48,403 bases of DNA, from positions 1 through 48,403 of IMG/VR virus record IMGVR_UViG_3300006793_000055; one strand, 5' to 3'. The translations under genes were made by a program, and so were the position numbers. Source of the DNA: a virus. Positions 1 to 48,403 of this stretch are shown here, one piece after another. Under the pieces are notes generated by a model. That model was not told the DNA's origin and ran no database searches. It saw only the letters and a list, made by a program, of their open reading frames with translations. Position 1 is the stretch's first letter. Every line of letters begins with the position of its first letter.

Positions 1-1468
1 AATTATCAAAGTCTAAATCTCTACCAAGTTCAGTTATTTCTACTGTCAAGTCACTTAAGAATTTAACATCATGCGGTAATCCTAACTTCTCTAAGTAGAA
101 ATCTAAACGTGAATTCAGATAGTTTAAGTTTTGGTCTATAATCTTTTTACGAATAAAACTATCTTTGTTTGTTAATAGTTTTATTAGAAACTCCTGATGT
201 TCACGCAATGAAATCAATGTATTCATATGGGTGTAATCAAGTTCTTCTAAATGACCAGTACGCATATCTTCAATTTGTTCGGCATAAGGGTCTTCTGTGT
301 TTTTAATTTTTTCTATTTGTTCTTCTAAACTCTTTACAGAATTTTGATGTTCATATGCATCTGTAAGATTTTGATAGAATGTTTCAGGCTTGTCACCAAG
401 TTCACCAATTTCGTCAACTACTCCCAAATGTTCTAACATTTGAGAACTGTTGGCTAAGATTTGCATTGATGCTTGTTCTAATGTTTCCTGCTTAGATGTA
501 AGAATTTTCTCTTGCTTATCATCATGTAATTCTTGACCACACGTGTGGCATTTATGGTCTTCAAGTAATTTAATTTCATTTTCTAATTTTGAAATTAGAC
601 TTTCTTGTTTATCATCGTCTGTTTCAATACTTGAAATCCAACGCTTTGCTTCTTCTAGTTTAGTAGACTGCTCGTTGTGTGTAATCAATGCTTGGTGATT
701 TTTAATCTCTGTTTGAATATCTACATGCGATAAAGCATCAAGCCCTGTTTCAAGTTCAGAAAGTTCAGTATCATGTTTTTCATTCCAGATACGTTGTCTG
801 CGTTCAATATCTTTAATAGATTTTAGAATACGAGTGTTTGCATCTTCAACCGATTTAAGATTATATTCTTCATCTTTGATTTGGTCTTTTGTTGTTTTGA
901 TTGCTTCCTTGAGTTTTTCTGCTTTCTTAGAAAGTTCAGTGATACCAAGAAGTTCTTCAATTAATTCACGTTGGTCTGCGGCACGTAATGACAAGAACGG
1001 TTCAGTGTATGTGTTTAGTGCAACAACGTGTTTGAACATTGCATGTGATATACCAATAATATCTACAAGTTCAGTTTGTGTTTGGCGCATTTCGCCTTGA
1101 GAGGCATCGTGTGAATCATTTAAGTCGATTCCGTCTTTAATAAATCTAAAGACATTAGGTCTACGACCACGTTCAATTCGGTATTGACTTCCATTGTATT
1201 CGAAATCAATAGTAACAAGCATTCCTTTGCCATTTGTTTTATTGATTAAATTATCTTTACGAATATTAGTAAGAGCATTACCGTACAATCCATATGATAA
1301 TGCATTAATTAATGTAGTCTTACCTGTGCCATTACGAGAACCATCACCACCTAAGTCTAGGTTATTACCTAGTACGAGTGTTAGATTATCTTGTTCTAAT
1401 GTTACGGCTTGTGTAACATTACCAACACTCATAAAATTTCGTACTGTTATATTCTTAATCTTTAACAA
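1..1468 (-). CDS. 46: Recombination endonuclease subunit gp46 (SbcC/Rad50-like ATPase), C-terminus off the left edge
   Basis: This is the ATPase subunit of the gp46/gp47 nuclease that resects DNA ends for recombination-dependent replication. About 489 residues are present. The N-terminus reads LKIKNITVRNFMSVGN, typical of gp46, followed by a Walker A loop (GDGSRNGTGKTT). A zinc-hook motif CHTCGQ lies at residues 307-312, flanked by long charged helical coiled-coil sequence. The start is inferred to be TTG at 1468, because an ATG at 1432 would cut off the first conserved strand; GGGAGAGGAA lies just upstream. It overlaps the end of the SDR gene by 14 bases, so translation is probably coupled. 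T4 gp46 is 560 aa, so roughly 70 residues are expected beyond the edge. The family is certain; the start codon is less so. Confidence 0.93.
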   Translation of the reverse strand, partial: MLKIKNITVRNFMSVGNVTQAVTLEQDNLTLVLGNNLDLGGDGSRNGTGKTTLINALSYGLYGNALTNIRKDNLINKTNGKGMLVTIDFEYNGSQYRIERGRRPNVFRFIKDGIDLNDSHDASQGEMRQTQTELVDIIGISHAMFKHVVALNTYTEPFLSLRAADQRELIEELLGITELSKKAEKLKEAIKTTKDQIKDEEYNLKSVEDANTRILKSIKDIERRQRIWNEKHDTELSELETGLDALSHVDIQTEIKNHQALITHNEQSTKLEEAKRWISSIETDDDKQESLISKLENEIKLLEDHKCHTCGQELHDDKQEKILTSKQETLEQASMQILANSSQMLEHLGVVDEIGELGDKPETFYQNLTDAYEHQNSVKSLEEQIEKIKNTEDPYAEQIEDMRTGHLEELDYTHMNTLISLREHQEFLIKLLTNKDSFIRKKIIDQNLNYLNSRLDFYLEKLGLPHDVKFLSDLTVEITELGRDLDFDN

Positions 1469-2069
1469 TCTTATTCCTCTCCCTGGCAAAGTGACCCATC
1501 TGTATTGGGTCTACCGATAGTTCATTTATATTAACATATTCTGGTTGAGAAAGCAACCACAAAATCAGTTGTGCCGCATACTCTACATCAATCAACTCTC
1601 TGTCTGGATGTTTTTTCATAACACTTGGAGTAGTTAAACTGCCGAATGATATTAATGTGCTTTTGACATTTGAACCACCCATAGTCATATACGTCAAGTC
1701 TCTATTGTATGCCTTTAATGCTTTCTTTTCTGTTGGATAACGCCAAGTTCTGCCCTTCACTCCAGTGTCGGCTGTTGACCCAATATTAATAATGTGAGCA
1801 ATTTTATTATTATCGTTGCACTTATTGTATATTTCTTCTGCTATCATAACTTGATGGAACTTCCAAATAGCAGAACAGTTGATAAAAACATCATAGTCTT
1901 CATCAATAAAATGTTGTGCTAGGCGAACTTGTTCATCATGTCTGTCTAAATTAAAATTGGTACTACGACTAGCAGTACTGTAATAGATATCATCCATAGT
2001 ATCAAAAATGTCACAAATAGCCTGACAAAGTCCATAGTTACGGTTTCCGGTAATAAGTATTTTTTTCAT
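1455..2069 (-). CDS. Short-chain dehydrogenase/reductase (SDR) family protein
   Basis: This is a predicted NAD(P)-dependent oxidoreductase of 204 aa. Seen directly: a Rossmann-type start MKKILITGNRNYGLCQAI with a degenerate TGxxxGxxxA/I loop, a Ser in NIGSTA (Ser98) and a YxxxK motif (YPTEK, Tyr111/Lys115). The Ser-Tyr spacing is 13, the usual SDR value. A TTG start at 2096 would add nine residues inside the upstream gene; ATG 2069 is preferred because it begins at the first beta strand, 4 bases after the gp47 stop. The gene sits between 47 and 46, which normally work as one complex, so it is probably an insertion into the recombination operon. The substrate is unknown; a sugar-nucleotide or cofactor role is only a guess. 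Confidence 0.82.
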   Translation of the reverse strand: MKKILITGNRNYGLCQAICDIFDTMDDIYYSTASRSTNFNLDRHDEQVRLAQHFIDEDYDVFINCSAIWKFHQVMIAEEIYNKCNDNNKIAHIINIGSTADTGVKGRTWRYPTEKKALKAYNRDLTYMTMGGSNVKSTLISFGSLTTPSVMKKHPDRELIDVEYAAQLILWLLSQPEYVNINELSVDPIQMGHFARERNKIVKD

Positions 2070-2073
2070 GTTG

Positions 2074-3093
2074 TTAGAGACTGTTATAAATCTCAATTAG
2101 TACGTTTCGGTCAAAACTACCATTGTCATCTAGTGATGCTAACTGTGATACAACAATTTCATCAATTGTCTCAAAGTGCAAATCTACACCCGTATCAGTT
2201 TCATGTTCTGTATTCTTTACAGGAACAAGAGTTACATCACGTAAGTCATATGTTTCTACGAAAGTATCTTTAATAAAGTTTGCTTCCTCATAAGATATAT
2301 CGATGTCTAAAGAAATCTTTGCGCTTGTTTTAGGCAATAGATACTTCTCTGGTTCATCTAATAAAGTGGACAATGTAATAGTCTTGTATTTCGGTGCATT
2401 TGGCCAAGCAAAGAACTCAGGTTCTTTGTCCCATTCGAGGAACATCCATCCTCGGTCATCGTCCCACGCATCTGAAAAGTTATGAGGGAAGGCATTCCCC
2501 ATATAAATTACATTGTCTCTGACTTGACGTTTATGAAAATGCCCGGTGAATACGTAATCTTGGTTAGCAAACATGTTGCCTTTAAGACCACCGTGGTCTG
2601 GCATTTCTACCATTGCGTTTAGTTTGAACGCAGGAAGTTCGAAGTGACCAAACATATATTTTGTTTTAATCTTTGGTACTTTCTTCCATTCTTCGCCAAC
2701 TAACCAACTTACAATGGCTACGTCACCTTCAACTAGTTTGTCTCTGACTAGAACAACGTTCTCTAGTTCTTCGACAAATTCTACAGAGTTTACATCACGG
2801 CTTTCACGGTAAAATAAATCGTGGTTACCTAAGATAACATAAACTTTCTCAAATGCGGCACTTAGTTTTCGTAAACCGTCTAAACTATATTTCATTGTAG
2901 AAATATTAAGACTAGCACGATTATGATGCCAATCACCAAGAAAGATACATGTATCACAGTCTTTCTTCTTTGCTTCATCGATAAACCATTCTACAAACCC
3001 ATCACAATCTTCATTGTGTTGCTTTGCATTGTTTCTCATTCCATAATGAATATCGGTAAAACAGGCCGCTCTTTTGAATAAATTATTAGTCAT
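2074..3093 (-). CDS. 47: Recombination endonuclease subunit gp47 (SbcD/Mre11-like phosphoesterase)
   Basis: This is the nuclease partner of gp46, acting at DNA ends during recombination and replication. All the calcineurin-like phosphoesterase motifs can be read: DIH (Asp14, His16), GDWHH (from residue 53), GNHD (89-92), a GH at His150 and the closing GHFH (His185, His187). Its 339 aa equals the length of T4 gp47. It starts at ATG 3093, overlapping the end of the late sigma gene by 8 bases, and is followed after 4 bases by the SDR gene. It is presumably transcribed from the promoter upstream of 55. No catalytic residue appears to be missing. Confidence 0.95.
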   Translation of the reverse strand: MTNNLFKRAACFTDIHYGMRNNAKQHNEDCDGFVEWFIDEAKKKDCDTCIFLGDWHHNRASLNISTMKYSLDGLRKLSAAFEKVYVILGNHDLFYRESRDVNSVEFVEELENVVLVRDKLVEGDVAIVSWLVGEEWKKVPKIKTKYMFGHFELPAFKLNAMVEMPDHGGLKGNMFANQDYVFTGHFHKRQVRDNVIYMGNAFPHNFSDAWDDDRGWMFLEWDKEPEFFAWPNAPKYKTITLSTLLDEPEKYLLPKTSAKISLDIDISYEEANFIKDTFVETYDLRDVTLVPVKNTEHETDTGVDLHFETIDEIVVSQLASLDDNGSFDRNVLIEIYNSL

Positions 3094-3955
3094 TATCAGC
3101 GTAAATCTCTTTGATTGTTTCAGTAGGTATCACATCATCGGTAATCTTAGCCTTAATGACTTTCTGCCAACGTTCTTGTGATTTCATTTCATGTTCTAAT
3201 TGTCTAGTCCAACTTGGTGCCTGACCTGCTTTTTCTAATAAGTCGTCCCTGATACCTTGATTTTTCTTTTCAATATTTAGAACACGTGTAAATGAATTGT
3301 TTACTGCGGCTGTGTAATAAGCAAATGGGTTGTCTGATTTGTCTTCATTGAATTGAAGACCAATCTGTGTCAACTGTAATAATGCCTGTCCACGCATTTC
3401 GTCAATGTATGTGTAACCACGCCAGTTAGCACGTTGTGAATAACGTTCTACTAGTTTGATGTACATATTTGCCAATGTCGCTGTAATTTTACCTGTCTTT
3501 AAATCAAATTCTTTATCGCTGTTATGATGCGAATATCCCACTTCTTTAATAACACCATCTACATATGTGTAGTGCTTGAATGGTGGGAAATTTAGTTTAA
3601 CTTTAGTGTCTGCAATAGTTTTTGGGTTCTGCTTTCTTCCAGGCTCATCTGGAATATGTTCGAAAGTCATAACTCTGAATACTATTTGTTCTTCTGAGAA
3701 AGAAGTAGGGTCTACTAAAAAATCTACTTGTTTCTTCTTTTTATCTTCATTCGCATCCCAAGCCAGTTTCTGCAATCTATCTGCACGATTTTGTCTTGCT
3801 TGTTCGACGGATTCTGCAATTTCGTCTGTGCTATACAAAATGATATCATGCTGGTGATGGGTTTCCCGGTCAACAAACCATGAGTAGTTACCCTTTGAAA
3901 TGTGAATTTGTTTTAACATATCTTTATTATTAAGATAGTTTTGTCTTCTTGCCAT
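3086..3955 (-). CDS. 55: Late transcription sigma factor gp55-like, with long N-terminal extension
   Basis: gp55 replaces the host sigma factor and directs RNA polymerase to late promoters with a TATAAATA-type -10 box. The recognisable core lies at residues 158-245: NWRGYTYIDEMRGQALLQL, then DNPFAYYT and a basic VLNIEKK stretch, matching the gp55 region 2-like core of T4-type phages. The protein is 289 aa against 185 in T4 because about 140 residues precede the core; that part is charged and not recognised. The start is ATG 3955 with AGGAGA eight bases upstream. It is the first gene of the minus-strand operon 55-47-SDR-46, with a sigma70-type promoter at 3981-4009. GATAAATA boxes before the structural genes fit its expected role. 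Confidence 0.88.
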   Translation of the reverse strand: MARRQNYLNNKDMLKQIHISKGNYSWFVDRETHHQHDIILYSTDEIAESVEQARQNRADRLQKLAWDANEDKKKKQVDFLVDPTSFSEEQIVFRVMTFEHIPDEPGRKQNPKTIADTKVKLNFPPFKHYTYVDGVIKEVGYSHHNSDKEFDLKTGKITATLANMYIKLVERYSQRANWRGYTYIDEMRGQALLQLTQIGLQFNEDKSDNPFAYYTAAVNNSFTRVLNIEKKNQGIRDDLLEKAGQAPSWTRQLEHEMKSQERWQKVIKAKITDDVIPTETIKEIYADND

Positions 3956-3980
3956 AGTTTATTTCTCCTGAATTAGTACT

Positions 3981-4009
3981 ATAGTACACTATTTGGAACA
4001 CAATGTCAA
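3981..4009 (-). promoter_or_regulatory. Sigma70-type promoter for the 55-47-SDR-46 operon
   Basis: On the minus strand there is TTGACA (4009-4004), a 17-base spacer and TACTAT (3986-3981). The predicted transcript starts about 20 bases before the gp55 ribosome site. The -35 box is preceded by CAC, as in the two other such promoters in the window. A perfect 12-base palindrome, GTACTATAGTAC at 3976-3987, overlaps the -10 box and could be an operator. Confidence 0.8.
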
Positions 4010-4040
4010 GTGTTTTCCTACTTATACTATTTATCACCAA

Positions 4041-4074
4041 AAGTTCGTAGTTAATGTGGCGATAAATACTGTTA
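4041..4074 (+). promoter_or_regulatory. Late-type promoter (GATAAATA) with conserved upstream box, copy 1
   Basis: GATAAATACT at 4061-4070 resembles the T4-type late -10 octamer TATAAATA and sits 27 bases before the ATG of the first plus-strand structural gene. The 20 bases upstream are shared with the second copy at 14266-14299: 28 of 34 positions agree over the whole box. It lies back to back with the minus-strand early-type promoter. Recognition by the gp55 encoded next door is inferred. Confidence 0.7.
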
Positions 4075-4095
4075 TAATTTACTAGGAGAGATTTC

Positions 4096-4683
4096 ATGGC
4101 AAACCCATATGAAACTAAACAACCAGTCAGGCTCTGGGACCCGAGCGGCAGACTTGCTTTGGCAGGCCTGAAAGATAATATACTAAACTTTCCGTATACT
4201 CCTACAGTATCATCGATGCAAGGTGCAAGTTATTCAGAATATGCACTTACGCATAATAACTTCCAACAACGTTCATTTGAAAGTGGACAAAACGTTGAAG
4301 TTAACATTACTGCTCCTATGGTTGTTCGAAGCGAAGAACAAGCAGAATATATAGTAAAAGCAGGTTTGTGGGTTAGAAGTGCTATGAAAATGAATTTTGG
4401 ACAAGATAGCAATCCTGGACTCCCTCCTCCCGTATTGCGGTTCTATGCACACGGTCTATATAACGCAGTACCATGCATGATAAGAGACTTTGCATGGAAC
4501 TTAGATTCAGATATCGATTACTTGGAGTATGACTCAAAAACTACTGGCGGGGTTGTGAGAATACCTGTAATGAACACATTTGTATTATCATTATCAACTA
4601 CATATGCTCCGAAAGACGTTAGAGAGAATTTTAGTGTTAGAGATTATATGCAAGGCAAATTAAGGAATGATGGTTATGTATAA
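4096..4683 (+). CDS. Putative baseplate tail-tube cap/initiator protein (gp48/gp54-type)
   Basis: This 195-aa protein opens the first late block. It has no membrane segment and is beta-rich, with a proline-rich loop (GLPPPVLRFYAHG) followed by a strand pattern ending in RIPVMNTFVLSLST. That pattern is seen in tube-like baseplate proteins at the tube-hub junction, such as gp48 and gp54 of T4. It is much shorter than T4 gp48 (364 aa) or gp54 (320 aa), so one small protein may do this job. Its neighbours, gp53 and the hub, support a baseplate role. The start is ATG 4096 with AGGAGAG upstream. Tail-tube-fold assignment is moderate; the choice between gp48 and gp54 cannot be made by eye. Confidence 0.55.
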   Translation: MANPYETKQPVRLWDPSGRLALAGLKDNILNFPYTPTVSSMQGASYSEYALTHNNFQQRSFESGQNVEVNITAPMVVRSEEQAEYIVKAGLWVRSAMKMNFGQDSNPGLPPPVLRFYAHGLYNAVPCMIRDFAWNLDSDIDYLEYDSKTTGGVVRIPVMNTFVLSLSTTYAPKDVRENFSVRDYMQGKLRNDGYV

Positions 4684-4966
4684 TATTAAATCACCTTGGA
4701 GCAAAACTCCAATCATAAACAATCAAGTTTTAGATATACTTAAAAAGCGTTTTATATTTAAAGACCCATATGACGAAGATTATATCATACCACAAAACTT
4801 TGATGAACGTCCTGATTTATGTAGTTATGAATTATATGGAACTGCAAAGTATTGGTGGGTGTTTGCACAAAGAAACCCAGATACTATCAAGGACCCAATA
4901 AGAGATTTCTCAGTTGGCAAAACGATTAAAATACCTAGCAAAACAAATATCGATGGGATGAAGTAA
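4676..4966 (+). CDS. 53: Baseplate wedge subunit gp53-like
   Basis: gp53 joins neighbouring wedges in the T4-type baseplate. This protein is short (96 aa from the chosen start; T4 gp53 is 196 aa) but shows the family signature: ELYGTAKYWWVFAQRNPDTI, then DP and a LysM-like tail ending VGKTIKIP. Three in-frame ATG codons lie at 4667, 4670 and 4676. The last is chosen because AAGGA (4662-4666) is then 9 bases upstream, whereas it would abut the first. It overlaps the end of the preceding gene by 8 bases and the hub gene follows after 1 base, so the three are probably translated together. Confidence 0.8.
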   Translation: MYNIKSPWSKTPIINNQVLDILKKRFIFKDPYDEDYIIPQNFDERPDLCSYELYGTAKYWWVFAQRNPDTIKDPIRDFSVGKTIKIPSKTNIDGMK

Positions 4967-4967
4967 C

Positions 4968-7900
4968 ATGGCGGCGGGTCAACCACTAAATCAAATTTAT
5001 AATAATCCTATGATGATTAGGATTTCTGATATACCTTTCGACGGTATGTCAGGAACTGGATACGGTGACTATATTAGATTTAGTTCACCAGAACATGGTG
5101 TTGTTGCGGCAAGGCAAACAATAACTGATTTGTATGATTCTGGCAAAACTACAATTACAGGTATCGTTGAATCAGTTGATATTCCATCTGGAAGTAGAGA
5201 TGACGATATTATTTTAGTATCAAAAGCAATGGGCATTGGGCCAAATGATGTTATTAGCCCAGATGGCCTTGAAAGTTTTACTAATAATTTTATACCTGCA
5301 TATGCAAAAGTACGTGGTACAAAAGGAGCAGACAATTATTGGAATGATGCAGTACTTAATACAGGCAAAAAACTAGCCCAGATAGCAAGTATACGAGAAG
5401 AAGAAATTGAAGATATTATTGAAGATAACATTGCGGCTCGAAACAACTTAAAAGAAATAAAAACGCTGGCAACTAGTGAAGGTCTTACTGATACTCATCA
5501 GGTATTGAGAAAAGCAACATCATTGGATGACATTACTCAAAACTGGAATTTCTTAGAAAATAAGTTAGATAAGTTTGCTAACTATACCTATCTATTAGAA
5601 TTCTTTTGTGTAGATATCATAGAAGAAAGAAAGTTTCACGCTTCAGAAGGATTCAATGCTGAAGAAATTACAAGTGATGCTTGGCCAGGCGATGGTATTA
5701 ATAAGATAACAATAGCGAAAACTGGGGTGTCTACTGAATTCAATATTGACAGTCTGCAAGTGCAGTCTATTGGAGTCGGCAATTCTACAAATAGTAAAAT
5801 GGCAGGAACAGCCACATCATTAGATTTTGAAATAATACAAGTAGGCGAAACTAGTTTAACTGACAATTTACAGAACGCCTTAGTGTTGATGGGATACCAA
5901 TCGATTGGTACCGCTACGTGGTTTATGAAAGTGAATTTTATAGGTTATGATTCTTATGGAAAAGAAGAAAAACTTAAAGCAACAAAAGTTTTTCCATTCA
6001 AAATAGACAAACTACGTGATGTACCAACAACAACAGATGAAAGAGGAACATCAACTACATTATCTGGTAGAATCTTTACAGATGAAGCGATATATGACCA
6101 CGATGTGAGTACATGTTCTTACCCGTTTACATTTAAAGTCGAAGATACATTACAAGAAACCCTCAATACGTTCTTTACTGAGTTGAATAACAATTATAGA
6201 AAATCAAGACCAGGCCTGGGGCAAAACTTATGCAACGAATACACATGGTCAATGTCTGAAGATTTCAAAAACGCCTTTGCTAGTGGTATGATGAAGGGTG
6301 GTTCAGAATATACAAATAGAAATATGCGTGTGGAGTTTTCATCAAGTGGTAACAATCTTTCTGAACAGATAGGTACAATTTCTCCTGGTATGGGAATATA
6401 TAATATACTACAAGATATTACTATCAAGTCTAATTTAGTAAAAGATGAACTTATAAAAGAACAAGCAGAGTTTACAAAATGTTTTAAAATCACACCACAC
6501 TTGATTCCAAAGCAGAACGGCTGGAACTCTGTTTCTGGTTCATATGCATATGAGATTGAATATTTCTTTTCATATGATTATAGAGAAGTAGTACAGAATA
6601 AACTAGACCAAGTTAACAAGTATACAAAAAACAAACAACAAGTCATAGATTATTTCAGTAAAAATCATGTTAATAAGATTTATAATTATCAGTATACTGG
6701 CAAGAATGACCAGATACTTGACTTTAATATTTCTATGAATAACAAACTAACAAAAATATATGTACAACCATCTGATGCGTTTATGTATGAAGCATTTGTT
6801 AAACAAGGTTCGGGTGCCAAAATTGCGATAGATGACAGTAATATACAGATTATCAATGACATAGAACAGGAATACAATCAAGCAGTTGAAATACAAACTG
6901 GAATACAAAGTCAAGTTGATAAAGTAAGCAATGATATTATGTCACTGACTGACGATATGACTGCACAGTGGGCAAGTTCGCAAGGCATGACAACAAAAGA
7001 AGCAGGTGATTTATTAGCAGGTAAGAGTGGTGACGAAAAACTTCAGTTATTCGCACAAGGCGAAGAAGCAGTGTTCACTCCAGAAAGAAAAGAAAGATTA
7101 ACAGCGTTACACGGTGCGTTAGATAAAATACAAGCAGAAGACAATACAGCAAGAGCAAGAGAACGCCAATTACTCGCAGAAGTAGACCAAGTATACCAAG
7201 ACGTAATAGCAACTCAACTTAGTGGTAACACACCAGTAGATGTTGCAAGTAGAAACTTAACAACTGCGGGTGTAGTCAGGCGGTCAGGTTCTAAAAATCC
7301 TATTTTATTAGTTGAAGACATAGAAAACGATGTTATTTCTAAACTAGAAACATCAACATTTAATTCTATTCTAGCAACACAATTGAATAACCCAGTAGTA
7401 TTCAATAGAATAACAAAGACATATGCTGACCCAAGAAAATTATCAGTAATAAAATCTACGGATATCGAAAGTGTTGAAATAGCGAGAGAAAAATATTACG
7501 AGTCTAGGATTGGTATTAGTACTAGTATGATTAATGCTAATATGACTATCAAAGGAGACCCTTATTGGATTGAAGGATATATTGGTAAACCTTCGAAAGT
7601 TAAAGAACAGTTTGGAGAACAAGGAACAGACACGGAACTACAAATACTAACATCATTAAACGGAATTAACGGTTGTATTGTGAAGTCAGATGTCACAGAA
7701 GGGACTGATGAGTTTGGTAATCCTATATTGTCTCAATTTATATCTAGTTTGTATACAGTTAATAATATAACTTCACAATTTAGTGGTGGTCAATTTACAC
7801 AGAATTTAGAATTATCTAAGTTTACGGCAGCCGAACAATTTGATGACATGAACTATCTTATTGGTGGCGAAATCGAAGAACCAGCAAAAGTTCAAACAAA

Positions 7901-9848
7901 CTATACTACTGCATTCGGTCATTATCCTGGAAGAACATATTTGAACACCGCTGGTATGGTACTAGGTGGCGAAACAGACGAAGAAAAAAGCGATTATAAA
8001 GCAATTGAAAAACCTATAGGTGCAGGTAACAAAGGCGATGTCACAATAACAAAAACTAATACAACTATAAGGTCTGAAAACGGAGTTATCGTTGAAAATA
8101 GCACAACCACTGAAACCGAAACACTAGGTGTAATAGACTCAGACGAGGCTTATACATCTATGAATATTGCAAATATGAATGCAACGAATGTCTTTGTTGA
8201 TGCTTCTACTGATGGCAATGGAAATGGCGCATCGGCAGCCAATGCCAAACAATTAGCATTTACTATGGGGCAACTAGATGGCCTTTGCAAAGTAGGCGAA
8301 GTAGCGGCGTGTAGTGCTATGCAAACAACACGAAATGATATAAAACGTATATACGGTGATGCCTCAGAAGCAGAGGCGCAAATAAATCAACAAATTGCAG
8401 ACGGGGATATTACTATGTCGCCTGAAGTGGTTTCGATATTGAATGATGCATACGGTACAACTCTTAATATTACTGGTGTCAATCAATCACTAGTTGATGA
8501 GTTTGATGAAACAAGAGAATCACAAAGTAAAGCATTTGTATTACCAACAGATACGTCATTAGAAGATTTGGGTTTTCATAAAGACGAAACAATACAAGAC
8601 GAAATAATCACACCAGTCGAATACCCAGATTGGGGAGGAGTACCGGCAAGATTGTTAAATGATGGTTACGTTCCACTAATTAGTGAACCTGCGGTTGAAG
8701 TAGTAAACGCAGAAACATCACTTGACACTGATAACAAGAAAATTGTTATTCCTCAAGGGGTGTATCCTCCATCAGTTTTAGCACAAGGAAGAACGTTATA
8801 TTTACCAGAAGTCGAAGCAGGGACATATACTGCAAAAGAATTAAAAGCAAGAGAATCAATACAGAACGAAATTAATGATATTATGCGAGGTTCAGAGACA
8901 TTAGATGACTTAACTGAAATACAATATACTAGAGTTAAACAATTAGAACAGGGTATAATAACACTAGATGAAGCAGTGACCACTGGATTTAGAGGTGACC
9001 TGAATAAATCTGTAAAGACACGTGAATACGAACAAAGATTGATGGACTTAAAAGTTGAAGAATCCGAACTGAAGCAAGAATTAGACGGAACTTATTTTAA
9101 TTGGTGGGGCAGAGACAGAGATACAGAAAGATTAATTGAAGTGCAATCAGAGATGTCAGCAATTCAACACGGTATGGAATCTTCAAAAGTATCAACAGTT
9201 GCAAGTATCGATAAAGGAAATGGAGCAGAACCTACTATTATTACAGAAGCAGCCAAGACAATACCATTAGATTCTAATGGACAGGCAGATGTTGAGCAAA
9301 TTTCTGTACTTGTTCAGCACGACCCATCAGACAACGATGCACAGACAACTTGGAATGGACATGTAGCAGGACAAGATGATGCTGTGATTGATACACATAA
9401 TATTATATTACCATCGCAATTAGAAGATACTAATTTACCAGCAACAGCCAACCAGATTGAACAATATCAACAAGCACATAAAATATATGAAGGTATGATG
9501 ACACATACAGATAGTATACCGTTCATAACAGTGACAGAAGAAGATGGGTTTCAATATCAAATCAGAGATTTTGATAATATTCCTGATATCACATATATCG
9601 ATGCAAATGGAGTAACACAGACTATTTCTAATCCATCAGCACAATTTGGATTTAATTCAAGCGATGGAGCAGATTCATATCCTGTAACTGAGGTAGATTA
9701 TGACCAATTGAAAACTGATATCGCAGTGTTATTCCCAGATGTTGAAGTTGGAGTCCCATCACAAACAGCAGACGAAAAAGCAAGAGCAAAAACAAGTGAA
9801 GGTTTAGTTATATATATTAAACCAGAAACATTTTATATTAAGAGGTAA
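4968..9848 (+). CDS. Giant baseplate hub protein (gp27-position), 1626 aa
   Basis: This is a large virion protein between gp53 and the gp5-like needle, the place expected for the hub protein gp27. Segments consistent with a hub are residues ~380-550 (DTLQETLNTFFTELN, then GMGIYNILQDI) and ~815-970, with GDPYWIEGYIG and a later FSGGQFTQNLELSKF, reminiscent of the hub fold shared with gpD-type proteins. Between them, residues ~625-750 look like a charged coiled coil (EQEYNQAVEIQTGIQSQVDK). The last ~600 residues are acidic, Thr/Ser/Gln-rich and unrecognised. T4 gp27 is 391 aa, so this is over four times longer. Codon use and base composition resemble the neighbours. Virion structural protein is near certain; hub identity comes partly from position. 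Confidence 0.68.
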   Translation: MAAGQPLNQIYNNPMMIRISDIPFDGMSGTGYGDYIRFSSPEHGVVAARQTITDLYDSGKTTITGIVESVDIPSGSRDDDIILVSKAMGIGPNDVISPDGLESFTNNFIPAYAKVRGTKGADNYWNDAVLNTGKKLAQIASIREEEIEDIIEDNIAARNNLKEIKTLATSEGLTDTHQVLRKATSLDDITQNWNFLENKLDKFANYTYLLEFFCVDIIEERKFHASEGFNAEEITSDAWPGDGINKITIAKTGVSTEFNIDSLQVQSIGVGNSTNSKMAGTATSLDFEIIQVGETSLTDNLQNALVLMGYQSIGTATWFMKVNFIGYDSYGKEEKLKATKVFPFKIDKLRDVPTTTDERGTSTTLSGRIFTDEAIYDHDVSTCSYPFTFKVEDTLQETLNTFFTELNNNYRKSRPGLGQNLCNEYTWSMSEDFKNAFASGMMKGGSEYTNRNMRVEFSSSGNNLSEQIGTISPGMGIYNILQDITIKSNLVKDELIKEQAEFTKCFKITPHLIPKQNGWNSVSGSYAYEIEYFFSYDYREVVQNKLDQVNKYTKNKQQVIDYFSKNHVNKIYNYQYTGKNDQILDFNISMNNKLTKIYVQPSDAFMYEAFVKQGSGAKIAIDDSNIQIINDIEQEYNQAVEIQTGIQSQVDKVSNDIMSLTDDMTAQWASSQGMTTKEAGDLLAGKSGDEKLQLFAQGEEAVFTPERKERLTALHGALDKIQAEDNTARARERQLLAEVDQVYQDVIATQLSGNTPVDVASRNLTTAGVVRRSGSKNPILLVEDIENDVISKLETSTFNSILATQLNNPVVFNRITKTYADPRKLSVIKSTDIESVEIAREKYYESRIGISTSMINANMTIKGDPYWIEGYIGKPSKVKEQFGEQGTDTELQILTSLNGINGCIVKSDVTEGTDEFGNPILSQFISSLYTVNNITSQFSGGQFTQNLELSKFTAAEQFDDMNYLIGGEIEEPAKVQTNYTTAFGHYPGRTYLNTAGMVLGGETDEEKSDYKAIEKPIGAGNKGDVTITKTNTTIRSENGVIVENSTTTETETLGVIDSDEAYTSMNIANMNATNVFVDASTDGNGNGASAANAKQLAFTMGQLDGLCKVGEVAACSAMQTTRNDIKRIYGDASEAEAQINQQIADGDITMSPEVVSILNDAYGTTLNITGVNQSLVDEFDETRESQSKAFVLPTDTSLEDLGFHKDETIQDEIITPVEYPDWGGVPARLLNDGYVPLISEPAVEVVNAETSLDTDNKKIVIPQGVYPPSVLAQGRTLYLPEVEAGTYTAKELKARESIQNEINDIMRGSETLDDLTEIQYTRVKQLEQGIITLDEAVTTGFRGDLNKSVKTREYEQRLMDLKVEESELKQELDGTYFNWWGRDRDTERLIEVQSEMSAIQHGMESSKVSTVASIDKGNGAEPTIITEAAKTIPLDSNGQADVEQISVLVQHDPSDNDAQTTWNGHVAGQDDAVIDTHNIILPSQLEDTNLPATANQIEQYQQAHKIYEGMMTHTDSIPFITVTEEDGFQYQIRDFDNIPDITYIDANGVTQTISNPSAQFGFNSSDGADSYPVTEVDYDQLKTDIAVLFPDVEVGVPSQTADEKARAKTSEGLVIYIKPETFYIKR

Positions 9849-9851
9849 TTC

Positions 9852-11669
9852 ATGTTAAATAAATCCAGATTAACAAAAGCACTAGATTCTGCAGGGAAAC
9901 ATTCAGAACAGCCGATAATTGAGTTGTTAGGAAAGGGCATTTATCAGGCGGTTACTGTTATTACTAATCCAAAAACTGGTGAAACATATGTTGACCCTGA
10001 AGGCAGAGGCAGATTAGCCGCATATATTCCAGCATTGAATGGTAATCCTGAAGACCCACAATTCTTTGATTATGCGAGCCCATTCGGTGGTTCAAGCACA
10101 GGCGGAAACTACGGATTTTTTGGAGTACCCAACGGTGAAAATGTTACTATATTAGTTTTCTTTGCAGACGGAGGAGACATTAATAAAGGGTATTGGTTCG
10201 CAGTCGCACAAGAAATACCAGATATAGTAGCAGGCGGTGCCGCTTCTGGAGAAGCACTAGATGATGGCACGGGACAAGGTAAAGGCGCTTTTACCGGTGT
10301 ATCTTCAGCAAAAGTAACACCATCATCTATAGGTGATAGTTATGCAGATAAAGATAAGTTAGCAAACAGTGACTTCAATACAAACACAGCAGGACAAGGA
10401 ATATACACTGACGATAAAAGAGGTAAGTCTACTGCTTCACCACACAGAGATGCGAACTACGAGACACCACAAGAAAATAAAGTTACAGGTATAAAAACAC
10501 CTGGAGGTTCTGCGTTAACATTTGATGATGGTAGTATAAGTGATGATGGAACAATTCATCCAAATCAAATTAGAATGACAACTGGTACTGGAGCAAGTGT
10601 TGTGCTTGATGGAACAAATGATTTTATATATGTAATCAATAGTAGTGGTACGGGATGGTTAGAGATTGGTGCTTCGGGAGAGGTTATGGTGTATGCAAAA
10701 GGTTCGATGTCTATGAGAACCGAAAAAGACTTTAACATTCTGGCAGACAGAAATATTAATTTAGAAGCAGGCGAAAAGATAAACATACACAGTAAAAGCA
10801 ATACATTGTTAAACTCAGAAGACCAAATACATATTCTTAGTGAAGGGTCATCATTCTTAGAATCAAAAGGCTCATTGCATATGAAAATAGCACAAAACAT
10901 GTATGCATCTACGGGCAAGTTGATGCACTTAAATGGCCCTCAGGCTTCAATTGCACAGTTGATTAGCAGAGAGTCAAAAGATGACATGCAAGATGGTGAG
11001 AATACTAAAATTGAAAATTCGATTATTCCTAAAGTAATCACACACGAACCGTATTTAAGAACAGCAACTACTGATGCAGGTACACCCGACCCACATTCAC
11101 AAGCAGGTAGTATTGCTACTAATTCATCAAGTTCAAGTGGTGCAAGTGGTGCCGCTAACCAAGAATCAATTACTAGTAATATTCCTCCTGGTGCAGTAGG
11201 ACAGGGTACTGGTGTAGTAACTTATGGTTATGACATCGGGTCACCAGGCAAAACTAGAAACAAAGCAATTCAGGCGGCATTGATGAGTATATTAGATACG
11301 GCCGCCAAAGCATCAAGTGTTGATGCTGTAATTACAAGTGGTGGTCAAGATATTAAAGGTCAAGGAACTAGAAGAACAGGGTCTACTAGGCATGATGGTG
11401 GTTATGCGGCTGACGTTGCATTATATAGTAATGGTAATCGTTTGAGTGTAAATAAAAGAGCAGACTTGGCCATAATTATTGCATTCTGTGAAGCGGCAAA
11501 AGGCGCCGGCGCTAAAAGTATTGGTGCTGGTCCGGGATACATGTCTGGTAATACATTCCATGTTGATATTGCGCTTGGTGTCACAACAGCATCATCAGGA
11601 GCAAATAGGTGGGGTGCAGGTGGACGATTAAGAAATTCACCTAGTTGGTTAACAAATATTATGGTATAA
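9852..11669 (+). CDS. 5: gp5-like baseplate needle with C-terminal M15-like peptidase domain
   Basis: gp5 forms the membrane-puncturing needle under the hub. The N-terminal ~120 residues match its OB-fold (DPEGRGRLAAYIPALNG, then YGFFGVPNGENVTILVFFADG). A repetitive strand-rich region at ~210-380 (HPNQIRMTTGTGASVVLDG, then short D/N-S-x repeats) fits the beta-helix needle. No T4-like lysozyme domain is present. Instead residues ~450-600 contain STRHDGGYAADV (His514, Asp521) and FHVDIA (His570, Asp572), the H-x6-D ... H zinc-ligand layout of M15/DD-peptidases. The usual catalytic Glu before the last His is not evident, so activity is uncertain. A Ser/Ala/Gly linker (~420-440) precedes this domain. 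It follows the hub gene after 3 bases. Confidence 0.82.
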   Translation: MLNKSRLTKALDSAGKHSEQPIIELLGKGIYQAVTVITNPKTGETYVDPEGRGRLAAYIPALNGNPEDPQFFDYASPFGGSSTGGNYGFFGVPNGENVTILVFFADGGDINKGYWFAVAQEIPDIVAGGAASGEALDDGTGQGKGAFTGVSSAKVTPSSIGDSYADKDKLANSDFNTNTAGQGIYTDDKRGKSTASPHRDANYETPQENKVTGIKTPGGSALTFDDGSISDDGTIHPNQIRMTTGTGASVVLDGTNDFIYVINSSGTGWLEIGASGEVMVYAKGSMSMRTEKDFNILADRNINLEAGEKINIHSKSNTLLNSEDQIHILSEGSSFLESKGSLHMKIAQNMYASTGKLMHLNGPQASIAQLISRESKDDMQDGENTKIENSIIPKVITHEPYLRTATTDAGTPDPHSQAGSIATNSSSSSGASGAANQESITSNIPPGAVGQGTGVVTYGYDIGSPGKTRNKAIQAALMSILDTAAKASSVDAVITSGGQDIKGQGTRRTGSTRHDGGYAADVALYSNGNRLSVNKRADLAIIIAFCEAAKGAGAKSIGAGPGYMSGNTFHVDIALGVTTASSGANRWGAGGRLRNSPSWLTNIMV

Positions 11670-11675
11670 TAAATA
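11668..11675 (+). promoter_or_regulatory. Possible weak late-type octamer AATAAATA
   Basis: AATAAATA spans the gp5 stop region, upstream of the membrane-protein gene. It fits a relaxed NATAAATA late box but would leave a leader of only about 10 bases, part of it the ribosome site. In AT-rich DNA it may be chance. Confidence 0.25.
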
Positions 11676-11690
11676 TCAAAGGAGAGAGTA

Positions 11691-11897
11691 ATGGAGATGG
11701 AACAAACAGTTGGTGATGTAGGTGGAGACTTTACTAAAACAGTAATAGTTGAAAGTACAGGACCTGAAGGCGATGTTCAAGCAGGCATAGAATTCATATA
11801 TCATATGCGTGAGCATTTGGTAGACATAGGGATGGCAACAGTCTATGCATTAGTAGTATATGCATTAGTGTTGTGGATTAAAAGAAAATTAAGTTAA
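11691..11897 (+). CDS. Small single-helix membrane protein, holin candidate
   Basis: This 68-aa protein has an acidic, soluble N-terminal half and one hydrophobic segment near the C-terminus (residues ~46-63, GMATVYALVVYALVLWI) ending in a basic tail KRKLS. That layout suggests an N-out/C-in bitopic membrane protein. It is followed after 10 bases by a lysozyme-like gene, which makes a holin-like role plausible, but there is no family motif. The start is ATG 11691 with a strong AAAGGAGAG site. Alternatively it could be a virion-linked membrane peptide expressed with the baseplate genes. Confidence 0.6.
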   Translation: MEMEQTVGDVGGDFTKTVIVESTGPEGDVQAGIEFIYHMREHLVDIGMATVYALVVYALVLWIKRKLS

Positions 11898-11907
11898 AGG
11901 ATAACAA

Positions 11908-12549
11908 ATGATTTTTGATAAGAAGAAAGGCTCGTTGTTAAATTACATTCAACTACCGTTGCATGTGATAACGCCGTACGGCACCTACTTAGGTACTGGG
12001 TACGATGATAACAATAAACCCACGTATATACTTTCTCATATAAAAGTTAGTACAGAGAGGCTTGAAGACCTTACTTTTTCGTCACTAAGTAAAGATGCAA
12101 TTATTGAAGATAAAACCCCAATATTAACGAAAACAGATGATAACATTATTGGATATAACTATAAGATTTCTGAAACTGAGTTAAAATATGGTTATATTAC
12201 TGTTGCATCAACACGAATAGATATATCACAAAACAAAATAACTAAAGATGCCGCGGCATTTATTTTAGAAAAACAACTAAGAAACATTGGAAATATACTA
12301 GAAAAATATGTACATTATGTTAGATTTGCGCAACCACAATATGATGCGATGTTGTACTATTTCTTTAATCTGGGTGTTTCAAAAATTGAAAATAGTTCAG
12401 TTATGGACTTAATTAATGCAGAAGATTGGTTCAATGTAACAGATGAAATTCAATCAGATATAAAAACAAACAACGGCAAAGTTGATGAACAAGCCGCTGT
12501 TATGAGAATTAAAACTGCAAAGATGTTTAGTTACGTTCCTGGATTTTAA
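11908..12549 (+). CDS. Divergent GH24 (T4-lysozyme-type) muramidase-like protein
   Basis: The C-terminal half matches the helical lobe of GH24 phage lysozymes: [17 protein letters not shown] (111-127), then [20 protein letters not shown] (141-160) and a following [12 protein letters not shown]. The catalytic Glu is normally in an E-G-x motif about nine residues before Asp; Glu67 ([15 protein letters not shown]) is the best candidate with Asp77/78, but the surrounding motif is weak and the usual Thr is not clear. The first ~60 residues (beta-rich, [10 protein letters not shown]) are not part of the family. If active it would cut peptidoglycan, probably for lysis with the preceding membrane protein; otherwise it is a binding or virion derivative. 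Its stop codon overlaps the stop of the convergent clpP gene. Confidence 0.62.
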
Positions 12550-13142
12550 TCAGGCCTTTCTGTTAAAATTTTATCAATAAGTCCATATTCAAGTGATTCT
12601 TCTGCACTCATAAACTTATCACGTTCCATATCTTCTGTCATTTGTTTGAATGTTTTGCGTTTAGAATTATGCTTAACATAGATTTCTGTTAGGTTCTTTT
12701 TCATCTTCTGAATTTCGTTAACTTGAATTTGCATATCAGTTGCTTGTCCGCCTGCACCACCGCTTGGTTGATGTATCATGTGCCTTGCATTTGGTAATGC
12801 ATATCGTTTTCCTTTAGCACCAGCCTGAGCAAGTAATGACCCCATTGAACATGCTTGACCCATCACAGTAGTTGATACATCTGGTCTGATAAACTGCATA
12901 GTATCGTAAATTGCCATACCAGAAGTCACTACACCGCCTGGTGAGTTGATATAAAAATGAATATCTTTATCTGGGTTTTCTGCTTCTAAAAATAATAGTT
13001 GAGCGCAAATCAAGTCTGCTTGATAATCGTTAACTTCGCTTGTTAGAAATATAACTCGTTCTTTTAGCAAACGTGAAAAGATATCGTAACTTCTCTCACC
13101 ATTTGCAGATTGGTCAATGACCATTGGGACTAGATTAGGCAT
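12546..13142 (-). CDS. clpP: ClpP serine protease
   Basis: This is the proteolytic subunit of the Clp protease, which forms a barrel of two seven-membered rings and degrades proteins fed in by a ClpX/ClpA unfoldase. The 198-aa sequence is complete, with the catalytic triad visible: Ser99 ([19 protein letters not shown]), His124 (MIHQPSGG) and Asp175 ([10 protein letters not shown]). The INSPGG oxyanion strand is at 65-70. No unfoldase gene is in the window, so it would rely on a host or distant phage partner. It is the last gene of a three-gene minus-strand operon; its start overlaps the SGNH gene by 13 bases. The N-terminal loops that dock the unfoldase appear present. It could replace host ClpP or bias protein turnover during infection. 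Confidence 0.95.
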
Positions 13143-13894
13143 AATTGTTCCTTTATTGTAGTTAACTTTGGCGCAATGAAATCTTTAATCATCTCATTGT
13201 TTGTTTCATCATTAAAATGTGTATGGTCGCATAATATTGCTTCCTTACTGTATTTATTTGTATAGTATGCAGTTGCATTGCTTTTATCATTAAACTGAAT
13301 CCATTCAGTTTTAGATTTTAGATTTTCAAAACTTGGGAAATCTTCTAAGTGCGCAAAGAAACTCCATAATATTGGTTTGACTCCTAACATGTTGCATAGA
13401 TTAATTGTCTGTAGTGTATCTAACAACCCCCAAAATTGTTGTGAGTTTTCGATAGCAGTTATATTCCATTGTACTGATTTCCATGTTTCGAAATCATTAC
13501 CCACTGCAAATGTCGGTTCGTTCATTGGTTGAGTTATTGAGCGTAGATACTCCCATGCACTTGCACTATCTCTGTATACATCATCTTCAATCACTGATAA
13601 GTCAGTTTCAGTTTGAATTTGCGTATATGAATCCTGCATCACTCTAAAGTTTAGACTAGACCTATGCCAAGCAAATTCTATAAGCATTGCATCAATATTG
13701 TGCTTTTGTTTCAGATAAACTAGTTTATTCAGGTATAATTCACTCCCCTTACCAGCACATGCGCTGTTAAAGAATTCTATACCATCAGTATGCTCATACA
13801 ACCACTTCTCAAATGGTAACGCTAGTAGGTCACCACCGTCAGGATTGTGGTGCATTCCTACACTATAACTTGAACCAACGATTCCTACTTTCAT
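13130..13894 (-). CDS. SGNH/GDSL-type hydrolase-like protein
   Basis: This 254-aa protein starts with [14 protein letters not shown], the block I nucleophile position (GSSYS for GDSxS), and ends with [10 protein letters not shown], the block V DxxH. A block II Gly (ACAGKGSE) is also visible. SGNH proteins are esterases, often acting on acetyl groups of glycans, though phage members can be non-enzymatic. The gene starts directly after the stop of the 100-aa gene and overlaps clpP. It resembles in type, though not closely in sequence, the two SGNH proteins at 42094 and 44173. No signal peptide is seen. The substrate is unknown. Confidence 0.7.
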
Positions 13895-14197
13895 TTAAAA
13901 TCTAATTCTATTTGGATGTACTTTATCTTGTAATTGTTTTTCTAATAAACTAATTTTTTCTTTCAAATTTTCAATAGTTAGTTCGTGTAGTTTGACTGTT
14001 TCTTGTGCAATCAATAACTCTGGGTCCGTTTCAAATGTGTAGTTTGTAATCTCTATATCATCGTAATGATGAATGTTTGCAAAATCTAACACCTCATCGT
14101 GTGTATATTCGTGCGTAAGCGAGTAGTCATTTGAAAGCATCCAGTCTCTTTCTACTGATAATTCTGGAAATAACTCTAGTTGTACTTCATTTGCCAC
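13895..14197 (-). CDS. Hypothetical protein with C-terminal coiled coil
   Basis: This 100-aa protein is not recognised. It starts at GTG (14197) with AGGAGA upstream and is the first gene behind a consensus promoter. The N-terminal part is acidic and rich in Tyr, His and Asp (HEYTHDEVLDFANIHHYDD). Residues ~65-92 form a heptad-like helix (VKLHELTIENLKEKISLLEK), suggesting oligomerisation. The stop codon abuts the ATG of the SGNH gene. Its position first in an early-type operon suggests an early regulatory or host-takeover role, but this is speculation. Confidence 0.7.
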   Translation of the reverse strand: MANEVQLELFPELSVERDWMLSNDYSLTHEYTHDEVLDFANIHHYDDIEITNYTFETDPELLIAQETVKLHELTIENLKEKISLLEKQLQDKVHPNRIRF

Positions 14198-14222
14198 AAT
14201 ATTCTCCTATATTATGCTTATT

Positions 14223-14251
14223 ATTATAACATTAAAAAATAGAATTGTCAA
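14223..14251 (-). promoter_or_regulatory. Consensus sigma70-type promoter for the ORF100-SGNH-clpP operon
   Basis: On the minus strand there is TTGACA (14251-14246), exactly 17 bases, then TATAAT (14228-14223): a perfect match to the bacterial housekeeping consensus. CAC precedes the -35 box, as in the promoters at 3981-4009 and 30488-30516. It lies about 20 bases upstream of the GTG start's ribosome site. Confidence 0.87.
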
Positions 14252-14265
14252 GTGTCTGTTTTTAA

Positions 14266-14299
14266 AACTTCGAAGTTTATGTAGTGATAAATACTCTTA
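14266..14299 (+). promoter_or_regulatory. Late-type promoter (GATAAATA) with conserved upstream box, copy 2
   Basis: GATAAATACT at 14286-14295 is preceded by a box almost the same as that at 4041-4074 (28 of 34 bases). It lies 33 bases before gp25 and is placed back to back with the minus-strand consensus promoter, the same divergent arrangement as at copy 1. It probably drives gp25, gp6 and gp7. Confidence 0.72.
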
Positions 14300-14328
14300 A
14301 TAGAAAATAACTACAGAGAGAATAAGTT

Positions 14329-14685
14329 ATGGCAAAATTTACAGGTTTCAGTACCAAGAACAAAAAAGCAATCAATCATGTCCTAATGGGAAATGATTTA
14401 GTTGTTGAAGATTTGATGAATCATATTATGACTCGTAAAGGTGAGAGAGTGATGTTGCCAACATATGGCTCAATTATACATGATATGATATTTGAACCTC
14501 TTACTCCTGAAGTTACAGAGTTAATAGAAGAAGATTTGACAAGTATTGTCAATGACGACCCACGATGCAGTTTGACAAGTATTGCAGTAAGCGATAGTGG
14601 TCACACAGTAAATGCATCACTTAGAATTAGTATTCTACCATCAAATACTGAGGTAGATTTAAACATAGATTTAGAGAGAGAATAA
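14329..14685 (+). CDS. 25: Baseplate wedge protein gp25 (GPW/gp25 family)
   Basis: gp25 is the small wedge protein that contacts the sheath and starts sheath assembly; it is conserved across contractile injection systems. The 118-aa protein (T4 gp25 is 132 aa) contains the family signature RKGERVMLPTYGSIIHDMIF around residues 37-56, followed by EPLTPEVTELIEEDL and a closing strand. It starts at ATG 14329 with an AGAGAG site and is followed after 1 base by gp6, matching the T4-type order 25-6-7. It is the first gene behind the second late-type box. Confidence 0.95.
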   Translation: MAKFTGFSTKNKKAINHVLMGNDLVVEDLMNHIMTRKGERVMLPTYGSIIHDMIFEPLTPEVTELIEEDLTSIVNDDPRCSLTSIAVSDSGHTVNASLRISILPSNTEVDLNIDLERE

Positions 14686-14686
14686 A

Positions 14687-17600
14687 ATGAGCCAAGACAG
14701 AGTGGACAATTTATTTGCAAGTGAAAGTTGGACAGCAGTCTATACTGCATTCACAAACGTTAGTTTAAAAGCATACGACTTTGATACAGTCAGAGAGGCG
14801 CTACTAGCATACACGAAGCAAACATACCCAGAAAAATTTAATGACTTTATTGCAAGTTCAGAATTCATAGCAATTCTTGACCTAGTTGCATACTTAGGAC
14901 ACAGTTTATCGTTCAGATTGGACATGAACACACGTGAAAATTTCTTAGACTTAGCAGAACGTAGAGCAAGTATTCTACAAATGGCAAAGACTTTAGGTTA
15001 TAACAAGACACGACCTATTAATGCAAAGGGATTTATGAAAATCACAAGTGTATCAACCAACGAAGCCGTTTATGATAACGAAGGCAACTCTCTCGCCGGT
15101 AGCGTTATCAATTGGAATGACGCAAACAATGTTGATTGGTATGAAGACTTTATTAGTATTATTAATTCATCTTTTGCAGGAACGACAAAAATCCAAAACC
15201 CAAATGCATCATTGACTGTAGCAAATGTCGAACATTATTCATATGAAATCAACGAAGATGTTAATACAAAAGCAGTAACTTATACTTTTAATGCAAATAT
15301 TGATGGTGGTTCCAGAACATTCGATACTGTTCGTACTGAGTTTGTTGATAACAAGGTTGTCGAAGCAGAACCAAATCCTAATAAAAACTTTACTATCGTC
15401 AATCGTAATGACAACTTAGGCCCAGCCTCAGATAGAACTGGATTCTTTGTGTTTGCGAAAGCAGGTTCATTAGCATATAAAGACTTTCAATATAGCACTA
15501 AGATATCAAACAGAGTCGAATCTATGAGTGTTGATAACGTATCTAACTCCGATGTGTGGATACAAAAAATCAATAACCTAGGAGAATATACATCAAGTGT
15601 AACTAAAGTAGATAATGAAACAAGAGAAACAGCAATATTTAATTCTTTACGAAATGGCAATGGCGATATCGTAAACGTAACAACATTAGATAACAACGCT
15701 ATATCTTTGCATTATCCTGATGGTGTTTTCGGAAATGCGGCTGTTGGTAATTATCGTGTTTGGTATCGTCAGGCTGACAATGAAAACTTTTCAGTAAATG
15801 CCGATGATGTTACAGAAAAACTAATCACAATTCCATATGTAGGCGCAGACGGAAGAACTTATAGATTATCACTAACTATATCAAGTACAAAAGATTTTGG
15901 TGAAAATTATGCAGGCGAGACGTATGCGAGTGTAAGACGTGTTGCACCTAGAAGTTATTATGCACAAGATAGAATGGTTAACGCACAAGACTACAACGTG
16001 TATCCTCTCACATTAGGAAACAATGTTGTTAGAAAAACTAAAGCAGTTAATACAACTTTTGCGGGTGCATCTCGTTTCTTTGAAATGGACGATGTGACTG
16101 GGCATCACTCGAATTTGAGTGTCACAGGTACAGACGGAAGTGTATTCTTAGAAGATGAAACTACTAAAATGTCTTTAAGTTTTAATAAAGTAAGCGGAGA
16201 TAGTGATAACTTTATTCGCAATGTTTTGGTAAAAGCAATCAAACATCCTAGTTTAGTAAACAAATATTATCACACGAACAAAAATGTGTCAACAGTGACA
16301 ATCGAAGATATTGATGTAGCATACACAGTTGGTACAACAAACTCTATGCAAATAAATTCACCATCTTTAACGGAAACATTAAACGATGGTGACTATTTAC
16401 AATTAGAAACATCAAGCGGTGAGTATATCTGGACAAAAGTTATAGATTCATCATCGCCATATACTCTTAATGAGTATATCCCAGAAGACGGAATTATAAA
16501 AACTATCGTCAGAGGATTTAGAACTAAATTCACTGCGAGTGAAATTACAGCAATTAAAGAAAAAGTGAACGATGAGGGTGTAACGACATTTACTTTATAC
16601 TATACATATGTAAGCAATGTGTGGGGTTGGTCACTAACAGGCGGAGTATCAGATGTTCAAGTTATATTTACGTATACCTCAGGTCTGAGAGATACAGAAT
16701 CAGAATATCTTGCTACGATTACTGGTAAGAAGATAGCGTTTGAGAGCAGAGACCAAGTAAAATTTTATTACAGCAACAATGATATTGTTGTTGATAATGA
16801 AACTAATCTCGCAGAACGTGATTTACTTTTAATTAATTATAAAGGTGCTGAACCAATCTCATCAATTTCTCCAACATCAACTACAATTGACGGTAATGTG
16901 ACTATCGGTTATACTACGATATCTAATTATTCAGATAACGGTTCTGGCGGTGCTACATTTGATGCAGATTTTAGACATACAGGTGCAGATACAAACTATG
17001 AATTTTACGATTTGGCAGACACAGACGATGACAACCCAGCAGTTTCAAACGTAGCCACATCACATTGGTTGGTAACTACAGACGGAATAGAATACCCGAT
17101 TAATGCTTCAGAAATAGTATCTCCTGCAAGCCCAAACAATATAATCGGAGCAAGCCCAGAATTTAAATTAGGGTTAGAAGTCGATGACATTACACAGTAC
17201 ATTTCGTCACTAAGTTCTGTCGATGACGATGTGCAGGTAATCAGCACAAATGAATATGCATTATCAGATGGTACACAAATTTTAATTAATACTGATGGTG
17301 ATTGGGCAAATGCAAACTCATCATATACCACAATGTCTGATACTGGGCTAGTCGCCCGCGGATTTAAAGGCGAAGTATCAACTTCATATTTCAATCAACA
17401 ACAGAACGACAAGAACTTTGTGTTCTTAGACAGCGATGAATTGCCAGGAGGTAACAATCCTGCAGGCAGACAAGCGGCAGCAATAGGAGACGCAGGAGTA
17501 CAATGGGAGTATGTAGTATCAGTTGTAGGCAATCAGTATACATTTACTTTACCAGCATGGGACCCACGAATTGATAGTTTAGATTTAGACATATACTTCA

Positions 17601-18916
17601 AACAATGGGCATATGCAGAAATGGATTTAGTTAGTTCGACTCCATTGACTCAGAGTAACTTAATTCTTAAAAATTCTTCAACACAAGCAATCATAGATAC
17701 CGCACACATATCAGTATCAAATACTAGTGGAAATAATTATAAAGTTATTTTCTGGACAATTGACCCAGGAATAGGTACATTGCTAGACGCATACATAGGC
17801 GATGCATCAGGAACGACAACTCTAGTTGGCTTCGGTATTAAAGTTAAAGCATCATTGAACTTATCAATTGTTAATAATATTGAAACAACTACATACGACA
17901 CCGATGCAACTTATATATACGACCAGTACCTAACACCAGAGGGGTATGTAGACAATACAAAAGTAAAACTCTTAACGTTTAACGTAAGTAATTATCCATA
18001 TGCGATGCTTGATATAACTGAAAATAATAATATGATATTAGAGCAATATACTGAAAACAATATAACGTATGAACGTGCGTCACGTGTTGCATATGCAACA
18101 CCTGGAAATGGCTCAGTACCAACAAGTTCTCTTCCGTTAACTGCTACGTTATGGTATAATACAACTAATACAGACTGGTATATAAGATTAGGTGATGGTT
18201 GGATATTATTAACACAGAAAACAGTTAATGCTGATGGGTCTATGACAACTTCTGGCGTCACATACCGAATAGTAGAAGGTATTTCATTCGCCAAAGATGC
18301 GTTTATGAGTTTCAGATGGGACCATTATGCAGATATTAATAAACGTATTGACCCAAGCACAAGTAACATTGTTGATGTGTATGTACTGTCGTCCGACTAT
18401 GTTAGAAATGTTAACAGTTGGATAGCAAGTAACTTTACAAGAGCGTTACCGGTTGCTCCTAATACATATGAATTAACACAAACAATGTCTAGTATTGAAA
18501 GTAAAGCATCAATTTCAGACCACATTAGTTACATTCCGGTACAGTTTAAATACTTATTCGGTTCATATGCTGAACCAGAAAATCAAGCAGTATTTAAAGT
18601 AATTAAGAAACTAGGTTCTGGATACACAGACAGCGAAACTAAGTCAATGGTATCAAACAAAGTTAATGAATACTTCTCAATTGATAACTGGGATTTCGGC
18701 GCAACTTTCTATTTCTCTGAACTTGCGGCATATTTACACAAAGAACTAGGCGATTACATTTCGAGTGTTGTGATTACACCTAAGTACTCTGGAAACACAT
18801 TTACGAAATTGCTAAGTATTTCTAGTGAACTGAACGAGATATTCATGTCAGTCACTACATCAAATGATGTATCAATTATTAAGCAATTATCACAATCTGA
18901 ATTACAAGGCGAATAA
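14687..18916 (+). CDS. 6: Baseplate wedge protein gp6, enlarged (1409 aa)
   Basis: gp6 dimers form the inner ring that ties baseplate wedges together. The N-terminal ~130 residues carry conserved gp6/gpJ sequence (FIASSEFIAILDLVAYLGHS, then TRENFLDLAERRASILQMAK). The C-terminal ~110 residues also match (IDNWDFGATFYFSELAAYLHK). Between them about 1000 residues of Ser/Thr/Asn/Asp-rich, beta-strand-like sequence replace what is a much shorter middle in T4 gp6 (660 aa). The insert has no recognisable catalytic motif and looks like stacked beta domains. It starts 1 base after gp25 and ends 2 bases before the gp7-position gene. Confidence 0.9.
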   Translation: MSQDRVDNLFASESWTAVYTAFTNVSLKAYDFDTVREALLAYTKQTYPEKFNDFIASSEFIAILDLVAYLGHSLSFRLDMNTRENFLDLAERRASILQMAKTLGYNKTRPINAKGFMKITSVSTNEAVYDNEGNSLAGSVINWNDANNVDWYEDFISIINSSFAGTTKIQNPNASLTVANVEHYSYEINEDVNTKAVTYTFNANIDGGSRTFDTVRTEFVDNKVVEAEPNPNKNFTIVNRNDNLGPASDRTGFFVFAKAGSLAYKDFQYSTKISNRVESMSVDNVSNSDVWIQKINNLGEYTSSVTKVDNETRETAIFNSLRNGNGDIVNVTTLDNNAISLHYPDGVFGNAAVGNYRVWYRQADNENFSVNADDVTEKLITIPYVGADGRTYRLSLTISSTKDFGENYAGETYASVRRVAPRSYYAQDRMVNAQDYNVYPLTLGNNVVRKTKAVNTTFAGASRFFEMDDVTGHHSNLSVTGTDGSVFLEDETTKMSLSFNKVSGDSDNFIRNVLVKAIKHPSLVNKYYHTNKNVSTVTIEDIDVAYTVGTTNSMQINSPSLTETLNDGDYLQLETSSGEYIWTKVIDSSSPYTLNEYIPEDGIIKTIVRGFRTKFTASEITAIKEKVNDEGVTTFTLYYTYVSNVWGWSLTGGVSDVQVIFTYTSGLRDTESEYLATITGKKIAFESRDQVKFYYSNNDIVVDNETNLAERDLLLINYKGAEPISSISPTSTTIDGNVTIGYTTISNYSDNGSGGATFDADFRHTGADTNYEFYDLADTDDDNPAVSNVATSHWLVTTDGIEYPINASEIVSPASPNNIIGASPEFKLGLEVDDITQYISSLSSVDDDVQVISTNEYALSDGTQILINTDGDWANANSSYTTMSDTGLVARGFKGEVSTSYFNQQQNDKNFVFLDSDELPGGNNPAGRQAAAIGDAGVQWEYVVSVVGNQYTFTLPAWDPRIDSLDLDIYFKQWAYAEMDLVSSTPLTQSNLILKNSSTQAIIDTAHISVSNTSGNNYKVIFWTIDPGIGTLLDAYIGDASGTTTLVGFGIKVKASLNLSIVNNIETTTYDTDATYIYDQYLTPEGYVDNTKVKLLTFNVSNYPYAMLDITENNNMILEQYTENNITYERASRVAYATPGNGSVPTSSLPLTATLWYNTTNTDWYIRLGDGWILLTQKTVNADGSMTTSGVTYRIVEGISFAKDAFMSFRWDHYADINKRIDPSTSNIVDVYVLSSDYVRNVNSWIASNFTRALPVAPNTYELTQTMSSIESKASISDHISYIPVQFKYLFGSYAEPENQAVFKVIKKLGSGYTDSETKSMVSNKVNEYFSIDNWDFGATFYFSELAAYLHKELGDYISSVVITPKYSGNTFTKLLSISSELNEIFMSVTTSNDVSIIKQLSQSELQGE

Positions 18917-18918
18917 AG

Positions 18919-21900
18919 ATGGCAAAAAAGATTTATGATTTTCTTCCAGCACATTTAAAAAACAGTGAGTTAGAAACAATTGTCGAAACTACACTTGACC
19001 GTGCGTTCTCTCAAGGAGAGATGGAAAAAACTAAAGCATTCGTTGGGCGAAAAGAAAAAGGAATCTATAACGAAAACGACATATATTTGTCGTTTCCGGC
19101 ACATGCATTTACACGTGACAATTATGGTCTTGAACCTACATTTACTAACGTAGATGCAACTGATAATGTTTTTTATGAAGATTTGTTTAACGCACTATTC
19201 AACAAAGGCGCATTAACTAATGACCATCGCAGACTATTCAAAACTGATTTAGAAACAGTACAATTGCCGATTGACTTAGATAAGTTTATAAATTATGCAA
19301 TGTATTACTGGGTTAGTCCTGGATTCTTTTCAGGTTTAGACCAATCTACAGCAAATAAACATTATATCACAATTGATAAAGGTAATGCAGACTGGTGGAG
19401 TACTAATAACTCTTGGTATCATTATGAGGATATTAGAAACCAGATTACAGATTCAAATTATACACTAATATCACAAGCACTAAGACCAATTATCGAATTT
19501 GATAAAAATTTAGAATTAAGTGATGACAGTGCCACAGCAACAGAATTTGATATTCCTGAGTTTAAAACATACGATAGTACAAACACATTTGTACAAGATA
19601 TTAAAATCTTTCATTATGTGACAGGTTCAGAATTTGCAGTGGACCAAGAACTTGATATTCAGCCTAAACTAAAAGCAGGCGATTATCAAAGTGAATTTGT
19701 ATTTAATATTGACTTATTAGATAATTTGAATTACAAGTATAATTCAGAATATAAAAATCTATATACTAAATCAACGTTTGATTATAGAAACCTAAGACAA
19801 GAATTAGGCAACGTTGAGAACTTGTCTCAGATAGAACTTTTACAAGAAGCAAAAAACGTTAACGATATTGATTTATATGTAGATGGAATTAAACAGATAG
19901 GTAATTATACATATAATAACTCAACAAATAAAATCAACACAACTAGTGAATTAACTGGTTACGTGTATGTAGATTATTGCACAAAAGATGAAGTAATATA
20001 TGACGGTGACGAAGTATTTCAAAGATTACAACCAGCATTAGAATACAATGTAGATAATCTTTCGTATGTTAATATAGAAATTCCGTATTCTACAATATAT
20101 GAACATGTTGTACGTATTATAGAAACTACAAATAGTTTAGTGGGAAAACCAAACGGTGTTAGTAACTATAGGAACTTAGGTGACAACACAGACAAATTAA
20201 GACATTCAATGCAAGGCAGTGTATTGATTAGAAACACCGTTGACATTAAAGAGGCATATTTTGCAATTACACGTGATGATTATGACCCATTTATGTCTAC
20301 TGAATTCTTATCGAATGCATATAACGGATATAAAAATAAAATTCTTACTACTGTGATTGATATTCTATCAACATCTGCTAGTGAAACAAAAACAGATTTA
20401 CAAGTATTAGAAGAAGCAGTTTCTACAATATCTCTAGGCAAACAACAAAGTATTAGTATCTTCAGAGATAGTACAATGATTAATTTCGGTGAAGAACACG
20501 CACACTACGAGTCACTTCAAGTTAGTATAACACCTGGAGCATTTGAACAAGTTATGCCTAACTTTACGTCTGTTATCATCAATGATGAAGATGTTGTGGT
20601 TATAAAAAATAATGTAGTGCAAAGACTTGGGATAGATTATACTATTCCTATTGCAGGTAACTCTGTAAACTTCTCTTCGCCATTATCAGGCACAGAAACA
20701 GTTTATGTTAGATTATATAAAAATATTAAATCAACATTCATACCACCAAGTGCTACATCATTAAAAATCCATCCAGCATTCGAACCAAAGATTGTCACAG
20801 ACTTAGAGTATGATGATGAAGTAGGATTTGTTCAAGGACACGATGGGTCATTGATGCCAGCGTATTCAAAGTCTTTTCTTTCAGGTGACCTCGTAATAGG
20901 AACGGAATACGAAATAACAAAAACAGGAAATACTGATTTTACATTAATCGGAGCCACAGATAGCAACGTTGGTACTATATTCACTGCGACCGGAGTTGGA
21001 ACTGGTACGGGTATTGTAAAATTTAATGACAGAATAGATAAAGTTATGTTGATGTATGAAACATTAATATATAATAGATTAGAGGTGCATAATAATAATA
21101 TCGATAGTATGAACTATGGATTATATGATGTACAAAGCGAATACTCCAATGCTGAAAAGAAATACATGTTATATCCTTTCTTTAAGAAATGGATGTTGAG
21201 AAACAACATTGATAATCTATACAATGATATATATGATGCAACTGATTGGAAAACGTGGAACTATCGTGCAAAAAACGAAGATGCAAGTGGACATTGGAGA
21301 GGATTGTTTATCTATATTTATGGCACTGATAAACCAATGATAGAACCTTGGAGAGTTTTGAAACTTTCACAAAAACCATCAGGGTTTGACCAAACATATC
21401 TAGGTAATGGCAATTACTACACTCAAACTTTTTGGAATGACTTTATTAGTAAAAACTCATTAACTATTCCAGTACCAATTGATGCTAACGGAGAATTAAA
21501 AGAACCGAAAGAGTTATTCTTCGGCGGTAATATATCAAGTGACGATATTGCGATAATGAATCAAGATTGGGAATTCGGTGATAACTCACCAGTTGAATTG
21601 GCATGGACTAGAAGTAGTGAATATCCATTCGCAAACTTTTTGTTAATGATGTTAAGTAATCCTTTCGAAGTCATATATAACTACTCATCACAAGTAAAAG
21701 ATATTATTACATATTTTAATACACACAACGGTGTGAATACACAATCTATCGTAGATGAGAAACAAGACTACACATTCAAACTAGGTTCTAAATTAGGTGG
21801 ATTTGTTAATAACTTTAAACTGTTATCAGAAAACAACTCACTGTCTAATAGTCGGTTTACTGAAATACCCGAAGATAATTATAATTTATTTGTACATGCA

Positions 21901-24900
21901 GGCGAACCAAACAGAAGCGAATTCTTCAGTGCATTAATTATTGAAAAAGTTTCACTAGATAGTCCTCATCCAATATATACATTTGCAGATTTATCAGACT
22001 ATTCTGCTGGTATGATTGTTCTAAATTCAAATGATGGCAAGTATTATAAAAGAAAATCATCAGAATTAACTACAAAAGAACAATCACCTCCTAGTGCAAC
22101 ATATTTTGATTATAGCAATTGGACATTAATATCGCAACCGAAAACAGGAAAGTTTGGGTTCAGAGTGCATGGATATGATGAAATAAATCCAGTATTCTAT
22201 TCTATGGCATGGGACAAAGCAAGTGGTCACAAAGCATTCTCTACACAAGGAGATTTAGCAAACCTGAAGAACTGGCAATCGGGTGAATATTACAGACAAG
22301 ATGCATATGTTGTCTATAACTCTCAGCCTTATGTTTGTTTACAATCACATACTGCATCATCAATTTTTGATGATAACTATAAAGATTGGAAAGCATTAAG
22401 TGAATGGCCTAGAGAGAATAGAATACAAGCAAACGGATATAAAGAGTTACTAGATGATACTCTTAAGACATATAATTACGGCGATATATTAGAAAGCATC
22501 GATGATGTTGCTCATTTAATTATGGGTTACCAAGAATACTTAAAAGCAGTTGGTTGGGATTTCACTGACTTAGATGACAAAGGTGAAGTTGTCGATTGGG
22601 AAAACTTGTTATACAAATTCTTAGACTGGCAAGCAGAACAGCATCAAGTTGGTGACTTTATTACATTAACGCCTATGTTAATGAGTGGGTCATTCTCGGC
22701 GCCGTATGGTGTTGCGAATGTTAGAACTGAAACACATAAAAACTTTTATCGTGTGGTAGATGCATCAGGAAGATTGGTGCCTAATACAGAAATAAAATTT
22801 TATACAAACGGTGACACGATTACATTTAGAAGTAATGTTCCGGTATATGGTATGAAAATGGATATACAAGATGTTGAACATGCATTTGTTGTAGACAGAG
22901 TAGATAGTTATGGTGACGTAATTTACGACCCACAGACGCATGACAGAAATCTTAGAATGAAGATTGACTGTAACCGAACTTTAGATTGGGATGGGACATT
23001 AACCGCAGATGGTTACATAGTTTATGATAATAAACTAATACCTAACTTAGAAACAATGATTGATGAAACCGAATCATACCGAGATACATTAGTGGACCAA
23101 GGCCTGTCCGTCATAAACAAACTAAAGGCAAGTCAAATTGGTTATTCAGAAAGAACATATCTAACAAATCATGGTGTTGAAAGAGAATCACAATTAGAAT
23201 TTTATAAAGGGTTCTTATCACATAAAGGCACAAATTCAAGTATTAATAGAATTCTTAATAACAATTCAAACTTTAAAGATATTCAACATGAGAATATATG
23301 GGCATTCCGATTAGGCAATTATGGACATATCGAATCTACTTATACATTAACAAATGACAATGTTATAGTCGATGATATGGTTTCTGACCCATTCTTAGTA
23401 GAGTTTGATGCAGTAGAAAACCCAATGATATATAAGACTTCTAAAAGAAAACCTGCGATTAAAAATGCAGGATATGTTGATTCAAATGATGTAAATTATA
23501 TAGTTAAAGATTATGACGGATTATCAGAACTAGACACTTCAAATTTATATGAAGGTGACACTGCATGGATTCAGTTCGATAAGGAAAGAGATTGGGATGT
23601 TGCCAGACTAAGTGAGATTTCAGAAATAAGTTATATTGGTGAAACAGGCGACAATCAATTATATCTAGGATTAACTTCTGAAATTGATGCATATTATCTC
23701 GACCAACCGATATACTTAAAGATTACAGGTTCTGAAATTGACCCATCTATCGCAGATTATTATTTGTTAGCATTAGATGGAACTAGAGATGTAAATGGCA
23801 CAACAATATATGAGTACTTAGTATTCGAACAAGACTTTGAACCTGTAATTGTTGAGATTGATATTAGTACAACGAACAGTATATATGTTCCTACATCTAC
23901 TGACTCGGGCGTAGAGGCCATAGGCGCTTCAAGCAATCCTATAATAAACATAGGTGATACATTATATATTAATGGTGTAGAATTTGTGTATAATTCATCC
24001 GGTGGTGGAGCCAACGGCATTGATATACTTGGTTCAATTGCCAACCCAGTTGTTGAAACAGGCGAAAGAGCAAGTTTTGTAATCTATGATAGTAACGGTT
24101 TAGTAGTAAACACGAACACTACTGTAATATTTACAGGAACTGTTGCAACAACAACAGGCGCATTTAGTTCAACTTACGGTGACCAAATAACAATCGATGG
24201 GTCAACGCTAACAATAGACTATAGTGCTATCAATGATATTAACTTAACAAGTATAGGAACAACATCATCTGTGCTTGACACTGGTAATACAGTTACTATT
24301 GATGGAGTGACAAAAACAGTTGCAGATATCACAGTGACTGGAACTACAACAAACCCAGTAATGTCATCAACAACACCGTTGGTTATTAACGGAGAATCTA
24401 TAACACTAACGGCTGCCGATGACTTGACAGCGATTGTCGATGCCATTAACGCAGGCTCAAGTACAGTAGTTGCTTCAAATTCGTCAAATCAATTACAGAT
24501 TTCAACGTCAGTTCCGAAACTAGATATGTCAGGTGGTGCGCTGATTGAATTAGGTATTTCAACTGGTACTTTATATTCTGAAAGTAAACTCCAAAACTTA
24601 GCAACAGAACTTGATACGATAACTAATATTAATGCAGACATAAATGTAGATAGTAGACTTGTTATAGAAAGTGACCAATCGACTATGACAATTTCAGGGT
24701 CTGCACTAAATCAAATAGGCATTGCAAGTGGTACATATCAAAGAAACCAAGAACCAACTCAATCAAGTATAGTAGGTCAAATTAATGCAATTAATATTCC
24801 TGGAGTTGACGCATCCGTCTCGTCAGGTCAGATTAGAATTGAGAGCATCAATCATAACCTAGATATTGAAGAAGTGACATCGGGTGCAATGACAAGATTG

Positions 24901-27786
24901 GGCTTTGCCACAGCGTCAGTTAACATCGATGCTACAGACAATATTATTGATGATTTAAACAATCAAGTCTTTACTTCATCATCGACTACTGCGCTTAAAG
25001 AAGATAAACAAGTAAAGATACAAAGCAACGAACAAAGTATTGTAACAAATAACTTACAAGGAAATCCATTATCAGACATAGGTATACCTACTGGTACATA
25101 TTCAAATACTTCAACAGTAAGTAGTTCAGCAGTTGAATTTGCAAGCCAAATTAATTCTACTTCTTCTTCTATTGTAGTGAATATATCTAGTGATGGTAGA
25201 ATGATTTTTACTAGCAACGGCACATCTATGTCATTTGTTGGGTCAGACAGTGCTGTTATGACTGCTATCGGTTTAGTATCATATTACTCTAGTGTAACAA
25301 GCAACTCGAATTACAAAGCGATGTTCTGGAAATCATTGAGATATACTCCAAACTTTGGTGCATCTACATTTAATGAATTTTATTCTGCACTAGGTCTTAA
25401 TTCAGCGAGTTATATCTGGGCAGACAATTATCAACAAAGTGGTTGGGCAGTCTTATCCAGAAGCACAACAGGAGCACTTACAATACATGCAAGACAATCA
25501 AATGAGATTAATTCTGATTTAGTACACAGACTAATTGTAAAAGATGGAGATTCGTTTATTACACATAACTTGTATGACCCACTAAACTTAAAAATGCCAG
25601 GAGCAATCGTATCTAAATTAGATTATGTAGCATGGAATGACCCTGCAAGATACGACTATGAAGGTAGTGTGGATATATGGCTAGATGAAAGAGTCGGTGA
25701 AATGTGGTGGGATACTAACGATGCTCGTTTTTATCGTTATACTGATTATGGTGATACAAATGCAAACTTACAAGTAGACTACGCAAAAAGACATTGGGGA
25801 CAAATTGTTCCTGGGTCCACAGTATCAGTAAAACGTTGGACTAAGACAAGAACATTACCATCAACAGTATCGCAATTTAACGTTAAGAAATATTTTGATA
25901 CCGAATTAGATAAAGAGATTACTGAGTATTTTTACTGGGATGCATCAAATGATATCGCTGAAGAATTAGCAGTACTTATTGCATCTGGTCAAATAAAAAA
26001 CAAATTCATACCAGTAGGCCCAACTAGCATATTGATGAGTAACAATGCATACCTATACGGCGAAGAAACAATAAAAATAATTGTAGAATACAGGTCAAAA
26101 GTTAATCCTGGAAATACAAAAGTTGCAAACGATTGGGAACTTATTGGAGAAAATACAGATACTAAAATACTACCAACACTCGTAAATGATATGACAGAAT
26201 CATTAGCAAATATTAAAGTACCAAATATATATGCAGGAAAAATAACAGCAAGTGAATTAGCAGACGTAAACAATGCTATTATTGGTGTATCATGGATAAA
26301 TGACTTAACTATAAACGATATTGTTGTCACACTAAACAGTTCTATTGTTCCTGCAACGCATGTTAGTATTAGCGGAAATAACTTACAAATAAGCCAACAA
26401 TATACTATGGTCGAGGGTGACATTTTGCGAGTTTATGAAATCAATGAGAAGACTGATAATTGGTTTACTAACGTGCCACAAGCAAGAATAAACTTTGCAA
26501 CATTTATGAATGATAAATTATCAAATAGGTTGTTGCAATCAACATTCTCACAACACGACCAATATATTAGTAACAATGAATTTATATTTGGATTATCCGA
26601 TTGGTATTTGAATGAAAATTATAAAGACATAACGCAATTCTCATATTTGTCTACGACTAGAGATTTTGATATGTTAAAAGAATACCAGAAAGGTACAAAG
26701 TCATTTAAGATTCAATTACCATCACACAATGAGTATTACTTTGAAGACAGCGGTTCATTAAAACTAGTAAACAGAAGCAACGGAGCACTCAAGTTAACAT
26801 TCCAAAATATTGTATACCCAGATGCAAATTATACTACATATTATAATAATGCAATTGGAGTGCAGATTTATGAATTTATGAATATGTTGAATACGTTTGA
26901 AACAGACAAATTTATAAACGAAACATTTTTTAGTATGATTAAATATATGTTTACTGAAAAGACATACCCTGATTGGGTATTCAAAACTAGTTATATTGAC
27001 TTAAAACTTTATAACAGAGATTTAAGACAGTATGCAGTTTACCAAAGAGACAGTGAAGAAGATACTATTGAATATATTAATGAAACTAAACCATATCATG
27101 TTAAGATTAGAGAAATTGAACGTATACATTCGACAGGCGACACTGCTAATACGAATACTACGATTAAAGAACTTATGAATATTACTTTAGACTTCGGTAA
27201 TAATAGTAGATATGAAGACCAGACACTAGACGGCGGCGATTATGAAATAATTGATTCACCAGAAAACTTAGATGAAATAGGAGACGGTACTTGGGAACAA
27301 GGTGAACTATTAAGAAATAGGTATACGCCAACTGCATCAGCAACTGGATTTGACACTGGATTAGTTAGAAGTGGTTACTTAGATGCGGCAATTTTACGAC
27401 TACAGACATACAACGGAAATATTGTTGGTGGCATTGGAGCAAATACTATTGACAATACGAAGTTTTACGTGTATGATAAGTTAGGTAGAGGTTATTCTAT
27501 TGACGTAACTGATAGTGATACAATTTCATCATTTAACGGTGCGACATTGGAAGTCAACACTGCAAATAAATTTAAGTCTGCATCAGGTAAGAACAAACAA
27601 CTTATAGCGGTTGAGCGCCCAAATAGTTCACAAATTGAATTTATGTTGTATGAGAAAAAATCGAATACAACTTTAACTGTATCAGATAGAACACTATATA
27701 CTGGACTGGGGTATACATTTGAAACTGGAAGTAAAGTCTATATTTTAGACACGCCACTACAAATAGTACTACATGACTTGGTTTAG
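18919..27786 (+). CDS. Giant baseplate wedge protein in gp7 position (2955 aa) with adhesin-like modules
   Basis: The order 25-6-this gene points to gp7, the wedge protein that reaches the baseplate rim; T4 gp7 has 1032 aa. The N-terminus (IYDFLPAHLKNSELETIVET) resembles large structural proteins of marine T4-like phages. Modules that can be read: residues ~655-701, a phage-common repeat (LVIGTEYEITKTGNTDFTLI, ending GTGTGIVKF); ~1019-1071 and ~1117-1160, two CBM5/12-like modules (YYRQDAYVVYNSQPYVCLQS and a following D-x-W); ~1660-2125, hook-IN-like repeats (separate entry). The C-terminal ~800 residues resemble wedge sequence again (YPDWVFKTSYIDLKLYNR, ETKPYHVKIREIE). No transmembrane segment is seen. 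The adhesin-like parts may bind host glycans. Equivalence to gp7 is from position; virion role is near certain. Confidence 0.75.
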   Translation: MAKKIYDFLPAHLKNSELETIVETTLDRAFSQGEMEKTKAFVGRKEKGIYNENDIYLSFPAHAFTRDNYGLEPTFTNVDATDNVFYEDLFNALFNKGALTNDHRRLFKTDLETVQLPIDLDKFINYAMYYWVSPGFFSGLDQSTANKHYITIDKGNADWWSTNNSWYHYEDIRNQITDSNYTLISQALRPIIEFDKNLELSDDSATATEFDIPEFKTYDSTNTFVQDIKIFHYVTGSEFAVDQELDIQPKLKAGDYQSEFVFNIDLLDNLNYKYNSEYKNLYTKSTFDYRNLRQELGNVENLSQIELLQEAKNVNDIDLYVDGIKQIGNYTYNNSTNKINTTSELTGYVYVDYCTKDEVIYDGDEVFQRLQPALEYNVDNLSYVNIEIPYSTIYEHVVRIIETTNSLVGKPNGVSNYRNLGDNTDKLRHSMQGSVLIRNTVDIKEAYFAITRDDYDPFMSTEFLSNAYNGYKNKILTTVIDILSTSASETKTDLQVLEEAVSTISLGKQQSISIFRDSTMINFGEEHAHYESLQVSITPGAFEQVMPNFTSVIINDEDVVVIKNNVVQRLGIDYTIPIAGNSVNFSSPLSGTETVYVRLYKNIKSTFIPPSATSLKIHPAFEPKIVTDLEYDDEVGFVQGHDGSLMPAYSKSFLSGDLVIGTEYEITKTGNTDFTLIGATDSNVGTIFTATGVGTGTGIVKFNDRIDKVMLMYETLIYNRLEVHNNNIDSMNYGLYDVQSEYSNAEKKYMLYPFFKKWMLRNNIDNLYNDIYDATDWKTWNYRAKNEDASGHWRGLFIYIYGTDKPMIEPWRVLKLSQKPSGFDQTYLGNGNYYTQTFWNDFISKNSLTIPVPIDANGELKEPKELFFGGNISSDDIAIMNQDWEFGDNSPVELAWTRSSEYPFANFLLMMLSNPFEVIYNYSSQVKDIITYFNTHNGVNTQSIVDEKQDYTFKLGSKLGGFVNNFKLLSENNSLSNSRFTEIPEDNYNLFVHAGEPNRSEFFSALIIEKVSLDSPHPIYTFADLSDYSAGMIVLNSNDGKYYKRKSSELTTKEQSPPSATYFDYSNWTLISQPKTGKFGFRVHGYDEINPVFYSMAWDKASGHKAFSTQGDLANLKNWQSGEYYRQDAYVVYNSQPYVCLQSHTASSIFDDNYKDWKALSEWPRENRIQANGYKELLDDTLKTYNYGDILESIDDVAHLIMGYQEYLKAVGWDFTDLDDKGEVVDWENLLYKFLDWQAEQHQVGDFITLTPMLMSGSFSAPYGVANVRTETHKNFYRVVDASGRLVPNTEIKFYTNGDTITFRSNVPVYGMKMDIQDVEHAFVVDRVDSYGDVIYDPQTHDRNLRMKIDCNRTLDWDGTLTADGYIVYDNKLIPNLETMIDETESYRDTLVDQGLSVINKLKASQIGYSERTYLTNHGVERESQLEFYKGFLSHKGTNSSINRILNNNSNFKDIQHENIWAFRLGNYGHIESTYTLTNDNVIVDDMVSDPFLVEFDAVENPMIYKTSKRKPAIKNAGYVDSNDVNYIVKDYDGLSELDTSNLYEGDTAWIQFDKERDWDVARLSEISEISYIGETGDNQLYLGLTSEIDAYYLDQPIYLKITGSEIDPSIADYYLLALDGTRDVNGTTIYEYLVFEQDFEPVIVEIDISTTNSIYVPTSTDSGVEAIGASSNPIINIGDTLYINGVEFVYNSSGGGANGIDILGSIANPVVETGERASFVIYDSNGLVVNTNTTVIFTGTVATTTGAFSSTYGDQITIDGSTLTIDYSAINDINLTSIGTTSSVLDTGNTVTIDGVTKTVADITVTGTTTNPVMSSTTPLVINGESITLTAADDLTAIVDAINAGSSTVVASNSSNQLQISTSVPKLDMSGGALIELGISTGTLYSESKLQNLATELDTITNINADINVDSRLVIESDQSTMTISGSALNQIGIASGTYQRNQEPTQSSIVGQINAINIPGVDASVSSGQIRIESINHNLDIEEVTSGAMTRLGFATASVNIDATDNIIDDLNNQVFTSSSTTALKEDKQVKIQSNEQSIVTNNLQGNPLSDIGIPTGTYSNTSTVSSSAVEFASQINSTSSSIVVNISSDGRMIFTSNGTSMSFVGSDSAVMTAIGLVSYYSSVTSNSNYKAMFWKSLRYTPNFGASTFNEFYSALGLNSASYIWADNYQQSGWAVLSRSTTGALTIHARQSNEINSDLVHRLIVKDGDSFITHNLYDPLNLKMPGAIVSKLDYVAWNDPARYDYEGSVDIWLDERVGEMWWDTNDARFYRYTDYGDTNANLQVDYAKRHWGQIVPGSTVSVKRWTKTRTLPSTVSQFNVKKYFDTELDKEITEYFYWDASNDIAEELAVLIASGQIKNKFIPVGPTSILMSNNAYLYGEETIKIIVEYRSKVNPGNTKVANDWELIGENTDTKILPTLVNDMTESLANIKVPNIYAGKITASELADVNNAIIGVSWINDLTINDIVVTLNSSIVPATHVSISGNNLQISQQYTMVEGDILRVYEINEKTDNWFTNVPQARINFATFMNDKLSNRLLQSTFSQHDQYISNNEFIFGLSDWYLNENYKDITQFSYLSTTRDFDMLKEYQKGTKSFKIQLPSHNEYYFEDSGSLKLVNRSNGALKLTFQNIVYPDANYTTYYNNAIGVQIYEFMNMLNTFETDKFINETFFSMIKYMFTEKTYPDWVFKTSYIDLKLYNRDLRQYAVYQRDSEEDTIEYINETKPYHVKIREIERIHSTGDTANTNTTIKELMNITLDFGNNSRYEDQTLDGGDYEIIDSPENLDEIGDGTWEQGELLRNRYTPTASATGFDTGLVRSGYLDAAILRLQTYNGNIVGGIGANTIDNTKFYVYDKLGRGYSIDVTDSDTISSFNGATLEVNTANKFKSASGKNKQLIAVERPNSSQIEFMLYEKKSNTTLTVSDRTLYTGLGYTFETGSKVYILDTPLQIVLHDLV
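24373..25293 (+). repeat. Five tandem ~60-aa hook-IN-like modules inside the gp7-position protein
   Basis: A degenerate protein repeat ends in L-x-x-(I/L)-G-(I/F)-x-(T/S)-G-T: ALIELGISTGT, ALNQIGIASGT, AMTRLGFATAS, PLSDIGIPTGT and VMTAIGLVS, spaced about 168-187 bases. The first unit (VINGESITLTAADDLTAIVD, then AINAGSSTVVAS) strongly resembles the flagellin hook IN motif found in flagellar filament-associated proteins. Upstream, at ~23900-24360, shorter strand units with the pattern G(D/N)-x-(V/L/I)-x-I-(D/N)-G precede them. The DNA copies are diverged, so duplication is old. Confidence 0.65.
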
Positions 27787-27807
27787 GTATGCGTTCTGTC
27801 ATAAAAT

Positions 27808-27815
27808 GATAAATA
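27808..27815 (+). promoter_or_regulatory. Late-type octamer GATAAATA before virion gene
   Basis: GATAAATA lies 32 bases upstream of the ATG at 27847, in the 60-base gap after the gp7-position gene. It lacks the conserved upstream box of the other two copies. The spacing to the AAGAGAG ribosome site fits a late promoter. Confidence 0.55.
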
Positions 27816-27846
27816 TAATAAGATACGATATCTAAGAGAGAAAAAC

Positions 27847-28506
27847 ATGTTTAATGAAAAAATACAGTCACAAGTAGTAGGTCAGTTGAAGATTTTCGAC
27901 AAAGACTCAGGCGAAGTGCTTGTGCAGAAGAAAAATGCGATTCATCCAGGTAATATGGCGTATGTCATGGCAAGTGCATTAGCAGGGAAACCGGTTGATG
28001 TAAATTCAGGTGGCGGTGCGCCATCGATTAATTGGATGCAATTCGGTAATGGTGGTAGTAATTCTACAACTACTTTATCGTATCGCTCTCCTAGAGTATT
28101 CCCAACATATGAAGGACTAGCAATAACGGCCAGTAACTCGGCACTATACTCGCCAACATATGAACAAGAAACTGTTGAAACAGTTTATTATCCAGGTCAA
28201 GACTTGGGCGGCGGAGTATTTGTACCAAATAACACATCAAAAATTAACTTTACTGTAGACATGACACACAGTGCATATGCAACAGCAGTTGGTGAATCTG
28301 TGCCAGAAAGTGATAGTTCAACAGACACAAATGCTGTTACGGCATTTACTTTTGATGAAATTGGCTTGATAGCAGGTGTGACAGACAATAACTTGCTAGA
28401 TAAAACAAAATCATTGATGTTAACACACGTGACTTTTCACCCAGTGTTATTATCAGCAAATAGAACAATTGTAATTGACTACACGATTACAATACAAATT
28501 AGTTAA
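27847..28506 (+). CDS. Putative virion protein (baseplate or tail-fibre associated)
   Basis: This 219-aa protein begins with VVGQLKIFDKDSGEVLVQKK, then NAIHPGNMAYVMASALAG and a WMQFGNGGS stretch, a pattern common in small structural proteins encoded near baseplate genes of T4-like phages. The C-terminus is a set of regular strands (LMLTHVTFHPVLLSANRTIV) as in fibre- or collar-type domains. No enzyme motif is present. It has its own late-type octamer and precedes the two tandem paralogues. A role at the baseplate rim or as a fibre connector is inferred from position; the exact T4 counterpart (8, 9 or 10) cannot be named. Confidence 0.6.
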   Translation: MFNEKIQSQVVGQLKIFDKDSGEVLVQKKNAIHPGNMAYVMASALAGKPVDVNSGGGAPSINWMQFGNGGSNSTTTLSYRSPRVFPTYEGLAITASNSALYSPTYEQETVETVYYPGQDLGGGVFVPNNTSKINFTVDMTHSAYATAVGESVPESDSSTDTNAVTAFTFDEIGLIAGVTDNNLLDKTKSLMLTHVTFHPVLLSANRTIVIDYTITIQIS

Positions 28507-28567
28507 TCATAGGTAGGGGACGACTGAATGATTAACATAACATTAGATAAACTTTAGGAGTATAAAA

Positions 28568-29479
28568 ATGGCTTCGGGCTCAAACATTACATATAACGAC
28601 TTAAGTACTTTACGTAACACGATGAATACCATTCTAAATGGTACCGGTGTGCATGGTGGGTACAATCAAGGTCACACGGTAGCGGCTAACCCATCAACGG
28701 GTGACTTAATCGATGATGCATATCACGATTCGCTATACAGTGCGGCGGCAAAAATTTCAAATTACTATAATATTTCAAATCCATTTACAGCCGTAAATGC
28801 AGGAACAACAGTTGACTGGGACCATTATGGGGCATCAGCATCAACATTTAATTCAGATATTAATACACGTTTTGATAACCCATGGAGTTATTCATCTGGG
28901 TGGGATACATCAGTAACTACTGAGACATCTTCAACAAAATCAAATTGGAACGGCGCAATATCAACAGAAATTACAGTGACTTTTACAAATGAAGCCACTA
29001 AGAACGCATGGTTCGCCGCTGGTGGCGAAATTCGTGTGTCGATGTCACACAGTGACACATCAAATACAAATCAAGGTGACTCTTGGGAACAACTTACAGC
29101 AGAAGTTGGAACATTCAGGTATTCAGTAAGACCACAAGATACAACTGACGTAGATACTCGTACACGTTATAAGTATTCTGATTTAACATCATCATTTGTT
29201 GTACATAAGCGTGAGTATGCCAATGCATCAGATTACTCTGGTAACTACATCGAAATCTCTGCATTAGAAACTTCAACAACAGTTAAAATTAAAGTATATC
29301 TATCTGACGTACACACAGCAGATTCTGGCTCATGGTCAAATGATGGTGGTGGTTCGTGGACTGGTACTGACGTTGCAACTGGTACTACAACAGTAGAAAC
29401 TGCTTCATTAAAGATGACAAACGCATCAGGCTCAGTGAGTATATCACAGCCAACATTCTCTGTAACAGAATCACTATAG
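28568..29479 (+). CDS. Virion structural protein, tandem paralogue A
   Basis: This 303-aa protein is rich in Ser, Thr, Asn and Gly. It shares its second half with the next gene: an AGGEIRV segment near residue 150 and ADSGSWSN(D)GGGSWTGTD near residue 255, then a final beta strand. The N-terminal third is a helical segment (DLSTLRNTMNTILNGTG). No enzymatic motif is visible. Its location between baseplate genes and the accessory operon suggests a fibre or surface-decoration protein. The 61 bases before it hold an AGGAG ribosome site and no clear promoter. Confidence 0.6.
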   Translation: MASGSNITYNDLSTLRNTMNTILNGTGVHGGYNQGHTVAANPSTGDLIDDAYHDSLYSAAAKISNYYNISNPFTAVNAGTTVDWDHYGASASTFNSDINTRFDNPWSYSSGWDTSVTTETSSTKSNWNGAISTEITVTFTNEATKNAWFAAGGEIRVSMSHSDTSNTNQGDSWEQLTAEVGTFRYSVRPQDTTDVDTRTRYKYSDLTSSFVVHKREYANASDYSGNYIEISALETSTTVKIKVYLSDVHTADSGSWSNDGGGSWTGTDVATGTTTVETASLKMTNASGSVSISQPTFSVTESL

Positions 29480-29492
29480 GAAGTAACAAACG

Positions 29493-30479
29493 ATGGCACC
29501 ACAAAGTTATATTTTAGGGGGAAAAATCAGAGCATCTGATTTTAATATATTTGCAGGAGATATCAACGATATAGTTGGTACAGGAAGCGGAGACTCCGGT
29601 TATGGGCAAGACCATCTTGTAGTTACACAAGCAATTGCTGGAAACAGCATAACAGCCGCACTTTGGGATGAGTTATTAACTGGACTCAACTATGCGGCTC
29701 AACACCAAGGTACAAGCATTAACGTCCCAAGTAACACAAACGATGCGGCATGGCCTTCGCCTGGTAATGTTATATCTATATTATCAACATTAGAAACTGA
29801 TATTTCAAATGTTGTTTCTAATAAATTAAACAGTGATATTTCGTATATGACTGTTGTTTCTAATACAATTTCAGCGTCCGAAACCTATGTAGACCCGAAT
29901 AATGGTACTCCTAATTGGACAAACGCAAATCAAGTATATTATGAAGTTAGAGTTACATTTGCTTCAGAAGATTCAAGAAGACAGTTTTTCAATGCGGGCG
30001 GTGAAATTCGTTTCGACTCTACGTTATCTAACGTAGGGTCAGATGCACAGAGTTTAGACTGGCAAGGTGTACTTAGTACAATTGCAACAGTAAAACTTGG
30101 ACATACTGCAACCGAGAGTTCTGCTAATGTAGGAACTCCTGGTGTTGGTTTTAATCAACTAACTTCAACTTATCAAAATGTATACACAAAAGGTGGTACA
30201 GGTGATTATTCTGCTAACCAATTAAATATCAACGCAAAACTTCAAGGAACAGAGTCAATCGATGTAAAAATCTCATTTGATGATGCACATGCGGCCGATA
30301 GTGGTTCTTGGAGCAATAACGGTGGTGGTTCATGGACTGGTACTGATTATGTTGCAGGTACACTGACTGTTGAAGTAGGCGAACTAGTAGCAGATGACTC
30401 TCCTGATGGTGTTGAAATGACTGATGGTACAAACTCTGATTGGGACCGTACATACACGACTCTTTCTGCACTTTCTTAA
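29493..30479 (+). CDS. Virion structural protein, tandem paralogue B
   Basis: This 328-aa protein is a diverged tandem copy of the preceding gene. Shared features include AGGEIRF (~residue 170) and ADSGSWSNNGGGSWTGTD (~residue 270), plus an N-terminal helical segment with NDIVGTGSGDSGYGQD. It is the last virion-type gene before the sigma70-type promoter at 30488. The start is ATG 29493, 13 bases after the previous stop, with a GGAAG site. The function is not known; a paired fibre subunit or two variants of a receptor-facing protein are possibilities. Confidence 0.6.
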   Translation: MAPQSYILGGKIRASDFNIFAGDINDIVGTGSGDSGYGQDHLVVTQAIAGNSITAALWDELLTGLNYAAQHQGTSINVPSNTNDAAWPSPGNVISILSTLETDISNVVSNKLNSDISYMTVVSNTISASETYVDPNNGTPNWTNANQVYYEVRVTFASEDSRRQFFNAGGEIRFDSTLSNVGSDAQSLDWQGVLSTIATVKLGHTATESSANVGTPGVGFNQLTSTYQNVYTKGGTGDYSANQLNINAKLQGTESIDVKISFDDAHAADSGSWSNNGGGSWTGTDYVAGTLTVEVGELVADDSPDGVEMTDGTNSDWDRTYTTLSALS

Positions 30480-30487
30480 AAATTCAC

Positions 30488-30516
30488 TTGACATTAGTAT
30501 AAATTTAATGTATTAT
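30488..30516 (+). promoter_or_regulatory. Sigma70-type promoter of the glycan/radical SAM operon
   Basis: TTGACA (30488-30493), 17 bases, TATTAT (30511-30516), with CAC before the -35 box. It begins only 9 bases after the last virion gene's stop. An inverted repeat, GTATTAT (30510-30516) and ATAATAC (30521-30527), overlaps the -10 box and may be an operator. It is the only strong promoter found for the ~18 kb downstream and the only early-type promoter seen on the plus strand. Confidence 0.8.
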
Positions 30517-30539
30517 AGTAATAATACAGGAGATTAACC

Positions 30540-30914
30540 ATGTCAAACAAAAAGAGCAACACAGAACAACAAGAACGCCTAGCACAAGCATTAGATTTTT
30601 CTAACACAATGAAGACGTTCAACCTATCTAAAAACAATTTAAAAGTTAAAACACAAAATCTATTAAGTTACAGCACAGCGGGAGGTTCCTTTATTGTAGA
30701 CCAATCGTTGATTTCGTTTGTACACTTTGTTGTAACTAGCGGTAAAACTGAAATTAAAATACTAGACAAGAATAGCATACCAATTCATATTGAAGACACT
30801 GTTAAATTCCTTGAAGAAATATCTAGTTTGTATTTTGAAGTAACAAATGATTACTATAATGAGTATCAGAAGTTACGTAGTTCACGCAAGATTGAGAAGG
30901 TGTTAGAAATCTAA
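30540..30914 (+). CDS. Hypothetical protein, first gene of the accessory operon
   Basis: This 124-aa soluble protein is not recognised by family. It has a basic, polar N-terminus, a central beta-like stretch (LLSYSTAGGSFIVDQSLISF) and a C-terminal charged helix (EYQKLRSSRKIEKVLEI). Its start follows the promoter by about 24 bases with an AGGAG site. The final A of its TAA is the first base of the next gene's ATG, so translation is coupled. It may be regulatory or structural; nothing in the sequence decides. Confidence 0.65.
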   Translation: MSNKKSNTEQQERLAQALDFSNTMKTFNLSKNNLKVKTQNLLSYSTAGGSFIVDQSLISFVHFVVTSGKTEIKILDKNSIPIHIEDTVKFLEEISSLYFEVTNDYYNEYQKLRSSRKIEKVLEI

Positions 30915-31783
30915 TGAGCAAAGGAATTATTATATTTGCTCAAAATAATGACTACATAAACTACGGAAAAACAGCATGTGCTTGTGCGGGTTTTGTACGT
31001 AAAAATATGTCAAAGTTTGATGAGATTTGTCTCGTCACCGATGAATACACATTAAAGAGCGATGAAAAACTGATTAATGAATACTTTGATAGAGTAATCG
31101 TTTCAGAAAGTTCACAGCCTGCTAATATCAGGTTATTTAAGGATACTTCATCTACACCAGAATATGCTTCATTTAGAAATATGTCACGTGCAGATGTGTA
31201 TGAGTTGTCACCATATGATGAAACTCTTGTCATTGATGGTGACTATTTTATTATGAATAATGTACTGGACCAAGTATGGGGCAGTGAAAATGACTTTATG
31301 ATAAATTGTCAGTATAGGGACGTTGCCGGTAGACATGGCGGCAACGTTTCCTATATCGATAACTTTAGTATTCCTATGTATTGGGCAACAGTTTTTTATT
31401 TTAAGAAATCAGAATACACAGAACATTTATTTACACTAATAAATCATATTAAGTATAACTTTAAATACTATTATTATTTGTATAACTGTAGCGGTAACTT
31501 GTTTAGAAACGACTTTGCATTCTCTATGGCATTGCATATTCTAAACGGTGGTGTCGAATTTAAAGTACCTAGATTGCCTATTGAATATTTAAATAACAGT
31601 TTTGATTTAGATGATATCTATAGAGTAAACTCACACAATGATATTATTATGTTTTGTGCGACACCCGAATCGACAGAAAAACATATATTAACCCGGTTCA
31701 CAAACACAGACCTGCATATTATGAATAAGAAAGCAATAGCAAGATGTGTCGATGACCTCTTGGAAAACGGAGAGAAAATATGA
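30914..31783 (+). CDS. Putative GT-A-fold glycosyltransferase 1
   Basis: This 289-aa protein starts with IIIFAQNNDYINYG, an alternating strand typical of nucleotide-sugar-binding GT-A folds, and has a DxD motif, DGD at residues 108-110 (LVIDGDYFIMN), which would bind a metal and nucleotide sugar. It shares layout with the next gene, so the two look like paralogues. No membrane segment is visible. It probably transfers a sugar to a glycan or lipid carrier; donor and acceptor are unknown. A GC-rich hairpin lies within the gene at 31317-31350. It overlaps the upstream gene by 1 base and the downstream gene by 4. Confidence 0.68.
   Translation: MSKGIIIFAQNNDYINYGKTACACAGFVRKNMSKFDEICLVTDEYTLKSDEKLINEYFDRVIVSESSQPANIRLFKDTSSTPEYASFRNMSRADVYELSPYDETLVIDGDYFIMNNVLDQVWGSENDFMINCQYRDVAGRHGGNVSYIDNFSIPMYWATVFYFKKSEYTEHLFTLINHIKYNFKYYYYLYNCSGNLFRNDFAFSMALHILNGGVEFKVPRLPIEYLNNSFDLDDIYRVNSHNDIIMFCATPESTEKHILTRFTNTDLHIMNKKAIARCVDDLLENGEKI
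31317..31350 (+). other. GC-rich inverted repeat inside glycosyltransferase 1
   Basis: CGTTGCCG (31321-31328) pairs with CGGCAACG (31339-31346) around a 10-base loop; pairing extends outward to 31317/31350 with two G-U pairs. Three T's follow directly, so it may act as a weak intragenic terminator or pause. Confidence 0.5.
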
Positions 31784-32739
31784 ACAAAGATGACCTATCC
31801 AATGATATCCTCGATGTTTATAATGATGACCGTCTAAGTACACCAAAAGATGTCACTGGGTCACTCGTAAGAGGGTCAAGCAGAGGCTACATCGTAATCG
31901 CACAGAATAATAAAGAACACGATTACTTAGAAATGACATATGCATTGGCTTTGTCACTCAAAGCAACACAAAAAGAAAACGCAATCTGTGTATGTGTTGA
32001 CGAGAACACAAAATCATTAATTGAAGACAAGCATAGAAAAGTGTTTGATTATATTGTAGATATTCCGTGGGGTGATATTGACCCAGACGCAAGGTGGAAA
32101 ATACATAATAAATGGAAATACCCACATATGACTCCATTCAAAGAAACTATTATACTTGATAGTGATATGGTATTCACAACAAGCGTAGACCATTGGTGGG
32201 ATTATCTTTCTAAGAAAGACATATGGGCATGTACGAATGTTAAGACATTTCGCAATGAAGATGTCATTGATGATTTCTATAGAAAGAAATTTACAGAATT
32301 AGAATTACCAAACGTGTATAGTAATTTTACATATTTTAAGGAAAGCGAATTGACATTTCAGTTCTTTAAAATGGTAGAGTTGATTATGAAACATTGGAAT
32401 GTGTATTATGATAAGTTTCTTAAAGGAGTAGGTCAAAAGTGGATGAGTGCCGATGTTGCGTTTGCACTTGCTATTAAACTACTTGACATTGAAGAAGAAA
32501 CATGTGATTATTCTATCAAAGATGTTCCTACATTCGTACACATGAAAAGTAAAATTCAAAATATACCACATAATCAAATTGATAATGATTGGACAAAGAG
32601 TATTCCTAGTGAAATGAGTTCTGATTTGTCTATTCGTGTCGGTAATTATATACAAAGTTTACCATTTCACTATGTAGAAAAAGAATGGATGAGCGCAGAT
32701 AAAATTAAAATATTAGAGGATGCAGTAAATGAAAAGTAG
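31780..32739 (+). CDS. Putative GT-A-fold glycosyltransferase 2
   Basis: This 319-aa protein has an IVIAQNNKEHDYLEMTYALA strand-helix start near residue 40 and a DxD motif, DSD at 127-129 (TIILDSDMVF), as in GT8-like enzymes. The AQNN motif and overall layout match the preceding gene, pointing to gene duplication and divergence. A Trp-rich segment after the DxD (VDHWWDYLSKKDIWACT) may form the acceptor site. It overlaps the preceding gene by 4 bases (ATGA) and the following gene by 11. Activity is inferred from fold-type motifs only. Confidence 0.7.
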   Translation: MNKDDLSNDILDVYNDDRLSTPKDVTGSLVRGSSRGYIVIAQNNKEHDYLEMTYALALSLKATQKENAICVCVDENTKSLIEDKHRKVFDYIVDIPWGDIDPDARWKIHNKWKYPHMTPFKETIILDSDMVFTTSVDHWWDYLSKKDIWACTNVKTFRNEDVIDDFYRKKFTELELPNVYSNFTYFKESELTFQFFKMVELIMKHWNVYYDKFLKGVGQKWMSADVAFALAIKLLDIEEETCDYSIKDVPTFVHMKSKIQNIPHNQIDNDWTKSIPSEMSSDLSIRVGNYIQSLPFHYVEKEWMSADKIKILEDAVNEK

Positions 32740-33295
32740 TTTAGTAAAAACAGACACATGCCGCGCAGTCTATTTTAATGAGTATAATAAAATTGTACAA
32801 ATATCTAATAGAGAGATTGATAGAAAGGAACTATTTGCTTGGTTCGAAATTGAAGATGTTATGGGGTTACTAGATGGTTCATTGAAACTATCAGACCATG
32901 TAGTCAGGCGCACAAGTAATCCTTTAATTTTTGAAATTATAAAAAGTAAAGTTGATATAAAAAGACGCAGTAAGAACAACCAATTATATAAGATTGAAAA
33001 TAGTGATAATCCAGATATTACAGTATCTATGAAAGATGACATTTTATCAATATCATGTAGTAATGAATTAAAGCAGAAACTTGAATTGAATGAAGGACAA
33101 GATATAACTGTTGCAGGTAAATCACATCATGTTTTTTTCGTTACACACAAAGACAGACCTGATTTCTTAATTCAGACAGTTACAGTCCCATTTTCAGAAT
33201 TGCTGACAACCGGGAAAAACGTTAAAGTCGAATATAATAAATACAATGTAAGCGTATATACGCAGAAGTATTTTGACAATTATTCATGGAGGTAG
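32729..33295 (+). CDS. Hypothetical protein in the accessory operon
   Basis: This 188-aa protein has no recognised family. It is polar, without membrane segments or a signal peptide. An early helix with FAWFEIEDVMGLLDGSLKL is followed by a beta-rich C-terminal half (DITVSMKDDILSISCSN, then GQDITVAGKSHHVFFV). Its stop is followed by the next gene's ATG after 1 base. Placement between glycosyltransferases suggests a role in the same pathway, such as a scaffold or binding protein. Confidence 0.62.
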   Translation: MKSSLVKTDTCRAVYFNEYNKIVQISNREIDRKELFAWFEIEDVMGLLDGSLKLSDHVVRRTSNPLIFEIIKSKVDIKRRSKNNQLYKIENSDNPDITVSMKDDILSISCSNELKQKLELNEGQDITVAGKSHHVFFVTHKDRPDFLIQTVTVPFSELLTTGKNVKVEYNKYNVSVYTQKYFDNYSWR

Positions 33296-33296
33296 T

Positions 33297-34274
33297 ATGG
33301 CAGAGATAGTCATAGGCGATTTAGATGTATTCTATTTAAGTTACGATGAGCCAAATAAAGAAGAACACTGGGCAAATATAATGATGAAGTTTCCTTATGC
33401 GAAACGAGTCGACGGTGTTAAAGGATTTGACAACGCACACAAAGAATGCGCAAGACAAAGTGAGACAGACAGGTTTATTACTATTGATGGTGATAACATT
33501 GTTGATGAGAAGTTTTTTGATTTAGCAATTGTGTTCCCAGATGACACAGACTTAACAAATTCGGTTATTTCTTGGTCAGCAAAGAACGTTGTTAACGGAT
33601 TAGTATATGGTAACGGCGGCATCAAATGTTGGCCTGTAGACCTTGTATTAGAAATGCAAACACACGAAAATGCAGTTGACGAAACAAAAAAAGTTGACTT
33701 CTGTTGGGACTTGAATTACATTCAGATGAACAATGTGTACTCTCAAGTATTTAATGCAGGTTCTCCGTTTCAGGCATTTAGAGCAGGATACCGTGAAGGT
33801 GTTAAGATGTCACTAGACGAAGGCAAAACCGTACCCGTTGAAGATTTCAAAAAGCGTATCTGGCCTAAGAACTATGAACGCCTTCTTACTTGGTGCAACG
33901 TTGGGTCAGATGTAGAAAATGGCGTATGGGCATGCTATGGTGCAAGACTAGGATGCTATGATGTTAACTTTGTAGAAGATTATCTATTAGAAAACATTTC
34001 AAGTTATGATTGGTTCAAAGAATATTTTGAAGGTACAGTACTTCCTAAGTTTGAAGGTGGTGATGAAAAATGCGAAGCAACAAAAGTAAAATGGGATTAT
34101 GACAAACTATATGATGAAGCAATTCGTATCGGTGATATCCTATCAGATAAGATTGGTATGGAAATTGCAGACCCAACTGCTGAGTTGGCTACGTTTTTTA
34201 AACGAGTGTATATGAATCCACCAAGAAACCCTAATCCATTAGCAACTGAAAAACAAACTGGTTGGGATAGATAA
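33297..34274 (+). CDS. Putative GT-A-fold glycosyltransferase 3
   Basis: This protein has 325 aa from ATG 33297, chosen because GGAGG lies 4 bases upstream; a TTG at 33273 would add 8 residues inside the upstream gene. Seen: an N-terminal strand (IVIGDLDVFYLSYDEP) and a DGDN motif at 64-67 (FITIDGDNIVDEKF), the expected metal/nucleotide-sugar site. Later a Trp/Cys-rich segment (LTWCNVGSDVENGVWACYG) is notable. It is not an obvious close relative of glycosyltransferases 1 and 2. The C-terminal tail (TEKQTGWDR) resembles the ...TQPGWNTE tail of the radical SAM protein at 36057. The ATG overlaps the next gene's start in a TAATG junction. Confidence 0.62.
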   Translation: MAEIVIGDLDVFYLSYDEPNKEEHWANIMMKFPYAKRVDGVKGFDNAHKECARQSETDRFITIDGDNIVDEKFFDLAIVFPDDTDLTNSVISWSAKNVVNGLVYGNGGIKCWPVDLVLEMQTHENAVDETKKVDFCWDLNYIQMNNVYSQVFNAGSPFQAFRAGYREGVKMSLDEGKTVPVEDFKKRIWPKNYERLLTWCNVGSDVENGVWACYGARLGCYDVNFVEDYLLENISSYDWFKEYFEGTVLPKFEGGDEKCEATKVKWDYDKLYDEAIRIGDILSDKIGMEIADPTAELATFFKRVYMNPPRNPNPLATEKQTGWDR

Positions 34275-36064
34275 TGGCAAACTATAACGATGATGCTAAG
34301 GCATGCAGAGTTAAACTAGATGATTTGTCACCATCAATGTGTATGGCAAAATGGTTACAAGTCAGTATGCACTTGCCTCAAGGACGCACACATAGTTGCT
34401 ATCATCCGCCAACACATCCTATTCCACTAGATGAGTTAAAAGTAAATCCTAATGCACTTCATAATACTAAGTTCAAATTAGAAGAACGCAGGCAAATGAA
34501 AAATGGTATAAGACCAGAAGGATGCCAGTATTGTTGGAATGTTGAAGATGCAAATAAAGATGCGTTAAGTGATAGACATTATCGTTCAAGTGAGTGGTGG
34601 GTCAAAGACGCATGGGAAGAGGTAGTAAACAGTCCTTGGGACCATGATATCTCTCCACGCTATGTTGAAGTAAACTTCAATCAAGCATGTAACTTTAAGT
34701 GTGCATATTGTTCACCTCACTTATCTACTGCATGGGAAGATGATATTAAAGAGAACAGACCTTTCTTATTTTCTGATGGTGGTGGTCATAACAATATACA
34801 AGAACTTAAAACTATTGGCTTAATGCCTTTAGAAGTTGCACGAAAAGATAATCCGTATATTGAAGCGTTTTGGAAATGGTGGCCAGATGCTTATCCTAAT
34901 CTAAAGATATTTCGTATGACAGGTGGTGAACCTCTCATGGACAAAAATACATTTAAAGTACTAGATTATATTAGAGATAACCCGAACCCTGATTTAGAAA
35001 TTTCATTGACAACAAACATGTGCCCACCAGATGATGCGCTATTTGATAAGTTTATTGAAAAAGTAAAACTACTAGAACAGCCATTAATTTCTGATAACGA
35101 TAATACAGTCAAAGAAGTAGATTTTGCCCATTTATTTAAACTTCCAGCAAATCCAAATTATAGAAATATTCTGTTTTATGCAAAAGACCCAAAAGACGGC
35201 AGTGACTGGAAAGAATGGCCACAGTACATTATTGAAGAAACATTACATGGTGCAGAAGCATGTAGAATTATGCCCAACACAGATGTTATGTTATGGAAGG
35301 ATGTGACACAAACATTTAAAGGTCTGGGACCATGCGAAGAAACAGATGATAATAGTTTTGTATACCTAAGCGAATATAAAAAGAACCCAGATTGGAATAT
35401 ATGGGACCATGTATATAATAATGTTTCATGTAAACATATCAGTGTGTTTATCAGTGTCGATAGTATAGGAAAACAAGCAGAATATATACGTGATGGGTTG
35501 GAGTGGGACAAATTAAAGAGAAATGTTAATAGACTACTATCAGAGACTACAAGAGTTAGTGTAACATTTATTAATACATTTAACTTATTGAGTGTCCCTT
35601 CATTGCGTGGGTTCTTAGATTATATCTTAGAAACTAGAGAGAAGTTTGGATATAAGTATCAAGTTGAAAAGAGACACAAAGTATTAGCACAAAAGGTATG
35701 GTTTGATGTTCCTTATATGAGAGACCCAAACTGGTTCAACATTCAATTATGTGATGATGGCATGTTAGACATAATACAACAGAACATCAATTATATGAAA
35801 ACAAAAGTTCTAAACAATATGGAATATGGGGTGACGTATGAAGGGTTCAAAGAGTATGAGGTCTTAAAATTAGAAAGAGATTTGGCTTGGGCTAAAGAAG
35901 GTGAAAATATTTATGAAGAAGACCTTAGTAACAGGTTAATTCGTTTTTATGAATACTTTGAACAGTATGACCAAAGACGAGGACTTAACTTTATAGAAAC
36001 TTTTCCTGAAATGGAGGAGTTTTGGTACGAAGCACAGGAAGAATATAGAGAAAAGTATGGGTAG
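34274..36064 (+). CDS. Radical SAM protein 1, N-terminal twitch-like domain, with internal insertion
   Basis: Radical SAM enzymes use a 4Fe-4S cluster and S-adenosylmethionine to start radical chemistry. The CxxxCxxC motif is CNFKCAYC (Cys139, 143, 146), followed by the SAM-binding MTGGEPL. The first ~100 residues contain CMAKW, SCYHPP and a CQYCW pair, a cysteine pattern like a SPASM/twitch auxiliary cluster but placed before the radical SAM core. At 596 aa it is the longest of the set: about 120 residues (~262-382) are inserted before the shared motif GKQAEYIRDGL. It is closest to the next gene. The reaction is unknown; peptide or sugar modification are both possible. Confidence 0.82.
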   Translation: MANYNDDAKACRVKLDDLSPSMCMAKWLQVSMHLPQGRTHSCYHPPTHPIPLDELKVNPNALHNTKFKLEERRQMKNGIRPEGCQYCWNVEDANKDALSDRHYRSSEWWVKDAWEEVVNSPWDHDISPRYVEVNFNQACNFKCAYCSPHLSTAWEDDIKENRPFLFSDGGGHNNIQELKTIGLMPLEVARKDNPYIEAFWKWWPDAYPNLKIFRMTGGEPLMDKNTFKVLDYIRDNPNPDLEISLTTNMCPPDDALFDKFIEKVKLLEQPLISDNDNTVKEVDFAHLFKLPANPNYRNILFYAKDPKDGSDWKEWPQYIIEETLHGAEACRIMPNTDVMLWKDVTQTFKGLGPCEETDDNSFVYLSEYKKNPDWNIWDHVYNNVSCKHISVFISVDSIGKQAEYIRDGLEWDKLKRNVNRLLSETTRVSVTFINTFNLLSVPSLRGFLDYILETREKFGYKYQVEKRHKVLAQKVWFDVPYMRDPNWFNIQLCDDGMLDIIQQNINYMKTKVLNNMEYGVTYEGFKEYEVLKLERDLAWAKEGENIYEEDLSNRLIRFYEYFEQYDQRRGLNFIETFPEMEEFWYEAQEEYREKYG

Positions 36065-37595
36065 AAAACATTGGGATGGCGAGACACTCCATCAGTATAA
36101 AACAAGAATGATTGACACTATTAGTCCATCATATTGTGCCGCTAAGTGGTATAATGCTACTATCTGGTTAGGGCATGGACAAACTACAAGTTGCCATCAC
36201 CCACCAGGACATTGGATTCCTTTAGAAGAACTTGAAAGCAATCCATCAGCAATTCATAATACCCCACATAAAAAGAAAATGCGCAAGATGATGCAAGAGG
36301 GTGAGCGACCAGCAGAGTGTGAATACTGTTGGAAAGTTGAAGATATGGGAAAAAATCATATATCTGACCGTGTATTTAAAACAGAGATATTTGAAGATAA
36401 AGATGTAGTTGATTCTGCTACAATGCCATGGGATGAAAATGTCAATCTAAAGACTATGGAAATCTCGTTTGATAAGGCATGCAATTTTAAATGTTCTTAT
36501 TGTAATCCAGCATTTAGTACAGCATGGGTTAAAGATATCAAAGACTATGGTGGATATCAGAATATTCAATCTGATGGTCGCGGACACTTTATCGATACTG
36601 CGCCGTGGGCTGACTCACCGACAAAAAGACAAGAAGACAATCCGTATGTACAAGCATTTCATAAGTGGTGGGAGAGTGACTTAGCAGATTGTTTAGAAGA
36701 AATTCGTATCACCGGTGGTGAACCTATTATGCACAAAGGCACGTGGAAATTGTTCGATTGGTTCGAACAGAATCCAGATAGAGGACGTAATATGCGTTTT
36801 GCCATTAATAGTAACTTATGCCCAGAAACTAATAAAGTATTAGATAAGTTGATTGAAAAATCACATCATATTCCTAACTTTGAAATTTACACTTCAATGG
36901 AAGCAGTTGGTAAACAAGCAGAATATATACGTGATGGACTAGATTATAACTTCTGGAAAGAAAATATTCATCGTGTTCTAAAAGAATCAAACGTATCTAA
37001 ATTGCATATGATGATGACAATTAATGCATTATGTTTAACTACAATCACAGAATTTATGGATGAAATGTTAGACTTGCGCATTGAATACGGCCTACGTGCG
37101 CCATCGATGACATTAAACATTTTGCGTTTTCCATCGTTTCAAAGTGCGGCTATTCTTCCAATTGAAATTAAAACATTCTATAAAGAAAAGTTAGAGAAGT
37201 GGTTGAGGAGTTCTAGGCCTGTTCGTATGTTAAGTGAAGGCGAAGTAGCAAGTATACAACGTCTAGTTGATTACTTAGATATTGTTAAAACCCCACATAA
37301 GAATACAGCAGACCAAGATAAACTATATAATGACTTCAAGTCATTTTTTGAACAATATGATATCCGTCGAAATAAGAACTTTGTTGATACTTTTCCTGGA
37401 CCGATTGCTGATTGGTATACAACGTTAAAAGCAGAAGTACCTAACAAAGATGACATCTTAAGTGGTAAGTTTGGAATCGAAATAATTATTAATTCATCTG
37501 ACCCAGCAACGCAAGAGGAATATACAGGCGGTGATGATGAGCATGAAAAAACACAACCTGGATGGAATACTGAAACAGATAGTCTAGGGAGTTAG
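36057..37595 (+). CDS. Radical SAM protein 2, N-terminal twitch-like domain
   Basis: This 512-aa paralogue of the preceding gene has the cluster motif CNFKCSYC (Cys142, 146, 149) and TGGEP. The N-terminal cysteine segment reads CAAKW, then SCHHPPGHWIPLEEL and CEYCWKVED. The match to radical SAM 1 in this segment is very close, including the (H/N)NT and SDR motifs, showing duplication. GKQAEYIRDGL is shared. It overlaps the upstream gene by 8 bases, and the sulfotransferase starts 2 bases after its stop. The last ~30 residues are acidic and Gly/Thr-rich, and may be a flexible tail. Confidence 0.83.
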   Translation: MGRKHWDGETLHQYKTRMIDTISPSYCAAKWYNATIWLGHGQTTSCHHPPGHWIPLEELESNPSAIHNTPHKKKMRKMMQEGERPAECEYCWKVEDMGKNHISDRVFKTEIFEDKDVVDSATMPWDENVNLKTMEISFDKACNFKCSYCNPAFSTAWVKDIKDYGGYQNIQSDGRGHFIDTAPWADSPTKRQEDNPYVQAFHKWWESDLADCLEEIRITGGEPIMHKGTWKLFDWFEQNPDRGRNMRFAINSNLCPETNKVLDKLIEKSHHIPNFEIYTSMEAVGKQAEYIRDGLDYNFWKENIHRVLKESNVSKLHMMMTINALCLTTITEFMDEMLDLRIEYGLRAPSMTLNILRFPSFQSAAILPIEIKTFYKEKLEKWLRSSRPVRMLSEGEVASIQRLVDYLDIVKTPHKNTADQDKLYNDFKSFFEQYDIRRNKNFVDTFPGPIADWYTTLKAEVPNKDDILSGKFGIEIIINSSDPATQEEYTGGDDEHEKTQPGWNTETDSLGS

Positions 37596-37597
37596 AC

Positions 37598-38257
37598 ATG
37601 AAAAATTTGATAATATTCTACGGAAGAACAGGTAGCACGATGTTGTATAGTAGTTTATTACATCATTACTCCATGTCCAGAGGCGATGTATCTGAAATGC
37701 ATAATGATAATTTTATGAATGCAGTATCTTATACAAAGTCAAATAGTGACTGGACTATGAAAATGCATATCGACACTGGTATTACTATAGACCGTCACTC
37801 TAACTTACTAGAATATTTTATTGATAGTGAACAAGTAGACAACATCTATTTCTCATATAGACAAGATATATTTGACACCTATCTTAGTAATGTCATAGCA
37901 AGACATTCTGAGGTTTGGAATAGTGAAACAAAACATGAATATAAGCCAATAGACACAGAAAAATCTTATGATATCTTAACTCAATGTGGCGTTGAGATGA
38001 ACGATACATTTAATCGTTGGTACTTCAACCAAATTAGATTACATCAAAAATATAATATCTTACCTATATCATATGAACAACTGAATACAACTGGCAAGGT
38101 TAGTAAAGTTATTCCAGTACATACTACAATAGTAAAACAAAATTCGTTGGAAGATAAATTATCTCTATTCGACAATGAAGCAGTAGTGAGAGAATGTTTT
38201 TGGAAACTATTAAAACAGTGGTCGTGGGATGATAACGGACGACTACGGTATGATTGA
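37598..38257 (+). CDS. Sulfotransferase-like protein
   Basis: This 219-aa protein has the two PAPS-binding signatures of sulfotransferases. The 5'-phosphosulfate loop is GRTGSTML at residues 9-16, directly after the first strand. The 3'-phosphate motif is YRQDIFDTYLSN, with Arg88 and Ser97. It would transfer sulfate from PAPS to a hydroxyl or amine, here probably on a glycan. The length is short but covers both sites. It lies between radical SAM proteins 2 and 3; the following start lies inside its last codons. No PAPS-making genes are in the window, so host PAPS would be needed. Confidence 0.75.
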   Translation: MKNLIIFYGRTGSTMLYSSLLHHYSMSRGDVSEMHNDNFMNAVSYTKSNSDWTMKMHIDTGITIDRHSNLLEYFIDSEQVDNIYFSYRQDIFDTYLSNVIARHSEVWNSETKHEYKPIDTEKSYDILTQCGVEMNDTFNRWYFNQIRLHQKYNILPISYEQLNTTGKVSKVIPVHTTIVKQNSLEDKLSLFDNEAVVRECFWKLLKQWSWDDNGRLRYD

Positions 38258-39500
38258 ATACAAAAATATTAAAAGAATAGATTTTGAAACTAGTAGTCTG
38301 TGCAATGCCATATGTCCTGTTTGCTCTCGTAGAGCAAACGGTGGACTAAAGAATGAAAGATTCACAGAAACATATATTACATTAGAACAAGCAAAACTTT
38401 GGTTTACAGAGGAGATGTTGTCACAGTTAGAATTAGTGACTATGTGTGGTAACTACGGTGACTCAATGACTAACCCCGATTTGATTCTTATTTTACAATA
38501 TATGAAGTCTATTAATCCAGAGATTATGTTTGTTATGAATACAAATGCCAGCGGTAGAGATGAAACATTCTGGCGTGAATTGGGTGAATTATTTTACCCA
38601 AAAGGTGTCTGCATATTTAGTGTTGACGGTCTTGAAGATACTAATCACATATACAGAAGAGGTACACACTGGGATAAAATAATCACAGCAATGACTAGTT
38701 ATATTTCTACTGGTGCAAAAGCAAAGTGGGAATTTCTAGTATTCAGGCACAATGAACATCAAGTAGACGAAGCAACAAAACTTGCAGAAGAACTAGGGTT
38801 TGTTGAATTCTTTGCAAAGAGGCCAATTGGGTTCAATGGTGACAATAGTATAAACGTTCATGGTAATATGGGAGAATTTCAGTATACTATCAAATCGCCG
38901 ATATATGAAGCAGGTGAACATACGAGTGCAGAAATATCTAATAGAGGCTTAGGTGCACTTTCAATCACTGAGGGAAATAAATTATCTACTGAGTTAGATA
39001 AAGGAACCATTGACGATATAAATCTACAATTAAAAAAATCAACTATGCCGTTACATCCTGTTGCATGGCCTAGCAACCAACACGAAACATTAGACCCAAA
39101 CAGAGAATTAACACAACGTGAAAAAGAGTTAAGTGAGTGTGATATAAATTGCGAAGCAATAAAGGATGATAAGATTTTTATTAATAGTAATGGATTAGTT
39201 TTTCCATGCTGTTATACTGCTTCCATATACGATGATGCATACGGTGACAACACTATGGTGACACCAGTAAGAGACTTTATAAATAGTTATGGTGAAGAAA
39301 CTATATCATTAAAACATAATTCATTAGAAGACATCATTAATGGAGAGATATTTACCACTGGATGGAATGAAAGTTTCGAAGATAGGGACGTAAGAAATAA
39401 AAGATTAAGAGCATGTTCTGTTTTTTGCGGTAAGAAAGTTAAGAGACAAGATATGTCAGATACTAGGAATAGTTTAATAAAAGAAAAAAACTTATTATGA
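38250..39500 (+). CDS. Radical SAM/SPASM protein 3, C-terminal auxiliary-cluster type
   Basis: This 416-aa protein has a different architecture from the other five. CNAICPVC (Cys18, 22, 25) is close to the N-terminus and the cysteine-rich segment is at the C-terminus (CDINCE, GLVFPCCY, then RACSVFCGKK), as in classic SPASM proteins that bind auxiliary clusters. No N-terminal twitch is present. The start is uncertain: ATG 38229 would add 7 residues; ATG 38250 gives the usual short strand before the cluster motif and an 8-base overlap like its neighbours. It overlaps the next gene by 4 bases. SPASM proteins commonly act on peptides or sugars, and the substrate is unknown here. Confidence 0.82.
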   Translation: MIEYKNIKRIDFETSSLCNAICPVCSRRANGGLKNERFTETYITLEQAKLWFTEEMLSQLELVTMCGNYGDSMTNPDLILILQYMKSINPEIMFVMNTNASGRDETFWRELGELFYPKGVCIFSVDGLEDTNHIYRRGTHWDKIITAMTSYISTGAKAKWEFLVFRHNEHQVDEATKLAEELGFVEFFAKRPIGFNGDNSINVHGNMGEFQYTIKSPIYEAGEHTSAEISNRGLGALSITEGNKLSTELDKGTIDDINLQLKKSTMPLHPVAWPSNQHETLDPNRELTQREKELSECDINCEAIKDDKIFINSNGLVFPCCYTASIYDDAYGDNTMVTPVRDFINSYGEETISLKHNSLEDIINGEIFTTGWNESFEDRDVRNKRLRACSVFCGKKVKRQDMSDTRNSLIKEKNLL

Positions 39501-40705
39501 ATGAAAAAATAAAAAATTTCTGTACTGCTCCTTGGACTGCAACATACGTGGACCCAAAAGGCGATGTTAAACCATGCTGTATCTATAAAGGTTCAGTAGG
39601 TAACTTAAACGAAAACACATTTGATGAGATTGTAACATCTACTACAATGCGCAATCTTAAAGGAAAGTTTATAAACGGCGAGAAACCCACAGAGTGCAAT
39701 GCATGTTGGCAACAAGAAAAACAAGCACCTGGTACGAGTTTACTCGAAACTATGTGGGAGAGATATTCGCATTTTGTACCTGATATACTTGATGGAACAT
39801 TTAACACTATATATTATTGGGATATGCGCCCAAGTAATAATTGTAACTTCGGGTGCCTGATGTGTTGTCATGCATTAAGTTCTGGACACTGGCAACTCAA
39901 TGAAGATATAATGAGACCTAACTTTATAAGAGAAAAGTTTGTAGAAGTCAATGACAATAACTTTGATGTTATGGTTAATGAAATGAAAAAAGTATTACAA
40001 ACCATAACAAGAGGACAAAAAGAAAAAGAGTTTCAGATATATTTTGCTGGAGGAGAGCCGTTACTATTAGAACACCATCGCAATCTATTGCTCTGGTTAG
40101 TGGAAAGTAAAAATACTAATGTTAAATTAAGATACAACACTAATTGTTCAACACTAAAATATAAAGGTACAGACTTTATAGACATATGGAAAGAATGGGA
40201 AACACCAGTTGTTATAGATGCTTCAATTGATTCAAGTGGATTAGCAGGCGAATACCAGCGACATGGTTCATCTTGGAAAGCAATAAAAAAGAATTTGACT
40301 AGACTATCATCTTGTTCTGAAATAGAACTAACTTATAACCTGGTTACTAGTATGATTACGTATGATAATCTTATTGAAACTATAAATGAACTAGAAGAAA
40401 TTGACGGAGAAGATTTAAATAAAAGATTAAGATTCACTCCACTCGCACATCCTCCTGAGTATGATATACGGATGATGCCTAGAAAACTGTTAAATACAGA
40501 TATATTAGATGAATTAGATGAAAGAGGTTATAACGTAAATGAATTGCGTACAATCATAACAGACCTTTACGATGATTTTGATATTAACAATGATAGAAAA
40601 GAATTATGGATTACAAATAAATCAGTGTTTGACAGAATTAACAAATATAAAAAGAAAAATATATATGATATATTACCTTGGATTAGAGACATAAAATATG
40701 ACTAA
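39497..40705 (+). CDS. Radical SAM protein 4, N-terminal twitch-like domain
   Basis: This 402-aa protein opens with FCTAPWTATYVDPKGDVKPC, the clearest example here of a SPASM-like C-x-x-PW ... G ... CC pattern at the N-terminus, closed by CNACWQQE. The radical SAM motif is CNFGCLMC (Cys116, 120, 123), followed by AGGEPLL. The later motif GEYQRHG corresponds to the EYIR motif of the others. It overlaps both neighbours (4 and 8 bases). The N-terminal unit is inferred to hold an auxiliary iron-sulfur cluster or a substrate-binding twitch. Confidence 0.84.
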   Translation: MNEKIKNFCTAPWTATYVDPKGDVKPCCIYKGSVGNLNENTFDEIVTSTTMRNLKGKFINGEKPTECNACWQQEKQAPGTSLLETMWERYSHFVPDILDGTFNTIYYWDMRPSNNCNFGCLMCCHALSSGHWQLNEDIMRPNFIREKFVEVNDNNFDVMVNEMKKVLQTITRGQKEKEFQIYFAGGEPLLLEHHRNLLLWLVESKNTNVKLRYNTNCSTLKYKGTDFIDIWKEWETPVVIDASIDSSGLAGEYQRHGSSWKAIKKNLTRLSSCSEIELTYNLVTSMITYDNLIETINELEEIDGEDLNKRLRFTPLAHPPEYDIRMMPRKLLNTDILDELDERGYNVNELRTIITDLYDDFDINNDRKELWITNKSVFDRINKYKKKNIYDILPWIRDIKYD

Positions 40706-42107
40706 AAGAATTATACCAATATGGAATGATAATGGGACACAACCAGAAGAAAGTGAGAACAAAACTTTCTGTATGGCACCGTGGACACACACTTACATAT
40801 CTCCACAAGGTGAGAGAAGAATGTGTTGTGCATCACGTGAAGAACATCAGTTTCAGAAGCAATACATTGATGCATCAAATGATGATTCATATGGTATAGA
40901 AAAGAAAGTCAAAACTAAAGCAGATGATTTCAACCCACTCACATTAGAAGAACATTGGAACTCACCGTATATGATGGACATAAGAAAGAAACTTATGGCA
41001 GGTGAAACTATCCCACAGTGTGACGTTTGTAACGATGACATTCTAAGTTTGAGTTCATATAAAAAATGGTTTACTGGGCATCTATTCAATCACAAGATTG
41101 AAGAAGCATTTGAGAAGACAGATGATGATGGCAGAACATCTATGCCTACTATTTCTTTTGACTATCGCTTTAGCAATCTATGTAACTTCAAGTGTAGAAT
41201 GTGCGGAGAACTATTGAGTTCAAGTTGGGAAGCAGAGAAAAAGAAGCATGACTTGTGGTCACCCGAAGAACATCCGTTTATGATACCAGATGTAAAAAAG
41301 AAAATGAATTCATTTCAGATAGATGTTGTTGAACCAGAATTCAGAAAAGCAATTGATGACGGTATCGTAGAAGAAATTTATTGGGTCGGTGGCGAACCAC
41401 TCATGTATGATATTCATTGGGAGACATTAGAGAAGATGACACAGGCAGGTACTGCCAAAGATTGTTATCTAAGATATAACTCTAATCTATCCCGTGTTGA
41501 CTTTAAAGGAAAAAATCTATATGATTATCTTCCACAGTTTAAAGATTGGATGATGTGTGCAAGTATTGACGGCACAGGTAAGATTGGTGAATTCATTCGA
41601 ACTGGTTTAGTATGGGAAGAGTGGTTAGAAAACTTTAAACAAGGAGTTGCTTTGCCGGGCGGCGAGCATAAAATGTTATTGGACTTGACTATTACAGGTC
41701 CTGGTATGTTCTCATTGAAAGAACTGTTTGACTTAAGCCAAGAACTAAATGTTCGTATGGAAACAAAGATGATGTTTGCATTTCATCCTGATATGGTGTT
41801 CTCTCCGTTTGCATGGCCAAGACATATACTTGACAAAGTAATACAAGACAACTTAGATTACATGGAACCAAGAGCAACTACGAAGCAAGAGACACTAATC
41901 AAAACATTACATGAAATGAAAAATCGTCCTACATTTGCACAACAATGGAACGACCACCATGAACCATCAGTAGGTGGTAGAAGATTTCAAGCAAAACTGA
42001 GTGATATAAGAAAAGATAAAGAAACTGGTATGCCAACAATCGAAGAAATATACAAAGAGCATTGTCCAGAATTATATAACTGGTGGATGGAATATGAAAA
42101 TGGATAA
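40698..42107 (+). CDS. Radical SAM protein 5, N-terminal twitch-like domain
   Basis: This 469-aa protein has FCMAPWTHTYISPQGERRMC in the N-terminal segment, then CDVCNDD, and CNFKCRMC (Cys162, 166, 169) with VGGEPLM after it. The motif GEFIRTGL matches the EYIR motif of its paralogues. The pre-core segment is longer than in radical SAM 4 because of an insert after CC (residues ~45-80). It overlaps the upstream gene by 8 bases and the SGNH gene by 14. It has a His/Trp-rich C-terminal region. The reaction is unknown. Confidence 0.84.
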   Translation: MTKRIIPIWNDNGTQPEESENKTFCMAPWTHTYISPQGERRMCCASREEHQFQKQYIDASNDDSYGIEKKVKTKADDFNPLTLEEHWNSPYMMDIRKKLMAGETIPQCDVCNDDILSLSSYKKWFTGHLFNHKIEEAFEKTDDDGRTSMPTISFDYRFSNLCNFKCRMCGELLSSSWEAEKKKHDLWSPEEHPFMIPDVKKKMNSFQIDVVEPEFRKAIDDGIVEEIYWVGGEPLMYDIHWETLEKMTQAGTAKDCYLRYNSNLSRVDFKGKNLYDYLPQFKDWMMCASIDGTGKIGEFIRTGLVWEEWLENFKQGVALPGGEHKMLLDLTITGPGMFSLKELFDLSQELNVRMETKMMFAFHPDMVFSPFAWPRHILDKVIQDNLDYMEPRATTKQETLIKTLHEMKNRPTFAQQWNDHHEPSVGGRRFQAKLSDIRKDKETGMPTIEEIYKEHCPELYNWWMEYENG

Positions 42108-42927
42108 AGATAATTTACATAGTGAAATATCATTTAATAATCCATGGCCTCTAAACTATGTAGTAAGAAGACAGGCATTAACCGGGTATGAAGTTGAAAA
42201 TAAAAACTATGATTTTGAACTACAATGGTTACTAGCAGATAGCAGTAAAAATTATGACCCGTCTAAAACTAACTATACTAAAGATAGTGTATCATACAAA
42301 CTAAGCCTACAGGGTTGGAGATGTGATAACTTTGACACCATAGACTTTATTAATAAGAAATCTATAATTTACTTAGGTTGCAGTCATGGGTTTGGTATAG
42401 GGGTCCCAGAAGATGAAATATGGACTACTCAACTACATGACATGATAGAAAAAGAATTTGATACAGAATATAACTTTATTAATTTGTGTATACCTGGCGG
42501 GTCTACAGATGAATGGTTAAGATTTTTGCCTTACATTAAAAAGTTTAATCCGAAGATGATATGTGCTAATATTCCAAACCATGATAGAATGTTTATTATA
42601 GATGACAAGAGTGGCATCCCAATGAATATGTGTCCAACTAATGTTGAAGAAAATATAGTATATAAGAATATGCTGTTGTATGCAAATGAGTATAGACTAT
42701 ATAAAGAACAAATGACCTTAAATGCCGTAAATGCATTATGCGAGGTATTAGATATAAAGTTCTATCATAAAAGATTTGGAGAAACCACATTTGTAGATGA
42801 CGATTTTTATAACCCGTTAGAAAACCCAAAAAATAGAAGCAACAGAGCAAGAGATGGTTCTCACCTGGGGTTTGTACATCATAAGACATTCGCTCATCAT
42901 ATAATGGAGATAATTAGAGATGAGTAA
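42094..42927 (+). CDS. SGNH hydrolase-like protein 2
   Basis: This 277-aa protein has YLGCSHGFGIG (block I; the usual GDS is GCSH here), then NLCIPGGSTDEW (block II), CANIPNHDR (block III) and DGSHLGF (block V, DxxH-like). The order and spacing fit an SGNH fold, and the nucleophile Ser is kept. The protein is cytosolic by sequence. SGNH members in glycan clusters often act as O-acetyl esterases or transferases. It lies between radical SAM proteins 5 and 6; its start falls inside the upstream gene and its end overlaps the downstream gene by 8 bases. Confidence 0.7.
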   Translation: MKMDKDNLHSEISFNNPWPLNYVVRRQALTGYEVENKNYDFELQWLLADSSKNYDPSKTNYTKDSVSYKLSLQGWRCDNFDTIDFINKKSIIYLGCSHGFGIGVPEDEIWTTQLHDMIEKEFDTEYNFINLCIPGGSTDEWLRFLPYIKKFNPKMICANIPNHDRMFIIDDKSGIPMNMCPTNVEENIVYKNMLLYANEYRLYKEQMTLNAVNALCEVLDIKFYHKRFGETTFVDDDFYNPLENPKNRSNRARDGSHLGFVHHKTFAHHIMEIIRDE

Positions 42928-44173
42928 AACATTTTGCACCTTACCTTGGATACACCTAGCATCACATCCTCATGGTGGCGCTACAGTATGTTGCGTTGCA
43001 GACCATCATAATGGAATCTCACGCTCACGCATGTATACTAAGAATTCAGATGACGACCCGAGAAGTGTTAGTGGTGATATATTTTTAGATTTAAAAAATC
43101 ATTCTATTGAAGAAATTATGAATGGCGATTCGTTTAACGATGTGAGATTAGATATGTTAAACGGAAAAGAACCAGAGATGTGTAAGAGATGCTACAGAGA
43201 AGAAGAAGCAGGGATATGGAGTAAAAGAGCAAAAGAGAATAAAACATTTTCACACTTTACAATTGAAGAAGCAAGAGATAGAACTAGAAAAGATGGTTCG
43301 TTAAAAGATATTGATTTAGAGTTCATAGAGTTGCGTCTAGGTAATATATGTAACGTCAAATGTAGAACATGCAACCCTTGGAGCAGTAGTAAATGGATAA
43401 CCGACTATAACAAATTGCGTGGTAAATTCACTACATTAGATTTGTTTGACAAAGAGCATAACCAATTCGATTGGCCAGAACAAGATACATTCTGGGATGA
43501 CTTATTTGAAAACTCAAAGAGTGCAAAAGTATTCTATATTAATGGTGGAGAACCAACATTAATCAAAGAGCATTTCAGATTTCTACAACGTATGATTGAT
43601 GCAGGAAGAACGAATGTAAAACTTTGGTACAATATTAACATGACAAATATGACACCTGAGATTATTGATATCTGGAACCAGTTTGATGATGTAGAAGTTG
43701 GGTTTAGCATTGATGACATTGGAATCAGAAATGAGTACATAAGACATCCGACGAAGTGGGATAAGGTGAATGAAACAGTTGATATGCTGTTAGAACATAA
43801 AGATACTATGCAATTTGCAGTAACACAGACTGTTAGTTGGATGAATTTTTATTACTTGGACGAGATGAAAGAATGGGCAAACTCTAACGGTATATGGGTA
43901 CATCATAACTTTGTAACTCAACCTAGTTGGTTCAGCCCAGATGCGTTGCCATTAGAAATAAGAAAAGAAATTATCGAAAAGGTCACACCTGCATTTCCAA
44001 AAGACGAAGACCCAGGAAAGATATTAGGGATTAAACAATTTGGAGAGAAACCAACAGACCTTGCTTTGCTTAAAAAAGCAATGGACTACACGCATTCATT
44101 AGATAAGATGCGCGGTGAAAGTTTTGAAGAAACATTTCCAGAATTATATGATAGACTAAAAGGATACATGTAA
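42920..44173 (+). CDS. Radical SAM protein 6, N-terminal twitch-like domain
   Basis: This 417-aa protein has FCTLPWIHLASHPHGG and TVCC at the N-terminus, then CKRCYREEE, and CNVKCRTC (Cys144, 148, 151). NGGEPTL follows, as does the late motif NEYIRHP. It is the last of the radical SAM set. The ATG is preceded by a GGAG-like site within the SGNH gene, and its TAA shares a base with the next ATG. As with the others, the target is unknown. Confidence 0.84.
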   Translation: MSKTFCTLPWIHLASHPHGGATVCCVADHHNGISRSRMYTKNSDDDPRSVSGDIFLDLKNHSIEEIMNGDSFNDVRLDMLNGKEPEMCKRCYREEEAGIWSKRAKENKTFSHFTIEEARDRTRKDGSLKDIDLEFIELRLGNICNVKCRTCNPWSSSKWITDYNKLRGKFTTLDLFDKEHNQFDWPEQDTFWDDLFENSKSAKVFYINGGEPTLIKEHFRFLQRMIDAGRTNVKLWYNINMTNMTPEIIDIWNQFDDVEVGFSIDDIGIRNEYIRHPTKWDKVNETVDMLLEHKDTMQFAVTQTVSWMNFYYLDEMKEWANSNGIWVHHNFVTQPSWFSPDALPLEIRKEIIEKVTPAFPKDEDPGKILGIKQFGEKPTDLALLKKAMDYTHSLDKMRGESFEETFPELYDRLKGYM

Positions 44174-44937
44174 TGTTTAATTTTGACGAAATGTATCGCA
44201 CACCTCATCCGACATGCAACGATAATTGGTATAACATTTGTGATGATTGGAATTACGAATACCAAACAAGAAGTCTTGCACCTGAAGAAACTATTAACCC
44301 TGAAGATAGAATTGTATTGTGTGTGGGTGATAGTTTTACATTCGGTGACGGAGTATATTACAAAGATACGTGGTCTAATAAGTTACAAGAAACTATATTC
44401 AAAGATTATAAAGTTATAAATGTAGGAGTACGAGGAGCATCAAACGATTCTATTACACATGTATTATCTAATTGGTGTTCAAAATATGGAAACCAAATTG
44501 AAATTGTAATTGCAGGAATGACTTTCGCTTATAGAAGAACATACTATAAAGACAGAAAACCAAACAATTTAAGTGTTGGTTTTATTGGCAGGGATAAAGA
44601 ACAATGGTTTAAAGATATACATTCAAGTTTCATTAACATGCAAAGCGAAGAAAATGATAAAGAAAACTATAATAAGAATATATTGCTTATCAGAGGCTTA
44701 GGTAAAATATGTAATTTTAAAACGTATTGGTGGGATGTCGAAAGACAAATAAATCCAAACTTACATAATTTACATAGTAACCTAATCGATGACAGAGACT
44801 TTACTTATATGCCTATACAAATTTTTATTGCTAATTCAAAGGAAGAACGAGATGCTTACTATATATCAAAAGATGACAGACATTGGTCTTCTAAAGGACA
44901 CACTGAAATTGCAAATATGATTGCGAAGCATATATGA
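44173..44937 (+). CDS. SGNH hydrolase-like protein 3
   Basis: This 254-aa protein carries the textbook block I motif GDSFTFGDGV, the block II Gly in NVGVRGASNDS and a block V motif DRHWSSKGH, typical of SGNH acyl-esterases. Block III is AGMTFAYR, with the usual Asn not obvious, so the oxyanion hole may be altered. It follows radical SAM 6 by a 1-base overlap and overlaps the next gene by 4. It may remove or move acyl groups on the glycan made by this operon; this is inferred. Confidence 0.75.
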   Translation: MFNFDEMYRTPHPTCNDNWYNICDDWNYEYQTRSLAPEETINPEDRIVLCVGDSFTFGDGVYYKDTWSNKLQETIFKDYKVINVGVRGASNDSITHVLSNWCSKYGNQIEIVIAGMTFAYRRTYYKDRKPNNLSVGFIGRDKEQWFKDIHSSFINMQSEENDKENYNKNILLIRGLGKICNFKTYWWDVERQINPNLHNLHSNLIDDRDFTYMPIQIFIANSKEERDAYYISKDDRHWSSKGHTEIANMIAKHI

Positions 44938-46136
44938 TAAAAGTAAATACAACTCATTTCAAAGGTGGAGACTCACAGTGGTGGAGATATCTATTACATA
45001 ACTTCTTTAAGTTTGATATTGCATTCGGCGAAAGCAATAGATTAATATATGAACCGAACATCTCACAAGAGATGGGAAATGCAGGCATTGAGTGTGTTAA
45101 AGATGGTAGTGTAGTAGAACAGTTACCTAAAGACTCTAGAGTCATAATCAGTACAGTACAAGAACCAATATGTGTTGAAGGAGATTTCTTCTACCATGAA
45201 AACATAAATGTGAATGAGAAACTAGAAGAAGCAGGCGCAGATATAAACAATACGTGTTGGGTATCCGGTGACTTCTTTGCACCGCATCATAACAAATCAA
45301 ACATTAAAACGTTTTTTGTTCCTGGGTGGAACCACTACTACTGGGAGGAAAAATATGATATCGCAGACGAGTTCATAGACCAACGAACATGTGATAATAC
45401 ATTCTTAAGTTTTAATAGAATTCACAAACCACATAGAATGTATTTCTTATTACGATTACATGAGATGGGAATGATTGATAACAACTTGATAAGTTGTGCA
45501 AGAGAGATGGACGGGGAAACATTTGAACAGCATATTGAATGGATTGTCAAAGACAAAGAAGATTACAATGAAGTGTTTGACCAGTATAACTTAGTTGATA
45601 TAGATAAAATCAGAACACAAGCAAGTGAGTTTATGAACGACTTGCCGTTAGTATTAGATGTAACAGACTTCCAAGAAAATGGTTGCTTCTATGATGATAC
45701 ATTGTGGAGTTCAGCATCATTCTATCAAAACTCTTTTATGAGTATATTAACAGAGAGCAGTCCGATAGGACCAGGATGTTACATATCAGAAGTTATATTT
45801 AAAGCAATTGTATTCATGCATCCTTTTATGATTATAGGACAACCTAGAACATTAGAAGTTCTCAGAGAATGGGGATTTGATACATTCGATGACGTTTTTG
45901 ATAATAGTTATGACATAGAAGAAGATATGTTCAAACGTACAGAGATGGTATTAGCACAGATGCAAACGATTAATAACATGACGCAAGAAGAATTAAAGCA
46001 GAAAACACTTGAAATCCGTGACAGATTAGTGTATAATAAAAGAAGATATTTTAGTAAAGAATTCAGAGACATCACAAAGGGATACTTTGAAGATGTTTAT
46101 TCATGGTTAGCAGATGAGATACAAAAAGATAAGTGA
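44934..46136 (+). CDS. Putative glycosyltransferase (GT-B/exostosin-like)
   Basis: This 400-aa protein has no DxD at the N-terminus, but residues ~270-325 resemble the C-terminal donor-binding region of fucosyltransferase/exostosin-like enzymes: SILTESSPIGPGCYISEVIF, then HPFMIIGQPRTLEVLREWGF and a TFDDVFD stretch. This (S/T)E ... SE-(K/V)-F-K ... HPF ... G ... L pattern recurs in viral and marine bacterial glycosyltransferases. It is soluble and lacks a signal peptide. It overlaps the SGNH gene by 4 bases and the cupin gene by 23. The class is moderately supported and the specific reaction is unknown. Confidence 0.55.
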   Translation: MIKVNTTHFKGGDSQWWRYLLHNFFKFDIAFGESNRLIYEPNISQEMGNAGIECVKDGSVVEQLPKDSRVIISTVQEPICVEGDFFYHENINVNEKLEEAGADINNTCWVSGDFFAPHHNKSNIKTFFVPGWNHYYWEEKYDIADEFIDQRTCDNTFLSFNRIHKPHRMYFLLRLHEMGMIDNNLISCAREMDGETFEQHIEWIVKDKEDYNEVFDQYNLVDIDKIRTQASEFMNDLPLVLDVTDFQENGCFYDDTLWSSASFYQNSFMSILTESSPIGPGCYISEVIFKAIVFMHPFMIIGQPRTLEVLREWGFDTFDDVFDNSYDIEEDMFKRTEMVLAQMQTINNMTQEELKQKTLEIRDRLVYNKRRYFSKEFRDITKGYFEDVYSWLADEIQKDK

Positions 46137-46509
46137 TAACAGTAAGACAGAAATAGTAAACCCAGATATATTCAAAGATAAACGAGGTACTATATTCAGT
46201 TTCCCGGTCAATGATAGTTTGACTGAGTACAATCTTATGATTACAAAAAAAGACGATGAACGAGGGTATCATTATCATCCTGAGTTTAACGAGTATATGA
46301 TGGTTGTTGCAGGAAGGTGTGAGTACACTGAGTTTGTTTCTAACGGAGAAGATATCACTATTGTATTAGAAGTAGGAGATAGTATTCGTATACCAATCGG
46401 GACTTCTCATAAGTTCAAAGCATTAGAAGATTACTCTTTTGTAAGTATGTTAACAAAGCATTGGGATAAATGTAATAACCCTATTATAAAGGTGACAGGA
46501 AATGAGTGA
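46114..46509 (+). CDS. Cupin-fold protein (sugar epimerase/isomerase-like)
   Basis: This 131-aa protein has cupin metal-site residues His53, His55, Glu60 and His99 (GYHYHPEFNEYMMVVAGR, then PIGTSHKF). Small cupins of this kind occur in dTDP-sugar pathways (WxcM/FdtA- or RmlC-like isomerases). The start overlaps the upstream gene by 23 bases; no closer in-frame ATG exists. The next ORF, a 31-aa membrane peptide, overlaps its last codons. Together with the following aminotransferase and C-methyltransferase it suggests a deoxy-amino sugar branch. Confidence 0.68.
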   Translation: MRYKKISDNSKTEIVNPDIFKDKRGTIFSFPVNDSLTEYNLMITKKDDERGYHYHPEFNEYMMVVAGRCEYTEFVSNGEDITIVLEVGDSIRIPIGTSHKFKALEDYSFVSMLTKHWDKCNNPIIKVTGNE

Positions 46510-46597
46510 TGTTGTAATCATGGCTGGGACTTCAATAATTATTTCAGCAATATATTTAGGCGCTGAACTTTGGAACGGAAGAGATAGAGATGAATAA
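46502..46597 (+). CDS. Small 31-aa membrane peptide
   Basis: This short open frame overlaps both neighbours by 8 bases. Its product (MSDVVIMAGTSIIISAIYLG, then AELWNGRDRDE) has one hydrophobic segment of about 17 residues and a charged tail. The AAAGGTGACAGGA site just upstream and the overlap pattern shared with the rest of the operon support translation. It is too short for a family call; it could anchor a partner in the membrane. Confidence 0.5.
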   Translation: MSDVVIMAGTSIIISAIYLGAELWNGRDRDE

Positions 46598-47195
46598 TCC
46601 ATTTGACACAGTACATGAGTTCGAAAGAGTAATTGCAGATTACTCTGGTGCGCCATATAGTATAGCAACTGACTGTTGCAGTCATGCTATTTTTTTAAGT
46701 GCTATATACTATAAGAAGAAACATGGAACTTGTACTGTTAAAATACCAAAGAACACTTACGTCAGTGCGCCAATGCAAATGATACACGCTGGGTTTGATG
46801 TTGAATTCACAGACAGACAATGGTCTGGTGTATATCCAATCGAACCAACAAACATTGTAGATGGCGCTCCTCGCTTTACTGAGAATATGTATATCAAGGG
46901 AACTTACCAATGTTTGAGTTTTCAATTTAAGAAAATACTAAGTACTATTAAAGGTGGTATGATACTCACAGACGATAAAGATTTTTATGATTGGGCCCAA
47001 CGTGCAGTGCATGATGGCAGAGATATGAGCGTACCATACGAAGATGACAAGATGACAGTTTTAGGATATCATATGTTTATGACACCAGAGACTGCGGCTA
47101 TGGGTCTTGAAAACTTTAAGAAGACGAAAACAGTTAACAAAGATATTGCAGGGTCGTATACGTATCCCGATATCAGTTACATAAAGGATTTATAA
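46590..47195 (+). CDS. DegT/DnrJ/EryC1-type aminotransferase, half length
   Basis: This 201-aa protein matches the large PLP domain of sugar aminotransferases: a nucleotide-sugar-type N-terminus (FERVIADYSG), VDGAP (Asp91, the PLP ring partner) and SFQFKKILSTIKGGMILTDD, where Lys114 or 115 would hold PLP. A short PETAAMGLENF segment follows and the protein then ends. Members usually have ~370-400 aa; the C-terminal small domain is missing. No frameshift is seen and the next gene starts directly at the stop. It may be a minimal enzyme, a binding protein, or work with a partner. A sugar C-3/C-4 aminotransferase role is the family's usual one. Confidence 0.65.
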   Translation: MNNPFDTVHEFERVIADYSGAPYSIATDCCSHAIFLSAIYYKKKHGTCTVKIPKNTYVSAPMQMIHAGFDVEFTDRQWSGVYPIEPTNIVDGAPRFTENMYIKGTYQCLSFQFKKILSTIKGGMILTDDKDFYDWAQRAVHDGRDMSVPYEDDKMTVLGYHMFMTPETAAMGLENFKKTKTVNKDIAGSYTYPDISYIKDL

Positions 47196-48388
47196 TGGCA
47201 AAAGTAAAACAAATTAAAAAGTGTCGTAGTTGTGGTAATACAGACCTTAACGTAGTATTCGACATTGGTGATTTGAAAATTAATGCATTTGTCAAAGAAC
47301 CAAACACAGATATCGGTATGGCTCCTCTTGCACTAGTGCATTGTGATGAGTGTGACTTAGTTCAACTGACACATACTGTACGTGAAGAAGATTTATATAA
47401 AAACTATTGGTATTTGTCTAGGTTAAACAAAAAGATTGTTGATAATTTAGAAAGTATCACAATCGAAGCACAGAAAGAAATAGAACTATACGATAATGAT
47501 ATTGTGGTTGATATCGGTGCAAACGATGGCACACTGCTAAGTTTCTATCCTGATAATGTTATAAAAGTTGGCATCGACCCAGCACAAAATATACACAGTG
47601 AATTGAAAAAGAATTGTGATATTATGATTGGTGACTTCTTTAACATAAAGAATTGGGAAAAGAAGATGCACATTCAAAAAGCACAAGTAGTGACAACAGT
47701 TGCCATGTTCTATGATTTAGATAACCCAAACTCATTTGTACAAGACATTAAGAGTATCCTAAGTGATACTGGTGTTTGGATTTGTCAGTTAATGACTGCA
47801 CGACCTATGCTAGATAGTAACGACTTGGGGAACGTTATACATGAACACTTAGAATATTATTCATACAAAGCATTAGTAAACTTATTAGAACGTAATGGAC
47901 TTGAGATTTATCAAGTACGTGAGAATGATATTAATGGCGGTAGTTACCAGTTGTTTATACGTCACCTAGATAAAGGTAGTATATCTTATGATGAAGATTG
48001 CTCAACAGAACGATATACTGACTGGAAATCAAACATCGATAAGAATAGAGATGAGACTATGAACTTCTTACGTTCAGAAGTAGCGGACGGTAAGAAAGTT
48101 TATATCATGGGTGCTAGTACAAAGGGTAACACAATCATGCAATACTATGGACTAGATATTGATGTGATTAGTGGCGCCGCTGAGATACATCCAGATAAGA
48201 TTGGTAAGTATCTAGTTGGTAGTAGCATTCCTATTGTACACGAAGATGAAGCAAAAGAGAAAGCAGATTACTTCTTAGTGTTCCCGTTTCACTTTAAAGA
48301 ATTGTTTGTTAATAGAATTTTAAAAGACTGGATTAAAGATGGCGGTAAACTTGTATTTTGTACACCAGAGTTTGAGGTGATAGGCTAA
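47195..48388 (+). CDS. Sugar-nucleotide C-methyltransferase (TylC3/NovU-like)
   Basis: This 397-aa protein shows the three parts of dTDP-sugar C-methyltransferases: an N-terminal zinc site (CRSCG, Cys10/13; CDEC, Cys50/53), a SAM-binding motif VDIGANDGTLL (~105-115), and the HEHLEYYSY region with a catalytic-type His (~225), followed by NGGSYQLF. The C-terminal domain (GASTKGNTIMQYY) completes the family architecture and full length is kept. It would add a methyl to a keto-deoxy sugar carbon. It shares 1 base with the preceding stop and with the next start. Confidence 0.85.
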   Translation: MAKVKQIKKCRSCGNTDLNVVFDIGDLKINAFVKEPNTDIGMAPLALVHCDECDLVQLTHTVREEDLYKNYWYLSRLNKKIVDNLESITIEAQKEIELYDNDIVVDIGANDGTLLSFYPDNVIKVGIDPAQNIHSELKKNCDIMIGDFFNIKNWEKKMHIQKAQVVTTVAMFYDLDNPNSFVQDIKSILSDTGVWICQLMTARPMLDSNDLGNVIHEHLEYYSYKALVNLLERNGLEIYQVRENDINGGSYQLFIRHLDKGSISYDEDCSTERYTDWKSNIDKNRDETMNFLRSEVADGKKVYIMGASTKGNTIMQYYGLDIDVISGAAEIHPDKIGKYLVGSSIPIVHEDEAKEKADYFLVFPFHFKELFVNRILKDWIKDGGKLVFCTPEFEVIG

Positions 48389-48403
48389 TGTTATTGACAA
48401 GTG
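48388..48403 (+). CDS. Start of the next operon gene (partial)
   Basis: An ATG at 48388 overlaps the preceding TAA by 1 base, the junction style of this operon. Only five codons (MLLTS) are in view, so no function can be given. Confidence 0.4.

Follow-up and report, generated by a model that had tools for sequence, protein, structure and literature searches.

In the window analyzed here, the whole 48,403-nucleotide stretch of the viral record IMGVR_UViG_3300006793_000055, 18 open reading frames (ORFs) on the plus strand (30540-48388, designated g1 to g18) constitute an operon in which a conserved five-gene core, including three possible glycosyltransferase genes, is followed by radical SAM and accessory genes. 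The gene content and order, the layout of the promoter and late-type boxes, the radical SAM motifs, the co-occurrence with sugar genes, and the homology to gene clusters of Bdellovibrionota are shown by computation. The best explanation is a phage pathway, expressed early, that builds a glycan and modifies it by radical chemistry, probably on the host envelope. This explanation is slightly more open to doubt than to acceptance, and the acceptor, the reactions, the timing, the purpose, and the host are inferred. The sequence-only reading of the window had proposed a pathway that builds and decorates an unusual glycan, and this is supported except for the acceptor (host envelope or virion), the individual reactions, and the identity of each gene named as a sulfotransferase or glycosyltransferase. 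It had named two observations that would refute it: a gene order not conserved in relatives, and decayed active sites. Neither was made; independent contigs keep g1-g5 followed by radical SAM genes, and intact motifs are seen in the radical SAM proteins.

The intergenic spacings are between -29 and +2 bp throughout the operon, with the single exception of an 80-bp gap (46510-46589) at the junction of the cupin gene g16 and the DegT gene g17. At the position matching this gap, the related contig G006 has a gene for 299 aa. An exact sigma70-type promoter, TTGACA-N17-TATTAT, is located at 30488-30516 on the plus strand, and it is one of only two exact sites of TTGACA-N17-TAYTAT in the whole window. 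The hexamers, 50-65 nt upstream of g1, are kept in most of 29 diverged relatives, with a mean score of 10.2 out of 12 versus 8.1 in shuffled upstream regions. This promoter is distinct from the GATAAATA late-type boxes found at the virion genes. As the late signal of this phage, the T4 late box TATAAATA was rejected; it has one site, which is intragenic, and GATAAATA fits instead. No terminator-like site was found between the tail genes and g1, and no membrane segment was predicted in any of the 18 operon proteins. The coordinates, strand, tight packing, and sigma70-type promoter given in the sequence-only reading were confirmed, while its count of about 20 genes is corrected to 18 ORFs. Its upper limit of 2 bases for the gaps holds only in part, as the 80-bp gap was overlooked, and its 23-base overlap requires the TTG start of g5, for which the ATG at 33297 is the likelier start. 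Its claim that there is no internal promoter cannot be demonstrated, because promoter-like matches are at the chance level (97 observed versus 95.8 expected) and two 11/12 matches are intragenic.

The genes g1 to g5 form an invariant core. A search with g1 alone, without radical SAM proteins as queries, retrieved 59 uncultured viral contigs; g2-g5 are present in the same order in all 59, and a radical SAM gene is also present in 54. The 124-aa protein of g1 (30540-30914) has a predicted helix-beta-helix fold weakly resembling DUF4376 phage proteins. Its profile match to MutL was weak, and a MutL-like identity was discarded. The proteins encoded by g2 (30914-31783) and g3 (31780-32739) are glycosyltransferase-like (GT8/glycogenin-like), and DxD is conserved in both, at D108/D110 and D127/D129, respectively. 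The profile match to glycogenin is weak for g2 (E-value 0.26), and g3 matches glycogenin-2 with the E-value 0.0008. No function is assigned to g4 (32729-33295; 188 aa), for which the PDB profile search returned nothing usable. The GT-A-like protein of g5 (33273-34274) has an AlphaFold model with pLDDT 87.6, and GT-A enzymes predominate among its top fold matches in the PDB, with no match at an E-value ≤0.001. The neighborhoods of bacterial g5 homologs are rich in GT2 genes. The three GT-A glycosyltransferase-like proteins reported earlier are only partly upheld; for g2, g3, and g5 this identity rests on weak profile or fold matches and is no more than possible.

The presence of six radical SAM genes, as claimed in the earlier reading, was confirmed. 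Five of them encode an N-terminal twitch and exceed the curated cut-off (170 bits) of NF033640 (N_Twi_rSAM), with scores of 249-374 bits: g6 (34274-36064; 302.9 bits), whose core domain carries a ~120-aa insertion, g7 (36057-37595; 321.4 bits), g10 (39497-40705; 249.3 bits), g11 (40698-42107), and g13 (42920-44173; 373.5 bits). The remaining one, g9 (38229-39500), fails at 49 bits and has a C-terminal SPASM in place of the N-terminal twitch. In the alignment of 24 sequences including these five, the cysteines of the radical SAM CxxxCxxC and of the N-terminal twitch, which has four, are invariant (C27, C46, C88, C91, C142, C146, and C149), and so is the GGE motif. The NCBIfam name of NF033640 states no function; in the phage operon, several paralogs are linked with glycosyltransferases. 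Remote PDB sequence matches were obtained to BtrN and cytosylglucuronate decarboxylase, twitch/SPASM enzymes with sugar or aminocyclitol substrates, which are a precedent for carbohydrate chemistry. However, these matches are limited to short stretches, and the substrate is not transferable to the operon enzymes.

The accessory genes are identified with unequal support. The cupin (g16, 46114-46509; PF07883, 33.3 bits with the cut-off 27.2), the DegT-type aminotransferase (g17, 46590-47195; PF01041, 56.9 bits with the cut-off 19.8), and the sugar C-methyltransferase (g18, 47195-48388; PF08484 at 91 bits, PF08421, and PF13489) were all claimed earlier and pass the Pfam cut-offs. The g17 protein is half-length (201 aa); its two matched stretches end at position 242 of 360, so that the criterion of a full-length PLP fold is not met, and its equivalents in G006 and in G001, a ~95% identical contig, are of the same short length. 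Two SGNH proteins had been claimed. The g14 protein (44173-44937) passes PF00657 as a GDSL/SGNH hydrolase-like protein (30.1 bits, cut-off 23.6), while the SGNH-like g12 protein (42094-42927), with GCSH where GDS is expected, has no Pfam hit and weakly matches a GDSL-type protein encoded next to an array of radical SAM genes in a Bdellovibrionota genome. A sulfotransferase (g8, 37598-38257) and a fourth glycosyltransferase (g15, 44934-46136) had also been claimed, both without database support. The g8 protein is P-loop-like only by its GRTGST motif; Pfam gave no match and the PDB none that was meaningful, so that membership of a sulfotransferase family is unproven; g15 has no family match, and its PDB profile search gave nothing usable. 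The earlier reading had concluded that either host precursors or NDP-sugar genes beyond the right edge would be needed; such genes were found in G001, where an NDP-sugar dehydrogenase and an epimerase/dehydratase are encoded directly past the edge. The clusters of other relatives include genes for carbamoyltransferases, epimerases, GDP-mannose dehydratase-like proteins, cytidylyltransferases, and DegT, and also QueC-like genes.

It is likely that the operon belongs to an uncultured, aquatic T4-like phage, probably a jumbo phage. A tail gene family is found at most three genes upstream of g1 in 73 of 76 loci, and hundreds of uncultured viral contigs carry the core beside tail genes. The content of the 3′ part of the operon is variable among relatives, in which a single contig may carry as many as 21 radical SAM genes with an N-terminal twitch. 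Among ~249 phage cluster genes, no polytopic membrane protein (flippase, polymerase, or other) was predicted. In isolated phages, nothing matched g1, g3, g5, or g6, and g10 had only two weak matches, both in Vibrio phages.

Of the six radical SAM proteins, four (g6, g7, g11, and g13) branch with Bacteriovoracaceae paralogs in the tree, g13 in a clade with support 1.00, and relatives of g11 at 42-51% identity are present in six Bdellovibrionota genomes. The g6/g7 subfamily was found in 61 of 241 Bdellovibrionota versus 1 of 349 Pseudomonadota. Paralogs of these four genes are clustered in Bdellovibrionota chromosomes, some within glycan loci. In such arrays (e.g., loci L351 in the genome G045, and L113), relatives of g7, g11, and g13 at 37-52% identity lie side by side, and in G045 they adjoin genes for GDSL/SGNH-type proteins, an NTP_transf nucleotidyltransferase, and GT2. 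Unlike the phage clusters, these chromosomal loci also contain polytopic membrane proteins, and none of those read showed the g1-g4 core. By inference, the phage host may be a member of Bdellovibrionota. Metagenomic binning was rejected as host evidence; contigs of the same phage type were binned inconsistently with Bdellovibrionota, Pelagibacter, Rickettsiales, and Neomarinimicrobiota, and thus binning does not fix the host.

In the proposed pathway, the host-type promoter, early or middle, would drive the operon apart from the late virion genes. The three soluble GT-A-type transferases, with g1 and g4, would constitute the sugar-adding core, supplied with NDP-sugars by the host and by the dehydrogenase, epimerase, DegT, and C-methyltransferase encoded by the phage. 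The twitch/SPASM enzymes may perform radical C-H chemistry on sugars (oxidation, epimerization, deoxygenation, or bond formation), a role proposed by analogy with BtrN and cytosylglucuronate decarboxylase, and substituents may be trimmed or added by the SGNH proteins and accessory enzymes. As acceptor, an envelope glycan of the infected cell is the most likely, and its early change may stop progeny and rival phages from binding the cell. Because the phage clusters lack polytopic membrane proteins, glycan export would fall to the host. Against this host-envelope reading stand this lack of membrane proteins, the weak glycosyltransferase assignments, and the unproven g8 and g15, as well as the tail gene near g1 and the phage-protein-like g1 fold, both of which fit virion modification too.

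The main rival is virion glycosylation. Here the substrates would be phage tail or adhesin proteins, such as those encoded at 28568-29479 or 29493-30479, which the soluble transferases and the radical SAM enzymes would modify in the cytoplasm; the virion would gain a sugar coat, either host-like or variable, that alters binding or shields the particle. Besides the tail gene and the g1 fold, the absence of polytopic membrane proteins and of a terminator-like site before g1 favors this rival, and the protein at 28568 contains 29% Ser+Thr versus 16-20% for the rest of the large virion proteins in the window. However, the operon has its own sigma70-type promoter instead of the boxes of the virion genes, and the homologous bacterial radical SAM genes reside in bacterial glycan loci without phage tail genes. 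Peripheral transferases of the LPS type, such as GT8 enzymes, likewise require no membrane genes of their own. Virion glycosylation is rated less likely than not. A bolder reading, which is possible but not likely, is that a multi-enzyme radical SAM pathway common to jumbo phages and the predatory phylum Bdellovibrionota makes a glycan by undescribed chemistry, and that the phage places it on its own tail fibers or on the predator surface to control binding.

Three other rivals are weaker. In the first, the radical SAM enzymes would modify a ribosomal peptide that the transferases glycosylate, as in mycofactocin. Peptide maturation is the best-known role of SPASM/twitch radical SAM enzymes, and several sub-threshold NCBIfam matches of the radical SAM proteins are to peptide maturases. 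This RiPP-like reading is very unlikely and was rejected because no precursor gene was found: no plus-strand ORF of ≥60 aa lies between the packed genes (shorter ORFs were outside the scope), and all genes from g1 on exceed 120 aa. The NDP-sugar, carbamoyl, and DegT genes also indicate sugars. Very little supports horizontally acquired host genes that are under weak selection and decay by gene loss. The variable 3′ part, the 80-bp gap at the site of the G006 gene, and the half-length DegT gene are consistent with it, but the core order is invariant across diverged phages, the catalytic motifs are intact, the promoter is conserved, and several phages retain the short DegT with little change in length. 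The conservation of motifs and gene order led to the rejection of decayed cargo. In the last rival, phage DNA or nucleotides would be modified instead of a glycan, with the transferases glucosylating bases and the radical SAM enzymes acting on them; phages are known to glucosylate DNA, and QueC-like genes occur in the relatives' clusters. This is also very improbable, as the carbamoyltransferase, NDP-sugar dehydrogenase/epimerase, SGNH, and sugar C-methyltransferase genes and the bacterial glycan-locus homologs do not fit.

A single phage contig may encode as many as 21 iron-sulfur enzymes that are sensitive to oxygen; such a heavy investment implies that the virus gains something of real value from the product. 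The core is widespread in uncultured viral contigs, yet tblastn with three core proteins detected none in 50,697 phage records. If this product is a surface glycan, the operon connects, in a testable way, the recognition of hosts by phages with the control of superinfection and with new radical chemistry on sugars, and it is a candidate marker for Bdellovibrionota phages.

The glycosyltransferase-like and sugar genes in the tail-fiber region agree with a phage surface-glycan/LPS cluster, a type already known, while the radical SAM module is undescribed. No description of such a system was found in the literature searched, the nearest being PMC7029224 and a virome study (PMC7150976) that notes radical SAM, RmlD, and glycosyltransferase genes together. 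Gtr-type serotype-conversion cassettes need the membrane flippase GtrA and membrane GtrB/GtrC, and the operon, without predicted membrane segments, does not qualify. Wroclawvirus phages such as Cassandra and PA5oct encode the same giant virion protein followed by a homolog of the protein at 29493, but small opposite-strand genes are found there instead of any annotated glycosyltransferase or radical SAM cluster. Vibrio phages K566/K567, ~255-kb marine phages, have several radical SAM genes in the vicinity of a gene resembling PagP, but the identity is 21%, and g3 and g5 have no match in any phage record. The host recognition cluster of pelagimyophages (Zaragoza-Solas et al. 2020; PMC7029224) is a large tail-fiber island in T4-like marine phages. 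It contains several glycosyltransferases, GT8 being the commonest, which are presumed to change the O-chain of the host, and the genes of its marine members are stated to include radical SAM proteins. The operon resembles it in its place beside tail genes and in its glycosyltransferase-like genes. The pelagimyophage cluster is described as nonsyntenic and hypervariable, whereas g1-g5 are kept in one order, and relatives of the operon reach 21 twitch radical SAM genes in one contig.

The operon under study lies on the + strand at 30540-48388 and comprises 18 ORFs (g1-g18). It sits in a 48.4 kb virus record whose virion genes resemble those of jumbo T4-like phages; the wedge protein encoded at 14687-18916 shares ~34% identity with proteins of Salicola phage SCTP-2 and the CBB/GAP32 group. 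Neighboring ORFs of the operon are separated by -29 to +2 bp, with the single exception of an 80-bp gap between the cupin gene (g16) and the DegT gene (g17). The tight packing claimed in the sequence-only reading was confirmed except at this gap, which that reading had overlooked.

The front part of the operon is conserved among viruses. A search using the radical SAM gene g6 as seed retained 80 viral loci, and the order g1-g7 was found in most of them. A second search was seeded with g1, which avoids the radical SAM bias of the g6 seed, and counts were limited to the 59 loci having at least 6 kb downstream. All of g2, g3, g4, and g5 were present in 59 of 59 loci, and a radical SAM gene was found within the 7 kb examined in 54. 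The relatives confirmed number at least 470 for g1 and at least 552 for g3. The contigs behind the conservation counts are not all independent, as some come from the same sites. Of 76 loci, 73 have a member of the tail-gene family seen at 29493 no more than three genes upstream; in isolated phages having the same tail gene, no cluster is annotated at that place.

Both g2 and g3 show weak likeness to glycogenin. For g5, most matches of the predicted structure are GT-A enzymes, none with an E-value that reaches significance. The clusters also hold accessory genes, among them those for carbamoyltransferases, epimerases, NDP-sugar dehydrogenases, and cytidylyltransferases. In the related phage contig G001, which is ~95% identical to the window, the operon runs on past the window edge with genes for a redoxin, an NDP-sugar dehydrogenase, and an epimerase/dehydratase. 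The NDP-sugar dehydrogenases at L091:3729-4532 and L093:1956-2750 are shortened to 264-267 aa and match the N-terminal and central domains only. The SGNH-like protein g12 (42094-42927) has GCSH in the position of the SGNH-protein motif GDS, and it is possible that it is not a hydrolase.

Five radical SAM proteins passed the cut-off of N_Twi_rSAM (NCBIfam NF033640), and their cluster cysteines are all intact. Related contigs each carry 3 to 21 matches of this type. The long relatives include a second radical SAM/glycosyltransferase cluster ~10-40 kb away, which in the phage contig G006 begins with a carbamoyltransferase gene. The core radical SAM domain of g6 (34274-36064) contains an insertion of ~120 aa, which g7 and many relatives do not have. 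Vibrio phage K566 (L089:14705-27604) carries radical SAM genes in the vicinity of a PagP-like gene for lipid A acylation.

Outside viruses, the better matches in a radical SAM profile scan of 84,980 species genomes were mostly from Bdellovibrionota. The g6/g7 profile matched 61 of 241 Bdellovibrionota genomes versus 1 of 349 from Pseudomonadota, and the sole pseudomonadotal match comes from a Pelagibacter bin, on a contig that is phage-like. MAGs of the Bdellovibrionota group contain as many as 19 of these genes. Relatives of g11 with 42-51% identity are present in six Bdellovibrionota genomes. A FastTree phylogeny built from 99 radical SAM proteins places both g11 and g13 with Bacteriovoracaceae genes (support 1.00 in each case), and g6 and g7 also fall in mixed clades (support ≥0.85). 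The radical SAM array of locus L113 adjoins the ribosomal L21/L27 genes and is therefore chromosomal. In the Bdellovibrionota genome G045, relatives of g11, g13, and g7 adjoin GDSL-type, NTP_transf, and GT2 genes, one of the GDSL-type genes being above the cut-off. A radical SAM array of the order g7-g13-g11-g7 on a MAG contig (L112:8008-16000) has an integrase-like gene just upstream; the contig also carries conjugation-type genes, and together these genes suggest a mobile element.

Only two sites in the window match TTGACA-N17-TAYTAT exactly: TTGACA-N17-TATTAT at 30488, and a second one upstream of the minus-strand late-sigma and SbcCD genes. (An ORF of unknown function at 1455-2096, 213 aa, sits between the SbcC-like and SbcD-like genes.) With one mismatch allowed, 8 sites were found versus 1.95 expected, and none of 100 shuffled sequences reached 8. 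Both hexamers persist in relatives even where the rest of the upstream DNA has diverged. The exact GATAAATA sites are not above chance in number, and only their placement is striking: all four in the window are intergenic, and three are upstream of + strand virion genes, at 4061, 14286, and 27808. The operon promoter is inferred to be of the early or middle type. The absence of any internal promoter is not demonstrable.

The operon very likely encodes a glycan pathway, and this is the reading held with most confidence; the radical SAM set probably tailors the glycan. The acceptor is harder to assign. The host envelope is modestly preferred, on the strength of the promoter type and the glycan loci in bacteria. 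Alternatively, the glycan could be attached to the virion, as would fit the adjacent tail gene, the absence of membrane proteins, and the g1 fold. This alternative remains possible and is ranked below the host envelope. A Bdellovibrionota host is inferred from gene relatedness only, and is judged slightly less likely than not.

Phage glycan clusters adjoining tail fibres are already known (PMC7029224). No description of the fixed core, of the multi-copy twitch radical SAM module, or of the sharing of this module with Bdellovibrionota turned up in the open-access literature searched; one published elsewhere is not excluded.

The place of the 80-bp gap (46510-46589) is occupied in G006 by a 299-aa gene of unknown function (L092:17986-18885), which suggests that a gene was lost in the lineage of the window. 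The DegT gene g17 (46590-47195) encodes 201 aa, about half the usual length, and its counterparts in G001, G006, and locus L132 are of similar length.
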